Source: Actinoalloteichus fjordicus (GTDB taxonomy: Bacteria > Actinomycetota > Actinomycetes > Mycobacteriales > Pseudonocardiaceae). Taken from it: DNA of 64,000 nt. A model generated the notes under the pieces. It saw nothing but the letters and a program-made list of their open reading frames with translations, was not told the origin of the DNA and searched no databases. A program made the translations under genes and the position numbers. Location: positions 3,348,001 through 3,412,000 of the forward strand of contig NZ_CP016076.1 of the NCBI RefSeq assembly GCF_001941625.1, given 5' to 3'. Within the stretch, counting starts at the first letter, position 1, and each line of letters starts with the position of its first letter. This document shows, one piece after another, positions 1-64,000 of this stretch.

Positions 1-1226
1 CCCTCACCCGCGAACTCGAGAGCCAACTCGCCGTGAGCACCACCGGCTCACTGCTGCTCATCGACCTCGACAACTTCAAAGACGTCAACGACCTGCGCGG
101 CCACAAGATCGGCGACCAGGTCATGTGCACCCTCGCCGCCACCCTGCGCGACCGGATGGAAGGCCGGCAGTTCCTCGGCAGGCTCGGCGGCGACGAGTTC
201 GCCGTCATCATGCCCGAGGTCGACGCCGCCCACGCCAGAGCCATCGCCCAACGCCTCGCCGAGGCCGTCGCCGCCGTCCCCATCGACGTCGCAGGCGCCG
301 CCATCAGGATCACCGTCAGCACCGGCGTCGCCCCCTTCGCCTCCGGCCACGGCTGGGAGGCCGTCCTGGCCAACGCCGACCTCGCCCTCTACGCCTCCAA
401 AGCGGCAGGCCGCAACCGGGTCACCGTCTACGACCCCGCCCACTACGCCGACACCGCCAAGAGAGTCGGCGTCCTGGAACGAGTGCGCACCGCACTGGGC
501 AAGGGACACCTCGCACTCCACGCCATGCCCATGGTCAACCTCCGCACCGGCCGCACCCTCGGCTACGAACTGCTCCTCCGACTGGAAGACCACCAGCTTC
601 CCCGCATCGGCCCCGCAGAATTCCTCCCCGACGCCGAACGCACCGACCTGGTCCTGGAGATCGACCGCTGGGTCCTGGGCCAGGCCATCGACGCACTGGC
701 CGCCCACCGCGACCCCGCCCTGCGCCTGGACGTCAACGTCTCCGCCCGCACCCTCGACGACGAGGACTTCTGCGACTTCGTCCTCGACCGCCTCGCCGCC
801 GCCGACATCACCCAGGGCCGCTTCGGCATCGAGATCACCGAGACGGCGGCCATGACCAACCTCGACGCCGCCCGCGACCTCGCCCTCCGACTCCGCGACG
901 CGGGATGCCGGATCACCCTCGACGACTTCGGCTCCGGCTTCGGCTCCTTCGTCCACCTCAAACACCTGCCCGTCACCGGACTCAAGATCGACGGCGAGTT
1001 CGTCCGGGGCATCGACCAGGGCCAGACCGACGCCGTGCTGGTCACCGGGATGATGGAAATCGCCAACGGACTCGGCCTGTCCACCGTCGCCGAGTGGGTG
1101 GAACGCCCCTCACAGGTCGAGGCACTGATGAAGCTCGGCGTCGAGGTCGCCCAAGGCTTCCACCTCGGCCGACCGGCCCCCCTCATCGACCTGCTGGCAC
1201 GGCCGAACGGAGTATTGCCCCGCTAA
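1..1226 (+). CDS. GGDEF-EAL cyclic di-GMP signalling protein (5' partial)
   Basis: Bifunctional-type c-di-GMP turnover protein cut by the left window edge; the frame is open back to base 3, so the GTG at 33 is probably internal. The GGDEF domain (roughly the first 135 visible residues) keeps an intact GGDEF active-site loop (RLGGDEFAV) and a DLDNFKDVND metal/substrate segment, so a diguanylate cyclase site is present. The EAL domain follows: the signature reads YELLLRLE (ELL rather than EAL), with VNVSA, EITE, LDDFGSGFGS and LKIDGEF, so most phosphodiesterase metal ligands are retained. No membrane segment is visible in the part seen; sensor domains, if any, lie upstream of the window. No terminator is obvious after the stop. 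The family is certain; whether one or both activities operate cannot be told. Confidence 0.93.
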   Translation, partial: LTRELESQLAVSTTGSLLLIDLDNFKDVNDLRGHKIGDQVMCTLAATLRDRMEGRQFLGRLGGDEFAVIMPEVDAAHARAIAQRLAEAVAAVPIDVAGAAIRITVSTGVAPFASGHGWEAVLANADLALYASKAAGRNRVTVYDPAHYADTAKRVGVLERVRTALGKGHLALHAMPMVNLRTGRTLGYELLLRLEDHQLPRIGPAEFLPDAERTDLVLEIDRWVLGQAIDALAAHRDPALRLDVNVSARTLDDEDFCDFVLDRLAAADITQGRFGIEITETAAMTNLDAARDLALRLRDAGCRITLDDFGSGFGSFVHLKHLPVTGLKIDGEFVRGIDQGQTDAVLVTGMMEIANGLGLSTVAEWVERPSQVEALMKLGVEVAQGFHLGRPAPLIDLLARPNGVLPR

Positions 1227-1310
1227 TTCACCCGATCGATTTTCGCCTCTGTCAGAATCTACCGGTCCGTCGCCCGCAGGCCGCCCGACATGCCCCAGGA
1301 GAACGTCCGC

Positions 1311-2021
1311 GTGAATTCCGCCGTACGGGGTGTCCGCCGCCTCGAACTGCTGACCCCAGACCCCGCCAGATCCGTGGAGTTCCACGCGAACCTCCACCAG
1401 TGGGTCGTCCTCGCCCAAGCCGACGACCGCTTCAGCTGCTGGGTCGGCGAACGACGCACCGCGCACATCCGCCGCCCGGAACCCGGCGAGACCACCGGCT
1501 GGCACGTCGTCTTCGGCGGCGGCCGCCGCCGAGGCCCCCGCGCCCTGACCGACGTCGGCGGCGGACTGCACGCCGTCCTGGACTCCGGCCGCGTCACCCA
1601 CGGCCCCTGGGCGCCGGAACCCCGCGAAGGCGAACCCTGCTGGACCGAACTGGTCACCGCCGACCCACCGCGCTCCGACGCCTACTGGACCGCCAACGCA
1701 GGCTGGGACTTCCGCCCCAGCCCCGAACCGACCACCGCCGTCTACCAGGTCGACGGCCGGGCCATCGCAGGCCGACGCACCGCCGACGCCACCGACCACG
1801 CCGTCGGCTGGATCTGCCACCTCGCCAGCCCGGACCTCACCGAGTCCCTGCACCGCGCCCTCGAACTCGGCGGCCGGATCGACAGCGGCCCCACCCACAC
1901 CGCAGTAGGCCTCACCGCCACCGTGAGCTGCCCGGACGGCTTCCCCCACGCCATGGTGGAGAACCCCGGCGTGTGGGCGGGCCGCCTGGCCGGTCAGCCT
2001 GCGGGCCCGCCCCCGAGCTGA
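1311..2021 (+). CDS. VOC-family protein (two glyoxalase-like repeats)
   Basis: About 236 aa of the vicinal oxygen chelate superfamily, usually cytosolic. The first half (RRLELLTPDPARSVEFHANL) and second half (TELVTADPPRSDAYWTANAGW) each look like a beta-alpha-beta-beta-beta unit, as in two-repeat glyoxalase/bleomycin-resistance-like proteins. GTG 1311 is chosen because AGGAG lies 9 nt upstream (1297-1301); an in-frame ATG at 1290 would put that site inside the gene. It is transcribed with, but not overlapping, the upstream GGDEF-EAL gene (about 85 bp gap) and converges on the lipoprotein gene. Substrate unknown; metal-ligand positions are not clear enough to predict a reaction. Confidence 0.7.
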   Translation: MNSAVRGVRRLELLTPDPARSVEFHANLHQWVVLAQADDRFSCWVGERRTAHIRRPEPGETTGWHVVFGGGRRRGPRALTDVGGGLHAVLDSGRVTHGPWAPEPREGEPCWTELVTADPPRSDAYWTANAGWDFRPSPEPTTAVYQVDGRAIAGRRTADATDHAVGWICHLASPDLTESLHRALELGGRIDSGPTHTAVGLTATVSCPDGFPHAMVENPGVWAGRLAGQPAGPPPS

Positions 2022-2117
2022 CCACGACCGCACTCCACGGTCCGGTGACACCCGCCGACCACAGCAGGGGAACGACGTCAGGTCCCACCCCGGTCGAGAC
2101 GAGACCACCCCCGCCGG

Positions 2118-3461
2118 TCACGGCCAGATGACCGCCTCGGTGCGGACCCCGTCCTCCCGCACACACGTCGTCCCCGGCGCAGTCGCCGGACCACTGGAAC
2201 ACATCCAGGTCCCGACCTCGACCGGCCCGCCGCCACCCATCCCCGGCGCCGCACCGGCCGCCAGCCTCAGGTAGTAGTCCTGCATGATCCGCGTCGCCTC
2301 GAAACAGGGCACCTCGCCCTCGCGCACGAACACGTCGGCCGGGAAGTCCGCCGCCGTCATCACCACGTGATCACACTGCGTCCCCGACGCATCCGGAGCC
2401 ACCCGCAACGACACCCAGCCCCACAGCAGCCGGTGATCCGAGCAGGCCAGCCCGCCGCACTCACCGCCGTCGACCACGACCCGAGACGCCACCTCCGCCG
2501 CGAAGTGCCCCGCGTCGACGAACACGTAATCGGTCTTGAGCCGATCCGCCCCACCCTCCCACGTCCAGGCACCCTGCCGGGCAGGCGACGGACACGCAGC
2601 CGCAGGCTCCGCCGCACCACACATCCCGACCTCGTGAAACACCCCGTCACCCACCGGCGAGGAGTACAACGACGACAACCGCTCCGCCGACGGCTCGACA
2701 CCGAGATCCCCGACGACGATCGTCGGCAGCATCGGCGCCTCGAGCTGCCACTGCTCGCTCAACTGCCCCAACTGCTCGTCACCCGCCGCACCGTCGGCCA
2801 GCCTCGTCACACAGGCCTGCACCGTCGTCGGACGCGCCGTATGGGCACACACCGCGCGCGTCACCGTCGACTCGTCACCGGGAACATCGTGATAGCGGAA
2901 CGCCGAGACCATCGGCGCCCGCACCAGCACCGCCAACCCACTCCGAGCCTGCTCAGCGGGAACGTCCCGACCGGCGAGAGCACCACACGCCTCCGCCGCG
3001 CCCTCGATGTCCTCCCCGGGACCGAACTCGTAGTCCACGGCGAAGTCCTCGGCGGCCAGCAACTCCGCCAGCAGCACGATCTGACTCTCACACACCTCCT
3101 GCACGGCGATCACGTCCGGTCGGCCCGCCAGGATCTCCCCGGCGAGGAACTCCACCACCTCGGTCGCCTTCGACGACACCGCCTCCGTCGCCTGCCCGTC
3201 GCTCCCCGCGTTGTACTGCACCACCGCCAACGACGCGTCCCCGGCGTACTCGGCGACGCCGTCCTCCCGCGCCGGATACTCGCCCGGCCGGGTCTCGTCC
3301 GGCAGCATCGCGACCGTCGTCGACGCGGCAGACTCTGTCGGGGACCCGTCGGAACCAGTCGCCCCGGAGCATCCCGCCGCGACGACGACGGCGGCGCCGG
3401 CAACCGCGAGGACCCGACGTCCCACGACCGTCCGGTGTCGGAGGGACCCGAACACTGACAT
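2118..3461 (-). CDS. Secreted lipoprotein, endonuclease/exonuclease/phosphatase fold
   Basis: About 447 aa. A short basic N-terminus and hydrophobic stretch end in a lipobox (VVVAAGCSG), predicting a lipoprotein anchored outside the cell. The body matches the EEP superfamily (DNase I/AP-endonuclease/phosphodiesterase fold): VVQYNAG near the start, VIAVQEV (metal Glu), VVGDLG where the family has GDFN, LKTDYVFVD, and a final SDHRLL. The Asn of GDxN is replaced by Gly, so activity may be altered. A C-terminal extension of about 90 aa holds several cysteines. The ATG at 3461 has GGAG 6 nt upstream; the longer frame up to 3560 lacks a signal at its start. It is convergent with the VOC gene. The fold is likely, the substrate unknown. 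Confidence 0.72.
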   Translation of the reverse strand: MSVFGSLRHRTVVGRRVLAVAGAAVVVAAGCSGATGSDGSPTESAASTTVAMLPDETRPGEYPAREDGVAEYAGDASLAVVQYNAGSDGQATEAVSSKATEVVEFLAGEILAGRPDVIAVQEVCESQIVLLAELLAAEDFAVDYEFGPGEDIEGAAEACGALAGRDVPAEQARSGLAVLVRAPMVSAFRYHDVPGDESTVTRAVCAHTARPTTVQACVTRLADGAAGDEQLGQLSEQWQLEAPMLPTIVVGDLGVEPSAERLSSLYSSPVGDGVFHEVGMCGAAEPAAACPSPARQGAWTWEGGADRLKTDYVFVDAGHFAAEVASRVVVDGGECGGLACSDHRLLWGWVSLRVAPDASGTQCDHVVMTAADFPADVFVREGEVPCFEATRIMQDYYLRLAAGAAPGMGGGGPVEVGTWMCSSGPATAPGTTCVREDGVRTEAVIWP

Positions 3462-3580
3462 CAGCACTCCAGAGTGGTCGAAGACCGGTGACGAACGGCC
3501 CCTCCGACGTACCACCGACGCCCCCGGTTCCGAACCACCGGACCGCCGACGGCCGATCAACCCACGTCAGACGGCGAAGG

Positions 3581-4636
3581 TCAGTCCCGCTCCCGATCGA
3601 CCAGCCGCGCCAACGCCCGATACGTCCGATTCACCGCCGCCGCCGCCCGCTGCTCCCGACCCGTGGCCTCGATGTAGTTCTGACTCGTCGCCAGACTCGC
3701 ATGCCCCAACAACGCCATGATCTCCGAGGCGTTCGCCCCGTCCTCGGCCAGCCGGGTGGCGAACGTATGACGCAACGCGTGCAGACTCGCCCCCGCGGGA
3801 ACCCGGTCATGCACCCCGGAAGAGCGGAAACAAGACCGCACCAGATACTCCAGGCCGCCACGCCCGATGGCCTCGCCCTGTCTGTCCAGCAACAACGGCG
3901 CCGAAGTCCCTCTGGCTCCTCGAGGAAAGCGCGTCCGGCACGACGTCAGGTAGTCCTCGACGATCCGCTCCATCGGCGCCTCGATCGGAATGGACCGCTC
4001 CCTGCTGCCTTTGCCCCGCACGTGCAGTCGACGCTCACCCGGCCTGCCCACCAGCGAACCCAGCGTCAACTCGCGCATCTCCGCCGACCGCAGCCCGGTG
4101 ATCAGACCGAGCGCCAGCACCAGCACATCCCGCTCCGGCCAGGGATCACGACCGCGACCACCACCCGTGGCCGTCGCCGTCAGAAGCTCCTCCGGAGTCT
4201 GCTCCCCCCGCAACGGCTTGGGCGTCAACGCCGGAGTCCTCGGCCGGGCCACCGCCGCCATCGGATTGCCCGCCACCAGCTCCTCGGCCACACAGAACGT
4301 CAAGAACTGATTCCACGTCGACCACGCCCGCAGGACCGAACTCTTCGCATGAGTGTCGGCGAAGGCTCCGAAGGCCGACCGCAGCGACCCCGAGGTCACC
4401 TCCTCGAGATCGAGGTCACCCGCCGCACACCCCAGATCGCCCGCCAACAGCGCCGTCACGCCCGCCAGGTCACGCCGATACGCCGCAGTGGTGTGCGGGG
4501 AGTCCTTGCGGGGACGCCGAGCGAGGAAGAACGCGTCCTGGGCTTCGATCAACCGCATGCCGATCTTGTACACCGTCACCCCGTGATCGCGCACGCCAGC
4601 AGCCGCGACGGGGGCGCGACGACGCTGGTCGGCCAC
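3581..4636 (-). CDS. Tyrosine recombinase (XerC/XerD-like integrase)
   Basis: About 351 aa site-specific recombinase. An N-terminal SAM-like core-binding region (HTTAAYRRDLAG, about residues 45-130) precedes the catalytic domain. All catalytic residues are visible: Arg in GLRSAEMREL, Lys in RGKGSRERSIP, His-x-x-Arg in HALRHTFATRL, His in LGHASLATS and the Tyr nucleophile in ATSQNYIEA. The start is uncertain: GTG 4636 has no clear ribosome site, and an internal ATG near 4558 (MRLIEAQ) is possible. It is not flanked by an excisionase, tRNA gene or other phage/plasmid genes, so it may be a chromosomal dimer-resolution-type recombinase or the remains of an integrated element. Family certain; role uncertain. 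Confidence 0.88.
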   Translation of the reverse strand: MADQRRRAPVAAAGVRDHGVTVYKIGMRLIEAQDAFFLARRPRKDSPHTTAAYRRDLAGVTALLAGDLGCAAGDLDLEEVTSGSLRSAFGAFADTHAKSSVLRAWSTWNQFLTFCVAEELVAGNPMAAVARPRTPALTPKPLRGEQTPEELLTATATGGGRGRDPWPERDVLVLALGLITGLRSAEMRELTLGSLVGRPGERRLHVRGKGSRERSIPIEAPMERIVEDYLTSCRTRFPRGARGTSAPLLLDRQGEAIGRGGLEYLVRSCFRSSGVHDRVPAGASLHALRHTFATRLAEDGANASEIMALLGHASLATSQNYIEATGREQRAAAAVNRTYRALARLVDRERD

Positions 4637-4716
4637 CCGAACCGATGATCACACGCTAGGCCGAACAGCGGTCGCCTATCCCCGACGGGCGTGCCCGAGC
4701 GCGTACGGTGGCCATC

Positions 4717-4926
4717 ATGCAGGCGAAAATGTGGATCACACCGGATAGCGAGTTCGGGCTGGTGTCCCTCATGATCGAGGACACCGAGACCGGGGCTGTG
4801 GTCGGCCACGTCCTGGGTCCGAAGGAGTTCGACGCACTGCAACAGGCGACCAGAGAGGCTGCCGACCGCGCGGAGTCCACCGACGACCACGTGCAGATCA
4901 ATCTAGCCGAGATCCTCGACCACTGA
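4717..4926 (+). CDS. Small conserved-looking protein of unknown function
   Basis: 69 aa, acidic. I do not recognise a family. ATG 4717 is preferred over GTG 4708 because a TACGGT box (4704-4709) sits 7 nt upstream, the arrangement expected for a leaderless actinobacterial transcript, and no ribosome site is present. The sequence alternates beta-like stretches (GLVSLMIEDTETGAVVGHVL) with a helical, charged C-terminus, as in many small cytosolic actinomycete proteins. It is divergent from the recombinase gene. Confidence 0.5.
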   Translation: MQAKMWITPDSEFGLVSLMIEDTETGAVVGHVLGPKEFDALQQATREAADRAESTDDHVQINLAEILDH

Positions 4927-5222
4927 CCCGCCCACCCTGATCGCTGCTGACAGCGGGCGACGGCCTTACGCCGCGAGACCAGACCCGTGCGGCGCACCGG
5001 TCGTGCCGACTGACCATCGGGACACGAGCGGGCGGGCGCCCCCTCGGTTCGTCACGGCCATGGACGACACCCAGAATCGCGGCCCGGGGGAGAGACCGGC
5101 CCGCTTCGGGCCGCCGCCCCGGAAGACCCATACCGCCGCGATGGTGGACCGAGAACGGCAGAACCCCAGGTCGGGCCTTGCGGGTGGGCACCGGCTGGCG
5201 ACGCTCGCGCCCAGCGTCGGGT
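4927..5222. other. Intergenic stretch, no gene seen
   Basis: GC-rich region between the small + gene and the terminator of the secreted-protein gene. Short frames exist on both strands but none has a ribosome site, a leaderless promoter or a recognisable product. Confidence 0.5.
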
Positions 5223-5249
5223 GCGACGCGGTCTGAGTGACCGCGTCGC
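5223..5249 (-). terminator. Hairpin terminator of the secreted-protein gene
   Basis: Perfect inverted repeat: 11-bp arms GCGACGCGGTC / GACCGCGTCGC around a TGAGT loop, ending 8 bp beyond the stop codon of the minus-strand gene at 5257. No long T run, as is common in actinomycete terminators. Confidence 0.8.
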
Positions 5250-5256
5250 TGCGGGG

Positions 5257-5784
5257 TCAGCCGACGGTGAAGGTTCCGTCGTAGCCTGCGAGGGTCACGC
5301 CTCGGAAACTCACGCACTGGACCCCGGCATCGATGATCTCGACATTGAACTGAGCCGTGAACTCCTCGCCCGCGAAGCGGCCGTCGGCGATGACACCCGC
5401 CAACTCCACGTGCGCCAGTCCGGACCCCGTCAGGACGAAGTCCACTGTGCTGGTCTCCGTGGTGCCGTCCCGCAGCGCCCAGTCGATGCGGCCCTCACCG
5501 GAGGTGCCCTCCGGGCTGCCGAGACAGCTCAGGGTGCCGATCGCAGTGCCGTGCAGCGAAGCTGAGCGGACCTCGCCCGCGGCGTCGATACAGCCTCCGT
5601 CGTTGCCCGCGAGGGTGAGCGTGCTGAGCCTCGGCACGAACAGGACGCCCGGCTGGAAACCGGCCTGCCCGCTCAGGTCGCACGTCACCTCGCCCGGCTG
5701 CTGCGCGGACGCCGTCGGAACGGCGGTTACGAGTGTCGCCGTCACGAATGCCGCTGCCATGAGCTTCAGGAGGTTCCGGAACAT
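5257..5784 (-). CDS. Secreted protein of unknown function
   Basis: 175 aa with a classical signal peptide (MFRNLLKLMAAAFVTATLV, cleavage probably after TASA-Q). The mature part is predicted beta-rich, with four cysteines (TCDLSG, GGCIDA, LSCLGS, VQCVSF) that could form two disulfides. Similar single-domain secreted proteins are common in actinomycetes and I cannot name a function. A GGATGAG-like ribosome site precedes the ATG. A strong hairpin follows the stop, and no neighbouring gene shares its strand closely, so it is probably monocistronic. Confidence 0.75.
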   Translation of the reverse strand: MFRNLLKLMAAAFVTATLVTAVPTASAQQPGEVTCDLSGQAGFQPGVLFVPRLSTLTLAGNDGGCIDAAGEVRSASLHGTAIGTLSCLGSPEGTSGEGRIDWALRDGTTETSTVDFVLTGSGLAHVELAGVIADGRFAGEEFTAQFNVEIIDAGVQCVSFRGVTLAGYDGTFTVG

Positions 5785-6189
5785 GACGTGAACTCATCCT
5801 TCCTGGTAGGCGGGAAGAGCCACGCTCTCCCTTCGGCCCGAAAGTAGGTCCTGATGATCATCTCGGCCGCGTGTGTCCGGGTATTTCACACGGCTGGGTA
5901 GCCGGAATCGCCCGACGGAGATCGCGGGGGAGCGGTACTGATCAAGCGGCAGGAGTGCCCGCCAGCGGAACAGGGTGCGACCGGGGCGCAAAGTCGAGAG
6001 CGGGGAAGCGCCCCCGACGGTCCCGACGACGAAAACCGGGTCGCGGCGGACAGCGCGGGCGCCATGCGATCGTCTCCGCAGGCCGGTGCCTCGGAGCGCG
6101 GACACGACGATGGACCTGGGCGACACTGTGGTCAGTGCTCGTCGCACTGCACCTCGGGCATGGTCCGGCAGGGCGCCGTACGGTGATCA
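5785..6189. other. Intergenic stretch, no gene seen
   Basis: Upstream region of the secreted-protein gene. Frames exist on both strands but show random-looking Arg/Pro-rich products and no start signals. Confidence 0.5.
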
Positions 6190-6217
6190 TTCATGCATAA
6201 TGGCGATTATGCATGAA
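6190..6217. promoter_or_regulatory. Perfect 12-bp inverted repeat, probable operator
   Basis: TTCATGCATAAT and its exact complement ATTATGCATGAA are separated by GGCG. The element is strikingly AT-rich in a region of about 70% GC. It overlaps the start codon of a doubtful frame beginning at 6200, as an autoregulated repressor gene might have. It looks like a dimeric regulator site rather than a terminator, because the loop is only 4 nt and the stem is AT-rich. Confidence 0.6.
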
Positions 6218-6460
6218 ATCTCGGGCCAGGCCGAGGAGGGGCGCCCCGAACTCGGGGAGTCTGACGGTCGGTTCGACGTGACCGAGCCTCTCGATCTCGA
6301 TCCCGTGCGCGTGCGTCATCCGGATCACCCCTCCGGGGCGCTTCTCAGGGCGGCCCGACGGCGCACCTACGCCACCGCGCCGAAGTCACCGCGCCGAGTT
6401 CATGGCGGACGCGTTCGTGCCGGGTGCCGCCGTCGGCGACTGACTGTCGAAAGCCGGTAG
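6200..6460 (+). pseudogene. Doubtful, possibly decayed regulator gene
   Basis: An 86-codon frame starting MAIMHEISG inside the inverted repeat. Its middle (SGALLRAARRRTY) loosely recalls the start of a MarR-type domain, but the rest is Arg-rich and no helix-turn-helix follows. A different frame just downstream ends in a protein-like tail (EFMADAFVPGAAVGD then stop), as expected if a frameshift had broken a gene. This is weak evidence; it may also be non-coding. Confidence 0.2.
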
Positions 6461-6650
6461 GCTCTCGTCGAATCCCGTCGATACGTCACCGTGACGAATC
6501 CCAGTCGGGCTTGGGCACCCGGGCTCGACATCACCGGAGTCGTTGGAACACGAAGCGGACGACGTCGTAGTCGCCGGAGGTGCGAGCGCCCGCGACGCGT
6601 ACCCCATGGCAGGGGCGGCGCTCACTGAATGGGCCGGCCAGCGGGGGCGT

Positions 6651-7136
6651 TCATCGGGCGCGGCGATACCAGCGGACCAGCCACCGTCGCCCGCCGACCT
6701 CGCGAGGCTCATCCGGTCCGTCGACCCGATGAAAGCCCGCATTCTCGGCCGTGCGCTGGGATGCGCGGTTGTCGACATGGGTGAACAGTCGAATCTCGTT
6801 CACCGGCCAGTTCGCCAGCACCCGATCGCACAGGGCGCGCACTGCCTGACGGGCCACGCCGCGGCCGCGGGCGGCACGGGCGACCCAATAACTCACCTCC
6901 GCGCCGTCTTCCTGGCGGGTGGCGGCGACCGAGGCCAGTCGCGTCCCGGTTGCCGCGTCGACGACCAGGTATCCCATTGCGTCGTCGTCGCTACGCAGTC
7001 TTGCCAGCGCGGCGCGGAACTCTTCGACGGTCAAGGATGCGCGTTCGATCGTGAACCGCAGGATCTCCGCGTCCTGCACCTGTTCGACGTACCACTCGGC
7101 GTCCTCGTCGGAGACGTCGCGTAAGGCGATGTCCAT
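6651..7136 (-). CDS. GNAT-family N-acetyltransferase
   Basis: About 161 aa, cytosolic, of the RimJ/RimL-like GNAT type that transfers acetyl from acetyl-CoA to an amine. Recognisable parts: N-terminal substrate-binding region (EDAEWYVEQVQDAEILRF), beta4 (AEVSYWV), then the acetyl-CoA loop ARGRGVARQAVRAL (Q/RxxGxG/A type), and the C-terminal NRASQRTAENAGF motif. ATG 7136 is chosen because AGAGG lies 6 nt upstream; the longer frame up to 7229 is poor. Target unknown. Confidence 0.88.
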   Translation of the reverse strand: MDIALRDVSDEDAEWYVEQVQDAEILRFTIERASLTVEEFRAALARLRSDDDAMGYLVVDAATGTRLASVAATRQEDGAEVSYWVARAARGRGVARQAVRALCDRVLANWPVNEIRLFTHVDNRASQRTAENAGFHRVDGPDEPREVGGRRWLVRWYRRAR

Positions 7137-8157
7137 GCGTTCCTCTCGCGTTGCGCAGGGCCGCCCGCGTGCCGGTCGACTGAGGTGAGCCTGCCAGGAA
7201 CGCCGTGGCCTGAGGTACCCGTTTTCCACCCCGATCGGCCGCCGACCTGCGCCTGGGCGTTTGGCCGATAATATACATTATGTTAACTAGTCGGTTCGCG
7301 GACGAACCGTCCCCCGTGCAGTCTTGTGCGGCGTTACCTCGGCTATGAGGCGCCGGCACCCGTCGGCTGCCGGTCGTTCTCGCGTCCGCAGGCGCTGCGG
7401 TGCCCGTCCGAACTCACGACGTCCTGTCTGCTCGCGGCCGAGGTCGCGACTCTCACCGTTCGTTCTGGCGCCGCCCACCGTCGGCACCGTCGTCGCGTGC
7501 TTCGCCACTACGGCATGGCGTCGGCCGCCGTTCGCCACGCCGGTGATTCTGTCGCTCGGCTGCCATCAGTCGGGTCCGACCCGCCTGCGGGTCGTCTCTC
7601 TGCGGTCCGGGACCTCCAGCTTTCCGTCGTGCTGCCGCTGCTCAGGCGTCGACCGGGCCGGGCGGAAACTGCCGGAATGGCTTGCCTGCCGGTGAATGTC
7701 CCTCGTTTACGGGTCTCCCCTGTCACTCCGAGTTTCGCCTACTGTCGCACTATTCAGATGGGTCGCCCACTTTGTGGGACCGATCCGGCTGTGGTGGGCG
7801 CAGCGTGATCGACTCGCTGCGTTGCAGACTGGTTGGCGCGAACGTGGTGTCGTTCGCGCGAACAGCGCATTGACGCCGTCGAATCGCGACAGCAGGTGAC
7901 AGCTCTGCTGGGGCCGCACTCCGTTGGCGGCACCGAATATTCTTGATCGACCGCCACGGTGGACCGTATCCGGGCCACATCGACCAGTGTTGGGATAGTG
8001 GCTGTTCAGCGAGCTGAGGTTCGACTTGTCGAGGTGGAATATCGGTGCTCGGCACTCCCCTGCTTCTGGTCCCGGGAATCGGTTTCAGCGCAAATCGAGT
8101 AGCGGTCGTCGAATATGATCACCGCATCACCCAAATACAGTAATCGGGAGGTCGCTC
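7137..8157. other. About 1 kb without convincing genes
   Basis: The gap between the acetyltransferase and the biosynthetic cluster. It holds an AT-rich island around 7265-7290 (ATAATATACATTATG), which may be the promoter/operator of the acetyltransferase gene. Base composition falls toward 8000-8200. Frames of up to about 160 codons occur but have no start signals and encode Arg/Ser-rich nonsense. It could be an old insertion scar or the outer edge of the cluster. Confidence 0.5.
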
Positions 8158-8186
8158 TTGACACTTTTAACTGATCTCGTTAAAGT
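8158..8186 (+). promoter_or_regulatory. Likely sigma70-type promoter upstream of nocN
   Basis: TTGACA (8158-8163), 17-bp spacer, TAAAGT (8181-8186). The spacer and flank contain TTAAC/GTTAA half-sites (CTTTTAAC...GTTAAAG) and an adjacent GTTTAAAC palindrome. This is the only consensus-like promoter before the nocN-nocR-nocL run, and it would leave a leader of about 290 nt. Confidence 0.5.
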
Positions 8187-8328
8187 TTAAACAGTTCGTA
8201 AACTATTCACGGCACTATTGTGCTTATTGAGCAGGGCTTCCTCCGTCAGTCGGCTGCGCGAGCATGCGGTCTCAGCACGGAAGGAGCGTCACACGCCTGC
8301 GGCGTGTCCGACCGTCCATGGGGGAACG

Positions 8329-8487
8329 GTGAACTTCAGCATGTCGAATGGATCGATGACCGGCCGCACCACGTCGGGAGGCCACGCCGCCGCCCGCTCT
8401 TCCCTGCGATCCGTCGGAATCCATGACGACAGCGTCGGACTTCCCCTAGCGGCGCCCGGCGCCCGCGCCAGAGACCGCCACGCATGA
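8329..8487 (+). CDS. Possible short leader ORF overlapping nocN
   Basis: 52 codons from GTG 8329, with GGGGGA just upstream. The stop overlaps the nocN start codon as ATGA (8484-8487). nocN itself lacks a good ribosome site, so translation of this frame could deliver ribosomes to nocN. The peptide (VNFSMSNGSMTG...) matches nothing I know. It may be chance; the coupling geometry is the only support. Confidence 0.3.
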   Translation: MNFSMSNGSMTGRTTSGGHAAARSSLRSVGIHDDSVGLPLAAPGARARDRHA

Positions 8488-9584
8488 CCGGGCACTCCGA
8501 CCGGGCCGTCGACCTGGCCGACCTGGAACGCCTTGCGGCGGCACTCCTGCCCGCCGAGGTCCGCGACTTCATCGCAGGCGGCAGCGGCACCGAACGAACC
8601 CTGGCGGCGAATCGCACGGCGCTGGACGCGACCTACGTCGTTCCCCGGATGCTCGCGGGCGTCGAGGCGGCGGCCACCAGAACGTCGCTCGTGGACACCG
8701 TGGCGGCGCTGCCGCTCGCGGTGGCACCCATGGCCTACCAGCGCCTGGTCCACCCGGACGGGGAACTCGCCGCCGCGCGCGCGGCGGCAGCGGCCGGGGT
8801 GCCGTTCACGGTCAGCACCCTGAGCAGTCGGACGGTCGAGGACATCGCGGGCACCGACGCCGCGCTGTGGTTCCAGCTGTACTGGCTCCGAGACCGAGGC
8901 GTCGTCACGGAGCTGGTGGCGCGGGCGGAGGCCGCAGGCTGTTCGGCGCTCGTCGTGACCGTCGACGTCCCGGTGATGGGCAGGCGGCTGCGCGACGTGC
9001 GCAACGGCTTCGCGCTGCCGTCGTCGGTGCAGGCGGCCCACCTTGCCCCTGGCCCGAGCGGGGCACACGACCGGCGAGCAGGCGGCTCTGCGGTCGCCGA
9101 TCACACGGGGACGGCCTTCGACCCGACGCTCGGCTGGCATGACCTGGAGTGGCTGCGGGCACGCACTCGGCTTCCGTTGGTGGTCAAGGGAGTGCTCGAT
9201 CCGAGGGATGCCGTGCGGTGCGTCGACCTGGGCGCGGCTGCGGTCGTGGTGTCCAACCACGGTGGACGGCAGCTTGACGGTGCGCTGCCCACTGCGCTGG
9301 CGCTGCCTCGTGTCGTCGAGGCGGTGGGTGCGACGGCCGAAGTGTTGGTGGACGGCGGCATTCGCAGCGGTGTCGACGTCCTGCGGGTGTTGGCGCTCGG
9401 TGCGAGCGGTGCGTTGATCGGCAGGCCGATCCTGTGGGGGCTGGCTGTCGACGGCGAGCACGGGGTGGCTCGAGTCCTGCGTCTGCTGGGTGTCGAGCTG
9501 GAGCAGGCGTTGCTGCTTGCGGGATGTGTCGACGTCGCCGCCGCGCGTGATCTCACGACGCACCTCGATTCCTGTCTGCCCTGA
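8484..9584 (+). CDS. nocN: 4-Hydroxymandelate oxidase (Hmo type)
   Basis: 366 aa FMN-dependent alpha-hydroxy acid oxidase. In hydroxyphenylglycine pathways this enzyme oxidises L-4-hydroxymandelate to 4-hydroxybenzoylformate, the keto acid that HpgT then aminates. The family signature with the catalytic His is intact (VVSNHGGRQLDG, about residue 260), followed by the FMN-phosphate segment LVDGGIRSGVDVLRVLALGA. Length is usual for the family (glycolate oxidase/lactate oxidase/HmO). The substrate is inferred from the presence of HmaS and HpgT genes in the same locus. It is first gene of the + strand run nocN-nocR-nocL; 50 bp separate it from nocR. Confidence 0.9.
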   Translation: MTGHSDRAVDLADLERLAAALLPAEVRDFIAGGSGTERTLAANRTALDATYVVPRMLAGVEAAATRTSLVDTVAALPLAVAPMAYQRLVHPDGELAAARAAAAAGVPFTVSTLSSRTVEDIAGTDAALWFQLYWLRDRGVVTELVARAEAAGCSALVVTVDVPVMGRRLRDVRNGFALPSSVQAAHLAPGPSGAHDRRAGGSAVADHTGTAFDPTLGWHDLEWLRARTRLPLVVKGVLDPRDAVRCVDLGAAAVVVSNHGGRQLDGALPTALALPRVVEAVGATAEVLVDGGIRSGVDVLRVLALGASGALIGRPILWGLAVDGEHGVARVLRLLGVELEQALLLAGCVDVAAARDLTTHLDSCLP

Positions 9585-9634
9585 CGGCCGCACGGACCGT
9601 GAACGGCGCTACCGCACCGCGATTCGGAGGCTTC

Positions 9635-11497
9635 ATGACCGAGATGGTGGATTTCCGCTTGTTGGGGCCCTTGGAGGTTCTGGTGCGGGGAGACCAGGTC
9701 CCGATCGGAGGTCCGAGGCAGCGGGTGGTGTTGACGATGCTGCTGCTGAATGCGGGTCGGGTGGTGTCGGTGGACAGCCTGGTCGAGACGGTGTGGGGCA
9801 CGCGGCCGCCGTCGAGCAGTCGGACGCAGGTGGCGATCTGTGTGTCCGCGCTGCGGAAGACGTTCCGGGAGCGCGGGGTCGAGCGGAAGCTGATCGAGAC
9901 TGCGGCGCCGGGGTATGTGCTGCGGCCGGAGGGGCACCGGATGGACACGCTGGTGTTCGAGGAGTTGGTGGCCGAGGCGCGGGCGCGGCGGGGGCGGCTG
10001 GCCGAGGCGGTCCGCTGCTACGACGCGGCGTTGGCGTTGCGGCGTGGACCGGTGCTGTCCAACGTCACCGGGGCGGTGCCGGAGCATGCGGCCACGCAGT
10101 GGGAGGAGAGTCTGCTCGCCGCATATGAGGAGCAGGTGGAGCTGCGGCTGCAGCTGGGTGAGCATCGTCTGCTGGTCGCGGGGCTGGTGGACGCGGTGGA
10201 CCGGCATCCGTTGCGGGACCGGCTGCACGGGTTGTTGATGACGGCGCAGTATCAGTCCGGGCAGCGGGTCGCGGCGTTGGAGACGTTCGTTCGGTGGCGT
10301 CGGCGGTCGATCGAGGAGTTGGGGCTGGAGCCGAGCGTGGAGCTGCGGCGGCTGCACGAGCGGATTCTGCTGGACGAGGGGGGGCCGGTGGTGGATCGGC
10401 CGCCTGCGCAGCTTCCTGCCGCGACGCAGGCGTTCACCGGTCGGGCGGAGTCGTTGGCGGCGTTGGACGGGTTGGCTGCGCGGGGCGGGCGGGGTGGGGC
10501 GCCGCCGCTGGGGTTGTTGGTCGGCGGGGTCGGGGTGGGCAAGACCGCGCTGGCGGTGTGGTGGGGTGCTCGCAATGCCGATCTGTTTCCCGACGGTCAG
10601 TTGTTCGTGGATCTGAGTGGGCATGATCCGCGTCGTGCTCCGGTGGATCCGCACACGGCGTTGACGTATCTGCTGCATGCGTTGGGGGTGCCGCCGGAGC
10701 GGGTGCCCAGTCCTGCGGAGCGGCCTGCGTTGTTTCGTACGTTGGTGGCGGATCGGCGGATGCTGCTGGTGCTCGACGATGCCCGTGACGCCGCGCAGGT
10801 GTGGCCGTTGGTGCCGAACAGTCCGACGTGTCAGGTGTTGGTGACCTCGCGGAGCACGTTGCGTGAGCTGGTGGCGCGGTGTGGGACCGTGCCGTTGCGG
10901 CTCGGTGGTCTGCGCCAGGACGAGGCGGTGCAGCTGGTGCGTGGGATCGTCGGGGCTGCGAGGGTGGGGCGTGATCCGGAGGCGGTGTCTCAGCTCGTCG
11001 AGTTGTGCGGGCGCCTGCCGGGGGCGTTGTCGGCGGCGGCCGCACGGTTGGCGGGCAAGCCGCATTGGGATGTGCCGAGGATGGTGCGGGAGCTGCGTCG
11101 TCCTGCCGGGCGGTTGACCGGGTTCGGTGGTGGGGGGCAGCGGCTGCATGACGGGTTGGCGAGCAGTGCGCGTCGACTGGACCCGGTGGCGGCGCATCTG
11201 TATCAGGCGTTGGGTGGTCTGCCTGCTCCGGAGTTGACGAGTTGGACGGCGGAGGCGTTGTTGGGCTGTTCGGCGCCGGATGCCGATGACGTCTTGGAGC
11301 GGTTGGTGGACGCGCATCTGTTGGAACCGGCTGTCTCCGGTGCCGATGGCGAGGCTCGGTATCGGCTGCCGAGTCTGCCGCACGCCTATGCGGCGGAGTT
11401 GGCGACCGCTCCCCCGCCTGCGCAGGCGGGTGGGTCGGTGAGCGGACGGGAGGCGTCGTCCGGGCTTCGGCGTCCGGCGACCGCCGACGTGACGTGA
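9635..11497 (+). CDS. nocR: AfsR/SARP-family transcriptional activator
   Basis: About 620 aa. Domains in order: OmpR-type winged helix (residues 1-95; DFRLLGPLEVLVRGDQVPIG), bacterial transcriptional activation domain (about 100-245), and an NB-ARC/STAND-like ATPase with P-loop GGVGVGKT (about 295). No clear TPR tail, so it is mid-length between small SARPs and full AfsR. ATG 9635 follows GGAGG by 4 nt; an upstream GTG at 9599 has no site. NocR of Nocardia uniformis is the known positive regulator of nocardicin genes and acts in the nocF/nocA gap, so this protein probably does the same here. I see no TTA codon in the gene, so it seems free of bldA-type control. Confidence 0.88.
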   Translation: MTEMVDFRLLGPLEVLVRGDQVPIGGPRQRVVLTMLLLNAGRVVSVDSLVETVWGTRPPSSSRTQVAICVSALRKTFRERGVERKLIETAAPGYVLRPEGHRMDTLVFEELVAEARARRGRLAEAVRCYDAALALRRGPVLSNVTGAVPEHAATQWEESLLAAYEEQVELRLQLGEHRLLVAGLVDAVDRHPLRDRLHGLLMTAQYQSGQRVAALETFVRWRRRSIEELGLEPSVELRRLHERILLDEGGPVVDRPPAQLPAATQAFTGRAESLAALDGLAARGGRGGAPPLGLLVGGVGVGKTALAVWWGARNADLFPDGQLFVDLSGHDPRRAPVDPHTALTYLLHALGVPPERVPSPAERPALFRTLVADRRMLLVLDDARDAAQVWPLVPNSPTCQVLVTSRSTLRELVARCGTVPLRLGGLRQDEAVQLVRGIVGAARVGRDPEAVSQLVELCGRLPGALSAAAARLAGKPHWDVPRMVRELRRPAGRLTGFGGGGQRLHDGLASSARRLDPVAAHLYQALGGLPAPELTSWTAEALLGCSAPDADDVLERLVDAHLLEPAVSGADGEARYRLPSLPHAYAAELATAPPPAQAGGSVSGREASSGLRRPATADVT

Positions 11498-11706
11498 TGC
11501 GTCGGTTGCGGTCGTGGGCGCGGTGGGGTCGGCCTGCGCGTGTGATGCTCGCGTCGGGCGCGGTGATCGGGCGCCCTTCTCGATCCTCCGGCGGCGGTTC
11601 GGTCTCTGGTCGGGGCCGTGGGGTCCGGCCGGGGGTGCTGGGCTGTCGGCCGGTTGTCACCAGGAGTGTGCTGGACGGTGCATTCCCAGAACTGATGAGG
11701 AGCCCC

Positions 11707-12903
11707 GTGACCACAGTCGGAACCTGCCCTTATCCCTTCGGCGATCCGGTGCGCCTTGACGTGCACCCGAGTTATGCGCGGTCGCGTGCCGAGCAGCCCG
11801 CGATGCGGGTGCGGCTGCCCTACGGTGACGAGTGCTGGCTGGTCACTCGGTATTCCGATGTCAAGACCGTGTTGTCGGACTCGCGGTTCAGTCGGGCTCG
11901 TGCGGCCGGTCGGGAGGACACGCCTCGGGTGACGCCGGAGGCCGCGCCTGCGGGTTCGATCCTGAGTATGGACCCGCCGGAGCACAGCAGGCTGCGTCGG
12001 ATGATCGCGCGGGGTTTCACCGCGCGGCGGGTTCGTGAGTTCCGGCCGCGTACTCAGGAGATCGTCGACGGCCTGTTGGACGAGATCGAGCGGGTCGGTC
12101 CGCCTGCGGATCTGGTGGAGAGGCTGGCGTTGCCGCTGCCGGTGTCGGTGATCTCGCAGATGCTCGGGGTGCCGCCTGCGGAGCATCACCGGTTTCGGGA
12201 CTTCTCGGCGATGGTGTTGTCCACGACGGCGTTCACCAGGGAGGAGGTCGTGGCGGCGCGGGCGGGGTTGGAGGAGTATCTGGGTGAGCTGGCCGAGCAG
12301 CGTAGGCGGGTTCCCGGTGACGACCTGATGAGTGCGTTGGTGGCCGCGCACGATGATGATCGGCTCTCCGAGCAGGAGTTGCGGCAGACGGGGATCACGT
12401 TGCTGGTCGGCGGGCATGAGTCGACGGCGAGTCAGTTCGCCAGTTCGGTGTACCTGTTGTTGTCGCGGCCGGAGCGGTGGGCGTTGCTGCGGGAGCGTCC
12501 GGAGTTGGTGCCTTCTGCGGTGGAGGAGTTGCTGCGGTTCATTCCGTTGGGCTCCGGTGGTGCCTTCGCGCGGTATGCCGTCGAGGATGTGCAGCTGGGT
12601 GAGGTGCTGGTGCGGGCGGGTGAGGCGGTGGTGGCCAGTACCAATTCGGCGAATCGGGACGATCGGGTGTTCGCCGATCCGGATGAGTTCGACCTGACTC
12701 GTGAGCACAATCCGCATCTGGCGTTCGGGGGCGGGGTACACGTCTGTCTGGGGGCGCAGCTGGCCAGGGGCGAGTTGCAGGTGGCGTTGGAGTCGTTGTT
12801 GACGCGGTTCCCGGATCTGCGGCTGACGACGCCCGCGGAGGAGGTGCCGTGGAAGGAGGGGACGTTGCTGCGTTCTCCTCGAGAGTTGCCGGTCACCTGG
12901 TGA
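11707..12903 (+). CDS. nocL: Cytochrome P450, probable nocardicin oxime-forming NocL
   Basis: 398 aa bacterial class I P450. The I-helix oxygen-binding segment LLVGGHESTASQ, the EELLRF ExxR motif and the heme loop FGGGVHVCLGAQLAR (Cys ligand) are all present. GTG 11707 is chosen because GAGGAG lies 4 nt upstream; the frame is open further back but unlikely coding. In N. uniformis NocL oxidises the amine of the nocardicin side chain to the oxime. Assignment here rests on cluster content and on the P450 family. A 209-bp gap separates it from nocR. The stop is immediately followed, with no spacer, by the stop codon of the opposing nocK (TGATCA). Confidence 0.86.
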   Translation: MTTVGTCPYPFGDPVRLDVHPSYARSRAEQPAMRVRLPYGDECWLVTRYSDVKTVLSDSRFSRARAAGREDTPRVTPEAAPAGSILSMDPPEHSRLRRMIARGFTARRVREFRPRTQEIVDGLLDEIERVGPPADLVERLALPLPVSVISQMLGVPPAEHHRFRDFSAMVLSTTAFTREEVVAARAGLEEYLGELAEQRRRVPGDDLMSALVAAHDDDRLSEQELRQTGITLLVGGHESTASQFASSVYLLLSRPERWALLRERPELVPSAVEELLRFIPLGSGGAFARYAVEDVQLGEVLVRAGEAVVASTNSANRDDRVFADPDEFDLTREHNPHLAFGGGVHVCLGAQLARGELQVALESLLTRFPDLRLTTPAEEVPWKEGTLLRSPRELPVTW

Positions 12904-13932
12904 TCAGCGTCGGCTTCGGCTGGTGAGGAGGAAGTCGACCACTGCGTCGGCGGCGGAGAGTTGTCGGCTGGTCGTCCCGACGGTGCGGGGCGGGTTGGGG
13001 AACTCGCCGCCCGGCCAGGTGTGTCCGCCGCCGTGGACGACGATGGACTCCACGCGTAGTCCGGTGGTGGGGTTGGTGCAGGTGTCGCGGGTGAGGGAGG
13101 TGCCGTCGGGCTGGTCGGTGTCGGGGAGTTCCTCGTGCCGGTGTTCGTCGGCGCCGCCTGCTCGGCAGAACGCGTTCACGGTGTCGGCGGTGGAGATCGT
13201 CGGTCGGGGTGGTTCCTGCCCGATCGGCGGTGTTCCCTCGGGTGGGGTGGTGAGGCCGTCGATGGGGCGCAGCGGGTCGGCGTCGCCGTAGACGGACAGC
13301 AGCGGGATGGGGCCGCTCGGTTGGACCGGGACGGGCGGCCCCGGGAGTTGGCCTGCCACGGAGGCTGCTGCGGTGAACCAGTCGGGGTGTTCGGCGGCCA
13401 GGCGCAGTGCCATCAGTCCGCCTTCGGAGAAGCCCGCCACGGCGACGCGGTCGGGGTCGATCTGGGTGGTGCTGGTGAGTTCGTCGATCACGGCGCGGGC
13501 GAAGTCGATGTCGGCGTCCGGGTCGGGGCGCAGTGCGGTGGGTTGTGGTGAGGCGCCCCAGCCTTCGTTCGCGCCTTGGAGGTATGCGGCGGCGACGCCG
13601 TGGGCGTCGGCGGCGGCGTTGAGTCCGCTGTAGCGCTCCATCTCGGCGGCGGAGCCGCCTTTGCCGTGCAGGACGAGTATCAGGGGTCTGCCGGGGTGTT
13701 CGGCGGGGCTCTCGGCCATGCGCAGTCGGTAGGAGCGGGGGGTGCCTGCGACGGAGATGTCGCGGAGGGTGGTGACGGCGTCGGTGGCCGGGCGCAGGGC
13801 GGCGGGTGCCTCCTCCCCCGCTGCGGCGGGGTCCGCCGGGGCGGGCGGGGCGGCGGGTTCGGGGGCGGTGCACGCGGTCAACGCCGTGGTGACGGCGATG
13901 GCCAGCGCGCACCGCTGCGGGAGTCCGACCAT
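12904..13932 (-). CDS. nocK: Lipoprotein esterase/depolymerase-like hydrolase
   Basis: 342 aa exported alpha/beta hydrolase of the PHB-depolymerase/feruloyl-esterase-like (LpqC) group. The N-terminus has a hydrophobic segment and lipobox (TALTACTAP). Catalytic parts: HGKGGS oxyanion region, nucleophile elbow GFSEGGLMA, YGDADPLRP (likely acid), and GGGHTWPGG (His). ATG 13932 lies 2 bp after the nocJ stop (TGACCATG), so the genes are co-translated. NocK of N. uniformis is an esterase homologue reported as not essential for nocardicin production. Because it is exported, a role in trimming, deacylation or self-protection outside the cell is conceivable, but this is inference. Confidence 0.85.
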   Translation of the reverse strand: MVGLPQRCALAIAVTTALTACTAPEPAAPPAPADPAAAGEEAPAALRPATDAVTTLRDISVAGTPRSYRLRMAESPAEHPGRPLILVLHGKGGSAAEMERYSGLNAAADAHGVAAAYLQGANEGWGASPQPTALRPDPDADIDFARAVIDELTSTTQIDPDRVAVAGFSEGGLMALRLAAEHPDWFTAAASVAGQLPGPPVPVQPSGPIPLLSVYGDADPLRPIDGLTTPPEGTPPIGQEPPRPTISTADTVNAFCRAGGADEHRHEELPDTDQPDGTSLTRDTCTNPTTGLRVESIVVHGGGHTWPGGEFPNPPRTVGTTSRQLSAADAVVDFLLTSRSRR

Positions 13933-13934
13933 GG

Positions 13935-14954
13935 TCAGCGAGCGTAATGAGCCAGTTCCGGGGGTACCGGCGTCGACACACCTCCGTCCGCCGATCGGGT
14001 GTTTCCGGTGTGCCAGAACAGGTAGGTGCCGTCGTCGGTGGTGTCGGCGTCGGCGAGGAGTCGGGCGAGAGCCTTGGCCCCGTAGCACTCGTCGACGGCG
14101 ATGCCTGCCGTGTCGTGGAGCAGGCGGGCGGCGTGTTCGGACCGGGGGTCGGGCCGACCGTAGGGCGCGGCGGAGTGGCCGTCGACGTGTCGGAGGTGTT
14201 CTGGTCGGACGGCGTGCTCCTCGGCGCCGATCAGGGCGGCCGTCTCTCTGGCGCGGCCCAGCAGGCCTGCTCCGGTGACGGAGGGGTCGCCGACGACGTC
14301 GACGGCGGTCACCTCGAACGGCATCTCGGCGGTGGCCAGTCCGGTGGCCAGTCCGGCGGCGATGCCTGCGGCGGTGAGGGTGGAGGCGGCAGGCAGGTAG
14401 ACCCGCAGCGGGGTGGGCAGGGCCAGTGCGCGGGCCTGGTCGGCGAGTTCTCGGCCTGCCAGGGCGTGAGCGATTCCGGCGACGGGGGCTGCGCCGCCGA
14501 AGGGGATGACGAAGGGGCGTTCGCCTCGGTCGAGGAGTTCGTCGACGGCGGCCTGGTGGCGTGGGCGGGACGGGTGCACCGACACCCCGGTGGGCACGGG
14601 GTGCAGGCGGGCGCCCGCGTTCAGTGCCAGTTGCAGGTTCCGGCGTACGAGCGGGCCGGGTTCCTGGGGCAGGACCAGTGCGGTGACGGCGAGGCCGAGT
14701 CGGGCGGCGTGCAGGGCGGTGGCGGCGATGTGGTTGGAGCCGACGGTTCCTGCGGTGAGCACGGTGGTGGCGTCGGCCTGCGTGGCGGCGCCGAGGACGA
14801 ACTCCAGTGCCCTGGTCTTGCAGCCGCCGAAGATCGACGAGTTCTCGTCGTCGCGTTTGAGGTGGATTCGGCGGCGGCACAGCCCTGCGAGCGGTTGGAT
14901 GCGGGTCGGTGTGGTGGTCAGTGCGACGCGGGGCGGTGCGGCGGGCTCGGTCAA
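13935..14954 (-). CDS. nocJ: ACC-deaminase/D-cysteine-desulfhydrase-like PLP enzyme (side-chain epimerase)
   Basis: About 339 aa fold-type II PLP enzyme. The PLP-lysine region is IFGGCKTRALEF, preceded by LKRDD; the substrate/PLP segment GTVGSNHIAATA and the Gly-rich VYLPAASTLTAAG follow. The family deaminates 1-aminocyclopropane-1-carboxylate or desulfhydrates D-cysteine. In nocardicin biosynthesis NocJ is assigned to inversion of the homoseryl alpha-carbon (isonocardicin to nocardicin series). The start is inferred as TTG 14954, overlapping the nocI stop (TTGA); this gives the family's normal length, whereas the frame up to 15041 would add Arg-rich sequence. It is middle gene of nocI-nocJ-nocK. 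Confidence 0.84.
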   Translation of the reverse strand: MTEPAAPPRVALTTTPTRIQPLAGLCRRRIHLKRDDENSSIFGGCKTRALEFVLGAATQADATTVLTAGTVGSNHIAATALHAARLGLAVTALVLPQEPGPLVRRNLQLALNAGARLHPVPTGVSVHPSRPRHQAAVDELLDRGERPFVIPFGGAAPVAGIAHALAGRELADQARALALPTPLRVYLPAASTLTAAGIAAGLATGLATAEMPFEVTAVDVVGDPSVTGAGLLGRARETAALIGAEEHAVRPEHLRHVDGHSAAPYGRPDPRSEHAARLLHDTAGIAVDECYGAKALARLLADADTTDDGTYLFWHTGNTRSADGGVSTPVPPELAHYAR

Positions 14955-15175
14955 GCCGAGTCTCCGGCGGCCTGGCGCAGCGCCTCGCGCAGGCTGCGGG
15001 GTCGCATGTCGGTCCAGTGTTCGTCGATCCAGTCCAGGCACTGCTGTTTCGGGCCTCGGGTGCCGACGGTGTGCCAGCCTGCCGGGACGTCTCGGTCGGC
15101 GGGCCAGATCGAGTACTGCTCCTCGTCATTGATCACGACGTCGAATTCGGCGGATTTTTCATTGTCTCCCAGCAC
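14951..15175 (-). CDS. nocI: MbtH-like NRPS partner protein
   Basis: 74 aa. Carries the MbtH signature: VVINDEEQYSIWPADRDVPAGWHTVG, then the KQQCLDWIDEHWTDMRPRSL tail with its conserved tryptophans. MbtH proteins bind adenylation domains and are often needed for their activity; NocI is reported to be required for NocB adenylation. GTG 15175 is chosen because GGAGG lies 8 nt upstream and it gives the usual family length; upstream in-frame ATGs would add a non-homologous tail. First gene of the nocI-nocJ-nocK unit, divergent from nocH. Confidence 0.93.
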   Translation of the reverse strand: MLGDNEKSAEFDVVINDEEQYSIWPADRDVPAGWHTVGTRGPKQQCLDWIDEHWTDMRPRSLREALRQAAGDSA

Positions 15176-15239
15176 TTGAAATACCTCCACGCAGTTTTTT
15201 GGGGACATGTTAGCGAGGGGTCTTTTCATTTCGTTATCG

Positions 15240-15275
15240 TTGCCAGGGGCTTCTTTTGGTGGTTATTCTCGCGGC
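15240..15275 (+). promoter_or_regulatory. nocH promoter giving a leaderless transcript
   Basis: TTGCCA (15240-15245), 18-bp spacer, TATTCT (15264-15269), then 6 nt to GTG 15276. No ribosome site is present before the start. The element sits in the roughly 100-bp AT-richer gap between divergent nocI and nocH. Confidence 0.55.
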
Positions 15276-16520
15276 GTGGTGATCACCCGGGGGGCGGAGC
15301 GTTTCGGATTTCCCCGGATGCGGGGACTGGGCAGGTTGGCGATCACGGCGGGTGTGGACAGTCTCGGCAGTGGTCTGTTTCTTCCGTTCACCATTCCGTA
15401 CTTCCTGGCCGTCACCGATCTGGGGCTGGTGGCCGTCGGTGCGGCGTTGTCGGTGGCCGCGCTCGCGGGGGTGCCTGCCGGTGTGCTGACGGGTCCGTTG
15501 GTGGACCGGTTCGGTGCGACTGCGGTGATCGTCGGCTGCAACGTGCTGCGGTGTGTCGGCTTCCTGTCCTATCTGTGGGTGGACACGCCGTGGCAGTTGA
15601 TGCTGGCGGCGGCGATGATCTACTGGGCCGACGGGGCGTGGCTGCCTGCGCAGGGGACGATGGTGGTGGCCCTGGTGGGGCTGGAGCAGCAGCCGCGTTG
15701 GTTCGCGTTGATCCGGTCCACGCGCAATGCGGCGCTGGGGTTGGGCGGGATCGTCGCGGCGTCGGTGGTCGGGTTCGGTGACATCGGTTATCACGCGTTG
15801 GCGGTGTCCAATGCGGTCAGTTATGTGCTCGTGGCGGTGCTCATCGGCACCTGGCCGAAGGCGCGAGCGTTGGCGGGCAGGCGGGCGGCGGTGGCGCGGC
15901 CGAGGGCGACCGGCGGCTACCGGCGGGTCCTGCGGGATCGGCCGTTCATGCTGCTGGTGGTGGCCAACGGGTTCTTCGTGGTCGCGGTGTACGCGATCAT
16001 CCTGTTGGTGCCCGCCTATGTCGGGTTGACGTTGCCGGGGTATGCGTGGCTGCCGGGGGCGTTGTACACGGTCAACACGGTGCTGGTGGTGGTGGCGCAG
16101 CCGCCGGTGGTCCGGTGGACCGAGAAGCGGGCCGAGACGGGGGTGCTGCGGCTGGCGGCGGTGGTGTGGGCGTTGGCGTTCGTCGTGTTGGCGACCTCGG
16201 CGTTGTTGCCGCCGCTGCCTGCGCTGGTGGCGTTGTTCCTGGGTGTGGTGGTGTTCACGGTGGCGGAGTTGTTGTTCGCACCGACCAGTTCCGCGTTCGC
16301 CGCGCGGTTGGCTCCGCCGGACATGCGGGGCCGGTATCTCGGGGTGCATCAGATGTCCTGGGGGATGGCCATGGTGGTGGCTCCGGTGTTGTTCACCGGT
16401 CTGTTGGCGCAGGGGACGGTGTGGCCGTGGCCGGTGCTCGTCGGCTGTTGCGCGGTGGCGTGGCTGGCGGTGGGCGGGGCGCGGGCCTCGCGGGTGGCTG
16501 CGGCGGCGGCGCGGGTGTGA
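15276..16520 (+). CDS. nocH: MFS efflux transporter
   Basis: About 414 aa membrane protein of the major facilitator superfamily, with about 12 hydrophobic segments and the loop 2-3 motif variant GPLVDRFGATAV (GxxxDRxG). Such genes in antibiotic clusters normally export the product and give self-resistance; NocH is the transporter of the N. uniformis locus. GTG 15276 (or the adjacent GTG 15279) is chosen from the leaderless promoter, although a later start near 15318 is possible because the first about 15 residues are polar. The stop is 10 bp from the convergent nocG stop. Confidence 0.9.
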   Translation: MVITRGAERFGFPRMRGLGRLAITAGVDSLGSGLFLPFTIPYFLAVTDLGLVAVGAALSVAALAGVPAGVLTGPLVDRFGATAVIVGCNVLRCVGFLSYLWVDTPWQLMLAAAMIYWADGAWLPAQGTMVVALVGLEQQPRWFALIRSTRNAALGLGGIVAASVVGFGDIGYHALAVSNAVSYVLVAVLIGTWPKARALAGRRAAVARPRATGGYRRVLRDRPFMLLVVANGFFVVAVYAIILLVPAYVGLTLPGYAWLPGALYTVNTVLVVVAQPPVVRWTEKRAETGVLRLAAVVWALAFVVLATSALLPPLPALVALFLGVVVFTVAELLFAPTSSAFAARLAPPDMRGRYLGVHQMSWGMAMVVAPVLFTGLLAQGTVWPWPVLVGCCAVAWLAVGGARASRVAAAAARV

Positions 16521-16530
16521 GCGGTGTGTG

Positions 16531-17832
16531 TCAGGTGCCTGCTTGGCGGGCGTGGTCGGTGATGAACTCGGCGAGGCGGTCCAGCCCGAGGTCGATCTCG
16601 TCGGGGGTGAGCAGGCTGACCGACAGGCGCAGGTGCGGCATCGCGGTGCCGTCGCCGTAGAAGTGGTGCATCGGGGTCCACAGCACGCGGTGCTCGCGGG
16701 CGGAGCGCTCCAGCAGTGCGTCGTCCACGGGGAAGGGCACGGTCACGACGATGAAGAAGCCGCCTGCGGGGCTGTTCCAGCGCACGCCCAGCCGGTGTGC
16801 GTCGGGGAGTCGGGCGGCGAGGCCGTCGAGGACCTGTTCGCGGTTGCGGCGGTAGACCTCGATCTCGCGGGTGTTGGCCTTGACGAGGCTGTGTCCGTGT
16901 TCCAGGAGCAGGCCGCCGATCACGGCCTGGGCGATCGGCGGGGTGTTGACGGTGATCATGCTCTTGAGTCGGGAGAGCTGGTCGGCCAGTGGGATGGTGC
17001 GTCCGTCGCCGACGTCAACGGGCTGGTCGGCGACGGCGTAGCCGATGCGGGCGCCGGGGAATCCGGTCTTGGCGTAGGAGCCGAGGGACACCACGCGGTC
17101 GCCGCCGAGGGCCTTCAGTGTGGGTGGGCGGTCGTCGGTGGAGCCGAACAGGCGGTAGGGGTTGTCCTCGAGGATCAGGAGGTCTTCGTCGGCGGCCACG
17201 CGCAGCAGTTCCGAGCGGAGTCGGCGGTCGAGGGTGGCGCCGGAGGGGTTGGCGAAGTCGGGGACCACGTAGAGGGCTCTGGGGCGCAGGCCTGCGGCGC
17301 GGGCGCGGCGCGCGGCGGCCGTGAGGTCGTCGAGGTCCACGCCTGCGGGGCCGTCGCGTACGGGGAGCACTGGCATCTCGACGAGGCGGGCGGCCCCGGT
17401 GATGCCGACGTACACCGGGGACACGGCCAGCAGGACGTCGTGTGGGTCGGCGCGCAGGGCGCGCAGGACGAGCAGCATGGCCTCCTGCGCGCCGACGGTG
17501 ACCACGATGGACTCCGGGTCGACGTGGACTGCCTCGTCCTCGGCCAGGTTGCGGGCGATCAGGTCGTGGATGATGCCCTTGGTGCGGCCGTACTGGAACA
17601 GTGTTCGGCGTGCTCCTGCGGCGTCCATTCCCTGGTCCTCGACGAGGTGTCGGTGGAAGGTGCGCAGGTATCGGTGCAGGTCCTCGACGTCGAAGAACTC
17701 CTCGTAGGGCCGTCCCGGGGCGAAGGACACGGCTTCCGGGTAGCGGTGGGCGACCTCGTTGAGGAACTCCATGGCGGCCAGCACCGGGTCGGCCAGCGAG
17801 CCGTGCAGGTCGGTCAGGCGCAGCGGGTCCAT
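16531..17832 (-). CDS. nocG: 4-Hydroxyphenylglycine aminotransferase (HpgT)
   Basis: 433 aa fold-type I PLP aminotransferase. It transfers the amino group, typically from L-tyrosine, to 4-hydroxybenzoylformate, giving L-4-hydroxyphenylglycine plus 4-hydroxyphenylpyruvate, which feeds back to HmaS. Visible: PLP Asp/Tyr region YVVPDFANPSG, SLGSYAKTGFPGARIGYA with the Schiff-base Lys, and the VRWNSPAGGFF substrate loop. ATG 17832 follows GGAGG by about 9 nt; a longer frame to 17856 would place this site inside the gene. It is downstream of nocF by 52 bp on the same strand, so likely co-transcribed. Confidence 0.91.
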   Translation of the reverse strand: MDPLRLTDLHGSLADPVLAAMEFLNEVAHRYPEAVSFAPGRPYEEFFDVEDLHRYLRTFHRHLVEDQGMDAAGARRTLFQYGRTKGIIHDLIARNLAEDEAVHVDPESIVVTVGAQEAMLLVLRALRADPHDVLLAVSPVYVGITGAARLVEMPVLPVRDGPAGVDLDDLTAAARRARAAGLRPRALYVVPDFANPSGATLDRRLRSELLRVAADEDLLILEDNPYRLFGSTDDRPPTLKALGGDRVVSLGSYAKTGFPGARIGYAVADQPVDVGDGRTIPLADQLSRLKSMITVNTPPIAQAVIGGLLLEHGHSLVKANTREIEVYRRNREQVLDGLAARLPDAHRLGVRWNSPAGGFFIVVTVPFPVDDALLERSAREHRVLWTPMHHFYGDGTAMPHLRLSVSLLTPDEIDLGLDRLAEFITDHARQAGT

Positions 17833-17884
17833 CGGCGTTCCCCTCCGGGCGGGCACGGCGTCGGGGTCTGGTGTTCGGGTGCGG

Positions 17885-18934
17885 CTAGCGGGGCGTCTTG
17901 GCCAGTTCTGCCTCGACCGCCGCGTAGAGGGCCTTGATGTTGCCGGTGCCGAAGGTGCGTGCGCCTGCTCGTTCGATCACTTCGAGGAAGAAGGTGCCTC
18001 GGGGGTGCGTGGACCGGGCGAAGATCTGGTAGAGCTTACCGCCCTGGTCCTCGTCGACGAGGATGTCCAGTTCGCCGAGTTCGGCCACGGAGTAGCGGGT
18101 GAGTTCGATGCGGTCGGCGAGGGCGTCGTAGTAGGCGCCGGGGGTGGTGAGGAAGTCGACGCCTCGGTCGCGCAGGGCGCGGATGGAGCCGGTGATGTCG
18201 TCGGTGATCAGCGCGATGTGCTGCACTCCTGCGCCGCCGTGGTTCTTGATGAAGTCGTCGATCTGGCCGGGGCTGCGGGAGGTGTCGGGCTCGATGAGGG
18301 TGAGGGTGACGGCGCTGGAGGCGCTCTGCACGACCTGGGAGTTCATCGACTGTGCGCCGACGACGATCTTCTCTTCGAAGATCATCGTGAAGTCGAGGAC
18401 GTCTTCGTAGAATTTCACGGTGTCCGTCAGCTGTCCTGGTTCGAGGCAGACGGCGAAGTGGTCGAGGCCGTGGACGCCGGTCTCGGCGGGCGGCGCGTCC
18501 TCGGTCGTGGGTGCGGCGGTGGTGGGGCGCTGCACGAAGGTGTGGACGACGTCGCCGAAGCCCATGATGGCGGCGACGACCGCGTCGCCGTCCTCGGCGG
18601 GTGCGGCCACCGGGCGGGCTCCTCTGCGTACGGCTTCGGCGAACGCGGCCCGCGCGTCGGGGACGCCCAGGGCGATGTCGGCGACGCCGTCGCCGTGGAC
18701 CCTGACGTAGGCGGCTGCGGGGTGGTCCCCGGTCACGGCCTCGGTGAACACCAGGCTGATGCCGCCTGCGCCGCCCACGGTGACCGAGCGCACCGTGGTG
18801 TCCTCGGTGGTGTCGAGCACGGCCAGGCCGTACTTGTCGGCGAGTTCCGCCGCGGCCTGGTGCGCGTCGCCGACGTGGAACACCACGTGGTCGACGGTCA
18901 TGTCCTGGAACGCGCCGCCTGCCTGTGCCGCCAT
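17885..18934 (-). CDS. nocF: 4-Hydroxymandelate synthase (HmaS)
   Basis: 349 aa non-heme Fe(II) dioxygenase of the HPPD/HmaS group, two VOC domains. It converts 4-hydroxyphenylpyruvate and O2 to L-4-hydroxymandelate and CO2, the first committed step to hydroxyphenylglycine. Iron ligands are visible as His in GLDHFAV, His in VQHIALITDDI and Glu in FFLEVIERAG. HPPD and HmaS differ by few active-site residues, so the HmaS call leans on the adjoining HpgT and the Hmo gene. ATG 18934 has GGAGGGG 6 nt upstream. First gene of a minus-strand pair with nocG, divergent from nocA. Confidence 0.91.
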   Translation of the reverse strand: MAAQAGGAFQDMTVDHVVFHVGDAHQAAAELADKYGLAVLDTTEDTTVRSVTVGGAGGISLVFTEAVTGDHPAAAYVRVHGDGVADIALGVPDARAAFAEAVRRGARPVAAPAEDGDAVVAAIMGFGDVVHTFVQRPTTAAPTTEDAPPAETGVHGLDHFAVCLEPGQLTDTVKFYEDVLDFTMIFEEKIVVGAQSMNSQVVQSASSAVTLTLIEPDTSRSPGQIDDFIKNHGGAGVQHIALITDDITGSIRALRDRGVDFLTTPGAYYDALADRIELTRYSVAELGELDILVDEDQGGKLYQIFARSTHPRGTFFLEVIERAGARTFGTGNIKALYAAVEAELAKTPR

Positions 18935-19068
18935 TGCCAACCCCTCCAGTCGGGAAATCCATGCTCACGCGAGCAGTATTTATAGCGGGCGGTTTTATCA
19001 TTCGGTTTTTCGTCGGCGGTCGCGGTCGATAAGGAACTGATAATCGGTGTTCCTAGCCTGGACCGACT
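18935..19068. promoter_or_regulatory. Divergent nocF/nocA control region
   Basis: 134 bp, AT-rich for the locus. For nocF a -10 TATAAA lies at 18979-18984 (minus strand). For nocA a GATAAT (19039-19044) and a TAGCCT (19054-19059) are candidate -10 boxes, without a good -35, as expected for a SARP-activated promoter. TCGG-initiated heptamers occur at 19002, 19013 (exactly 11 bp apart) and 19044. GGAAC/GTTCC arms flank the GATAAT box. In N. uniformis the equivalent gap (about 126 bp by memory) is bound by NocR at heptameric direct repeats. Confidence 0.6.
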
Positions 19069-22000
19069 ATGGCGGACAGCAGGCGGGACTGGGAGTGCGG
19101 GACCCGAGTCGAGAACGGTCCGGGCCGGTTATGGCGGCTGATCGCCGCGGCGTCGACTGCGGGCGGCGATCGGGTGGCCGTCGTGTGCGGGCGGCGCCGC
19201 CTGTCCTATGCGGAGCTGACTGCCCGGTCTGCGGCGCTCGCGCGTCGACTGCGGGCGGTCGGGGTCGGCCCGGAGCGGCCGGTGGCGGTGCTGGTCGAGG
19301 ACGGCCTGGACCGGGTGGTGGCCTGTCTGGCGGTCTTCCGGGCTGGTGGTGTCTACCTTCCCCTCGATCCGGGGTGGCCTGCGGGCAGGCGGGCGGCGGT
19401 GCTGGCCGATGCGCGTCCGGTGGTGACCGTCAGCTCCGCCGGGGTGTTCGAGGAGGTCGCCGGGCCGGTCCTGTCCGTCGACGGCGAGGCCGAGGGGACC
19501 GGCGGAGTCGAGGCGGGCGACGGGGTGTCCGGGGCGGTGGGGTGGCCGGACCCGGTGCCGGGGCTGGCCGCGTATCTGACGTACACCTCCGGTTCGACCG
19601 GCAGGCCCAAGGGTGTGCTGCTCACCCATGGTGCGTTGGCGAATCGGATGCTGTGGTGGCAGGACGTCTATCCGCTGTTCTCGCAGGACGTGGTGTTGGC
19701 GACGGCGTCGCCGGGTTTCGACATCGCGGTGTGGGAGCTGCTCGCCGGGCTGGTGGTCGGGGCGCGGTTGGTGATCGCCGAGCATCGGCGGCACGGGATC
19801 GTGCCGTATCTCCCGGAGTTGATGGCCGCCGAGGGGGTCACTGTCGCGCATCTGGTGCCGTCGGTGCTGGACGAGCTGGTGGCGGGCTCGGCTGACGGTG
19901 AGCGGCTGGGTCTGCGGCTGACGGTGTGCGGCGGGGAGCGGGTGCCGCCGTCGTTGCGGGATCGGTTGCTGGCCCGTTCGGACACTCGGCTGGTGCACGC
20001 CTACGGGCCGACGGAGGCCACGATCACGGTGGTGCACGACGAGGCCGGGGCCGGTGCGGCGGCGGATCGGCTGCCGTTGGGCAGGCCGATGCATAACTGT
20101 GCGGTGGCCGTCGTGGATGCCGACGGCCTGCGGGTTCCGGTGGGGGTGGCCGGGGAGCTGCTGGTGGGCGGCGTCCCGTTGGCGCGCGGGTATCTGGGCG
20201 GGGCGGCGGCCACGGCGGTCCGGTTCCTGCCGGACTGGCTCGGGCTGGACCCGGCGGGCGGCGGGCGGGTGTATCGCACCGGGGATCGGGTGCGGTGGCT
20301 GGCCGACGGTCGGCTCGAGTTCCTGGGGCGGGTGGACGAGGAGTTCAAGGTTCGCGGGCATCGGGTGGACCCGGCCGAGGTCGAGTCCCTGCTGCATCGG
20401 CATCCGGCGGTCGGCCGGGCGGTCGTGCGGCAGGTGGACGGCCGGGTCGTGGCCTACCTCCAGGGCAGCGGCGGCGCGGAGCCCGCCGGGCTGCGGGCCC
20501 ATCTGGTCGACGTGCTGCCCGAGGCGGTGATCCCCACGCGGTGGGTGTTCGTGGAGCGGTTCCCGACGACGTCGACGGGCAAGATCGATCACGCGGCCCT
20601 GCCCGCTGCGTCGGCGGGCGTGGGCGTGCCGACCGACGAGGCAGGCACCGAGGTCGAGCGGGAGCTGGCCGCGTTGTGGTCGGGCCTGCTCGGGGTGGAC
20701 TCGGTGGGGGTCGCCGACGACTTCTTCGCGTTGGGCGGGCATTCGCTGATCGCCGCGCGGATCGTGGCGGCGGTGTGGCGTGGGCGGCGGGTGCGGTTGT
20801 CGATGGCCGACGTGCTGGCGGCCAGGACCGTGGCGGTCTTGGCCCGTCGCGTGGTGGAGCTGTCGGCCGGGCAGGCCGGGGCCGGGCCGTCGGTCGCCGA
20901 GACGGGCGAGCAGGCCGGGGCGGCGGCTGCCGTGCCCGCCGAGCTGCCGTTGTCGCCGGGTCAGGCGCGGATCTTGTTCGAGGAGGAGTTCCTCGGCGGC
21001 CCCGGCCTGTTCACCGTGTCCGTTCCGACGCGATGGCGGGGGCCGGTGAGCGAGGCGGCGCTGCGTGCGGCGTTGGACGGCCTGGTGCGGCGACATCCGG
21101 TGCTGCGCAGCGTGCCCTCGGTCGACGACGGTCCGCCTCGACTGTCGGTGGCCGACGCCGCATCGGTGCCGTTCCGCGTCGAGGACCTGCGCCCGCTCGA
21201 TGCGGCGGCGCGCGAGCGGCGGGTGGCGGCGGCCACCGACGAGGCGATGGCCGAGCCGTTCGACCTGCGCAGGCCGCCGTTGCTGCGGGCGAGGCTGCTG
21301 CGACTGGCCGAGGAGGAGCACCTGTTCCTGCTCGTGCTGCATCACATCGTCATCGATCGCTGGTCGATGCGGGTGGTGGCCGAGGAGCTGCGGGAGTTGT
21401 ACGCCGCCGCTCTCGACGGCCGGGCGCCCCAGCTCGCCGCGCCCGCGAATCCGGCGGTGCTGACCAGCGTCGACGCCTCAGCCCGCGCAGAGCGGGACCT
21501 GGCGTACTGGCGGCGCAGCCTCGACGGTGCGGTGTGGGACGTCGATCTTACGGTGGGGCCGCGTCGCCGCGTGGACCACGGGCACCGGGCCGGGCGGGTG
21601 GTGCGGGTGCTGTCGCCCGAGCAGACCGCCGCGCTGAGTGCGGTGTGCGCCGCGCGCGGCGTGACGCCGTTCATGGTCCTGCTGGCGGCGTTCCAGGTGC
21701 TGCTGCACCGGTTCTCCGACGCGCAGGACGTGGTGGTGGCGGCGCCGATGGCCGACCGGGATCTGCCGGGCGCCGAGGCGGTGGTGACCATGCTGGTGAA
21801 CACCGTTCCGCTGCGGGTCGATCTGCGGGGTGCGCCGCGTTTCGGCGAGGTGCTGGAGCAGTGTCGTGCGGCGGTGCCCGCGGCGTATGCGCATCAGGCG
21901 GTGCCGGTGGAGCGGTTGGCCGGTGCGCTGGGCAGGCGGCGTGACGCCGGGCATCACCCGTTGATGCGGCACATGGTGGTGTGGGAGGACTCGCTCGGCA

Positions 22001-25000
22001 CGGCGGTGGAGCTGCCGGGGGTGGTGGCGGAGCCGCTGCGCCCGCCGTCGCGTCTCACGGCCTTCGACCTGACGCTGATCGCGCGCGCCCTGCCCGACGG
22101 CGTCGACCTGGAGTTGGAGTTCAACCACGACGTGCTCGACGGTCCGGCCGCCGAGGTGTTGGCCGACGGGTTCACGGCGTTGCTGGCCGACGTCCTCGCC
22201 GACCCCGACCTGCGGATCGGTGCGGCGCGGCTGACCACCGTGGCGGCGGCGCCGGTCCTGGCGGGGCCTGTCGAGCCGCCCGCGACCGACGTGCCGGGGC
22301 TGTTGCGTGCGGTCGCCGGCCGCACCCCGGGCGCGGCGGCCGTGGTGGACGGGTCGACGGTGGTGGACTACGCGGAGTTGGTGCGGCACGCCGACGTGGT
22401 GGCGGCGCGGATCGGCGCGGCGGGCGGCCGTCGTGGGGACGTGGTCGGGGTGTGTCTGCCTCGGTCGGTCGACCTGGTGGCGGCGCTGTCGGGGGTGTTG
22501 GCGGCGGGGTGCGCGTTCCTGCCGTTGTCGCCGGATGATCCGGATGATCGGCTGCGCGGGCAGCTGGCGATCAGCGGCGCGCGGCTGGTGGTGAGCGCCG
22601 ACGTCGACCGGTTCGCTCGGCTGGGCGTCGTGGCCGTGGACCCCGGTTCGGCCGGTGATCCGGGTGGACCGGGGCCTGCGCCGCAGCCTGCCGAGGCCGC
22701 CTACGTCCTCTTCACCTCCGGGTCGACTGGTGAGCCCAAGGGTGTCGTGGTGGAGCATCGTGCGTTGGCTGATCACGTGCGGTGGGCGGTGCGCGAGTAC
22801 GGGCTCTCCCCCGCCGATCGGGTCTTGCAGTTCTGCGCGGTCACCTTCGACGTGCTGGTGGAGGAGGTGTTCCCCACCCTGGTCGCGGGTGCGACGGTGG
22901 TGTTGCGCGACGAGGCGTCGGCCGGGTCGGTGCAGGCGTTGCTGCAGCGGTGCGCGCGGCACGGGGTGACGGTGGCGAATCTGCCCACCGGCTATTGGGA
23001 ACGACTCGTCGACGCCCTGAACGACGAGGGCGGGCTGGTGCTGCCGTCGTCGCTGCGGCTGATGGTGATCGGCGGGCAGCAGGTCGAGCCCGACGCGGTG
23101 GCGCACTGGCACCGACGTGCGGGCGGGGTGCGGCTGGTGAACGCCTACGGGCCGACCGAGGTCACGATCGGCGCCACCGCCGCGGATCTGGTGCCCGGCG
23201 GCGGGACGCCGATCGGGGTGCCGACGGCGAACACGCGGGCCTACCTGTTGGACCGGTATCTGATGCCGGTGCCGGACGGGGTGGTGGCGGAGCTGTATCT
23301 CGCGGGCGCGGGGTTGGCGCGGGGCTACGCGCGCCGCGGTGGGTTGACCGCCGAGCGGTTTCTGCCGGACCCGTTCGTCGGGGACGGGCAGCGGATGTAT
23401 CGCACCGGCGACCTGGCGCGACGCGACGGCGGGGCGCTGCACTTCGTGAGTCGCACCGACCGGCAGGTCAAGCTGCGCGGCTTCCGGATCGAGCTGGACG
23501 AGGTGGAGACCGTCCTGGCCGGGCATCCCTCGGTGGTCGAGTCGGCGGTGGTGGTGCGCGGGGACGTCCTCATCGCGCACGTGGCCGCACCGGCCGGGGT
23601 GGAGTCGGCGGCGGTGCGGGCGTATGCGGCGGGCGTGCTGCCTGCGTTCATGGTTCCTGCGGTGGTGGCGGTGACCTCGGCGCTGCCGAGGACGGCGGCG
23701 GGCAAGATCGACCGGGCCGGGCTGGTCTCGCTCGACGTCGGCCCGGAGCCCGACGAGGGTTACCGCGAGCCGAGGACCGACCGGGAGCGGGCGGCGGCTG
23801 CGGTGTGGGCCGAGGCGTTGGGGGTGGCTCGGGTCGGGTTGGGCGACAGCTTCTTCGCCCTGGGCGGGCATTCGCTGCTGGCGATGGACCTGGTGCGGCG
23901 GATGCGCGGTCTGGGCTATCCGGAGCTGCGGATGCCGGATCTGTTCGCCAACCCCACCATCGAGGGTCTGGCGCCGTGGGCGGTCGACGAGCCCGCCACG
24001 ACCGACGGCGAACCCGCCGCTGCCGCCGTCGTCGTCGACACGGCGCCGCTGTCGTGGGCGCAGCTGGCGATCTGGGCGCAGGCCACCACCGCAGGCGGCA
24101 GCACCTTCCACCTGCCGGTGGTGCTGCGGTTGTCCGGGCCGCTGTCGGTGCAGACACTGCGCGCGGCGACCGCGGCGCTGACCGACCGGCACGACCTGCT
24201 GCGCAGCGTGCTCGCCGAGGACCAGGACGGGCCGAGGTGGCGACCGGCCGGTCACACCCATGCGCTGCGCGTGCTCGACGCGGACGACGCCGACCCCGAC
24301 GGGCAGCTCCGTGCTCTGATCGCCGAGCCCTTCGATCTCGCGGCCGCACCGCCCGTGCGCTGGATTCTGCTGCGGCGGGGAACGACCGAGCACGTGCTGG
24401 TGATCGTGCTGCACCACATCGCCGGGGACGGCTGGTCGGCCCGCGTCCTGGTGCGTGAGCTGGCCGAGCTGTATGCGGCCCGCGTCGAGCAGCGCCCGGC
24501 GGTGCTGCCCGCCGCCGCGAGCTTCCTGATCTCGGCTGCGGCCGACCGGGCCGCGCCGACCGACGACGCGGGGCTCGCGTTCTGGGCCGAGGCGCTGCGC
24601 GGGGCACCGGAACGCCTGGACCTGCCTGCGGCGCGGAAGCCGGACACGCCCCGCGACCCCGGCCGACACACCGTGCGCGTGCCGCTGCCCGCGTCGGCCG
24701 CCGCCGCGCTGGTCGCGTTGAGTCGACGGGAGGACACCACGCTCTTCATCACCGTGCTGGCCGGGGTGCAGGCGTGGCTGGCTCGGTGCTGCGGGCAGCC
24801 CGACGTCGTGGTGGGGACGCCGGTGGCCGACCGTGCAGACGAGGCCACGGCCGGGATGGTCGGCCCGTTGGTGTCGGTGCTGCCGATCCGGGTGGCGGTG
24901 GAGTCGGGCGGCTCGTTCACCGCGCACCTCGCGCGCACTCGTGCCGCCGTGCACGCCGCGTTCCAGCACGGCGCGGTCCCGACTCAGCAGATCGTGCGGC

Positions 25001-28000
25001 AGCTGGGGCGCAGCGGGCGCGGCCTCAGCCAGGTGGTGTTCGATCTCGACGACGACGCCGCCCAGGAGACCACGGCCTTCGCCGACGTCACGGCGCGGAC
25101 GGTGCCGCAGACCCCGACGTTGGGGGCGTTCGACCTGGAGATCACCGCGCGCACCACGGTCGACGGGATGGACGTCGAGCTGCGTGGCGCCGCCGACCTG
25201 CTGAGTCACACCGGGATCGCCCACCTCGCCTCGGCGTTGGCGCACCTGCTCGGCGGGGTGGCCGAGCAGCCCGACGCCGCCGTGGCCGGTCTCGATCTGC
25301 TGGGCGACCGGGAACGGCACCGGCTGCTGGTGGAGCCCAACCGGCAGACCATGCCGGAGCGGCCCGCGGAGGTCCTCGGCCTCGTCACCGGCTGGGCCGT
25401 CCGCACACCGGATGCGACGGCGGTGACCACGTCGACCGGGTCGCTGACCTATCGGGAGCTCGACGCGCTGTCCGACGGGGTGGCCGCGTGGCTGCGGGAG
25501 CGTGACCTGCCGGTGGAGGGGCCGGTGGCCACCCGACTCGGGCGGTGCCTGCAGCTGCCCGCCGTCGTCCTGGGCATCTGGAAGGCGGGCGGGGTGTACG
25601 TCCCGCTGGACCCGGAACAGCCCACCGAGCGGCATCGACGAATCCTCGCCGACTGTCGGGCGCACGCGGTGATCGCCGACCAGGCCGACCCGGTCTTCGG
25701 GGACACGGCGTGCCTGGTGCTCGCCGAACTGCGCCCGGCCGACCCCGGTCCGGTGCGTCGACCCGAGCCCGACCAGCTCGCCTACGTGACCTACACGTCC
25801 GGGTCGACCGGGGCACCCAAGGGCGTGCAGTGCACTCACCGGGGACTGGCCAACCAGCTGGCGTGGTCGCGGCAGACATATCCGCTGCGGCCCGGTGACG
25901 CCGGGGCACAGGTCGCCGCCGTCGGTTTCGACATCTCGCTGTGGGAGCTGTTTCATCCGCTGGCCTGCGGCGGCAGGCTGGTGGTGCTCGACCAGGACCG
26001 GCACGGGGACGTGGCCGCGATCGCGGAGCTGGTGGCCGCCCAGCGGGTGGTCGTGCTGCATCTGGTGCCCACACTGCTGGAGCACTACCTGCGGGAGCGG
26101 CCCGCCGGGTCGCTGCGGCACGTGCTGTGCGGCGGGGAGCGCCTCTCCCCCGGCCTGCCCGCGCGGTTCGCGGCGCGGCTGCCCGCGGCGCTGCATCACA
26201 CCTACGGGCCGACCGAGACCGCCATCATCGCCACGCACTGGCGCAGCCCGGGCGGGGTCGAACCCGGCCGGGTGTCGTTGGGGCGGCCGCTGCCGAATGC
26301 GCGGGTGTACGTGCTGGACGCGTTCGGGCAGCCGGTGCCTGCGGGGGTGGTCGGTGAGCTGGTGATCGGCGGCGAGGTGCTGGCTCGCGGGTACCTCGGG
26401 AATCCGGCGGCCACGGCGGACCGGTTCGTCCCGGACCCGTTCGCCGACATCCCCGGTGCCCGTGCCTACCGCACCGGCGACCTCGCCCGCTACCACCCCG
26501 AGGGCGGGCTGGAGTTCGTCGGCCGGGCGGACCGGCAGGTGAAGATCGCCGGGGTGCGGGTCGAGCCGCACGAGGTGGAGTCCGCCCTCGTCGCGACGCC
26601 GGGCGTGGCCGCGTGCGCGGTGCTGCCGTACCGGGACGACGGCGACGGCGAGGACGGCGACGGCGGCGACGGCGAGGACGGCGACGGCGGCGACGGCGAG
26701 GACGGCGACGGCGTGGTGAGTCTGGTGGGCTATCTGGTCGCCGAGGACCCGACGGCCGATGCCGATGCGCTCAGTGCGCAGGTGCGCCGGGCGCTGCGGG
26801 AGCGGCTGCCTCGCGCGATGGTGCCCGCCCACCTGGTGGTGCTGGCCGAGTTGCCGATCGGCGTCACCGGGAAACTGGACGTGGCGGCCCTGCCCGCTCC
26901 GGTCCCGGCCGCGGCCCCGGCGACCGGCGAGGTCGTCGCGCCGGGCAGCGACGTCGAGCGTGCCCTGGCCGCCATCTGGTCGCAGGTGCTGCCGGTGGCC
27001 GCCGGTCGGGCGATCGGTGTCGGCGACAACTTCTTCGACCTCGGCGGCGACTCGGTCAGCGCGATCCGGGTGGCGGCCAGGGCCCGCGCGGCCGGGCTGC
27101 GGGTGGAGCTGGGGCAGGTGCTGCGGGCGGCGACCCTGGCGGACCTGGCCGTCGCGGTGGTCCCGATCGACCCGGCCGCCGATGCCGCCGCGCCGCTGTC
27201 GGCGGCCGCCGACGGCAGGCTGTGGCTCACCCCGGCGCAGCGCCGGTTCCTGGCCGGGGCGGCCCGCGAGACCGGACACTTCAACCAGGCCGTGCTGACC
27301 GAGCCGACCGAACGGATCGACCCTGCGCGACTGCGGGCGGCGTTACGCGCGGTGGCCGCCCACCACGATGCGTTCCGACTGCGCGCGGTGTGGGACGACG
27401 GACGATGGCAGGACCACGCCGTCCTGGCGTCGGCGGCCGACGCACTGGCCACGGTGCTGGTGGCCGACGCTCCTGTCGTCGCGGCGGACGTCGAGGAGTG
27501 GGCCCGACCGGTCCACGCGGCCGTGGACGTCGAGCACGGACCGACGTTGGCCGCGCTGGTCGGCGAGCGGGCCGAGGGCGGGCAGGTGGTGTTGCTGGTC
27601 GCCCACCACCTCGCGATCGACACCGCGTCCTGGGAGACGGTGCTGTCCGATCTGGACAGCGCCTACCGGCAGGTGTCGCGGGACGTGCCGGTGGCCCTGC
27701 CCGTCCCGGTGACGCCGTTCGCGGACTTCGCCCGGGCCCAGCCCGTACTCGCCGCGCGCGTGGACACCCCCGCCCAGCGTGAGCACTGGCGGCGCGGGCT
27801 CGCCGACCTGCCTCGGCTGCCGCTGCTGCCCGTGCTGCCTGCGGCGACCGGGGAGGACGACGACACCGCGCCCGTGCTGCTTCTGCTGGGCGCGGCGGAC
27901 ACCGAGGCGCTGCTGGCGGCGACCGCTGCACACCGCATTCGGGTGGACGAGGTCCTGCTGGCCGGGGTGGCCCGCGTCGCCGCCCGGTGGACGGGAGACC

Positions 28001-29847
28001 GGCGGGTCGCGGTCCTACGGGAGACGCACGGTCGGTCGGGGCCGTCGGACTGGCCGGATCTGACCGGCACCGTCGGCTGGCTCACCGGGGTGTATCCGGT
28101 GTCGGTCGAGCTGCCTTCCGAGGATCCGCTGGCCGCGCTGCGGGCGGTGCGCGCGGCGCTGGCTGAGGTGCCCGACGGCGGGGTGGGCTACGGCCTGCTG
28201 CGCGCCGATGCCGGGCCGGAGCCGGACCTGGTGGTCAATCACCTGGGCTCCACGACGGGGCGTCCGGGTGCCGGGCTGTTCGCCCGTGCCGAGCGACAGA
28301 TGATCGGCGCCTACGCCGCCGCCGAGCACGCCTCGGTGCGCGGAGTGGAGGTGATCTCGGGTCTGGACGACCGGGGCCTGTGGGTGGAGTGGCTGCACGA
28401 CCCGCAGCGGTTCCCCCGCACGGCGGTGCGCGGGCTCGCCGAACAGTTGCGGATTGAGCTGATCGCGCTGGTCGCGGCCTTGGCCGGGCCGTTCGGCATT
28501 GCCGCGGTGCCCGCCGACTTCCCCGCCGTCGCCCTGCCCGCCGCCGACCTGCGGGCGGTGCTCACCGCCCGCACCGGCAGTCGCACGGTGCTGCCGCTGT
28601 CCCCGGCGCAGCAGGGCATGGTGGCCTGGCACCTCGCCCGCCCCGGCTCGGTCGCCTATCACACGCAGATCCTGTTCGAGGTCGACGGCGCGGTGGATCA
28701 GAGGGCGCTGCGCGCGGCCTGGCAGCAGGTGGTGGAGCACACCGACGTGTTCCGGGCTGCGTTTCCCAGCGCGGGCCTCGACGAGCCGGTGCAGGTGATC
28801 GGCGCGAGCCCGCCGGTGGACTGGCGCGTCCACACCGGGACCGAGGCGGATCTGGACGTCGTGCTGGCGGCCGACCGGTCCGAGCCCTTCGCCCTGGCCG
28901 AACCGGGTCCGCAGCGGTGGCACTGGATCGACGGCGGCGCCCGAGGGCGGTGGCTGTTGTGGAGCCACCACCACATCCTGCTCGACGGCTGGAGCCTGCC
29001 GCTGGTGCTCGCCGACGTCGCCGAGGCCTATGCCGCCCGGGTCGCCGGGCGCAGGTGGGTGCCGCCGCGCAGGCCCGGCTACGACGCCTACCTCGCCTGG
29101 CTGTCCACTCAGGACGAACAGGCCGGAGCGCGGTTCTGGCGGGACGCGCTGGCCTCGGCCGAGCCCACCCGTCTCGGGCGGGCAGGCGCTGTCGGCGCGA
29201 CGTCCTCGGCGGCGCTGGTCACCGCCGATCTGCCGCCTGCGGCGACCCGGGCACTGACCCGCCTGGCCGAACGCAGCAGGGCCACCCTGCACTCGGTGGT
29301 GCTGGCCGCGTGGTCACTGCTGCTGCGCGGCCGCTGTGCCAGCCGGGACCTGCTGTTCGGGGTGGTGATGTCGCTGCGGCCGGAGGAGGTGCCCGGGTCG
29401 GAACGGCTCATCGGGCTGTGCCTGAACACCGTGCCGCTGCGGGTGCGCATCGACGACGACGCCGAACTGCCCGCGCTGTTCCACCAGGTGCAGCGCAGCC
29501 TGGTGGACGGCTACCAGCACGCCGCGCATCCCCTGGGCCGCATTCGAGCCTGGGCCGGGGCGTCGGACGCGTTGTTCGACTCCATCGTCGTCTTCGAGAA
29601 CTACCCCGGCGACCGCACCGGAGCGGCCCTCGGCGAGCACGGCGCGCTGCGGGTGGTCCGCGCGGTGGAGAGCACCGAGTTCGCCGTGTCCCTGACGGTG
29701 CTGCCGGGCGATCGACTGACCTTCGAGCTGACCCATCAGACCGACGCGCTGACCTCGGCCGAGGCGACCGGCCTCGTCCGGCGCCTGGCCCGCCTGCTGG
29801 AGCGGATCGCCGACAGCGGCGACCCCGACGGAAGAGAGAACCCGTGA
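19069..29847 (+). CDS. nocA: Nonribosomal peptide synthetase, modules 1-3 plus C4 (NocA)
   Basis: 3592 aa. Order with approximate residues: A1 (20-510), T1 (Ser 559), C2 (HHIVIDRWS, about 758), A2 (about 1090-1550), T2 (about 1597), C3 (HHIAGDGWS, about 1782), A3 (about 2110-2610), T3 (GGDS, about 2658), epimerase E3 (HHLAIDTASW, about 2846) and a terminal C4 (HHHILLDGWS, His 3300-3302). No starter C domain. Specificity residues read by eye: A1 D-I-W-H-V-G-A-I-T, A2 D-V-E-N-V-G-A-I-G, A3 D-I-W-H-L-G-T-I-I. A1 and A3 resemble each other and share D-I/H/L-G with known Hpg codes; Glu in A2 suits a basic substrate such as Arg. E3 fits D-Hpg at position 3. A3 carries three perfect GDGEDGDG repeats. 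C2 has DR instead of the usual DG. The size is close to N. uniformis NocA. No ribosome site is evident before ATG 19069. The stop overlaps the nocB start. Confidence 0.93.
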   Translation: MADSRRDWECGTRVENGPGRLWRLIAAASTAGGDRVAVVCGRRRLSYAELTARSAALARRLRAVGVGPERPVAVLVEDGLDRVVACLAVFRAGGVYLPLDPGWPAGRRAAVLADARPVVTVSSAGVFEEVAGPVLSVDGEAEGTGGVEAGDGVSGAVGWPDPVPGLAAYLTYTSGSTGRPKGVLLTHGALANRMLWWQDVYPLFSQDVVLATASPGFDIAVWELLAGLVVGARLVIAEHRRHGIVPYLPELMAAEGVTVAHLVPSVLDELVAGSADGERLGLRLTVCGGERVPPSLRDRLLARSDTRLVHAYGPTEATITVVHDEAGAGAAADRLPLGRPMHNCAVAVVDADGLRVPVGVAGELLVGGVPLARGYLGGAAATAVRFLPDWLGLDPAGGGRVYRTGDRVRWLADGRLEFLGRVDEEFKVRGHRVDPAEVESLLHRHPAVGRAVVRQVDGRVVAYLQGSGGAEPAGLRAHLVDVLPEAVIPTRWVFVERFPTTSTGKIDHAALPAASAGVGVPTDEAGTEVERELAALWSGLLGVDSVGVADDFFALGGHSLIAARIVAAVWRGRRVRLSMADVLAARTVAVLARRVVELSAGQAGAGPSVAETGEQAGAAAAVPAELPLSPGQARILFEEEFLGGPGLFTVSVPTRWRGPVSEAALRAALDGLVRRHPVLRSVPSVDDGPPRLSVADAASVPFRVEDLRPLDAAARERRVAAATDEAMAEPFDLRRPPLLRARLLRLAEEEHLFLLVLHHIVIDRWSMRVVAEELRELYAAALDGRAPQLAAPANPAVLTSVDASARAERDLAYWRRSLDGAVWDVDLTVGPRRRVDHGHRAGRVVRVLSPEQTAALSAVCAARGVTPFMVLLAAFQVLLHRFSDAQDVVVAAPMADRDLPGAEAVVTMLVNTVPLRVDLRGAPRFGEVLEQCRAAVPAAYAHQAVPVERLAGALGRRRDAGHHPLMRHMVVWEDSLGTAVELPGVVAEPLRPPSRLTAFDLTLIARALPDGVDLELEFNHDVLDGPAAEVLADGFTALLADVLADPDLRIGAARLTTVAAAPVLAGPVEPPATDVPGLLRAVAGRTPGAAAVVDGSTVVDYAELVRHADVVAARIGAAGGRRGDVVGVCLPRSVDLVAALSGVLAAGCAFLPLSPDDPDDRLRGQLAISGARLVVSADVDRFARLGVVAVDPGSAGDPGGPGPAPQPAEAAYVLFTSGSTGEPKGVVVEHRALADHVRWAVREYGLSPADRVLQFCAVTFDVLVEEVFPTLVAGATVVLRDEASAGSVQALLQRCARHGVTVANLPTGYWERLVDALNDEGGLVLPSSLRLMVIGGQQVEPDAVAHWHRRAGGVRLVNAYGPTEVTIGATAADLVPGGGTPIGVPTANTRAYLLDRYLMPVPDGVVAELYLAGAGLARGYARRGGLTAERFLPDPFVGDGQRMYRTGDLARRDGGALHFVSRTDRQVKLRGFRIELDEVETVLAGHPSVVESAVVVRGDVLIAHVAAPAGVESAAVRAYAAGVLPAFMVPAVVAVTSALPRTAAGKIDRAGLVSLDVGPEPDEGYREPRTDRERAAAAVWAEALGVARVGLGDSFFALGGHSLLAMDLVRRMRGLGYPELRMPDLFANPTIEGLAPWAVDEPATTDGEPAAAAVVVDTAPLSWAQLAIWAQATTAGGSTFHLPVVLRLSGPLSVQTLRAATAALTDRHDLLRSVLAEDQDGPRWRPAGHTHALRVLDADDADPDGQLRALIAEPFDLAAAPPVRWILLRRGTTEHVLVIVLHHIAGDGWSARVLVRELAELYAARVEQRPAVLPAAASFLISAAADRAAPTDDAGLAFWAEALRGAPERLDLPAARKPDTPRDPGRHTVRVPLPASAAAALVALSRREDTTLFITVLAGVQAWLARCCGQPDVVVGTPVADRADEATAGMVGPLVSVLPIRVAVESGGSFTAHLARTRAAVHAAFQHGAVPTQQIVRQLGRSGRGLSQVVFDLDDDAAQETTAFADVTARTVPQTPTLGAFDLEITARTTVDGMDVELRGAADLLSHTGIAHLASALAHLLGGVAEQPDAAVAGLDLLGDRERHRLLVEPNRQTMPERPAEVLGLVTGWAVRTPDATAVTTSTGSLTYRELDALSDGVAAWLRERDLPVEGPVATRLGRCLQLPAVVLGIWKAGGVYVPLDPEQPTERHRRILADCRAHAVIADQADPVFGDTACLVLAELRPADPGPVRRPEPDQLAYVTYTSGSTGAPKGVQCTHRGLANQLAWSRQTYPLRPGDAGAQVAAVGFDISLWELFHPLACGGRLVVLDQDRHGDVAAIAELVAAQRVVVLHLVPTLLEHYLRERPAGSLRHVLCGGERLSPGLPARFAARLPAALHHTYGPTETAIIATHWRSPGGVEPGRVSLGRPLPNARVYVLDAFGQPVPAGVVGELVIGGEVLARGYLGNPAATADRFVPDPFADIPGARAYRTGDLARYHPEGGLEFVGRADRQVKIAGVRVEPHEVESALVATPGVAACAVLPYRDDGDGEDGDGGDGEDGDGGDGEDGDGVVSLVGYLVAEDPTADADALSAQVRRALRERLPRAMVPAHLVVLAELPIGVTGKLDVAALPAPVPAAAPATGEVVAPGSDVERALAAIWSQVLPVAAGRAIGVGDNFFDLGGDSVSAIRVAARARAAGLRVELGQVLRAATLADLAVAVVPIDPAADAAAPLSAAADGRLWLTPAQRRFLAGAARETGHFNQAVLTEPTERIDPARLRAALRAVAAHHDAFRLRAVWDDGRWQDHAVLASAADALATVLVADAPVVAADVEEWARPVHAAVDVEHGPTLAALVGERAEGGQVVLLVAHHLAIDTASWETVLSDLDSAYRQVSRDVPVALPVPVTPFADFARAQPVLAARVDTPAQREHWRRGLADLPRLPLLPVLPAATGEDDDTAPVLLLLGAADTEALLAATAAHRIRVDEVLLAGVARVAARWTGDRRVAVLRETHGRSGPSDWPDLTGTVGWLTGVYPVSVELPSEDPLAALRAVRAALAEVPDGGVGYGLLRADAGPEPDLVVNHLGSTTGRPGAGLFARAERQMIGAYAAAEHASVRGVEVISGLDDRGLWVEWLHDPQRFPRTAVRGLAEQLRIELIALVAALAGPFGIAAVPADFPAVALPAADLRAVLTARTGSRTVLPLSPAQQGMVAWHLARPGSVAYHTQILFEVDGAVDQRALRAAWQQVVEHTDVFRAAFPSAGLDEPVQVIGASPPVDWRVHTGTEADLDVVLAADRSEPFALAEPGPQRWHWIDGGARGRWLLWSHHHILLDGWSLPLVLADVAEAYAARVAGRRWVPPRRPGYDAYLAWLSTQDEQAGARFWRDALASAEPTRLGRAGAVGATSSAALVTADLPPAATRALTRLAERSRATLHSVVLAAWSLLLRGRCASRDLLFGVVMSLRPEEVPGSERLIGLCLNTVPLRVRIDDDAELPALFHQVQRSLVDGYQHAAHPLGRIRAWAGASDALFDSIVVFENYPGDRTGAALGEHGALRVVRAVESTEFAVSLTVLPGDRLTFELTHQTDALTSAEATGLVRRLARLLERIADSGDPDGRENP
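26641..26712 (+). repeat. Three perfect 24-bp tandem repeats inside nocA (A3)
   Basis: Three identical 24-nt units in frame, each encoding GDGEDGDG (residues 2525-2548). They lie in the C-terminal subdomain of A3, between ACAVLPYRDD and VVSLVGYLV, where A domains normally have a short surface loop. They probably arose by slippage and make a flexible acidic loop. Confidence 0.9.
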
Positions 29848-32800
29848 CGCTGCGCGTGCGCGACCTGTTCGCCGACGACGCCGACGAGACCACCGCGCAG
29901 GTGGCCGAGTGGAACGACACCGCCCGCGACCGCCCCACCGACGTGGGCGTCCACCACCTGGTGCGGCGGCAGGCGGCCGAACACGGCGCGCGTCCTGCCG
30001 TCACCTTCGACGGGTCGACGGTGACCTACGCACAGCTGGACGCGGCGGCCGCCGCACTGGCAGGCAGGCTGATCGGGCTGGGCGTGCGGCCCGGCGACGT
30101 GGTGGCCGTCGCGATGCCCCCGTCGGCCGACCGGATCACCGCCGTGCTCGGCGTGCTCTACGCGGGCGCGGCCTACCTGCCGCTGGATCCGGAACTGCCC
30201 GCCCGGCGACTGGAGTTCCTGCTCGCCGACGCGGACGCGAGCGCGCTGATCACCGACACGGCCGCGCGGGCCGGACAGCTCCGGCACGACGGCCCGGTCC
30301 TGTCCTTCGACGCCCCCTCGCCCGACCCCGAGCCCACCGGCGCGACGACGACGGAGCAGGCGGCGTTCCCCGGCGCCGACCTGGTGGCGTACGTCATCTA
30401 CACCTCCGGCTCCACCGGCCGCCCCAAGGGCGTGGCGGTGAATCACCGCAGCCTGGTCAACCGACTGCTCTGGATGCGCGACCGCTACCAGGTCGGCCCC
30501 GAGGACGTGATCCTGCACAAGACCTCCTTCAGCTTCGACGTGTCGGTGTGGGAGCAGCTGCTGCCGCTGATCAGCGGCGCCCGCCTGGTGGTCACCCCGG
30601 AGGCCACGAGACGAGACTCCGGGGCGCTGGTGACGCTCATTCGCGACGAGTCCGTGACGATGCTGCACTTCGTGCCGTCGCTGCTGCCCGCCTTCCTCGA
30701 CGTGGCGGGCGTGGTCCAGGCCGCGACGCTGCGGGTGGCGATCTCCAGTGGTGAGGCACTGCCCAAGCCGATGGCGGCCGAGTTTGCGCGCACCCTCCCG
30801 CACTGCGCGCTGCACAACCTCTACGGACCCACCGAGGCCACCATCGACGTCACCCACTGGGCGGTCGACGCCGCCGACGAACGGCCGTTCGTGCCCATCG
30901 GCACCCCGATCGACAACACCTCCGTCCACGTGCTCGACGACGACCTCACGCCGCTGCCGGTCGGCTCGGAGGGCGAGCTGTGCATCGGCGGACGCGCCGT
31001 CGCCGTCGGCTACCTCGGCCGAGGGTCGTTGACGGCGGAGCGGTTCGTGCCCGATCCGTTCGGCGACCCCGGCGACCGCCTCTACCGCACCGGAGACCGG
31101 GCCCGCTTCGGGCCCGACGGCGCCGTGGAGTACCTGGGCAGGCGGGACGGACAGGTCAAGCTGCGCGGCTACCGCATCGAACTGGGCGAGATCGAGTCCG
31201 CGCTGCTGGAGTCCGACCTGGTCGGTCAGGCCGCGGTGGTGCTGCGGGGCGTCGACGGGGCCCGGCGGCTGGTCGGGTTCGTCTCCGGCCGCCCCGAGAC
31301 GGCAGCCGAGCGGGAGCAGGCCGCCGCCCAGGTGCTGGCCACGGTGGCGGCCGCTCTGCCCGCGTACCAGGTGCCCGCCGAACTGGTCTGGCTGGACACC
31401 CTGCCGCTGACCACCTCGGGCAAGATCGACCGGGCGGCCCTGCCCGAGGTGACCGTGCAGCGGTCCGCTGCGGCGCCCGAGACGCCCACCGAACAGGCCA
31501 TCGCGAGCCTGTGGGCCGAGTTGATCGGCGCCGGGGAACCCGGTCTGGACGACGACTTCTTCCGCTCCGGCGGCGACTCGGTGTCCAGCATGCGGCTGGC
31601 CGCTCGCGCCCAGCGCGAGGGCATCCGCCTGGAGGTCGCCACGATCTTCACCGACCGCACCGTCCGAGGCATGGCCGCCTCGGCGGACCGGGCCGCGTCG
31701 ACGCCCGCCGTCGAGTCGCCGTCGGACGCGGCGGGCGCGGACGCGCTGACGGCGGGCATCGACGAGGCACAGCTGGCGTCGGTGCGCGACCGGCCCGGTG
31801 TCGTCGACGTCTACCCGCTGGCGCCCATGCAGGCCGGGATGCTGTTCCGAGGGCTGTACTGGCCCGACTCCGACGCCTACTTCAACCAGAACGTGCTGGA
31901 GCTGGTGGGCGGAGTCGACGAGGCCGCGCTGCACGAGGCGTGGCGGCGGGTCGCCGACCGGTACGAGATCCTGCGCACCGGCTTCGTCTGGGAGGAACTG
32001 GCCGAACCGCTGCAGTACGTGCGCTCCGACGTCCAGCCGCCGTGGACGACGCTGGACTGGTCGCAGGAGAGCCCCGACCGGCACGCCGAGCTGTTGGAAC
32101 GGCTGTTGGCGGACGACCGCGCGGCCGGTCTGGGCCTGGACGCCTGCCCCCTGTACCGGCTCACCCTGGTGCGTCGAGGCGACCAGGGCCACTACCTACT
32201 GTGGAGTCATCACCACATCCTGCTCGACGGCTGGTGCCTGTCGCTGATCTGGGGCGACATGTTCCGCATCTACGAGGACCTCGTGCAGGGTCGGGAACCA
32301 CAGCTTTCGCCGTGCAGGCCCTACCGGGACTACGTGGGCTGGATCCGGGCGAAGACCGCGCAGGGCGACGAACCGGAACGGTTCTGGCGGGAGTACCTGG
32401 CCGAGTTGTCGCCCACCCCGTTCTCCGAGGCGCCCTCGGACCGGGAGGGTCTGTTCCACACGATCGTCCACGAGTTCACCGAGTCGCTGACCGAGCTGGT
32501 CGCCGAGGCCTCCCGCCGTTACGGCGTCACCTCCAACGCGATCACCCAGGCCGCGTGGAGCATGCTGCTGGCCCTGCGATCCGGCGCCGAGGACGTCGTG
32601 CACGGCCTGACCATCGCGGGCCGCCCGCCGGAGCTGGCCGGGTCCGAGCTGATGGTCGGGCTGTTCATCAACACGATCCCGCTGCGCATCCGGCTCGACC
32701 CGGATCGGACGGTGACCGAACTGCTGGACGCCATCCACCGTGACCTCGCCATCACCTCCGCGCAGGGCCATGTCCCGTTGGCCCAGATCAAGTCGTGGGC

Positions 32801-35612
32801 GGGCGGCACCCGGCTCTCCGGCGGTCGGGTCTTCGACAGCCTCGTGGCCTTCGAGAACTACCCCGAGGACAACCTGCCCGGCGACGACGAGCTGAGCATC
32901 CAGGTCATCGACCTGCACGCCCAGGAGAAGACCGAATATCCCATCGGGCTGATCGTGCTCCCGCTGGAGAAGCTGGCCTTCCACTTCAACTACGACACCA
33001 CGCACTTCACCGCCGCCGAGGTCGACCGGCTGATCGCGACCTTCCAGCTGCTGATGGAGCAGCTCTGCACCCGCCCGAGCGCCCGACTGCGCGAACTGGA
33101 CGTCACCCCCGCCGCCGACCGGGAGCTGCTGGCGGACTGGAACTCCACCACGACGGACGAACCGGACGCGGCGACCCTGCTCGCCCTGTTCACCCGCAGC
33201 CTCGCCGCCGCCCCGCACGCCCCGGCCGTGGTGGAGGGCGACACGGTGGTGAGCTACACCGACCTGAACGCCCGCGCCGCCGCTCTGGCCGGACGTCTCG
33301 CCGAGGCCGGGGTGGCGCGCGGCGACCTGGTGGCCCTCTGCCTGCCGAGGTCGACGGCGTTCGTCACGGCCCTGCTGGCCGTCCACCGGCACGGCGCGGT
33401 GCCGGTCCTGCTCGACCCGGACCACCCGACCGCCCGACAGCACACGATCGCCGCCGACGCCGGGGTGGCCGCCGTCCTCACCAGCGGCGACCCGGCCGGG
33501 TTCGCCGCCTGGCCGGTGATCCACCCCGACGGCACGGTCACGGCACCGACCGGCCCGCCGAGCCGCACCCGAGGCGTCGCCGACCCGGACCGCGACGCCT
33601 GCCTGGTCTACACCTCCGGTTCCACCGGCACCCCCAAGGGCGTCCTGGCACCCCAGGCCGGGCTGGTCAACCGGATCGTGTGGTCCGGCACGGCGTTTCC
33701 CACCGAGCAGCCGCCACGGGTGTCGGCCACGGCGGGCACCGCGTTCGACATCGCGCTGTGGGAGGTGTTCTTCCCGCTGGCCCACGGCGGCACCGTCGTC
33801 ATCGTTCCGCACGAGGTCGTGCTCGACGCGGACCGGCTCGCGGAGCTGCTGCGCGCCGAGAAGGTGTCGGTCGCCCACCTGCTGCCCACCCTCCTCGCCG
33901 CGTTCCTCGACGGCCCCGAGGCCGCGCACTGCACCGGGCTGCGCCACGTGCTCTCCGGCGGCGAGGCCGTGAGCCCCGCCCTGGTCCGGGCGTTCGCCTA
34001 CTCGGGCCTGGACGCGCTCCTGCACCAGGCCTACGGCCCGGCCGAGGCCTCCATCAGCGTCACCCACCACACCTGCACGCCCGAGGACGGCCTCGGCGAT
34101 CGGGTGCCGATCGGACGGCCGATCGACAACACCACCGTGCACGTGGTCGATGCGCACCTGCGGGAGGTGCCCGTCGGGTGCGTCGGTGAACTGGCGACCG
34201 CCGGGATCGCCGTGGGCGCGGGATACCTCGGCGACGCCGACCTCACCGCCCGACGATTCCCCGCCAACCCCTTCGGCGAGGGCAGGCTCTACCTCACCGG
34301 CGACCGCGCGCGATGGCGAACGGACGGGACGCTGGAGTTCCTCGGTCGAGACGACCGGCAGGTGAAGGTGCGCGGCCACCGCGTCGAACCCGCCGAGATC
34401 GACCGCACCGCCGAGGAACACCCCACCGTGCGGCACGCCGTCACGGTCGTCCACGACGGCGCACTGACCACGTTCGCCGTGCCCCGCGCCGGAGCCGCGC
34501 TCGACCCCGGTGCACTGCGCCGCCTGCTGGTCGAACGCCTGCCGGACTGGATGATCGGCGGAATCACCGTGCTCGACGCCCTGCCGGTGACCGGCAACGG
34601 CAAGGTCGACCAGCGCAGGCTGACCGAGCTCGCGGGCGCCGCGGACGCGCAAGCCGGGGCGGAGGCGTCCCGGCCGCCGACCACCGAGTTGGAACAGCTG
34701 ATCGCCCGCTGCTGGGAAGAGGTGCTCGGCGTCAGCGGCATCGGCGCGCACGACGACTTCTTCGACCTCGGCGGCCACTCGCTGCTCGTGGTGCGGCTGT
34801 TGCGGGTCCTGCGCGAGAACCTGCCCGCCGGGATGCGCTGCGACGTACCCCAGATCCTTAAGGCGGGCACCGTCGCCGGGCTCGCCGAGCAGCTCCTCGG
34901 CCCGGTCGCCGGGTCGGGCTCCCAGCACGTGCACACTCTCAACCCGGACGCGACCGGCGGGGCGCTGTTCCTCGTGCATCCCGGCGAGGGCCTCGCGCTG
35001 CCCTACCACGGGCTGGCGCCACTGCTGCCCGAGTGGCGGCTGCACGTGCTCTCCGATCCCCGGTTCGGGCAGCCGGACCACCGCTTCGGCACCCTCGCCG
35101 AGATGGCCACCCGCTACGTCGAATGGGTGCGCACCCTCGAACCCGAAGGGCCGTACCACCTCGGCGGCTGGTCCTTCGGCGGCGTGGTCGCCCTGGAGAT
35201 GGCCCGACAGATGCAGGCACACGGGGACGTGGTCACCGACGTCCTGCTCATCGACAGCCATAACCTCAACGCCACCGCGCCGACCGGCGATCCCCGCGAG
35301 GGCATCCGAGCGCGGCTGGTCGAGCTGGGCGTGGACGCCGACTCTCCCGAGGGCGTCGACCTCGCCGACGAACTGGAGCACAACGGCGGCCTCGCCGCCC
35401 GCTACCCGCAGCCCGCCTACCCGGACCGGGTATCGCTGCTGTCGGTCGACGCCGGCGACCGCGACGCCGCCCGCCCACACGGCTGGGATCGGGCTTTGTT
35501 CCCCGGTCTGGTCGTCACGACCGTGCCCGGCGACCACGAGCGGCTCTTCGACACCGATCACCTGCCCGACACGGCTGCCGCCGTCCGCGACGCACTGGGG
35601 GAGAACCGATGA
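29844..35612 (+). CDS. nocB: Nonribosomal peptide synthetase, modules 4-5 with thioesterase (NocB)
   Basis: 1922 aa: A4 (about 30-540), T4 (Ser 579), C5 (HHH 789-791 in HHHILLDGWC), A5 (about 1100-1570), T5 (Ser 1646), TE (GWSFGG, Ser 1777). The A4 code reads D-V-W-H-I-S-L-I-D, essentially the serine code; A5 reads D-I-W-H-L-G-A-I-S, like A1/A3, so Hpg. In N. uniformis NocB, C5 dehydrates the seryl residue and closes the beta-lactam using the first His of HHHxxxDG (His790 there, 789 here). The TE has Asp 1804, Ser 1777 and His 1898 as triad, plus His 1806 two residues after the Asp, matching the bifunctional epimerase-hydrolase TE (1806/1779/1901/1808 there, by memory). GTG 29844 overlaps the nocA stop (GTGA), so translation is coupled; C4 for Ser sits at the end of NocA. 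Confidence 0.94.
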   Translation: MTLRVRDLFADDADETTAQVAEWNDTARDRPTDVGVHHLVRRQAAEHGARPAVTFDGSTVTYAQLDAAAAALAGRLIGLGVRPGDVVAVAMPPSADRITAVLGVLYAGAAYLPLDPELPARRLEFLLADADASALITDTAARAGQLRHDGPVLSFDAPSPDPEPTGATTTEQAAFPGADLVAYVIYTSGSTGRPKGVAVNHRSLVNRLLWMRDRYQVGPEDVILHKTSFSFDVSVWEQLLPLISGARLVVTPEATRRDSGALVTLIRDESVTMLHFVPSLLPAFLDVAGVVQAATLRVAISSGEALPKPMAAEFARTLPHCALHNLYGPTEATIDVTHWAVDAADERPFVPIGTPIDNTSVHVLDDDLTPLPVGSEGELCIGGRAVAVGYLGRGSLTAERFVPDPFGDPGDRLYRTGDRARFGPDGAVEYLGRRDGQVKLRGYRIELGEIESALLESDLVGQAAVVLRGVDGARRLVGFVSGRPETAAEREQAAAQVLATVAAALPAYQVPAELVWLDTLPLTTSGKIDRAALPEVTVQRSAAAPETPTEQAIASLWAELIGAGEPGLDDDFFRSGGDSVSSMRLAARAQREGIRLEVATIFTDRTVRGMAASADRAASTPAVESPSDAAGADALTAGIDEAQLASVRDRPGVVDVYPLAPMQAGMLFRGLYWPDSDAYFNQNVLELVGGVDEAALHEAWRRVADRYEILRTGFVWEELAEPLQYVRSDVQPPWTTLDWSQESPDRHAELLERLLADDRAAGLGLDACPLYRLTLVRRGDQGHYLLWSHHHILLDGWCLSLIWGDMFRIYEDLVQGREPQLSPCRPYRDYVGWIRAKTAQGDEPERFWREYLAELSPTPFSEAPSDREGLFHTIVHEFTESLTELVAEASRRYGVTSNAITQAAWSMLLALRSGAEDVVHGLTIAGRPPELAGSELMVGLFINTIPLRIRLDPDRTVTELLDAIHRDLAITSAQGHVPLAQIKSWAGGTRLSGGRVFDSLVAFENYPEDNLPGDDELSIQVIDLHAQEKTEYPIGLIVLPLEKLAFHFNYDTTHFTAAEVDRLIATFQLLMEQLCTRPSARLRELDVTPAADRELLADWNSTTTDEPDAATLLALFTRSLAAAPHAPAVVEGDTVVSYTDLNARAAALAGRLAEAGVARGDLVALCLPRSTAFVTALLAVHRHGAVPVLLDPDHPTARQHTIAADAGVAAVLTSGDPAGFAAWPVIHPDGTVTAPTGPPSRTRGVADPDRDACLVYTSGSTGTPKGVLAPQAGLVNRIVWSGTAFPTEQPPRVSATAGTAFDIALWEVFFPLAHGGTVVIVPHEVVLDADRLAELLRAEKVSVAHLLPTLLAAFLDGPEAAHCTGLRHVLSGGEAVSPALVRAFAYSGLDALLHQAYGPAEASISVTHHTCTPEDGLGDRVPIGRPIDNTTVHVVDAHLREVPVGCVGELATAGIAVGAGYLGDADLTARRFPANPFGEGRLYLTGDRARWRTDGTLEFLGRDDRQVKVRGHRVEPAEIDRTAEEHPTVRHAVTVVHDGALTTFAVPRAGAALDPGALRRLLVERLPDWMIGGITVLDALPVTGNGKVDQRRLTELAGAADAQAGAEASRPPTTELEQLIARCWEEVLGVSGIGAHDDFFDLGGHSLLVVRLLRVLRENLPAGMRCDVPQILKAGTVAGLAEQLLGPVAGSGSQHVHTLNPDATGGALFLVHPGEGLALPYHGLAPLLPEWRLHVLSDPRFGQPDHRFGTLAEMATRYVEWVRTLEPEGPYHLGGWSFGGVVALEMARQMQAHGDVVTDVLLIDSHNLNATAPTGDPREGIRARLVELGVDADSPEGVDLADELEHNGGLAARYPQPAYPDRVSLLSVDAGDRDAARPHGWDRALFPGLVVTTVPGDHERLFDTDHLPDTAAAVRDALGENR

Positions 35613-36553
35613 CGACCCTGCCTGCGACGAGCCTGTCGGAGACCGCCCGCCGTTCGCCTGAACGCGCGGTGGAGACCTACGTCGAGGGCAGGCCGTACGA
35701 CCTGTTCTATCTGTCGTCCGCCGGACGGCGGCTGGTGGGCCGCAAGACCGAGGCCGCCTATCCCGGCCCGGATCTCGGCGACGGACCGGTCGAGCGGCTC
35801 AAGGGCTGCCTGGTCGAGCCGGGGATGCTGCTGGGCATCGTCGAACGGGAGCAGGTGGCCGAGGACCACGTCGCGGTCTTCCATCGGCCGCTGGACGAGG
35901 CGGAGAAGGCGGCGCTGTTCGCCGAGGCCGCCGCCGATCCCCTGACCGACCTGTACTACCCCTTCGCGCAGCTCGGCGACCGAGTCCGCGAGGCCGCCGC
36001 GACCGAGGAGGGCGGGTGGGAGGTCACCGAGGAGTTCGTCGCCGAACTCGACCACGCCGAGTCGGTCCTGCGGGACTACGTGCCGCAGCGACTCGCCGAG
36101 CTGGGATTCCTCGGCGGCATCGCCTACGACGCCGCCTGCTCGACGGGGGCGTTCCTGTCGGCCGTCGGCCGCCGCTTCCCCGACGTCCGCACCGTCGGTC
36201 AGGACCTCAGCGCGGCGATGGTCGAGCACGCCCGGTCTCGGGTGGACGAGGTCCACTGTGGCGACAGCATCCGCCCCGCGATCCCGGCGGGCAGCGCGGA
36301 CCTGGTGGTGTGCCGCCATCTCAACGCCTTCGTCGTCGGCACCGACCAGGCCCACGACCTGTTGGCGGCGGCGGTGAGCCGCTGCCGAGACGGCGGGCTG
36401 ATCGTGCTGCTCGGCCACACCCCGATCCTGATCAGCACCCAGTGGTGTGAGATGGCCGGACTGGAGGTGGTGCAGCGCTCGGCGGCCACCCCGTCCGGTC
36501 ATGCGCTGTTCCAGTGCTACGTGCTGCGCAAGGGAGGGAGTCGGGATGGGTGA
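35609..36553 (+). CDS. nat: SAM-dependent transferase, probable 3-amino-3-carboxypropyltransferase Nat
   Basis: 314 aa. The C-terminal half is a class I SAM-binding Rossmann fold: AYDAACSTGAFLSAVGRRF (motif I), VRTVGQDLSAAMVEHA (acidic residue after beta2), IPAGSADLVVCRHL (motif II/III). The N-terminal about 165 residues are unlike common methyltransferases. In nocardicin biosynthesis Nat moves the 3-amino-3-carboxypropyl group of SAM, not methyl, onto the phenol ether oxygen of nocardicin G; Nat is of about this size. Its start overlaps the nocB stop by ATGA, strongly linking it to the pathway. I infer Nat from position, size and fold; a methyltransferase giving a new tailoring is the alternative. 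Confidence 0.72.
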   Translation: MTTLPATSLSETARRSPERAVETYVEGRPYDLFYLSSAGRRLVGRKTEAAYPGPDLGDGPVERLKGCLVEPGMLLGIVEREQVAEDHVAVFHRPLDEAEKAALFAEAAADPLTDLYYPFAQLGDRVREAAATEEGGWEVTEEFVAELDHAESVLRDYVPQRLAELGFLGGIAYDAACSTGAFLSAVGRRFPDVRTVGQDLSAAMVEHARSRVDEVHCGDSIRPAIPAGSADLVVCRHLNAFVVGTDQAHDLLAAAVSRCRDGGLIVLLGHTPILISTQWCEMAGLEVVQRSAATPSGHALFQCYVLRKGGSRDG

Positions 36554-37121
36554 CGAGCCGCCCGCCGACCACGCGAGCCTGCTTCCCCGCCTGGCCGCTG
36601 AGCGAGTGGTCTTACGGGCGTTCCGGCCGGCGGACGCGGCGGCGTTGGCCGCCTACCGCTCCGATCCGGCGGTGGCCCGCTACCAGGCCTGGGACACGCC
36701 CCTGTCGGAGGAGCAGGCGGCCGAGTCCATCGCGGGCCGCGCCCGCGCCGACCCGGACCAGCCGGGCTGGACGCCCTACGCCGTCGCACTCGACGGCGTC
36801 CTGATCGGCGACGTCGGTGTGAACCTGCACGACAACCGAATGCAGGCCGACATCGGGTTCACGCTCGCCTCGGCGTTCCACGGGCGCGGCTACGCCACCG
36901 AGGCGGTCGGGCGCGTCCTGGACCACCTGTTCCTGGACCGGGGGCTGCACCGGGTCTCCGCCGAGTGCGATCCCCGGAACGACGCCTCCGTGCGGCTGCT
37001 CGACCGCCTCGGCTTTCGCCGCGAAGGTCTCCGGCGAGCCAACACGTGGTTGCGCGGCGAATGGGCCGACGACCTGCTCTTCGGCCTGCTGGCTGCCGAC
37101 TACCGCGCCGCGCGGGGGTGA
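36546..37121 (+). CDS. GNAT-family acetyltransferase at end of the NRPS operon
   Basis: 191 aa RimJ/RimL-type acetyltransferase: RLAAERVVLRAFRPADA N-terminus, GDVGVNLHDNRMQADIGF, the acetyl-CoA loop HGRGYATEAVGRVL and NDASVRLLDRLGF. ATG 36546 overlaps the nat gene by 8 bp and has GGAGG about 7 nt upstream. The N. uniformis cluster also includes an acetyltransferase-like gene (nocD by memory), so it may correspond. It may N-acetylate an intermediate or product for self-protection, or be unrelated. It converges with the NmrA-like gene, marking the right edge of the cluster. Confidence 0.85.
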   Translation: MGDEPPADHASLLPRLAAERVVLRAFRPADAAALAAYRSDPAVARYQAWDTPLSEEQAAESIAGRARADPDQPGWTPYAVALDGVLIGDVGVNLHDNRMQADIGFTLASAFHGRGYATEAVGRVLDHLFLDRGLHRVSAECDPRNDASVRLLDRLGFRREGLRRANTWLRGEWADDLLFGLLAADYRAARG

Positions 37122-37199
37122 GCGGCGAGCAGCACGGACTTGCCTGGGGGCGCCGGGCGCGGCCAGGTTCGCACCGCCGCCGCACCCGACCCGACCGCC

Positions 37200-38063
37200 T
37201 CAGCGCGGACCGCTCCCCCACAACGCGCCCGCCGCTGCCGCAGCGGCGACGTAGTCGGTGAAGTCGCGGGGTTCGCGGCCGAGCGCCCGGTGGACGCCGT
37301 CGGAGACGCGGGCCTCGAAGTTCTCGCGGATCGGAGTGAGGCCTGCGGCCCAGATCTCCGCCTCGGCGGCGGGCGCGCCCTGCGCGACCAGGTCGGCGAT
37401 GAAGTCCTCTACCGGGATCGGGACGTAGCGGGCCTGATGGCCGGTGGCGGCGGCGATCTCGGCCAACGCCTCGGCGATGGTCAGCGGTCGAGGGCCCGAC
37501 AGCTCGTAGGTCGCTCCGGTGTGGGCGTCGTCGGCGGCGGTGAGCGCCGTGACCGCGACCTCGGCGATGTCCTCGACGTCGATGAACGTCGCGGCGCCGT
37601 CGGCGGCGGGCAACCGCAGCTCGCCTTGCCGGATGGGGGTGAGGAATGGCTCGGCGCTGAAGTTCTGGGCGAACCAGCCGGGGCGCAGGATCGTCCAGTC
37701 AGTGTCCGAGTCCCGCAATGCCGCCTCGCCCGCCAGATGTCCTTCGCCTGCCAGGTTGTCGGCGCCGAAGTAGCCGGGGGTGTCGACGCCGCGAGCCGAC
37801 AGCAGCACCAGTCGGGGGACGCCGAGTTCCTCCGCCCGGCGGATCAGGGCCCCGGTGCGGTTCGCGCCGTCCAGGGGGACGAGGTAGGCGGCGGTCACGC
37901 CGGTGAGCGCGGCGTCCCAGGTCGTCTCGTCGAGCCAGTCGAAGTGCGTCGTACCGGACCTCGACGCGACGCGGACGGGGATGTCGGCGGCCTCAAGCCG
38001 GGCGGTCACCCGGCGGCCGGTCTTGCCGGTGCCGCCGATGACCAGGACGGGGTCGTGTGTCAT
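37200..38063 (-). CDS. NmrA/YtfG-like NAD(P)H-binding reductase
   Basis: About 287 aa atypical short-chain dehydrogenase. The N-terminal Rossmann motif is VIGGTGKTGRRVTARL; then FDWLDETTW, VYLVPLDG-like (AYLVPLDGANR), LVLLSARG, WTILRPGWFAQNF and FIDVEDIAEVAV, all typical of NmrA-like nucleotide sensors/quinone reductases. It lacks the canonical YxxxK, as NmrA-like proteins do. Start ATG 38063 was chosen from the motif position; ATG 38078 is possible, and neither has a strong ribosome site. It is downstream of an AraC-type regulator on the same strand, with a 20-bp palindrome between them. Confidence 0.88.
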   Translation of the reverse strand: MTHDPVLVIGGTGKTGRRVTARLEAADIPVRVASRSGTTHFDWLDETTWDAALTGVTAAYLVPLDGANRTGALIRRAEELGVPRLVLLSARGVDTPGYFGADNLAGEGHLAGEAALRDSDTDWTILRPGWFAQNFSAEPFLTPIRQGELRLPAADGAATFIDVEDIAEVAVTALTAADDAHTGATYELSGPRPLTIAEALAEIAAATGHQARYVPIPVEDFIADLVAQGAPAAEAEIWAAGLTPIRENFEARVSDGVHRALGREPRDFTDYVAAAAAAGALWGSGPR

Positions 38064-38126
38064 GTCCTGAGCCTGCATCGTGCGCGGCGCGTCGACCATG
38101 GGTGATGCCCTCGGCGGCATGGGTGT

Positions 38127-38146
38127 TCGTCTCGACGTCGAGACGA
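38127..38146. promoter_or_regulatory. Perfect 20-bp palindrome, probable operator
   Basis: TCGTCTCGACGTCGAGACGA reads identically on both strands, without a loop. It lies between the AraC-type gene stop (38158) and the start of the NmrA-like gene (38063), about 65 bp before that start. No loop and no T-run make an operator likelier than a terminator. Confidence 0.55.
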
Positions 38147-38157
38147 CCGAGCGCCGG

Positions 38158-39105
38158 TCAGGCCGGACTGCCCGCCGGTTGCAGCGTGGCCGGTTCCGCG
38201 CCGCAGGCTTCGGGCGGCGAGTCGCGGCGGCCGCTGCGGTGGGAGCTGGGGGTGACGCCTCGGACGCGGGTGAAGGCCGCGCTGAAGGCGAACGGATCGG
38301 TGTAGCCCACTCGGCGGGCGACGGCGGCCACGGTCGACTCGGGTTCGGTGAGCAGGTCGGCGGCCACGGCCATCCGCCACGCGGTCAGATAGGTCAGGGG
38401 CGGTTCGCCGACCAGAGCGCTGAACCTCCTGGCGAAGGCGGCGCGGGACACGGCCGCCTCCGCCGCCATCGCGGCGACGGTCCAGGGACGGGCCGGTTCG
38501 GCATGGACGGCGCGCAGCGCGGAGCCGACCACGGGATCGCCGAGTGCGTGATACCAGGCAGGCGGATGAGTCTCCGGGCGGTCGAACCAGGCGTGGAGCG
38601 TGCAGGTGAGCAGCCAGTCCAGCAGCCGGTCGAGCACGACCTGCCTGCCCGCCCCGTGGGCGGCGACCTCGGCGGCGAGAAAGTCCAGGACGGCGTCGCA
38701 CTCCTCGTCGCCGGGCACGGTCAGCACGGGCGGCAGCGCACCGGGAAGTCGCCGTCCGACGTCGGCGCTGGTGCGGTACGCGCCGACGACCAGAGTGGTG
38801 GGCCCGCCGGACTCGGGACCGCCGGGCGGCGGCGGGTTCCTCGCCCGGTGCGGACCGTCGGGGTCGGGCAGCTCGTCGACGACGCTGAACGGCGCGGGAC
38901 CGAGAATGACGGCGGTGTCACCGTGGTGCAGCGGCGTCGGGTCTCCGTTGTCGGGAATGAGCCAGCCGTTGCCGTGCGCCATCGTGCAGAGGGTCAGGGG
39001 GGCACCGTCGGCGAAGCGCAGCGACCAGGGCGGAGTGAGGATCGTGCGGTGGAACAGTGCTCCGTCGGCTCGGACGCCGCGCATGAGGTCGGTCAGCGCG
39101 TCCAT
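38158..39105 (-). CDS. AraC-family transcriptional regulator
   Basis: 315 aa. N-terminal cupin-type sensing domain (AraC-binding-like; LTPPWSLRFADGAPLTLCTMAHGNGW), C-terminal double helix-turn-helix: WTVAAMAAEAAVSRAAFARRFSALVGEPPLTYLTAWRM and VAAVARRVGYTDPFAFSAAFTRVRGVTPSS-type repeats (about 215-290). ATG 39105 has a TACTGT box 6 nt upstream and no ribosome site, so the mRNA is probably leaderless. It probably controls the adjoining NmrA-like reductase gene. Confidence 0.92.
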   Translation of the reverse strand: MDALTDLMRGVRADGALFHRTILTPPWSLRFADGAPLTLCTMAHGNGWLIPDNGDPTPLHHGDTAVILGPAPFSVVDELPDPDGPHRARNPPPPGGPESGGPTTLVVGAYRTSADVGRRLPGALPPVLTVPGDEECDAVLDFLAAEVAAHGAGRQVVLDRLLDWLLTCTLHAWFDRPETHPPAWYHALGDPVVGSALRAVHAEPARPWTVAAMAAEAAVSRAAFARRFSALVGEPPLTYLTAWRMAVAADLLTEPESTVAAVARRVGYTDPFAFSAAFTRVRGVTPSSHRSGRRDSPPEACGAEPATLQPAGSPA

Positions 39106-39173
39106 GCCTCGACAGTAGCCGGGCCGGTCGGTGCGGCCGACGTGATCGCTCGACAGCGGCTGAGACAGGGAGT

Positions 39174-39210
39174 GCCGCCCGCCCCAGGCGAGGACCTCGG
39201 GGCGGGCGGC
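39174..39210 (-). terminator. Hairpin terminator of imine-reductase-like gene
   Basis: Perfect 12-bp arms GCCGCCCGCCCC / GGGGCGGGCGGC with a 13-nt loop, 20 bp beyond the stop of the minus-strand gene at 39231. Confidence 0.75.
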
Positions 39211-39230
39211 AGAGATGCCCGTCTCGCTGC

Positions 39231-40139
39231 TCAGCCCGCGACCCTCGGCCGCCTGATCAGCTCGAAGAGACCGGCGACGTCGCCCTGGCCGTGGCCGTCG
39301 GCGACCCGTCGCTGCATGAGGGCGTACAGCGGGGCGAGGAGTTCGACATCGACGCCCTGCTCCCGGCCCGCCTGCGCGAGATTGGCGACGCCGGTGGTCT
39401 GCATGGCCAGGGTGTTCATGACGCCGGTGTCATGGTCGTCGGCGTCGATTCGCTGGGCGAAGAGGTCGACGCTGATCGCCATGTCGGTGAGCCAGCGGCG
39501 GAGCATCGGGGCGAAGCTTTTCGTCGGAATGCCCTCGGAGTCGACGAGCGCGAAGGCCTGGAGGATGCCGGCGAACATGCCGTACATGCCGGTGAGCAGG
39601 GCGAGGTCCTGCAGCGCGGCCAGGCCGGGATCGGTGCCCAGGTGGTGGACCTCGCCGAGGACCTCCAGCGTGGCGCGGTGAGCGTCGAGGACCTCGTCCG
39701 GTCCGCTGTAGAGGAAAAAGGCCCCGGGCGTGGCCACGGTCGGCGGGATGGCCATGATCCCGCCGTCGAGATACTCGATGCCGTGCTCCCGTGCCCAGTC
39801 CGCGGTGGCTCGGGCCTGGCCGGGGATGCCGTTGGTGAGGTTGACCAGGGTGCGGCCCCGGAGGGCCTCGGTCACCGAGGCGTCGAGGATCTCATGCAGG
39901 GCCGGGTAGTCCAGGACGCACGCGATCACCAGCGGACCGGCCGCGACGGCGTCGGCGGCGGAGTTCGCCCGGCGGGCGCCTCGGGCGACCAGGGCCTCGA
40001 CCCGCCCGGGCGAGCGGTTCCACACCGTCGTCGGGTGGCCCGCAGCCAGGAATGCGTCGGCCAGTGCGGTGCCCATCGCGCCGAGTCCGATGATCGTCAC
40101 TGGAGTGGCCGGGGTCGTCGAGTGGTCGTGTTCTGGCAC
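39231..40139 (-). CDS. Imine reductase-like NADPH oxidoreductase (copy 1)
   Basis: About 302 aa, 6-phosphogluconate/3-hydroxyisobutyrate dehydrogenase superfamily, imine-reductase-like branch. N-terminal NADP motif GLGAMGTALADAFLAAGH, TTVWNRSPGRV, then VNLTNGIPGQA, YLDGGIMAIPP, and the C-terminal all-helical dimer domain. GTG 40139 is chosen because GGAG lies 5 nt upstream; TTG 40157 would extend it by 6 residues. A palindromic operator-like site lies about 90 bp upstream and a strong hairpin terminates it. A paralogue with nearly the same N-terminal motif lies at 56457. Native substrate unknown. Confidence 0.85.
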   Translation of the reverse strand: MPEHDHSTTPATPVTIIGLGAMGTALADAFLAAGHPTTVWNRSPGRVEALVARGARRANSAADAVAAGPLVIACVLDYPALHEILDASVTEALRGRTLVNLTNGIPGQARATADWAREHGIEYLDGGIMAIPPTVATPGAFFLYSGPDEVLDAHRATLEVLGEVHHLGTDPGLAALQDLALLTGMYGMFAGILQAFALVDSEGIPTKSFAPMLRRWLTDMAISVDLFAQRIDADDHDTGVMNTLAMQTTGVANLAQAGREQGVDVELLAPLYALMQRRVADGHGQGDVAGLFELIRRPRVAG

Positions 40140-40228
40140 GGATGCTCCAGTCGTCAATGCTGGTCAGGAGTATTGGTCGGGCGAAATCCGCCTGCTGCCA
40201 GCGTCGTGCCGGGAAAGCCTGGATTCAA

Positions 40229-40254
40229 GTACGCACTAATTAGTGCGGTACGCA
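40229..40254. promoter_or_regulatory. Palindromic operator upstream of imine-reductase-like gene 1
   Basis: CGCACTAATTAGTGCG (40232-40247) is a perfect 16-bp palindrome, and ACGCAC recurs directly after it (40250-40255), giving three copies of the half-site in about 25 bp. This pattern is typical of HxlR/MarR/TetR sites; no such regulator gene is adjacent. Confidence 0.6.
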
Positions 40255-40259
40255 CCGAA

Positions 40260-40530
40260 AAGTGAGAATCGGCTGCTCGATTCCTGACCCGGCAGGGTTC
40301 TCGCGCTGCTCGGGCCGAGTCGGACTGGTCGCTGGTGCGGGTTGCGCACGTCGCGCCGCGAAGCCTGTTGCCCGGTCAGCAGCCGGTTGAGGGCTCGGCC
40401 AGAGCCGCGCCGAGGGCGACGGCGTGGGCACCCGCCGACCGCCCGGCCCGCTCCGATCGCCCGCGTCCCGGCGGGGGTCTCGGCTTGGCGGGTACGGGCG
40501 GCTCTCCCGCCGCACCGGCTCGAGCGGGGC
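40260..40530. other. Intergenic stretch between operator and APH gene
   Basis: No gene seen. A long-loop CTCTCCCG/CGGGAGAG repeat spans the end of the APH-like gene and may help termination. Confidence 0.4.
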
Positions 40531-41457
40531 CTAGACGGGAGAGTTCCGGCGCACGTTCGAGGTCAGAACACGGTCGAGCGCCGCCCGGCCCGCGGGTCCC
40601 CAGGTCGGCTTGCCGCCGGGAAGGCCCTGTTCCCCGTTCTGTCCCATGAGGATGAGGAAGAGGCTCTTCAAGGCGGCCAATCCGCGGGCGCGGCGGATCG
40701 TCGCCTCGTCCGCCTGCGCGTACACCTCGAAGAACCGTTCGGCGGCGCCTGCGGGAAGCAGCACCCAGGCGGCCGCGAGGTCCCATGCCGGATCGCCTGC
40801 GAACATGGAGCCGAAGTCGACCACGCCCGAGAGTGTCCCGTCCGAGACGACGACGTTCGCGGGATGGAGGTCACCGTGCAGCCATACCGGCGGGCCCTCC
40901 CACTCGGGGGCGGCAACAGCGTCGCCCCAGACGGCCCGGACAGCCCGGATGTCGGCGGTAACGCCGCCGGGGGCGATGGCGTGCACGAACTCTTCGAAGC
41001 CGTCCGTGCAGTTCTTGGGGTGAGCGCCGCGGTCTGAACTGGCAGGCGCCTCGGCGGGCGCCTCTCTATGGAGCGCCCGGAGGAAGCCCGCCAGAGCGTC
41101 GGCCGCGTGGTCGTCACGACTGATCGAGACGCAGTCGAGCGGCTCGCCGGGAACCCACGTCATGACGGCCCAGGGCCTCGGGAAGAGCGCGGACGGTTCG
41201 CCGATCCGCTCCGGAGCCGGAACCGGGAGCGGAAGGCGCGGGGCCAGGACGGGCAGCCACCGGCACTCCTTGCGCTGGAGATCCGGGGCGTGTTCCGTGC
41301 GCGGCATGCGCACGGCCAACTCATCCCCGAGGCGCCACATGTGGTTGTCCCAGCCGCCTGCTACCTCGCGGATGACCAGCCCGGCGAGGTCGGGATGTTG
41401 GTCCTCGAGAAGAGCGTGCACCAGCTCTGCAGTGATCTCGATCTCGGGGTCGGTCAT
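40531..41457 (-). CDS. APH-family phosphotransferase (aminoglycoside/macrolide kinase-like)
   Basis: 308 aa with the protein-kinase-like APH fold: GGWDNHMWRLGDELAVRMPR (nucleotide loop and Lys/Arg region), WAVMTWVPGEPL hinge, catalytic loop WLHGDLHPANVVV (HGDxxxxN) and metal segment GVVDFGSMFAGDPAWDLA. The key Asp, Asn and second Asp are present, so it is probably an active kinase acting on an antibiotic or other small molecule. The substrate cannot be told from sequence alone. ATG 41457 lacks a clear ribosome site; a TACCGT box lies 8 nt upstream. It is monocistronic, with unrelated neighbours. Confidence 0.85.
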   Translation of the reverse strand: MTDPEIEITAELVHALLEDQHPDLAGLVIREVAGGWDNHMWRLGDELAVRMPRTEHAPDLQRKECRWLPVLAPRLPLPVPAPERIGEPSALFPRPWAVMTWVPGEPLDCVSISRDDHAADALAGFLRALHREAPAEAPASSDRGAHPKNCTDGFEEFVHAIAPGGVTADIRAVRAVWGDAVAAPEWEGPPVWLHGDLHPANVVVSDGTLSGVVDFGSMFAGDPAWDLAAAWVLLPAGAAERFFEVYAQADEATIRRARGLAALKSLFLILMGQNGEQGLPGGKPTWGPAGRAALDRVLTSNVRRNSPV

Positions 41458-41754
41458 GTGAAGCCACGGTACGTGAGTCCGGCGGAGCGGACACTCACTC
41501 GCCGGAATGCCCGCTCGCCACGCCCGTTCCGTCGGCGGCCTCTCCAGAGCAGAAGGACGCCAGGCTAACGCGGGCCTACATCGTGGGTGATGCCTGAGTC
41601 AGGACATCAGGGGCGGCGTGGAGCCGAAACGCGGGCTGGTCACCAACAGGCTGGGTTCCTCGGTGCGCCGGCGACGGTCGAAGACGAGACCACACCAGTG
41701 TCTCCCCGAGGTCCGCGAAGATCATTCCTGGTCACGAGCGGGTCCGGCCTGTTT
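41458..41754. other. Intergenic stretch, no gene seen
   Basis: Between the divergent APH-like and TetR-type genes; only short frames without start signals. Confidence 0.4.
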
Positions 41755-41802
41755 CGGAACCGATGTTCCGGAACACGTCGCTGTTTCGGAACGCATGTTC
41801 CG
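41755..41802. promoter_or_regulatory. Two copies of a TetR-type operator
   Basis: CGGAACCGATGTTCCG (41755-41770) and CGGAACGCATGTTCCG (41787-41802) are both palindromes with identical 6-bp arms and 4-nt centres, extended by shared TTT before and GA after. Centres are 32 bp apart (about three helical turns). The second copy overlaps the region expected to hold the -35 of the TetR gene promoter. Confidence 0.85.
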
Positions 41803-41809
41803 GATCAGG

Positions 41810-41822
41810 TAGGGTGCCGCCG
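41810..41822 (+). promoter_or_regulatory. -10 box of the TetR gene (leaderless)
   Basis: TAGGGT (41810-41815) is followed by 7 nt and the ATG, without a ribosome site, so transcription and translation probably start together. Confidence 0.55.
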
Positions 41823-42437
41823 ATGCCCGGAACTCCACGACGTCAACGGTGGGACGCCGCGCGCAATCGCACCGCGCTGCTCGCCGCCGCCAGGGAGGCC
41901 TTCGCCGCTCGGGGGCTCGCGGTCGACGTTCGAGAGGTCGCCCGTCGGGCCGGTGTCGGCATCGCGACGCTGTATCGGCACTTCCCCACCAAGGACGATC
42001 TGGTGGCGGCGACGCTGGAAAAGGACCTCGCCGAGTGGTCCGAGGCCGCCGGGGTCGCGGTGGCCACCGAGGACGCCTGGTTCGGACTGACGTTGATCAT
42101 CGAGCAGACCCTGGCCGTCATGGCCCGTCACCGGGCCGTCCTGGACGGCCTGTCCGAGCCGAGGAGCGCGCCGCAGATCCTCCTGCGCAGGCTCGCGACG
42201 CTGCGCGGGATGCTGGAAGGCCTGGTGGACCGTGCGCACCGGCAGGGCACGCTGCGACTGGACGTCTCCGCCGACGACGTCGGACTGTTGATCCTGGCGC
42301 TGGGGCGGGTCGTGCAGCTCACGGTCGCGGCGGGCGGCGTGGCCGTCGCTTCCGAGGGCGACGCCTCGAACGCGGTGTGGCGCAGGCACACCGGACTCGT
42401 CCTCGACGGCCTGCACACCCATGCGGTGCGAGAGTGA
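41823..42437 (+). CDS. TetR-family transcriptional regulator
   Basis: 204 aa. N-terminal helix-turn-helix: LAVDVREVARRAGVGIATLYRHFPTKDDLVAATL (residues about 35-70), followed by an all-helical ligand domain. The common SF of this type responds to a small hydrophobic ligand. The ATG at 41823 is set by the helix-turn-helix start and the -10 box; the frame extends upstream through the operators but is not coding there. The paired operators point to autorepression. No divergent partner is obvious: the next gene upstream faces away 365 bp off, and downstream lies a broken RidA gene. Confidence 0.9.
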   Translation: MPGTPRRQRWDAARNRTALLAAAREAFAARGLAVDVREVARRAGVGIATLYRHFPTKDDLVAATLEKDLAEWSEAAGVAVATEDAWFGLTLIIEQTLAVMARHRAVLDGLSEPRSAPQILLRRLATLRGMLEGLVDRAHRQGTLRLDVSADDVGLLILALGRVVQLTVAAGGVAVASEGDASNAVWRRHTGLVLDGLHTHAVRE

Positions 42438-42454
42438 CGGCAGGCGTCCCCGAC

Positions 42455-42658
42455 GTGTGGTGACGTCGCCGTAGCCGAGGCCGACCTCGCCCAGTACGGT
42501 TCCGAGGCGGGCGAAGCACTGCCCGACTTGGATGGCGAAGTCCGTGGAGATCAGGCGGCCGTCGGCGTCGGCCGCGCACGGTCCGGCCACGGCGATCAGC
42601 CCGATCCGGAGTCCATGAGACGGCTGTACCCGTAGAGGACGGCGGCGGGGTTGATCAC
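42455..42658 (-). pseudogene. RidA/YjgF-family pseudogene (frameshifted, 3' truncated)
   Basis: Reading from GTG 42658, the start INPAAVLYGYS matches a RidA N-terminus. After a shift of frame near 42625 the sequence continues SHGLRIGLIAVAGPCAADADGRLIS and FAIQVGQCFARLGTVLGEVG, the typical RidA middle. It then loses similarity about 20 bp before the TetR stop, so the C-terminal third with the catalytic Arg region is missing. RidA proteins hydrolyse reactive enamines/imines. The shift and truncation show decay. Confidence 0.6.
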
Positions 42659-42773
42659 GACAGGCGGCGTGGTCGGTCCTGGGCGGCTCCGCAGGAGGAC
42701 ATCACGTCTCGGCCGGTGACTCGTCCGTTCCTGCGCCGTCGATCACCATGGTCGGCCCAGGAGCACAACCCTG

Positions 42774-42798
42774 CGACCACTCCTGATCGAGTGGGTCG
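42774..42798 (-). terminator. Possible terminator of the ABC transporter operon
   Basis: Arms CGACCACTC / GAGTGGGTCG pair over 9 bp with one bulged G and a 6-nt loop, 40 bp beyond the stop of the minus-strand gene at 42838. Confidence 0.4.
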
Positions 42799-42837
42799 AG
42801 TCCCGGCGGGCAGACGGCGTCGACCGACCGACGACGG

Positions 42838-44661
42838 TCACGATGCCGGTTCGCGGTCGCGGTCGTCCGATCGGCCCGCCTCCGGTTCGGACCATCGGTG
42901 CGTCGCCTGTGGACCGTGCCAGGACCGCCAGAGCGCGGCATACGGTCCGTCCGCGTCGAGAAGGTCCTCGTGGCTGCCCAGTTCGGTGATCCGACCGCCG
43001 TCCAGGACGGCGACGCGATCGGCGTCGTGGGCGGTGTGCAGCCGGTGCGCGATGGCGATGACGGTGCGCCCGGCCAGTACGGCGGCCAGCGATCGTTCGG
43101 CGTGCCGGGCGGTGGTCGGATCCAGCAGGGCGGTGGCCTCGTCGAGGATGACGGTGTGCGGGTCGGCCAGGACCACCCTGGCCAGGGCGATCTGCTGGGA
43201 GCGGGCGGCGTCCAACCCCGCCCCCGGCGTGTCGAGCCGGGTGTCCAGCCCGGCGGGCAGGTCGTCGACCCAGTGCGCGTCCACCGCGGCCAGCGCGGCG
43301 CGCAGCGTCGTGTCGGCAGCCTCGGGGGCGGCGATGCTCAGGTTGTCGCGCAGGGTGCCGAGGAAGACGTGGTGTTCCTGGGTGACCAGGACGACGCGGC
43401 GCCGTAGTTCCGCAGGCCCGAGCCGGGCGACGGGGACCCCGCCGACGGTGATGCTGCCCGTGCGTGGTGCGTCGATGCCGGCCAGCAGCCGTCCGAGGGT
43501 GGACTTCCCAGCGCCGGAGGGGCCCACCAGTGCCAGTCGCTCCCCCGGCCGCACGGCCAGGTCGATGCCGATCAGGACGTCACGGCCCTCGACGTAGGAA
43601 TGGGAGACGCCGACGACCTCGATACGGTCGTCGGCCGGTGCCGTCTCCGTGTGGACGGGGGCGGTCCCGGCGGCCAGCGCGACGCCCTCGATCCGGGCCA
43701 GGGACGCGCCGCTGCGCTGCAGCTGCTCCAGGTAGATCAGCACCCGGTCGAGGGGTTCGGTGAGCTGGAGGATGTAGAGCCCGCCTGCGATGACGGTGCC
43801 GATACCAATCGTCCCTTCGAGATAGCGGACGCCGCCGACCAGCAGGATCACCGCCAGCGGAATCCCATAGGAGAACTCCAGGACGGGGTACAGGACCGTG
43901 CGCAGCCGCAGGGTCCGGTTCTTGGCGTCGTAGGAGTCGGCGACGCGGCGGTCGCCTTCAGTGATCCGGCGTCGCCGCAGCCGCAGCGACTCCACGGTCG
44001 CGGCGCCGTCGGCCGTGGCGGCGAGGCTCTCCGAGACTGCGGAGGTGGCGTGGCCCTCGGTGAGATAGGCGGTGCGGGCTCGACGCAGATACCACCGGGC
44101 CACCACCCCGATCACGGGGGCGCCGACCAGCGCGCACAAGCCGAACAGCGGGTCCAGCAGCGTGATCGCGCCGAGGATGAGCAGCACCTGCACGGCGGAG
44201 AGGAACAGGCCCGGTCCGGCATCGCGCAGGGTGGTGCCCAGGGTGGCGACGTCGGTGGAACTGCGGGTCATGAGGTCGCCGGACCCGGCGTGCTCGACGA
44301 CGGAGGTGGGCAGGGCCAGCGTCCGGTCGACGAAGCGTTCGCGGAGCCGGGCCAGGGCGCGTTCGGCGAAGCGGTGGGCCGCGTAGTACGCGAGGCGGGT
44401 GAGCAGGAACTGGGCCACGGCGAAGGCGACGAGCGCGGCGGCGAGGAGGTCGAGGACGGCGGTGCCCTCGCCCGCCTCGACGCGATCGACGATCTCGCCG
44501 AGCAGCCGGGGCGCGGCCAGACCCGCCGCAGCGGCCAGGAACGTCAGGGTGATGACGATGACCAGCGCGCGCCGGTCATGGCGCAACAGATCCCAAGTGG
44601 CGCGGCCGACGGCGGGTGCGTCGGCGACGGGAAGTCGCCCGTCGGCGGGCGAGCTGCTCAT
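42838..44661 (-). CDS. ABC exporter half-transporter, catalytic-ATP-site subunit
   Basis: 607 aa: six-helix transmembrane domain (about 1-320) fused to an ATPase domain. Walker A GPSGAGKST (about 380), Q-loop VVLVTQEHH, Walker B with catalytic Glu VILDEAT (about 503) and H-loop IAHRLHT are intact. The ABC signature is lost, reading LDAARSQQ where LSGGQ is expected (about 484). With the partner encoded just upstream it would form one working nucleotide site from its own Walker motifs and the partner's LSGGQ. Its start overlaps the upstream stop (ATGA), so the two are co-translated. Probably a heterodimeric exporter of drugs, lipids or peptides. Confidence 0.9.
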   Translation of the reverse strand: MSSSPADGRLPVADAPAVGRATWDLLRHDRRALVIVITLTFLAAAAGLAAPRLLGEIVDRVEAGEGTAVLDLLAAALVAFAVAQFLLTRLAYYAAHRFAERALARLRERFVDRTLALPTSVVEHAGSGDLMTRSSTDVATLGTTLRDAGPGLFLSAVQVLLILGAITLLDPLFGLCALVGAPVIGVVARWYLRRARTAYLTEGHATSAVSESLAATADGAATVESLRLRRRRITEGDRRVADSYDAKNRTLRLRTVLYPVLEFSYGIPLAVILLVGGVRYLEGTIGIGTVIAGGLYILQLTEPLDRVLIYLEQLQRSGASLARIEGVALAAGTAPVHTETAPADDRIEVVGVSHSYVEGRDVLIGIDLAVRPGERLALVGPSGAGKSTLGRLLAGIDAPRTGSITVGGVPVARLGPAELRRRVVLVTQEHHVFLGTLRDNLSIAAPEAADTTLRAALAAVDAHWVDDLPAGLDTRLDTPGAGLDAARSQQIALARVVLADPHTVILDEATALLDPTTARHAERSLAAVLAGRTVIAIAHRLHTAHDADRVAVLDGGRITELGSHEDLLDADGPYAALWRSWHGPQATHRWSEPEAGRSDDRDREPAS

Positions 44662-46475
44662 CGGAGGCCCTCCTCGGCGGGTGCGGTGTCGGAGCGGGCC
44701 GTGGCGGCCGAGAGGACGGGGTCCGCACGAGTCGGTCTGGCGGGCGCCGGGTCCGCTGCCTCGTCTTCGGCGAGGACGTCGCGGGTGACCAGGGCACGGT
44801 AGCCGCGCGAGGCTGTCATCAGGGCGGCGTGGGTCCCCTCGGTGTGCACTCGCCCGTCGACGAGCAGGACGATGTGGTCGGCGTGGTCCAGGACCAGCGG
44901 TGACGCGGTGACCACGACGGTGGTCCGGCCCGTGCGGGCGACGGACAGCCTGCGGGCGATCACGGCCTCGGTATGGGCGTCGACCGAGGAGGTGGGCTCG
45001 ATCAGCAGCAGGACGTCGGGGTCGGCCAGCACCGAGCGGGCCAGCCGGAGCCGTTGCCGCTGGCCGCCGGAGAGGTCGCGGCCCTGGGGCCGAATCGTGG
45101 AGTCCAGGCCGTGGGGGAGTCCGCTGAGGACGTCGTCGGCTGCGGCGGTGTGCAGGGCGGCGAGGACCGCGGCGTCCGCGTGGTCCTCCCCCGTGGCCAG
45201 CGCCTCGCGCAGCGTGCCTGCGAAGAGGTAGGCGTCGTCGGCGGCCAGCAGGATGCGGCGGCGCGTCTCCGCCAGCGGGAGCCGGGCCAGCGGCGTGTCA
45301 CCCCAGACGGCGTCGGAGTCGACGTGCCGGGCCAGCCGTTCCAGGATCGCCGTGGCCTCGACGGTGCGGGCGGTCACCAGGGCTGTCACGACACCGGGCG
45401 CGATGGTGACGCCGGAGGCCGGGTCGTGCAGGGCGGCCGGTTGGTCGGGACCGGGTACGGGCTCGACGTGGTCCTGCACGATCGGGGCGAGTCGAAGGAC
45501 GTTCACGACGCGGCGGGCGGCGACCAGTCCCTTGGCGATCTGGTCGGCGCCCTCGATGAGGAAGAGCACCGGGACGATCAAGGCGGCGACGTAGCCGTAG
45601 ACCGCGATCATCTCGCCCACGGTGATCTGTCCCGCCGAGGCCATCCTCGCGGCGATCCAGGTGACCGCGACGAGGAAGAGCGTGGGCATCCCGGCCGCGA
45701 CGGCCTGGATCCAGCTGGTGACCGCTCCGACGCGGTAGCCCTCGGCCCGCAGGTCCTGGGATGCGGATCGATACCGGCGGGCGAACTGCTCCTTGCCGCC
45801 GATCCCGCAGAGCACCCGGAGCCCGGCGACGATGTCGCCTGCCTGGGCGGTCAGCGCGCCCTGATGCTCGCGGTAGCGGGTCTCGGCGGTCTGGAGCCTG
45901 CCCAGGAGCGGGCCGATGACGACACCCAGCAGCGGAACACCGAGCAGGACCACGGTCGCCAGCACCGGGGAGATCGCCAGCAGCAGGACCGTCACCGCGC
46001 CGTAGGCCATCACCGCGCCGACACCGGGCCCGACGCAGGTCAGTGCCAGGGCGATGTGACTGACGTCGGTGGCGCCGATGGTGACGACCTCGCCGGTGCC
46101 CACTCGGCGCGACAGCGTGTGGCCGAGGCGGGTCGTCTGCCGGGTGACGACCTGCACCGTGCGGAGCGAGGCATCGGTGCGGAGGAAGGTCATGGTGCGG
46201 TGCCGGGCCATGCCCGCGAGTGCGTTGGCGAGGGTCAGGGCAAGAATCCCCACCGTCCACCAGACCAGGGCGGACATGTCTCCGGCGCGCAGGCCGTCGT
46301 CGACGGCGCGGGAGAGCAGGTAGGGCGGCAGCATCATCCCCACCATCCAGATCGTGCTCCACATCGTCCCGGCCAGTGCCCGACGGAGCTGACTGACCAC
46401 CAGCCACACCAGGTACCGGCCGGGGCCGCGGGTGTCTGGCACGCCGGGATCGGCGTAGGGGGCTCGTCTGCGCAC
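44658..46475 (-). CDS. ABC exporter half-transporter, degenerate-ATP-site subunit
   Basis: 605 aa, transmembrane domain plus ATPase domain, but the nucleotide site is broken. The Walker A position reads VTARTVEAT, the Q-loop Gln is absent (LLAADDAYLF), Walker B reads LLLIEPTSS with Ile in place of Asp, and the H-loop His is Ser (VTASPLV). The signature LSGGQRQRLRLAR is perfect (about 466). This is complementary to the partner gene downstream. GTG 46475 is supported by a TACCGT box 7 nt upstream and no ribosome site (leaderless). First gene of the two-gene operon. Confidence 0.9.
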   Translation of the reverse strand: MRRRAPYADPGVPDTRGPGRYLVWLVVSQLRRALAGTMWSTIWMVGMMLPPYLLSRAVDDGLRAGDMSALVWWTVGILALTLANALAGMARHRTMTFLRTDASLRTVQVVTRQTTRLGHTLSRRVGTGEVVTIGATDVSHIALALTCVGPGVGAVMAYGAVTVLLLAISPVLATVVLLGVPLLGVVIGPLLGRLQTAETRYREHQGALTAQAGDIVAGLRVLCGIGGKEQFARRYRSASQDLRAEGYRVGAVTSWIQAVAAGMPTLFLVAVTWIAARMASAGQITVGEMIAVYGYVAALIVPVLFLIEGADQIAKGLVAARRVVNVLRLAPIVQDHVEPVPGPDQPAALHDPASGVTIAPGVVTALVTARTVEATAILERLARHVDSDAVWGDTPLARLPLAETRRRILLAADDAYLFAGTLREALATGEDHADAAVLAALHTAAADDVLSGLPHGLDSTIRPQGRDLSGGQRQRLRLARSVLADPDVLLLIEPTSSVDAHTEAVIARRLSVARTGRTTVVVTASPLVLDHADHIVLLVDGRVHTEGTHAALMTASRGYRALVTRDVLAEDEAADPAPARPTRADPVLSAATARSDTAPAEEGLR

Positions 46476-46660
46476 GATTCCGACGGTAGCGGGGAGGGTG
46501 GCCCGTAGCGATGGATTTCCGCCCCCGACGAATGACCTCGCAGCCGAGGCGACCGGCTGGCTGAGCCCCCGATCCTGCCCGCTCGGATGACGGAGAAGAC
46601 GCTGGTCACCGGGCTGGGGCGCTCGAGCGTGATGTGGCTGCCCGGTCCGGACGACGGTGT

Positions 46661-46666
46661 TACTGT
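46661..46666 (+). promoter_or_regulatory. -10 box of the PASTA gene (leaderless)
   Basis: TACTGT followed by 6 nt and ATG 46673; no ribosome site. Confidence 0.5.
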
Positions 46667-46672
46667 CGGATC

Positions 46673-47023
46673 ATGGGGCGTGGCCGGGAGAAGGCGAAGC
46701 AGGAGAAGGCGGCGCGGCGGTGGGACTCCGTCGCCGTGCCTGATCTGCTCGGCCTGACCGCACCGGAGGCCGAGCGGATCGGTGCGGAGCTCGGGCTGCG
46801 GGTGACCGCCCCCGGCGACGATCCCGAGCCGGTGGAGGAACTGAGCGGCACGGTGGTCCGCCAGCACCCCGCAGCGGGTGTGCTGGTCGCCCGGGGGTCA
46901 CGGGTGATCGTGTCGACCACCGGTTCAGGTGGCGAGGCGGGCGCACACGAGCCGAGGTGGCCCTTCCCGCCGGTCCCGGAAGGACACACCGTGCTGGAGC
47001 CCGACGCCGATCGGGCCTTCTGA
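46673..47023 (+). CDS. Stand-alone PASTA-domain protein
   Basis: 116 aa. After a charged start (MGRGREKAKQEKAARRW) comes one PASTA domain: VPDLLGLTAPEAERIGAELGLRVTA-like helix/strand part, then VVRQHPAAGVLVARGSRVIVST. PASTA domains bind peptidoglycan or beta-lactams in PknB kinases and penicillin-binding proteins, but there they are extracytoplasmic. Here there is no signal peptide or membrane helix, so the protein should be cytosolic and its ligand is unknown. A Pro-rich C-terminal tail follows. Confidence 0.8.
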   Translation: MGRGREKAKQEKAARRWDSVAVPDLLGLTAPEAERIGAELGLRVTAPGDDPEPVEELSGTVVRQHPAAGVLVARGSRVIVSTTGSGGEAGAHEPRWPFPPVPEGHTVLEPDADRAF

Positions 47024-47063
47024 TCGGCTGCGCGCCCGCCTGTCTGCTCCCGCGCGGCTCGTC

Positions 47064-47084
47064 GGCACTCGGCACTCGGCACTC
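47064..47084. repeat. Three tandem GGCACTC heptamers
   Basis: Three perfect copies directly after the PASTA gene and 30 bp before the end of the convergent PPOX-like gene. Simple slippage repeat; no known function. Confidence 0.8.
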
Positions 47085-47115
47085 GGCGAGAGGCCACGGT
47101 GCTCGACGCTCGTGC

Positions 47116-47745
47116 TCAGCGGTAGAGCTTCTCGGCGTAAGCCGGTCCGTAGTACGTCTCCAGTTCGGCAAGGGCTGCCTCGGGACGGTCCAGCACCTTG
47201 GCGATGCGAGGGCGGGAGGCCACGGCGTCGGGATTCCAGGTCTCGGGCTTCCACAACGCCGAGCGCAGGAACGCCTTCGAGCAGTGGTGGAAGATCTCGT
47301 CGATCTCCACGATCATCGCGACGCGGGGTCGGTTGCCCTTGACGATCATCTCGTCGAAGAACGGCGCGTCGCTCACCAGCCTCGCTCGACCGTTGATGCG
47401 CAGCGTGTCGCCTCGGCCCGGCACGAGGTAGATCAGGCCGACGTGCGGGTTGGCCAGGATGTTGCGGAATCCGTCGACCCGCCGGTTGCCCGGTCGGTCG
47501 GGGACGGCGATCGTCGTGTCGTCCAGCACGTGGGTGAAACCCGGCGGGTCGCCCTTCGGGGAGACGTCGCAGCGGCCTGCGGCGTCGGCGGTGGCGACCA
47601 GGCAGAACGGGGATGCCGCGAGCCAGTCCCGGTCCAGTTGGTGCAGCGCGGCGCGCTCCTTGGTCGCATTGCGCTCCGTCGGCTCGCCGATCAACGCGGC
47701 CAGCTCGGCAGGTGAGCTGATCTCCACCTGTCCCGTCGACCTCAT
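47116..47745 (-). CDS. Pyridoxamine-phosphate-oxidase-fold protein (FMN/F420-binding type)
   Basis: About 209 aa split-barrel flavoprotein. Recognisable: LAASPFCLVATADAAGRCDVSPKGDPPGF, IAVPDRPGNRRVDGFRNILANPHVGLIYLVPG and DTLRINGRARLV, the pattern of the PPOX family group annotated in mycobacteria as MSMEG_1061-like. ATG 47745 is chosen by motif position with GGGGGAC upstream; the longer frame is Arg/Pro-rich. Function unknown, probably a flavin- or deazaflavin-dependent oxidoreductase. Confidence 0.85.
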   Translation of the reverse strand: MRSTGQVEISSPAELAALIGEPTERNATKERAALHQLDRDWLAASPFCLVATADAAGRCDVSPKGDPPGFTHVLDDTTIAVPDRPGNRRVDGFRNILANPHVGLIYLVPGRGDTLRINGRARLVSDAPFFDEMIVKGNRPRVAMIVEIDEIFHHCSKAFLRSALWKPETWNPDAVASRPRIAKVLDRPEAALAELETYYGPAYAEKLYR

Positions 47746-48163
47746 CCGTGTCGTCCCCCGCGTCGTCGGTGCGTGCGCCCCGGCCGAGGGTAGTCCGGCG
47801 GCGGGGCCGGGAGCCGCCCGTTCCGGCCGTCGTGGAACCGGCCTCGCCGCCCGCGGCACCCGACCCGTCTCGTCGTCTCCCCGTTCCCCGAGGCCCGGCT
47901 CCTTCCGAGTCCCATATCGTCCGGTCGCCCGCCCTCCGCCCCTCGGCGACGTGCGCTTTCATCGGCCCGCCGCACCGCGATGGGCAGTCCGGCGCCTCCC
48001 ACGGCGCTCCCGGCAGCGGGCGGATCTGCTCTCGCGGCGACGAGTTCCGCTCCGGACCGGTGAGTTTCGCGTTGCGGGGAAGTCTGTACCTCCGACAGCA
48101 CGGTCGGTGCCCCGCCGAACACCGACGGCGGGCACCGCGACGACAGAAACGGAGTAGGGACCG
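47746..48163. other. Intergenic stretch, no gene seen
   Basis: Between two divergent PPOX-like genes. Frames on both strands have no start signals or recognisable product. Confidence 0.45.
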
Positions 48164-48670
48164 ATGGCGAAGACGGAACCGGTCGGGACGCTGCACACGG
48201 GTTTCAGCAGCCCCGGAGCGACGGCGGCGTCCTGGTCCGAGGTGCGGGAACGACTGGTGGCATCGGAGGTGTTCTGGATCTCCACGGTGCGCCCCGACGG
48301 ACGTCCGCACGTGACTCCGCTGCTCGCGGTGTGGCGGGACGAGGCCCTGTACTTCTGTACCGGTGGGACCGAGCGCAAGTCCAGGAATCTTGCCGAGAAC
48401 CCGCAGTGCACCCTCACCACCGGGTGCAACCGGCTCAATGAGGGCGTCGACCTCGTCGTTGACGGCCTGGCGGTGCGGGTATCGGAGAACGCCCTGCTAC
48501 GCCGCCTCGCCGAGGACTGGGCGACCAAGTACGGGTGGAACTTCGCGGTGCGTGACGACGAGTTCGTCGGTGAGGGCGGGAACGTGGCTCAGGTGTACCG
48601 AGTGGAACCGGTGACGGTCTACGCCTACGGCCGCGATGCCGAGTACAGCGCGACGAGCTGGCGGTTCTGA
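48164..48670 (+). CDS. Pyridoxamine-phosphate-oxidase-fold protein (F420/FMN-dependent)
   Basis: 168 aa split-barrel protein: VFWISTVRPDGRPHVTPLLAVW, ALYFCTGGTERKSRNLAENPQCTLTTG and VDGLAVRVSE, typical of PPOX-class F420/FMN-dependent enzymes. ATG 48164 has GGAGTAGGGA upstream. Paralogous in fold, but not closely similar, to the divergent gene at 47116. Substrate unknown. Confidence 0.88.
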   Translation: MAKTEPVGTLHTGFSSPGATAASWSEVRERLVASEVFWISTVRPDGRPHVTPLLAVWRDEALYFCTGGTERKSRNLAENPQCTLTTGCNRLNEGVDLVVDGLAVRVSENALLRRLAEDWATKYGWNFAVRDDEFVGEGGNVAQVYRVEPVTVYAYGRDAEYSATSWRF

Positions 48671-48880
48671 GGCGCGACGGTCACTCACTCGGCGAGCGTG
48701 CAGCGGTCACGGCGTGCGTGCCGCAGCCTGCGACGCAGGATCGGCGGCAGGCGGTGCATCGCACCCGCTGCCGCCGATGGTGCCGCAGGCAGCAGACGCG
48801 ACCGGCGGAGCACTCCGGGTGCACAGGTCTCCCTGCGTCGCACCGGCCGGGCGGAGTTCACCCACGCAGCGGTCGGTGCG

Positions 48881-49543
48881 TCAGCGCGGCAGGCACAGCG
48901 CCAGGACCCGATGAAGGCGACGGTCGTCGGTCGATCGCAGCGGCGGCAACAGCAGTGTGGTCAGGCCCGACTCGATGGCGGCCCCGTCCGGCCCGGACCG
49001 ATCGCCCACCATGAGCGCGTCGGCGGCGTCGACGCCCAGCGCCGTCACGGTCCGATCGAACATCGCCCGGTCGGGTTTCTGCACGCCCTGTTCGAAGGAC
49101 AGGGTGAACACGTCGACCAGGCCCGCCAGGCCTGCGTCGGCGAACACGGGTCGCAGATCGAAGTGGATGTCACTCACGACCGCGATCCGCACTCCGGCCG
49201 TATGCAGGCTCCGGAGCACCTCCGAGACGTCCGAGGCGAACGGGTTGTGCCGTGTGTCGGACTCGACGGCATACAGCGACCGGGCCAGCTCCGGGTCCAG
49301 ACCGGCCTCGGCGAACACTCCGAGGTAGGTCTGTCGGTGCCGGTCGGCGTCGGCGTCGACGCCGGGGGCGTCCAGCCGACGTCCGTCGTGATCTACCGTC
49401 CGGATCGCGGCGAGGACGGTCTCGATCTGTTCCGGCCCTGCGTGTCGCCCGATCGACTCCAGTGCCCGTCGAACCCAGTCGGGTTCCGCGAGTGTCGTGA
49501 CGAGGGTGCCGCGCCAGTCGAAGAGGACCGCGTCGAAGGACAT
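48881..49543 (-). CDS. HAD-superfamily protein with altered motif I
   Basis: 220 aa, HAD subfamily IA. Motif I reads FDWRGTL, motif II VVSDIH, motif III Lys in GVQKPDRAMF, motif IV LMVGDRSGPDG. Motif I keeps the nucleophile Asp but has Arg in place of the second Asp that phosphatases use as acid/base, so it may be a non-phosphatase HAD or a sensor. ATG 49543 is at the expected distance from motif I. Neighbours unrelated. Confidence 0.85.
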   Translation of the reverse strand: MSFDAVLFDWRGTLVTTLAEPDWVRRALESIGRHAGPEQIETVLAAIRTVDHDGRRLDAPGVDADADRHRQTYLGVFAEAGLDPELARSLYAVESDTRHNPFASDVSEVLRSLHTAGVRIAVVSDIHFDLRPVFADAGLAGLVDVFTLSFEQGVQKPDRAMFDRTVTALGVDAADALMVGDRSGPDGAAIESGLTTLLLPPLRSTDDRRLHRVLALCLPR

Positions 49544-49974
49544 GGTTCAGATCTATCACGATCGCCGTGGCGGTAGGACGTCGGTACTCGGCCCGGCCCA
49601 GAAGCGCCCGGCGGGCAGTGCAGTGTCGTCTGCCCGAGCCTGACGGGCTGCGTCACCCCACGCACGTCGCATCCCCGCGTCGTTTCCACCGACAGGTCAT
49701 GAGCACTGCCAGACACCGGCCGGTCGGGTCCCCGATGGTGCCTGGTCGGCTCCACGCGACCGGGCGGCAACCAGCCGGGCCGGGAACGACATGCCGGTGA
49801 CCGGTGGGCAGTGCCGGGGCCGGCATCAGGCCACAGCGGGTGTCGTCGGCTCGACGGCATCGCCGGATTTTTGTCGAAACAGCAAAGCAGTTTGACGATG
49901 TTGCGGAGGGCGCGGAGAGTCGGGCAGCGGAGGGCAGCCGCGAGGAAGACGCGGCGCGAAGCAGTGGAGGAAGG
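49544..49974. other. Intergenic stretch with an imperfect inverted repeat
   Basis: Between the divergent HAD gene and the flavoprotein gene. GTCGAAAC (49873-49880) and GTTTGAC (49890-49896) form an imperfect inverted repeat in an AT-rich patch about 80 bp before the flavoprotein start, a possible promoter/operator. No gene seen. Confidence 0.4.
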
Positions 49975-51030
49975 GTGACCACAGTGCGAGACGGCTACGA
50001 CGTGGTGGTGGTGGGAGGCGGCGCCGCCGGACTCGGCGGGGCGCTGGCGCTGGCTCGGGCGCGTCGCTCGGTGCTGGTCGTCGACGCGGGCGAGCCGCGC
50101 AACGCCCCGGCCGGACACGTGCACAACTACCTGGGCCGTGAGGGCACTCCCCCCGGCGAGCTGCTCGCCGCAGGCCGCGCCGAGGTGGCGAGTTACGGCG
50201 GTGAGGTCGTCGCGGGCCGAGTCGTCTCGGCCGAGCCCGTCGGAGGGGACACCGAGGCGGACTCCACCGGTTTCCGCGTGCACCTCGCGGACGGACGACG
50301 CGTCTCCGCGCGGCGACTGCTGGTGGCCACCGGTCTGGTGGACGAGCTTCCCGAGGTGCCGGGGGTGGCCGAGCAGTGGGGACGCGGCGTCCTGCACTGT
50401 CCGTACTGCCACGGCTGGGAGGTGCGCGACCAGCAGATCGGCGTGTTGGCCACCAGCCCCTTCTCGCTGCATCAGGCACAGCTGTTCCGGCAGTGGAGCG
50501 CGCGGGTGACCTTCTTCCTGCACGACCAGCCCGCGCCTGCGGACGAGGAGCGTGAACGGCTGGCGGCCCGAGGGATCACCCTGGTCCCCGGCGAGGTGGC
50601 CGAACTGGTGTCCGTCGAGGACCGCGTCACCGGGGTCCGGCTGGTCTCGGGCGAGGTCGTGGCGTGTCAGGCCCTGGTGGTCGCACCCCGGTTCACCGCC
50701 CGTGCCGACGTGCTCGTGTCGCTCGGCCTGGAGTCGACCGAGCTGGAGGTCGGCGGGCATGTCTTCGGCAGTGCGGTGGCCGCCGACACGACGGGAGCCA
50801 CCTCGGTCCCCGGTGTCTGGGCGGCGGGCAACGTCACGGACCTGCGGGGCCAGGTGATCGGCTCGGCGGCGGCGGGACTCACTGCGGCGGCGGCGCTCAA
50901 CGCCGACCTGATCGAGGAGGACACCCGACGCGCCGTGGTCGAGTACCGCCGTGGGCGTGCGGGCTTCTCGGCCGATGCCGAGCGGGAGACGTCGGAACGG
51001 GTCCTGGGCGACCGGCGCCACGGCGGGTGA
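49975..51030 (+). CDS. Thioredoxin-reductase-like FAD/NAD(P) oxidoreductase
   Basis: About 351 aa. N-terminal FAD motif VVVVGGGAAGLGGALALARA, redox-active pair in GVLHCPYCHGWEVRD (CxxC), a degenerate NAD(P)-binding region around the second domain, and the FAD motif GVWAAGNVTDLRG near the end. This arrangement is shared by TrxR-like disulfide oxidoreductases, including dithiol oxidases of natural-product pathways such as GliT/HlmI. No thioredoxin or dithiolopyrrolone genes are nearby. GTG 49975 follows GGAGG by about 5 nt. Confidence 0.88.
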   Translation: MTTVRDGYDVVVVGGGAAGLGGALALARARRSVLVVDAGEPRNAPAGHVHNYLGREGTPPGELLAAGRAEVASYGGEVVAGRVVSAEPVGGDTEADSTGFRVHLADGRRVSARRLLVATGLVDELPEVPGVAEQWGRGVLHCPYCHGWEVRDQQIGVLATSPFSLHQAQLFRQWSARVTFFLHDQPAPADEERERLAARGITLVPGEVAELVSVEDRVTGVRLVSGEVVACQALVVAPRFTARADVLVSLGLESTELEVGGHVFGSAVAADTTGATSVPGVWAAGNVTDLRGQVIGSAAAGLTAAAALNADLIEEDTRRAVVEYRRGRAGFSADAERETSERVLGDRRHGG

Positions 51031-51095
51031 GACGGGCCGCGTGTCCCGGCAGGAGGGGCGCGGCGAGATCATCGCCGATCGCCGGGACCCCGTCG

Positions 51096-51581
51096 TCAGC
51101 GCGTCGACCGCAGCCGAACGATCTCGGCGTGGGTGCTGTCGTGGCCTGCGTGCAGGAAGCCCGCCAGTGCGCGCAGCCCGTCCTCGTCTAGATCGGCCAG
51201 GTCGTCGCGGGTCCGGGCGGTCAGGCCCGCGTAGTAGTCCGCGACGCGGCGAAGGCCGTGGCCGGTCGGCGTGATCAGTACTCGACGGCGGTCGTCGGGG
51301 TCGTCGGCGCGGCTGACGCAGCCTGCGGCGTCGAGTCGATCGATCATGCGGGAGACGGCACCGGGGCTGCGACCGAGGCGGTCGGCGAGATCACGGGCCG
51401 TCGTGGGGCCGAATCGACGGAGCTCGTGCAGACAGTGCAGATCGGTGGGGACGACGCCCATCCGCTCGGCGATCAGCTCGTTGAGCTGGACCACCGCGCT
51501 CACGAAACTCGGCAGGGCGTCGAGGATCGTCCGCACGGCCGCGTCACGGTCGGCAGCGGCGTCCTCGGGGGATTTCGTCAT
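51096..51581 (-). CDS. MarR-family transcriptional regulator (1)
   Basis: 161 aa winged-helix regulator: LHCLHELRRFGPTTARDLADRLGRSPGAVSRMIDRLDAAG (recognition helix) and the wing VSRADDPDDRRRVLITPTGHG. ATG 51581 is set by motif position. It is convergent with the flavoprotein gene and divergent from the SNF2 gene, either of which may be its target. Confidence 0.92.
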   Translation of the reverse strand: MTKSPEDAAADRDAAVRTILDALPSFVSAVVQLNELIAERMGVVPTDLHCLHELRRFGPTTARDLADRLGRSPGAVSRMIDRLDAAGCVSRADDPDDRRRVLITPTGHGLRRVADYYAGLTARTRDDLADLDEDGLRALAGFLHAGHDSTHAEIVRLRSTR

Positions 51582-51757
51582 GTGAATTCCGGTCGGTCCT
51601 TCTGATAGCTTGTGCCGCCCCGTCGGTGCGTCACGCAACTGGTGTGCCGCGCAATCATCCGGTATCGAGTCTCCCGCCCGAGGAGCAGGCTTGTCCCACG
51701 CACCAGATCCGACCCCGCCGTTCGGCGCCGATCGGCCCGCTCCGGCGGTGACCGCCG

Positions 51758-53782
51758 ATGTCTGACCGCTCCACCCTCGCCGAGACACTCCCCGAACTGC
51801 CGGTGCTGCCCGCCGCCGACCTGCCCGGTCGCCTGCAGGCGACCTTCGTCCCCGCCGAGGGTGCCGTGGCGTGGTGGGGCGTGCCGGATCTGCCCGCCGT
51901 GCTCGCGTCCCGCGGCCTGCCTGCCGGGCGGGAGTCGCTCGTGCGGCTGGCCGCGCCGACACGGCAGGCCGGGCCGGCCGTCGTCGGCGCGGCGGTGCCC
52001 GCGCGACTCGCCGATCTCGACCTCGCCCTGCCCGCGTTGCGCCGACTCGACCCGGCCGCCCTCGACGACGGGGTCGGCGCCTCCCTGCATGCCTGGCGCG
52101 AGGCCGCGCTGCTGGTCGACGAGGCACGGACCGAGACTGCCGACGCCGAGTCCGGGTTCGCCGAGTTGGCCGGACGGATGCCTGCTGCCGCGCACGCGGT
52201 GCTCACCCCCGACGGGACCGCGATCGACACGGCGGCCGACCTGCTGGGCCGCTTCAGGCAGGCTGCGGCCACCCTCGTCGACCTGGCCACGGCCGCCGTG
52301 CAGGCGGAGCTGCGCCCCTACCAGGTCGAGGGCGTCGCGTGGCTTCGTTCGCTGGCACCGGTCGAGAACCCGGCGAGCCTGCCTGCGAGAACCGGCGCGG
52401 CGCCGCCGTCTCCCTCGGCCGAGGGTGCCGATCGACAGCGGCCCGGCGGCGGCGTGCTCGCCGACGAGATGGGGCTGGGCAAGACGCTCCAGGCGATCTG
52501 CCTGTTCGCCACCCGACGGTCGACGGGACCGCACCTGGTGGTCTGCCCGACCTCGGTCGTCGGCAACTGGCGTCGTGAACTGGCCAGATTCACTCCGGGC
52601 ACCCCGGTCGTCGCCCACCACGGGTCCCGCCGAGGACTGCAGACCACGCCTGCCGCCGGGACGGTCGTGGTCACCAGCTACAGCGTGCTGCGCTCCGACG
52701 CCGAGGCACTGGCCCGGATCGACTGGGACGTCGTGGTGTTCGACGAGGCACAGCAGATCAAGAACCCCGACACCCGCGCGGCCAGGGCCGCCGCGGCCCT
52801 GCCCGCCACGATCCGGCTCGCGATGACCGGAACCCCGGTGGAGAACCGGCTGGACGAACTCTGGGCGATCCTGCACATCACCAATCCCGGACTGCTGGGC
52901 ACTCGCGCCCGATTCCGGCAGCGGTTCGCGGTGCCGGTCGAACAACGTCGTTCCGCGACGGCCGCCGCGCGCCTGGCCACGCTCATCGCGCCGCACGTCC
53001 TGCGCAGACGCAAGGCGGACGTCGCCGCAGATCTGCCGCCCAAGCTGTACTCGACGGTGGCCTGCACTCTGACCGAGGAGCAGGCGGAGCTGTATCGGGC
53101 TGCCGTGCGGCAGGCCTTCTCCGACGGACTCGGCACGGGCATCGGCCGCCGAGGCCGGGTACTGGCGTTGCTGACGGCGCTCAAACAGATCTGCAACCAC
53201 CCCGCGCAGTACCGTCCTGACGACCGGGCACTGGCGGGTCGATCCGGCAAGTTCGACCGGGCCACCGAGATGCTCGCCGAGATCGTCGAGGACGACGACC
53301 GGGCGCTGGTCTTCACCCAGTACCGGGTGATGGGCGACCTGCTGTCCCGGCACCTGGCCGAGGAGCTGGGCGTCCCGACGGTGCCCTTCCTGCACGGCGG
53401 GTTGAGCGCCGAGCGCCGGGATCAGCTGGTCCACGCTTTCCAGCACGAGGACGACGGACCGCGGGTGCTGCTGTTGAGCCTGCGCGCCGCCGGGTTCGGC
53501 CTGAACCTGACGCGCGCGGGACACGTCGTGCACTACGACCGCTGGTGGAACCCGGCGGTGGAGGACCAGGCCACCGACCGAGCACACCGGATCGGCCGGG
53601 ACCGGGCGCTGGCCGTGCACACCCTGGTCACCGGCGGGACCGTCGAAGACCACATCGCCAGGCTCCACGAGTCCAAGCGGGTCCTCGCCGACGCCGTCGC
53701 GGGCGGCGAGGCCGCGTTGGCTGAGCTGTCCGACGAGGACCTGCACGCCGTCCTCGACCTCGACGAGGAGGTGATCGGCTGA
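51758..53782 (+). CDS. SNF2-family DNA-dependent ATPase
   Basis: 674 aa superfamily 2 translocase. Motif I LADEMGLGKTLQA, Ia HLVVCPTSVVGNW, II VVFDEAQQIKN (DEAQ), III LAMTGTPVENR, IV-V VFTQYRVMGDLLSRHL, and VI with WWNPAVEDQATDRAHRIGR are all present. The N-terminal about 190 residues are a domain usual in actinobacterial SNF2 proteins. It is followed, with 1-bp overlap (TGATG), by a SWIM zinc-finger gene; this pairing is common in bacteria and suggests a DNA- or RNA-remodelling complex. No ribosome site is evident at ATG 51758. Confidence 0.95.
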   Translation: MSDRSTLAETLPELPVLPAADLPGRLQATFVPAEGAVAWWGVPDLPAVLASRGLPAGRESLVRLAAPTRQAGPAVVGAAVPARLADLDLALPALRRLDPAALDDGVGASLHAWREAALLVDEARTETADAESGFAELAGRMPAAAHAVLTPDGTAIDTAADLLGRFRQAAATLVDLATAAVQAELRPYQVEGVAWLRSLAPVENPASLPARTGAAPPSPSAEGADRQRPGGGVLADEMGLGKTLQAICLFATRRSTGPHLVVCPTSVVGNWRRELARFTPGTPVVAHHGSRRGLQTTPAAGTVVVTSYSVLRSDAEALARIDWDVVVFDEAQQIKNPDTRAARAAAALPATIRLAMTGTPVENRLDELWAILHITNPGLLGTRARFRQRFAVPVEQRRSATAAARLATLIAPHVLRRRKADVAADLPPKLYSTVACTLTEEQAELYRAAVRQAFSDGLGTGIGRRGRVLALLTALKQICNHPAQYRPDDRALAGRSGKFDRATEMLAEIVEDDDRALVFTQYRVMGDLLSRHLAEELGVPTVPFLHGGLSAERRDQLVHAFQHEDDGPRVLLLSLRAAGFGLNLTRAGHVVHYDRWWNPAVEDQATDRAHRIGRDRALAVHTLVTGGTVEDHIARLHESKRVLADAVAGGEAALAELSDEDLHAVLDLDEEVIG

Positions 53783-54354
53783 TGAGCGCCGAGTTCGGTG
53801 CCACCGTGTGGGGTCGGGCGTGGTTGCGGACGGTCGAGTCGACCTCGGTCACCACGTCGAACGCCGGACTGCCCAAGGCTCGCAGTCTCGCCAGGAACCA
53901 GGCCGTCGCCGATCTGACCATCGTGACAGGACGGGTGACGGCCGAGGTGCGGGTCAAGGATGTCGGCTACCGCGTCGAGGTGGGCCTGCCCGAATGGAGC
54001 GGGCGAACCCGCGCCGAGGCGGAGCGCCTAGTGGCCGCCGCAGGCGCGCAGCGGGCCACGCTCGCACCAGGTGATCTGCCCGACTCCTTGGAAGCCGACC
54101 TGCGCCGTCACGAGATCGACCTGGCGGTGCACCCGTCGGCCCAGGTCGTCGAGTGCTCCTGCCCGGCGCGCGCACCTCGGTGTGTGCACGTGCTGGCCGT
54201 GCTCTACGCCCTCGTCCAGCGGATCGACGAGGAACCGGCGCTCGCCCTCGTCCTGCGGTCCGCCCACGCCGAGCCCGCCGCAGCGGCGCCTGCGGCCGGG
54301 GCGAATCGAATCCCGCTGACCGACCTCGACCCGGCCCGGTTCTACGGGGACTGA
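53782..54354 (+). CDS. SWIM zinc-finger protein
   Basis: 190 aa. The SWIM motif CxCx(n)CxH is seen as VVECSCPARAPRCVHVLAVL (about residues 119-140), predicting a zinc site for nucleic-acid or protein contact. The N-terminus (FGATVWGRAWLRTVE) is typical of bacterial SWIM partners of SNF2 ATPases. Translationally coupled to the SNF2 gene. A strong hairpin follows 18 bp after its stop. Confidence 0.92.
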   Translation: MSAEFGATVWGRAWLRTVESTSVTTSNAGLPKARSLARNQAVADLTIVTGRVTAEVRVKDVGYRVEVGLPEWSGRTRAEAERLVAAAGAQRATLAPGDLPDSLEADLRRHEIDLAVHPSAQVVECSCPARAPRCVHVLAVLYALVQRIDEEPALALVLRSAHAEPAAAAPAAGANRIPLTDLDPARFYGD

Positions 54355-54371
54355 CTTCTCCGTCGCATCCC

Positions 54372-54417
54372 TGTCCGTCCCCTGCGGTCCGACCCGCGTG
54401 ACCGCAGGGGACGGACA
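54372..54417 (+). terminator. Strong hairpin terminator of the SNF2-SWIM operon
   Basis: Perfect 18-bp arms, TGTCCGTCCCCTGCGGTC and its exact complement, with a 10-nt loop. The longest perfect stem I found in the window. No T-run. Confidence 0.85.
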
Positions 54418-54712
54418 CTCGGACTCCCGTCTCGCGGAACAGGCAGGCGGGTCCGATACGGCGACGATTGTGGAGTCGGCGACGAGACCATGCTCCCGCG
54501 CACGGCGTACTCACACCCGGCGGCACACGGGAAGGCGCACACGTGGTCGACGAGCCGCCGCTGATCAACCCGATGCACCTGCGAGCAGGACAGCGGCAGC
54601 AGCACTGGCACCATCGGGGATCACCGCTCGTCGATCTCAGCGACGACCTCGCCGCCGACCGTGCAGCCAACACCACCCCCTGCACGCGGCCAGCGGAGAC
54701 GGAGGGTTCCCG
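54418..54712. other. Intergenic stretch, no gene confirmed
   Basis: A frame from GTG 54543 (VVDEPPLINPMHLR...) of about 65 codons is the only mildly protein-like one; it has no ribosome site and I do not call it a gene. Confidence 0.35.
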
Positions 54713-55045
54713 TCAGAACACGCAGGTACCGTCCTGGTAATGGCTGTTCGCCTGATAGTCGACGCGCGTGACGATCGGGGATTCCTGCTTGATTCGGGCG
54801 GCAAGTTCTTTGCCCTTTTCGATCCAAATTCGATGCGCCTCAGGGGACGGAAATGCTGAATCCGGCGGGTAAGTTTGATCCAGTGTTGCCTGATACTCGG
54901 CGTCCCACGACGTTACGGCCGCCGCGAGATCATCGGATAGTCCAAGGTAGGCCGCAGCCTCCTCAACAGTGAAGTTCCCGTACTCTCCCTCCATCTCGAA
55001 GTAGAAGGGGCCTTCCGCGTAGCCCACCAGGACTGATAGTTCCAT
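54713..55045 (-). CDS. Small acidic protein, possible immunity protein
   Basis: 110 aa, strongly acidic in its N-terminal part (FEMEGEYGNFTVEEAAAYLG), all-soluble. I recognise no family. Its base composition is markedly lower in GC than its neighbours, as is the gene just upstream on the same strand (47-bp gap). Position after a toxin-like gene, acidity and size suggest an immunity protein, which is inference only. Confidence 0.6.
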   Translation of the reverse strand: MELSVLVGYAEGPFYFEMEGEYGNFTVEEAAAYLGLSDDLAAAVTSWDAEYQATLDQTYPPDSAFPSPEAHRIWIEKGKELAARIKQESPIVTRVDYQANSHYQDGTCVF

Positions 55046-55092
55046 GATTAGTTCTCATTCTTCTTGGCTGAAATTAGTGCAACTTTGTTTCG

Positions 55093-55542
55093 CTAGGTGA
55101 CGGGTAGGGCTGTGACGATGTATCCGTTGGGGCTGATAAAGATGGCGATCTGTCGTCGCGGGGTCCCGTCGAAATCCACCTCGTACACCTCCTTGTCCAC
55201 CATGTGGCCGATGAGTCTGCCACGTTCAATGCCCGCGAAAATCAGATCGACGACACGTGCCGCCGGGACCGCTTCCCGCTCAAAGAATTTGCGCCGATTT
55301 GGTCGGAGAATATGCGCTTTCCCTGACGTGTCAATTCGACCCTCCGCCAGCCAGACCAGGTAGCCGTCCTGATGACGTCCCACGTGGACGACCTTCTCCG
55401 GGCTGATCTTGATTCCGTTGCGGCGGAGTTCGGCGATGGCCGCGTCGGCCTGGAGGGTGGCCTGGCGGGCTTGGGTGAGTAGGGCGTGCGCCTGGCGGAG
55501 CTGGGCGATCACCTCGGTGACCGACGATTCACGACTCCTCAC
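55093..55542 (-). CDS. Possible small polymorphic-toxin-like protein
   Basis: About 149 aa. An N-terminal helical hairpin (VTEVIAQLRQAHALLTQARQ...) like the short helical domains in front of actinobacterial variable toxins is followed by a basic, compact C-terminal domain ending VYEVDFDGTPRRQIAIFISP and NGYIVTALPVT, which resembles small RNase-type toxin domains ending in a similar strand. The start is uncertain: GTG 55542 is the best guess, and no ribosome site is clear. Lower GC than neighbours. No secretion gene adjacent. Confidence 0.45.
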   Translation of the reverse strand: MRSRESSVTEVIAQLRQAHALLTQARQATLQADAAIAELRRNGIKISPEKVVHVGRHQDGYLVWLAEGRIDTSGKAHILRPNRRKFFEREAVPAARVVDLIFAGIERGRLIGHMVDKEVYEVDFDGTPRRQIAIFISPNGYIVTALPVT

Positions 55543-55962
55543 TGTGTGTGTTCGACCATGGTGACGGACCAGCGCCTCGTGGTCGAATGAGTTCTCGTCA
55601 GGATGTCCGGACGCCGTCAGGCGTGGCGGCGTGCCTTGCGTGTTTTGGGACCAGGTGTAGGCAGCGCGGGCCATGTCGCGCGTCCAGATCGAGATCAGCC
55701 ACGCTCCTGGTCTCTTCGGCCTCCGCGACATCGAGAACCGCGCAGGCGGCACCCTGGGGCGTCTTCGGTGCGCTTGTTGCCTGGATCAAGGCCGACAGGG
55801 CTGCGCTGGCATGCCCGCGCCGACCCGATCTCCCCGAGCCGCGAACCGCGATCGGGACTTCTCGCATCTGCGATGTGCCTCGTCAGGTCGGTGCCTGCCG
55901 CGAACCTCGCGCCCCGAGGGAGAACCTGTCGGCTACGGCTCCGCCGACCAGGCCTGCCCGAG
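55543..55962. other. Intergenic stretch, no gene seen
   Basis: Upstream of the toxin-like gene, up to the end of the MerR gene. Overlapping frames on both strands have no start signals. Confidence 0.4.
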
Positions 55963-56397
55963 TCAGCGCGGTACGGGCTGCCGACGTCGCGAGCCCGCCG
56001 TCACCTCGTCTATCGAGTCGCAGTCGTACACCGCAGAAGGGTCCGTCTCGGCCGTGGCGGTGATGATCTCGGTGAGGATCGCGCGGGCGTCGCTCAGCTC
56101 GTCGATCTGGCCGGTGATGCGGTCGCGCTCCCGGCTCAGCTCCACGGCCAGTTCGGAGCAGCCGGGCACCAGCAGGTCGCCGTCGACGACCATGCAGGGC
56201 AGCACCTCGGCGATGATCGTCGTGTTGAGCCCGGCGGCGAGCAGCGTGCGGATGCGTCGCACCACCTCGACGTCGGACTCCGCGTACTCGCGATAGCCGC
56301 TGGGCCGCCGCTGCGGCTCCAACAGTTTCTGCTGCTCGTAATAGCGCAGTGACCGCTCGCTGACGCCGGTGCGGCGGGACAGCTCCCCGATGCGCAT
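55963..56397 (-). CDS. MerR-family transcriptional regulator
   Basis: 144 aa. MRIGELSRRTGVSERSLRYYEQQ is the classic MerR helix-turn-helix, followed by LEPQRRPSGYREYAESDVEVVRRI (wing) and a dimerisation helix with two cysteines (CMVVDG, GCSELAV). ATG 56397 is set by the motif. Divergent from the imine-reductase-like gene at 56457, with a near-perfect palindrome in between, so it probably controls that gene. Confidence 0.93.
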   Translation of the reverse strand: MRIGELSRRTGVSERSLRYYEQQKLLEPQRRPSGYREYAESDVEVVRRIRTLLAAGLNTTIIAEVLPCMVVDGDLLVPGCSELAVELSRERDRITGQIDELSDARAILTEIITATAETDPSAVYDCDSIDEVTAGSRRRQPVPR

Positions 56398-56417
56398 GTG
56401 ACCTCCGACATCCCGAG

Positions 56418-56449
56418 TGGACTCTGACATCGATGTCAAAGTCTAGCGT
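56418..56449 (+). promoter_or_regulatory. MerR-type promoter/operator of imine-reductase-like gene 2
   Basis: A 24-bp palindrome with one mismatch (GACTCTGACAT / ATGTCAAAGTC arms, 56420-56443) sits between TGGACT (56418-56423) and TAGCGT (56444-56449), a 20-bp spacer. Long spacers containing the dyad are the hallmark of MerR-activated promoters. The -10 is 7 nt before GTG 56457, so the transcript is probably leaderless. Confidence 0.65.
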
Positions 56450-56456
56450 CGCCGCC

Positions 56457-57368
56457 GTGACCGACCTTCACGCGACCACCGACATCGCTGCCGTCCAGAC
56501 CGCCGCCACCGACCGCGTACCCGTCACGATCCTCGGCCTCGGCCCGATGGGTCGGGCCCTGGCCGGAGCCTTCCTGGCCGCAGGCCACCCCACGACCGTC
56601 TGGAACCGCTCACCAGGCAAGGAGGGCGACCTGATCTCCCGAGGGGCCGTCCGCGCCGCCACCGCAGCCGACGCGGCGGCGGCGAGTCCGCTGGTGATCG
56701 TCTGCGTGCTGGACTACGACGCCGTGCACGCCATTCTGGGCACCGTCGGCGACGCCCTGCGGGGACGCACCCTGGTGAACCTCACCGCGGACTCGCCCGC
56801 CCGCGCCCGCGAGACGGCAGACTGGGCCGCCGAACACGGCGTCGACTACCTGGACGGGTCGATCATGACCCCGACCACCACCATCGGCGGTCCCTCCGCC
56901 AGCGTGCTCTACAGCGGACCGACGGAGACCTACACGCGCTGGGCGCCGACGCTGGCCCACCTCGGCGGCGCGGCGAACCATCTCGGCACCGACCCCGGCC
57001 GGGCGGCCGCTCACGACATCGCCCTGCTGGACTTCTTCTGGACCTCGATGCACGGCCTCGTCCACGCGCTCGCACTCGCCAGGGCGGAGGGCATCACGGC
57101 GGCCGAACTCGCGCCGCACGCCAAGGGGATCAGCGCGATCCTGCCCGACATCATCGACCACTATGCCGCGCAGATCACCGCAGGAGAGAATCCCGAGGAG
57201 GACGCCATCCTCGCCTCTGCGACGACGAGCATCAGCCACATCATCCATACCGCGCGTGCCCATGGCCTGGACACCAGCGCGCTCGACACCACGACCGCAC
57301 ATTTCCGGCGGGCGCTCGACACGGGACGCGACGTCGTCGCAGCGATGAGCAACTCGACGACGGACTGA
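56457..57368 (+). CDS. Imine reductase-like NADPH oxidoreductase (copy 2)
   Basis: About 303 aa, same family as the gene at 39231: GLGPMGRALAGAFLAAGH, TTVWNRSPGKEGD, VNLTADSPARA, YLDGSIMTPTT. GTG 56457 is chosen from the -10 position; ATG 56433 lies inside the operator. MerR-controlled, so inducible by an unknown signal. Substrate unknown. Confidence 0.87.
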   Translation: MTDLHATTDIAAVQTAATDRVPVTILGLGPMGRALAGAFLAAGHPTTVWNRSPGKEGDLISRGAVRAATAADAAAASPLVIVCVLDYDAVHAILGTVGDALRGRTLVNLTADSPARARETADWAAEHGVDYLDGSIMTPTTTIGGPSASVLYSGPTETYTRWAPTLAHLGGAANHLGTDPGRAAAHDIALLDFFWTSMHGLVHALALARAEGITAAELAPHAKGISAILPDIIDHYAAQITAGENPEEDAILASATTSISHIIHTARAHGLDTSALDTTTAHFRRALDTGRDVVAAMSNSTTD

Positions 57369-57462
57369 GACCGGGCGACGGGCGTGGGCCGGTCTCATCG
57401 GCCGTGCCCTGTCGGGCCTGCTCCGACGAACGGACTGCCTCGCGAGCGGGTGTCTCAGTCGA

Positions 57463-58056
57463 TCAGGCCTGCATCGGCGCGGGGTCCACACCCGCCTCGG
57501 TCCACGCCCGCGTCAGGATTTCCTGCACCGTCTCCTCCGGTGTCTGTCGTGAGGTGTCCAGCCACAGGCCCAGTCTGGGAGTCTCCGCGCGGAACAGCCG
57601 ATCCAGCTCCTCGACGCCCCAGGCCGGGCCGTAGGCGGTCTTGCCCCGGCCCGCCTCACGATCGGCGATCGAGGCGACGTCGGGGGCGAGCACCACCAGG
57701 AACAACGGCCTGCTGTGGACGGCGGCGAGCAGCCGAGGCAGCTCCTCGCCGATGACGATGTCCTGCGCGACGACGGCGAATCCCGCTCGCACGTATTCGT
57801 CGGCCACCGAGGCGGTCAACCGATGCCGGAGCCGCAGCTGTTCCAGCGCTGCGGGCTCGGCATCGGGCGTCATCTCGCGTCGCCCGGCGACGATCATCTT
57901 GCGGAACAGGTCTCCGCGCAGGTGGACCGCGCGGGGCAGTCGCTCGGCCAGCAGTTGGGCCACCGTGGACTTGCCTGCCGCCTGGACGCCGGTGATCAGC
58001 ACGACGGCGGGTGTCCCCTGCTCCAGCGGGCTGGGCGGAGTCGGATCGACGGTCAT
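57463..58056 (-). CDS. P-loop kinase-like protein
   Basis: 197 aa. N-terminal Walker A LITGVQAAGKSTVAQLLAERL, then a helical lid and VVAQDIVIG. Resembles chloramphenicol-phosphotransferase-like and related small-molecule or nucleoside kinases of the AAA_33/zeta-like group. The target is unknown. ATG 58056 has GAGGA 4 nt upstream. Confidence 0.8.
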   Translation of the reverse strand: MTVDPTPPSPLEQGTPAVVLITGVQAAGKSTVAQLLAERLPRAVHLRGDLFRKMIVAGRREMTPDAEPAALEQLRLRHRLTASVADEYVRAGFAVVAQDIVIGEELPRLLAAVHSRPLFLVVLAPDVASIADREAGRGKTAYGPAWGVEELDRLFRAETPRLGLWLDTSRQTPEETVQEILTRAWTEAGVDPAPMQA

Positions 58057-58277
58057 GACGTCCTCGTCTTCTGGTGGTCGTGCGGGTGCTTCGGTTGGGA
58101 CCGGACGGCACGAGGCGCGACGTCCGTCACGACGCCGTCCGGCTGAGCCTGGACCCTAGCCGGCCGTTCCGCATCGATGCACTCGGATTCTCGCCGGCAG
58201 ACCGGTGTCCACACGAGACGGCCTGCCGTACGAGACCGCCCTCGGAACGGACGGCGTGGCACGTCGCGGATCACAGG

Positions 58278-59960
58278 TCACTCCGCCTGCGATCCGATCT
58301 CGCCGGTGTGTCGGTCGACGATCGCGCCGGCCGCGACGGAGGCGGGCAGCGCGCCGTAGGAACGGCCTCCCCCGTCGAGTCGGCTGCCGCAGAACGCGTC
58401 GGACACCTCGGCGGGGGCATGACGGACGAGTAAGGCGCCCTGGAGGGCCAGCGCAAGCCGTTCCGTCAAGGTGCGGGCCTGCCGCTGCGCCTCGGCCGGG
58501 TCGGCGGGCAGCCCGATCAGATCCCGGCGCACCAGGTCCAGGTGGGCATCGAGCCGCGGATTTCCGCCCCTGGCGAGGTCCACTTCGGCGAGGAACGCCT
58601 CGCCGGTCTCGGGAGTTCGGGTCAGCGCACGCAGCACGTCGAGACAGATGACGTTTCCGGAGCCCTCCCAGATCGAGGTCAGCGGCTGCTCCCGGTAGGC
58701 ACGGGCCAGCGGGAAGTTCTCGCAGTAGCCGTTGCCGCCCAGGACCTCCATCGCCTCGAAGGCGTGAGCCGGTCCGCGTCGACAGACCCAGTACTTCAGC
58801 ACGGCGGTGCCCAGCCTGCGGAGCTGCCGGTCCTGCTCGGACGCGTCGACGTCGTAGGCGCGTGCCAGGCGCAGCAGCCCGGCAGTGGCGGCCTCCGACT
58901 CCACACACAGATCGGCCAGCACCGACGTCATCAGCGGCTGGTCCACCAGCGCGGCACCGAAGGCGCGTCGGTGGCGGGCGTGATGGCAGGCCTCCACCAC
59001 CGCGCGTCGCATGAGCGCCGCCGTGCCGCCGACGCAGTCGAGCCTCGTGTGGTTGACCATCTCGATGATGGTGCGCACGCCGGCACCAGGCTCGCCGACC
59101 AGCCGGGCCCACGCGCGGTCGAACTCGACCTCGCTGGAGGCGTTGGACCTGTTGCCCAGCTTGTCCTTCAGCCGTTGCAGCCGCAGCGTGTTGCGGGTGC
59201 CGTCGGGCAGCACCCGAGGGAGCAGGAAGCAGGTGGGGCCCGCGTCGGTCTGGGCCAGGACGAGGAAGGCGTCCGACATCGGGGCCGAGAAGAACCATTT
59301 GTGCCCGGTGAGCTGGTATTCGCCTTCGCCATGGAGCGGTCGGGCGCGGGTGATGTTGGACCGGACGTCCGAGCCGCCTTGGCGCTCGGTCATCCCCATG
59401 CCCATCAGCACGCCGGGCTTGTCGGCGGCCGGCCGCAGTTCCGGGTCGTAGTCCAACGATGTGAGCCGAGGCTCCCACTCGGCGGCCAGGTCCGGCTGAG
59501 CGCGCAGCGCGGGCACCGCGGCGTGGGTCATGGTGATCGGGCAGGCATGACCCGACTCGGTCTGGGCGAGCAGCAGGTGCACCGCCGACCGCGCGACGTG
59601 TGCGCCGGGGCGGGCCGCTCGCCAGGACAGGGCATGCGCGCCGAGGCCCACGGCGCCGGTCATCACCTGGTGGTAGGCCGGGTCGTACTCGACCTCGTCG
59701 ACGCGGTGACCGACCCGGTCGTGGGTGTGCAGCCGAGGCGGCCGTTCCTCGGCGCGGTCGGCCCATGCGTGGAACCGTGCCGATCCGGCGAGCCTGCCCG
59801 CCTCGCCGAGGTGCTCCTGCGCCCAGTCGGCCGAGTATCGGGACACCGCTTCTCGCAGCGGCACGTTGGCGGCGAACTCGTCGACGTCGATGCGGGGCGG
59901 CGTCTGATTGCGGACCTCGCGGGCAGCGTCGAGGTCGGCTGAGGTGGAGGCGGCGGGCAC
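58278..59960 (-). CDS. Acyl-CoA dehydrogenase, AidB-like
   Basis: 560 aa flavoprotein. MGMGMTERQGGSDVRSNIT and GHKWFFSAPMSDAFLVLAQT are FAD/substrate segments; MEVLGGNGYCENFPLARAYREQPLTSIWEGSGNV is the C-terminal signature of AidB/isovaleryl-CoA-dehydrogenase-like proteins. AidB in E. coli is linked to alkylation response; many actinobacterial relatives have unknown acyl substrates. GTG 59960 is chosen because GAGGAG lies 5 nt upstream; ATG 59999 would add 13 residues. Confidence 0.9.
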   Translation of the reverse strand: MPAASTSADLDAAREVRNQTPPRIDVDEFAANVPLREAVSRYSADWAQEHLGEAGRLAGSARFHAWADRAEERPPRLHTHDRVGHRVDEVEYDPAYHQVMTGAVGLGAHALSWRAARPGAHVARSAVHLLLAQTESGHACPITMTHAAVPALRAQPDLAAEWEPRLTSLDYDPELRPAADKPGVLMGMGMTERQGGSDVRSNITRARPLHGEGEYQLTGHKWFFSAPMSDAFLVLAQTDAGPTCFLLPRVLPDGTRNTLRLQRLKDKLGNRSNASSEVEFDRAWARLVGEPGAGVRTIIEMVNHTRLDCVGGTAALMRRAVVEACHHARHRRAFGAALVDQPLMTSVLADLCVESEAATAGLLRLARAYDVDASEQDRQLRRLGTAVLKYWVCRRGPAHAFEAMEVLGGNGYCENFPLARAYREQPLTSIWEGSGNVICLDVLRALTRTPETGEAFLAEVDLARGGNPRLDAHLDLVRRDLIGLPADPAEAQRQARTLTERLALALQGALLVRHAPAEVSDAFCGSRLDGGGRSYGALPASVAAGAIVDRHTGEIGSQAE

Positions 59961-60042
59961 GGGATCTCCTCGAACGTCGGCGGTCGCGGTGCCCGCCATC
60001 CTGCCCTGCTCAGAACCGGAATGATCGATCCGACCGTGCGAC

Positions 60043-60303
60043 TCAGCGGATTCGACAGGCCTCGGCCGCCTCCCGCCCGGACATGAAGGGACCCAACAAC
60101 TCTCGGCATCGCTCGGCGGTGGTCGTTCCCGCATCGCAGGCGATCGCGGCCGTCCGCTCGTCGACGCCGCGGGTGACGGCGAAGGCGACGCAGTCGTGCA
60201 CGTCCTCGATCGCCGAGACCGGCGTCGCCGCTGCCGTCCCGAGCAGCAGCACCAACATCGACGCAGGCAGCATGCCCGGCGTCCCGCTCGTCTTCCTGAC
60301 CAT
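60043..60303 (-). CDS. Small secreted cysteine-containing protein
   Basis: 86 aa. Signal peptide (GMLPASMLVLLLGTAAATPVSA, cleavage probably after VSA), mature part about 60 residues with four Cys (HDC, IACD, RCREL, EACR), which could form two disulfides. GAGGGG 8 nt upstream of ATG 60303. Function unknown. Confidence 0.6.
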   Translation of the reverse strand: MVRKTSGTPGMLPASMLVLLLGTAAATPVSAIEDVHDCVAFAVTRGVDERTAAIACDAGTTTAERCRELLGPFMSGREAAEACRIR

Positions 60304-60984
60304 GTCGCGCACCCCTCGACTCGGCACGGTGGGCGCCGTACGGGCGTGCTGGGCGGCGAGTGGACTCGACGACGTCCGGCCGCAGGCCGCCGTACCGGCG
60401 TGGAGTGCAGTGCATCGCGCGTCGGGGTCGACACGCCAGCAGGATCACTCCGCTGCTCCGCGGTTCCACCACTTCGGGCCGGGAACATTCTCCCGTCGGC
60501 GCACTGAACCGTCCGTCGGGTGCGGATCGTCGCGGCAGGCGGTGCCGGGTCGTGGTCGCTGCACCACAAACCGGCATGGGCGGCAGTCGCTACGCCGCAG
60601 CCTGCGGAGTCGACGGCTCGGGGTGGAACCCGCTCGACGCGATCGCGCGTGACGTACATGTCCCACCGTAGCGAGATGAGCGCTGCGGCCCAGGTCGCCT
60701 TCTGAGTCCACCGACGGTCCGAGGGTTCTCCGGTCGTCAACCCGAACGACCTGGCCGAGCTCTATGCGGGCAGGGCCGACCTCGTCGCGCCGGCCGGGCA
60801 CGGGATGCCTCCCGCCGGGCGGACGCCGAACCGCTGGATACATCGAGCAGCCGGCGGGAATGTGATCGTTCTTGCCGCCTGCCGTCGGCGCGAGGTCTCC
60901 ACAGGGCTGGGGCGCGACGGTCGCCCGTCGGCGTAGGTCAGGGTCTCGGCGACTGCCTCGCCATGGCGGTTCCCGCCGGTGAGG
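60304..60984. other. Intergenic stretch, no gene seen
   Basis: About 680 bp between the small secreted gene and the MarR gene, on either strand only frames of Arg-rich nonsense. I see no RNA gene or repeat. Confidence 0.5.
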
Positions 60985-61443
60985 TCAGGTCGTCGACGGG
61001 GTGAGTCCGGCCGTGCCGACGTCGACTTCGGTGACGATCCGAGTGATCACTGAGGTCACCAGCGTCCGCTCGGCGGCGGGCAGGTCGGCGGCGAGCGCAT
61101 CCAGTTCTGCGACCACGCCGTCGTGGGCCAGCACGGCGAGGCGGGTTCCTGCGTCGGTCAGTGCGATTCGGTAGGCGCGTCGGTCCTGGGAATCGCGAAC
61201 TCGGACGACGAGTTCGCGCCGTTCAACGCGGTCCACGAGACCGGTCAGGCTCGACTTCTCCAGGTTCAGTGCGCGGCACAGGTCCGTCATGCCGACCGGG
61301 CCACGGACCAGCACGCACAGCAGCTGAGCCTGCGCGGAGGTGAGGTCGTGACGACGGCTCACCTCGTCGAAGACGTGGTCAACCAGATGTGCGAGTCGCA
61401 CTACTGCGTCGGCGAACCCCAGCGTCTCGGTCCTGTCGGTCAT
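60985..61443 (-). CDS. MarR-family transcriptional regulator (2)
   Basis: 152 aa winged helix: TDLCRALNLEKSSLTGLVDRVER (recognition helix) and RDSQDRRAYRIALTDAGTRL (wing). ATG 61443 follows GGAGG by 6 nt; the frame extends upstream to 61476 but not with a site. Divergent from the flavoprotein at 61575, with four operator-like sequences between. Confidence 0.93.
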   Translation of the reverse strand: MTDRTETLGFADAVVRLAHLVDHVFDEVSRRHDLTSAQAQLLCVLVRGPVGMTDLCRALNLEKSSLTGLVDRVERRELVVRVRDSQDRRAYRIALTDAGTRLAVLAHDGVVAELDALAADLPAAERTLVTSVITRIVTEVDVGTAGLTPSTT

Positions 61444-61469
61444 GGCGGCCTCCTGACGCCCGAGTGTAG

Positions 61470-61563
61470 TTGACAACGGTTCGCGAAACGAACTAATCTG
61501 GTTCGTATTACGAACAGTCCGCCAAGTAGACAGTTCTTATTGCGAATCATACGTACTGCGAAC
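61470..61563. promoter_or_regulatory. Divergent promoter with four MarR-type operator copies
   Basis: GTTCGCGAAACGAAC (61479), GTTCGTATTACGAAC (61501, perfect dyad), GTTCTTATTGCGAAT (61533) and ATACGTACTGCGAAC (61549) share GTTCG-n5-CGAAC. A + strand promoter TTGACA (61470), 18-bp spacer, TAATCT (61494-61499) has copy 1 in its spacer and copy 2 at the start point. A minus-strand TACACT near 61463 may serve marR. Confidence 0.75.
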
Positions 61564-61574
61564 CTGGAGTGCTC

Positions 61575-62657
61575 ATGCCTGAGACCGTGGTCGTCATCGG
61601 CGGCGGGTATGCCGGAATAGCCGTGGCCAAGGCGCTCGACGACGTGGCCGACGTCGTCCTCGTGGAGCCTCGCGATGCGATGTTCCACAGCGTCGCCGCC
61701 TTACGGGGCGTCGTCGACCCGGAATGGTCCGATCGTCTCTTCCTGCCCTACGACCGGCTGCTCAGCCGAGGGCGGGTCGTACGCGACCGGGCAGTCCAGG
61801 TTGATCCGTCCGGAGTCGTCCTCGGCTCGGGCGCGCGGATCGACGCCGACTTCCTCGTTCTCGCCACCGGGTCTCGATACCCGTTCCCGGCGAAGACCGA
61901 CATCGAGGACGCCGGGCGGGCCACGGCCGCCTTTCGCGGCACACAGAAGGCCCTGGCCGCCGCCGACCGGGTCCTGCTGCTCGGTGCCGGGCCGGTGGGC
62001 CTCGAGCTGGCGGGCGAGATCACGGCGGCGTGGCCGGACAAGTCCGTGACGATCGTCGACCCCGCTTCCGACCTCCTCGGCGGCCGGTTCCCCGCCGACC
62101 TGCGGGCGGAGTTGCGTCGGCAGCTCCACACGCTCGGCGTCGAGCTGCTCCTCGGCACCTCGTTGGCCGAGCAGCCGACCACCGAGCCCGGCATGCCGGG
62201 GACGTTCACGGTGGCCACCAGCGCGGGCGGCAAGGTCACCGCAGACCTCTGGTTCCGCTGCTTCGGCGTCGTGCCGGTGTCGGACTACCTCGCGGACGAG
62301 CTGGCCGGAACTCGGCGACCCGACGGCCATGTCGAGGTCACCCCGGAGCTCCGGCTGCCGGGACAGCGCACGGTGTTCGCCGTCGGCGACCTGCCAGCGA
62401 CCCCCGAAGCCGACACGGCGAGCGCGGCAGGACGACATGCCGAGGTGGTTGCGGGCAACATCCGCGCGATGATCCGGGGCGCGGCCGAACTCGTCGCCTA
62501 CGAGCCCGCTGCCCCGGGCATCGCCCTGCCGCTGGGGCCCGGCGCGGGCGCCGCCTACTCGGACGAACTGGGGCTGCTCGGTGCGGAGACCACGGCGGAG
62601 ATCAAGGGCGCGAACCTGATGGTGGACTTCTACCGGGACTACCTCCGCCTGGACTGA
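61575..62657 (+). CDS. NADH dehydrogenase/FSP1-like FAD oxidoreductase
   Basis: 360 aa. Two dinucleotide-binding motifs: FAD VVVIGGGYAGIAVAKALD (residues about 4-21) and NAD(P) VLLLGAGPVGLELAGEITAAW (about 135). FAVGDLPATPE is the second FAD contact. Similar to type II NADH dehydrogenases and AIFM2/FSP1-like quinone reductases. No membrane helix. ATG 61575 has GGAG 6 nt upstream. Probably MarR-repressed. Confidence 0.9.
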   Translation: MPETVVVIGGGYAGIAVAKALDDVADVVLVEPRDAMFHSVAALRGVVDPEWSDRLFLPYDRLLSRGRVVRDRAVQVDPSGVVLGSGARIDADFLVLATGSRYPFPAKTDIEDAGRATAAFRGTQKALAAADRVLLLGAGPVGLELAGEITAAWPDKSVTIVDPASDLLGGRFPADLRAELRRQLHTLGVELLLGTSLAEQPTTEPGMPGTFTVATSAGGKVTADLWFRCFGVVPVSDYLADELAGTRRPDGHVEVTPELRLPGQRTVFAVGDLPATPEADTASAAGRHAEVVAGNIRAMIRGAAELVAYEPAAPGIALPLGPGAGAAYSDELGLLGAETTAEIKGANLMVDFYRDYLRLD

Positions 62658-62982
62658 GACTTGGGCGCTGCCCGGTGACCTGGCCCCGACGTCGTCGGTC
62701 GAAAGCAGGCGTCGAGCGCTGGTCGAATGCGACGGTCGTCGGCGAGCCGAGGTCGTACGGCGGCACACCACGGCGGTGCGGCCTACCCAGGGTCGCGGCG
62801 TGAAGTCGGCCGTCCGAGCCCGGCACACACCAGGGGTGCCGAGCAACGGACCTCGCGGAATCGACCCGGACACGGCGGGCTCGACGCACCTCGTTAACTC
62901 GATCGGGGTTGGTATGCCCGGCGGGAACGGGATGGCGATCTTTCGGCCCTAACCTCTCCTTCCATTCCCAGGAGGTGAGGCC
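62658..62982. other. Intergenic stretch, no gene seen
   Basis: No convincing frame. The last bases carry the strong ribosome site of the next small gene (AGGAGGTGAGG). Confidence 0.45.
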
Positions 62983-63174
62983 ATGAATACGCAGCACAGT
63001 GGACAGACGTCGATCGTCGTTCGCTGCGGCCCGAGGTGTGAACACGCGACGACGGTGGCCGGTCGCGAGATGCCGCCCCTCGCGTCGCCGGCTCGTCAGC
63101 CGATGCGGCGAGGTCGATTCCGGTGGTCGGCTCGGCGAACGGTCACGGTCCGGCAGCGGGCGGCGGCCCGATGA
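62983..63174 (+). CDS. Small Arg-rich protein with strong ribosome site
   Basis: 63 aa. ATG 62983 lies 8 nt after a near-perfect AGGAGGTGA ribosome site, one of the strongest in the window. The product (MNTQHSGQTSIVVRCGPRCEH...) has two Cys in CGPRC and an Arg-rich tail; no family known. Its stop overlaps the next gene's start as ATGA (63171), so it is translated with it. Confidence 0.65.
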   Translation: MNTQHSGQTSIVVRCGPRCEHATTVAGREMPPLASPARQPMRRGRFRWSARRTVTVRQRAAAR

Positions 63175-63812
63175 ACGGCGAGGTCCAGCGGTCGTTCACC
63201 CAGGACACGCTGCCGAAGTCCGGACTGTGGCTGGACCGTCATCAGGTCGTCGGGACGCGACCCGCCGAGGGAACCCTGGTCGTGGCCCGGTGTGGTCGGT
63301 CGATGCGGGTCGGGCCGCCGCCGGAACGGGTCATCGCCGGGATCAGGCTGACCGCGTCGCGCCCGTGCTGGGACTGCGAGGAGGCAGCCGCGGGGCGGCG
63401 ACCGGGAGCGACGAATCCGGCCAGACCGGTTCCGCCCCGTTCTGATCGGGAACGGTTGATCCGCGTGAAGATCGGGATGGCGCCGGAATCGCACCGGGTG
63501 GCGCACGTCTGCTTGTCGCTGGCACCGGTCGCGGGCCTGCTGCGTACGCGGTGCGGCCAGTGGCTGTCCGTCTCGGACGTCGACGTGCTCGCGTCGGACC
63601 ACGGGGCACCCTGCCCGTCCTGCCTGGTGACATCGCTGTTATCGGGCCCGCGTCCCCGGGCCGCGTGCGTGCGGTACGGCCGGATGGCGCCTGCTGAGAC
63701 GCGAGGATTCGGCTGGGCCGGTCGCAGGCCGACCCGCGCGCGAGCAGGCCGTGGGAGTCGGCAGCCTGCTTCGGTCCGAGGAGGTCGGACGCTGCGGCTT
63801 CGCCGCCACTGA
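63171..63812 (+). CDS. Protein with two Cys-rich zinc-ribbon-like motifs
   Basis: 213 aa. Two Cys pairs resemble zinc ribbons: RCGRSM with RPCWDCE, and TRCGQWL with PCPSCL (about residues 45-150). C-terminal tail Arg-rich. I cannot assign a family. Start codon overlap with the preceding small gene shows a two-gene operon. Nearby spacing to the next gene (about 120 bp) gives no clear link. Confidence 0.6.
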   Translation: MNGEVQRSFTQDTLPKSGLWLDRHQVVGTRPAEGTLVVARCGRSMRVGPPPERVIAGIRLTASRPCWDCEEAAAGRRPGATNPARPVPPRSDRERLIRVKIGMAPESHRVAHVCLSLAPVAGLLRTRCGQWLSVSDVDVLASDHGAPCPSCLVTSLLSGPRPRAACVRYGRMAPAETRGFGWAGRRPTRARAGRGSRQPASVRGGRTLRLRRH

Positions 63813-63934
63813 CCCGGATCGTCCGACGCCGCCGTCGACCAGCACTCGGACCTGCCGAGCCTGCGCGTCATCGGGCACCGCCGTGGCCTACGGTTGTTGA
63901 TCGACACGGTCAGCGGCGGCGGAGGGCGAAACGG

Positions 63935-64000
63935 GTGCGCGAACGGTCGATCGAAGAGTTCCTGGATCAACTCGCCGCGCGCGAACCCACCCCCGGCGGG
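63935..64000 (+). CDS. Cyclodeaminase/cyclohydrolase-family protein (3' partial)
   Basis: The visible 22 residues (RERSIEEFLDQLAARE, then PTPGG) are the family's N-terminus: a short helix and a Gly-rich turn typical of formiminotetrahydrofolate cyclodeaminase/methenyl-THF cyclohydrolase. GTG 63935 follows GGAGG by 9 nt. Cut by the window edge. Confidence 0.55.
   Translation, partial: MRERSIEEFLDQLAAREPTPGG

Follow-up and report, generated by a model that had tools for sequence, protein, structure and literature searches.

A nocardicin-type gene cluster in Actinoalloteichus fjordicus, its remnants in a related genome and a distant operon in Parachitinimonas caeni

Nocardicin is a single-ring beta-lactam antibiotic, and a locus of the marine-sponge actinomycete Actinoalloteichus fjordicus raises the question of whether it encodes the entire route to such a compound. 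The genome consists of one contig of 7,120,854 bp, and the stretch of DNA analyzed here (the window; 64,000 nucleotides, positions 3348001-3412000) contains a 13-gene nocardicin-type cluster at window 8484-37121, as called with Pfam and NCBIfam. All of the gene classes named in the preliminary description of this DNA were found in that interval. The locus is very probably a complete nocardicin biosynthetic gene cluster with the route to nocardicin A proposed below, and the predicted product is pro-nocardicin G, which would be converted to compounds of the nocardicin A type.

The identity of the cluster is already known, and it has been named in this strain before. In Table 5 of the 2017 description (PMC5676828), where the clusters were called with antiSMASH 4.0 and manual curation, cluster 13 of 28 of A. 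fjordicus is entered as ‘Nrps, Nocardicin’. The window cluster is almost certainly this cluster 13; it lies 47% along the chromosome, which is compatible with rank 13 of 28 if the table follows chromosome order. The cluster section and related passages of that paper devote one table row and two sentences to it and were found to hold no gene-level description, and a literature search found no other paper devoted to this cluster. Within its known family, the window cluster is unexceptional and well preserved.

Actinosynnema mirum DSM 43827 (genome of 8,248,144 bp) served as the nocardicin reference, because it is said in its genome paper to produce nocardicin antibiotics (PMC3035213), its thioesterase (TE) is identical to the crystallized NocB TE (6ojc) at 234/234 residues, the number of its TE serine, 1779, agrees with the NocTE paper (PMC6711958), and its C5 domain has HHH at residues 790-792. 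All 13 window genes were found in A. mirum in the same order and orientation at 65-80% identity, with the best segment covering 0.86-1.00 of each window query, so that chance is no issue. The compact, divergent gene order singled out in the preliminary description is the conserved one and not special. For Nocardia uniformis the comparison was confined to the NocB TE sequence; the nocardicin cluster of strain ATCC 21806 (NocA, NocB) was reportedly described by Gunsior and co-workers in 2004. The module layout and the TE and C5 signatures of A. mirum are also those of the window. A. mirum carries an extra 1490-aa gene with a Golvesin_C domain after the GNAT gene, which may be nocE; tblastn at 1e-5 gave no match to it, either in the window or in six other fetched regions, one of them (G060) cut by a contig end.

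The cluster begins on the forward strand with HmO, 4-hydroxymandelate oxidase (8484..9584; Pfam FMN_dh, 407 bits; 75% to the A. mirum gene in the same position), a SARP-family activator with Trans_reg_C, BTAD and NB-ARC domains (9599..11497; 73% to A. mirum) and a NocL-like cytochrome P450 putatively responsible for oxime formation (11494..12903; 79% to A. mirum and 91% to genome G025). The reverse strand carries an esterase or S9-like alpha/beta-hydrolase in the NocK position (12904..13935; 65% to A. mirum), a NocJ-like fold-type II PLP enzyme, the putative side-chain epimerase (13935..15041; PALP; 67-70% to A. mirum), and an MbtH-like protein in the NocI position (14951..15229; Pfam MbtH, 80 bits). 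A putative MFS exporter in the NocH position (15207..16520, forward; 77% to A. mirum) is followed, on the reverse strand, by HpgT, 4-hydroxyphenylglycine aminotransferase (16531..17856; Aminotran_1_2, class I/II; 80% to A. mirum), and by HmaS, 4-hydroxymandelate synthase of the HPPD family (17885..18940; TIGR01263, 340 bits; 72% to the A. mirum gene). The two non-ribosomal peptide synthetases (NRPSs) follow on the forward strand. The start of the Nat-like 3-amino-3-carboxypropyl transferase (35609..36553, forward) overlaps the stop of NRPS 2 by 4 bases; this is the SAM-binding protein that had been placed in the Nat position, and it indeed has a SAM fold and 77% identity to the A. mirum gene there. 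A GNAT acetyltransferase in the NocD position (36447..37121, forward; 68% to A. mirum) ends the cluster and belongs to the set, as A. mirum has one too. The position names NocK (esterase), NocI (MbtH), NocH (MFS) and NocD (GNAT), as well as the gene names Nat, NocJ and NocL with their tailoring roles, are those we presume to apply to the window genes.

The strength of the individual names varies. HpgT exceeded the cut-off of no NCBIfam model, so its name rests on synteny. HmaS scored above the cut-off of TIGR01263, a model named 4-hydroxyphenylpyruvate dioxygenase, so its name rests on context and on the 72% match; it is 38% identical to a separate HPPD-like gene in the same genome. The NocJ-like protein matched the ACC deaminase/D-Cys desulfhydrase family below the NCBIfam cut-offs and has 32% identity to its own paralogue. 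The esterase was ruled out as an essential part, being absent from the G025 cluster, and a nocK knock-out reportedly still made nocardicin. All 13 frames are open up to a single terminal stop, and the ORF list probably places some of the starts too early. Alignments to the P450 start at its residue 44-72 (later in one contig-cut match), and its true start probably lies 44-72 residues inside the listed frame; alignments to the MFS protein start at residue 1-24, and its listed frame may be up to 24 residues too long. The window GNAT is listed with 224 residues, versus 185-192 for the GNAT genes called in other clusters, and its true start is probably further downstream.

The NocA-type NRPS 1 (19069..29847, forward; 3592 aa; 68-69% to A. 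mirum NocA) has the order A1-T1-C2-A2-T2-C3-A3-T3-E3-C4, with three A, three T and four condensation-type domains by Pfam, one of the latter being E by motif. The NocB-type NRPS 2 (29844..35612, forward; 1922 aa; 76% to A. mirum NocB) reads A4-T4-C5-A5-T5-TE, with two A, two T, one C and a TE domain by Pfam. Together they form the five modules read earlier from the sequence, with E in module 3 and a C-terminal TE, which is the nocardicin layout. Nine positions of each A-domain pocket, which we take from GrsA numbering, were read and compared with A. mirum: A1 DIWHTCAIT, A2 DVENMIAIG, A3 DIWHVCTII, A4 DVWHASLID and A5 DIWHVSAIS. A3, A4 and A5 agree at 9/9 positions and A1 and A2 at 8/9 (2 of 45 differ overall), with T versus V in A1 and M versus V in A2. 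Judged by this comparison with A. mirum alone, the pockets would select Hpg-Arg-Hpg-Ser-Hpg, where Hpg is 4-hydroxyphenylglycine. This is the nocardicin pentapeptide predicted in PMC6097109, in which the C5 mechanism is also given.

For the condensation domains, a tree of 170 C/E domains was built with 39 domains from eight assembly lines and 131 others from 62 loci among the TE-search matches listed, which sample C domains unevenly. The five window C/E domains each fell into a separate seven-member clade with the A. mirum counterpart (support 0.996-1.0), so that the NRPS phylogeny, put forward earlier as a possible refutation of the assignment, left the modules with those of A. mirum. C5 is 80% identical to that of A. 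mirum and putatively beta-lactam-forming by homology. It lies in the NocB C5 clade (support 1.0), and the motif scan located in it HHHILLDG (NRPS 2 residues 789-796; window 32208..32231, forward), in agreement with the HHHxxxDG reported for the beta-lactam-forming condensation domain (PMC6711958). The same HHHILLDG occurs in C4 (NRPS 1 residues 3300-3307; 28966..28989, forward), and all eight assembly lines, seven actinobacterial and that of Parachitinimonas caeni, have HHHxxxDG in both C4 and C5. Because C4 also carries it in 8/8 lines, the motif alone is no proof of ring closure, and its use as sufficient proof was ruled out. Outside these lines it is rare, being found in 1 of the 131 other C domains; seven more had no HHxxxD in the scanned stretch.

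The terminal thioesterase (34896..35609, forward) scored 389 bits against the crystallized NocB TE (PDB 6ojc), with 77% identity. All 13 positions inspected are the same in both, namely Ser1779, Asp1806, His1808, Leu1810, Arg1826, His1901, Arg1903 and six others; PMC6711958 reports that no catalytic role was found for His1808. By homology the domain is predicted to be an epimerase/hydrolase of the NocTE type, and the authors of a 2022 review knew of no epimerizing thioesterase described for any other assembly line (PMC8949500). Sulfazecin-type monobactams (SulI/SulM) are likewise monocyclic beta-lactams made by an NRPS, but their ring is reported to be closed by a cysteine TE (PMC11298585; the SulM nucleophile is Cys2818) after N-sulfonation (PMC6097109). 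The nucleophile motif of the window TE is GWSFGG, with Ser and not Cys, and ring closure of the sulfazecin type was ruled out.

The following route combines the observed gene content, order and domain identities with chemistry drawn from N. uniformis and A. mirum orthology. HmaS, HmO and HpgT, all present in the cluster together with the MbtH protein, would supply L-4-hydroxyphenylglycine, from which the two NRPSs, assisted by MbtH, would assemble Hpg-Arg-Hpg-Ser-Hpg, with E3 epimerizing the third residue. C5 would dehydrate the T4-bound serine, add the amine of Hpg5 and close the beta-lactam, and the thioesterase would epimerize the last Hpg and then release pro-nocardicin G. Some peptidase would trim this to nocardicin G; no dedicated trimming peptidase was recognizable in the window cluster. 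The Nat-like enzyme would then add the 3-amino-3-carboxypropyl ether, the NocJ-like enzyme would invert the added side chain, and the P450 would form the oxime of nocardicin A. A nocardicin-type line with a diverged tailoring step could end in nocardicin G, C or E or use another leader residue, as the altered A1 (T versus V) and A2 (M versus V) pockets and the mere 67% identity of the NocJ-like protein to its A. mirum counterpart might suggest. This is improbable, though it deserves more weight than the other alternatives: the NocL-like P450 (79%), Nat (77%) and the NocJ-like enzyme, each with its homologue in the corresponding A. mirum position, are all present with intact frames, and the A2 pocket of another cluster, that of G137, has the same M.

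A TE search of 390 genomes of the family gave eight matches, the window's own among them, and the seven other regions were examined. G117 and G118 have 13/13 genes, G025 has 12/13, without the esterase, and G137 and G147 have 11/13, without HmO and GNAT in the region; the best HmO-like proteins elsewhere in the latter two genomes reach 41%. The cluster of G060 is cut by a contig end. An enolase-superfamily gene lies between MFS and HpgT in both G137 and G147 (80% alike), adjoining HpgT in the former and MFS in the latter. Since the same 13 genes occur in A. mirum, G117 and G118 and smaller variants in G025, G137 and G147, the window set is, by gene content, a conserved core and not an unusually reduced one; the idea of a near-minimal set thus holds as far as a core is meant, but not in the sense of the smallest set. 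With regard to the proposed rarity of such clusters, a Nat profile matched 4/397 genomes of the order, including the window's own and a fragment in genome G002, and 1/396 of the phylum, the window's own.

G002 (6,606,717 bp) is the genome taken here, by assumption, as that of A. hoggarensis, for which a nocardicin cluster is reported in PMC5676828. No TE match was obtained in it at 1e-30, its best matches to NocJ and HmaS are distant (31% and 38%), and the Nat profile detected an 84-residue fragment. The flanking DNA agrees with the window as far as position 7290 and again from 37211 onward; between these flanks lie 29,921 bases in the window versus 2,656 in G002, at about 3182476-3185132. Collinear DNA fragments correspond to window 8283-8669, 15113-15148, 15194-15519, 15843-15896, 36011-36263 and 36777-37136; at the protein level the scar holds pieces of MFS, Nat and GNAT only, and the piece from the HmO end is a DNA match (69.5%). 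These flanks and the outermost remnants, at 8283 and 37136, give independent support to the limits of the window cluster. The scar looks like what several deletions have left of a complete cluster, and this genome does not support the published report of the cluster in A. hoggarensis. Since fragments of the cluster persist at the corresponding locus, the pattern resembles loss and not gain, at least for this species pair. The near-complete loss there might prompt the view that the A. fjordicus cluster is itself a silent or decaying relic, but this is very unlikely with 13/13 frames open and the inspected catalytic motifs kept. Another Hpg peptide without a beta-lactam, glycopeptide- or CDA-like, is hardly credible: Hpg enzymes and Hpg-rich NRPSs presumably occur in those pathways too, but C5, TE and Nat are orthologous to nocardicin enzymes, the C domains lie in nocardicin-specific clades, and the 13 genes include a single P450 and no lipid-initiation or halogenase family. 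The C/E clades, the TE, the A pockets and the orthology of Nat and of the NocJ-like, NocL-like and Hpg enzymes agree on the nocardicin-type identity originally proposed.

Among the named-genome matches listed, the TE search also returned the betaproteobacterium Parachitinimonas caeni DQS-5, with about 44-46% identity over nearly the whole length. Its operon (L043, L129-L131), on a contig of 97,765 bp (C110), lies on one strand with closely spaced genes. A 577-aa FAD-NAD(P)-binding protein is encoded upstream of NRPS 1, which reads C-A-T-C-A-T-E-like-C from motifs and sequence, not from Pfam; NRPS 2 reads A-T-insert (about 380 residues)-C-A-T-TE by Pfam, and the E-domain profile gave no match on its 385-residue T-to-C stretch. 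A Nat homologue (41%) follows immediately, its start overlapping the NRPS 2 stop by 4 bases as in the window. The operon further encodes an MbtH protein, homologues of HpgT (33%), NocJ (a PLP enzyme, 34%) and HmO (FMN_dh, 38%), a 482-residue protein with 22 KRPQ repeats, an ATP-grasp-like protein (fold judged by eye; no Pfam or NCBIfam match), a class A beta-lactamase (NCBIfam bla_class_A, 221 bits, cut-off 200; SxxK, SDN and KTG present) and an ABC exporter with a C39 peptidase domain and HlyD. A 173-aa one-domain HmaS-like protein has as its best solved relative PCZA361.1 (2r5v), which we take to be a hydroxymandelate synthase. A glycosyltransferase gene and then an S9 peptidase gene end the operon, in which no P450 was seen. 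The NRPS pair and the Nat, HpgT, MbtH, PLP and HmO-like homologues are thus shared with the nocardicin clusters, whereas the beta-lactamase, the C39-ABC/HlyD exporter, the ATP-grasp-like and KRPQ-repeat proteins and the one-domain HmaS-like protein set the P. caeni operon apart.

In the tree, C4 and C5 of P. caeni are sisters to the nocardicin C4 and C5 (support 0.998 and 1.0), and C3 and C2 group weakly with their counterparts (0.592 and 0.188). C5 has HHHxxxDG, is sister to the seven actinobacterial C5 domains and is 46-47% identical to them, versus 37% to the next best C domain. The line has four modules and begins with C, not with the A1-T1 of the five-module lines. Its last three A pockets, DIWHVASIF, DVWHICYID and DIWHVSGIS, are compatible with Hpg, Ser and Hpg; the first A domain resembles window A2 and is, by eye, acidic at two further pocket positions. 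The TE agrees with NocB at 6/13 inspected positions (the Ser/Asp/His triad, Ser1807, Phe1780 and Leu1810) and differs at 7/13, including Tyr at 1808, His at 1826 and Val at 1716. The PLP enzyme is a candidate NocJ orthologue at most: its identity to NocJ, 34%, barely exceeds the 30-32% that ordinary paralogues reach, and in the NocJ tree it lies on the long branch between NocJ and the outgroup; the putative orthology of the HpgT- and HmO-like proteins is to be read with the same caution.

At 1e-15, no Nat homologue besides that of P. caeni was found among 300 genomes of the order and 398 of the phylum sampled. The four next-lower TE matches listed (31-36%, L044-L047) gave no match at 1e-4 to Nat, to the other ten window proteins or to the five P. 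caeni proteins tried. Searches beyond genomes gave 46 pattern matches in viral contigs, none confirmed, and three records with partial matches (31.5%, 27.6%) in a plasmid collection; in H2, the record whose surroundings were inspected, the match adjoins a YcaO gene, not an NRPS. In the P. caeni operon the GC content is 59.8-63.9% over the NRPS genes and onward through the glycosyltransferase gene. Of the four 4-kb segments that lie wholly upstream, three have 52-55% and the remaining one 61.9%. GC is 53.6% in the final segment, which holds the S9 peptidase gene, and this gene may therefore lie outside the operon set. ParB and ArsA genes are nearby, which makes acquisition on a mobile replicon plausible. 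A literature search found no report of the P. caeni operon; one paper mentions the genus, in a list of names.

With a probability that we put at about even, rings of the nocardicin type are also formed outside the actinomycetes, and the P. caeni operon makes a second, separately evolved branch of nocardicins. It would build Hpg-(beta-lactam)-Hpg on a different, basic leader residue; the class A beta-lactamase would protect the producer itself, the hydroxymandelate synthase would have a single domain, and a flavoprotein would replace the P450. The product may even be coupled to a ribosomal KRPQ-repeat peptide via the ATP-grasp-like protein, with the C39-ABC system as its exporter.

The window cluster adds an orthologue, clean and very probably complete, to a rare pathway for monocyclic beta-lactams. 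It is of use as an enzyme source and is not conceptually new; the A. hoggarensis relic and the P. caeni operon are more interesting than the cluster itself. If the reading of the P. caeni operon is true, a Gram-negative nocardicin-type line with a beta-lactamase gene would reveal the essential parts of the C5/TE machinery, and would offer an independent test of the C5 ring closure mechanism.

Comparison with the window showed that, in the genome taken as that of the sister species Actinoalloteichus hoggarensis (G002), the nocardicin cluster is reduced to a scar (contig C1, 3182476-3185132; locus L146). Six collinear cluster fragments, from the cluster's HmO end, MbtH/MFS, Nat and GNAT, were observed there, and the flanks on both sides were intact. 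By contrast, PMC5676828 scores the nocardicin cluster as present in A. hoggarensis. The tyrosine recombinase (Phage_integrase) encoded to the left of the cluster (window 3581-4636) falls within the flank common to the window and G002 and is therefore not obviously part of cluster mobility.

The clusters of two relatives, G137 and G147, carry a stretch between MFS and HpgT (9 kb and 5 kb, respectively) that the window cluster lacks. An enolase-superfamily (MR_MLE) gene sits in this stretch, adjoining HpgT in G137 (locus L027, 12911-13897) and MFS in its G147 counterpart. These are the two clusters without HmO.

C4, the condensation domain ending NRPS 1, shares the HHHxxxDG motif (window 28966-28989) with C5. 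This holds for C4 of the seven actinobacterial lines examined and of the betaproteobacterium Parachitinimonas caeni, although the motif was rare among the other C domains sampled. The nocardicin-like operon of P. caeni (contig NZ_JARRAF010000019.1; loci L043 and L129-L131) includes a Nat homologue, a class A beta-lactamase gene and a C39-ABC exporter. Next to an ATP-grasp-like gene it also encodes a protein of KRPQ repeats, in which residues 13-15 read LGG. A 173-aa one-domain relative of hydroxymandelate synthase is also encoded in P. caeni (L129, 7035-7556). Since its alignments retain the two His and, within a very weak segment, the Glu that serve as iron ligands, this protein may be a minimal HmaS.

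A Pantoea eucrina plasmid (L148, 16381-18597) encodes a distant Nat-like protein, which aligns with 65% of the length of P. caeni Nat at 31.5% identity. Its gene is directly preceded by a YcaO gene together with an ORF of 132 bases. The product of this locus is possibly a ribosomal peptide with an aminocarboxypropyl group attached.
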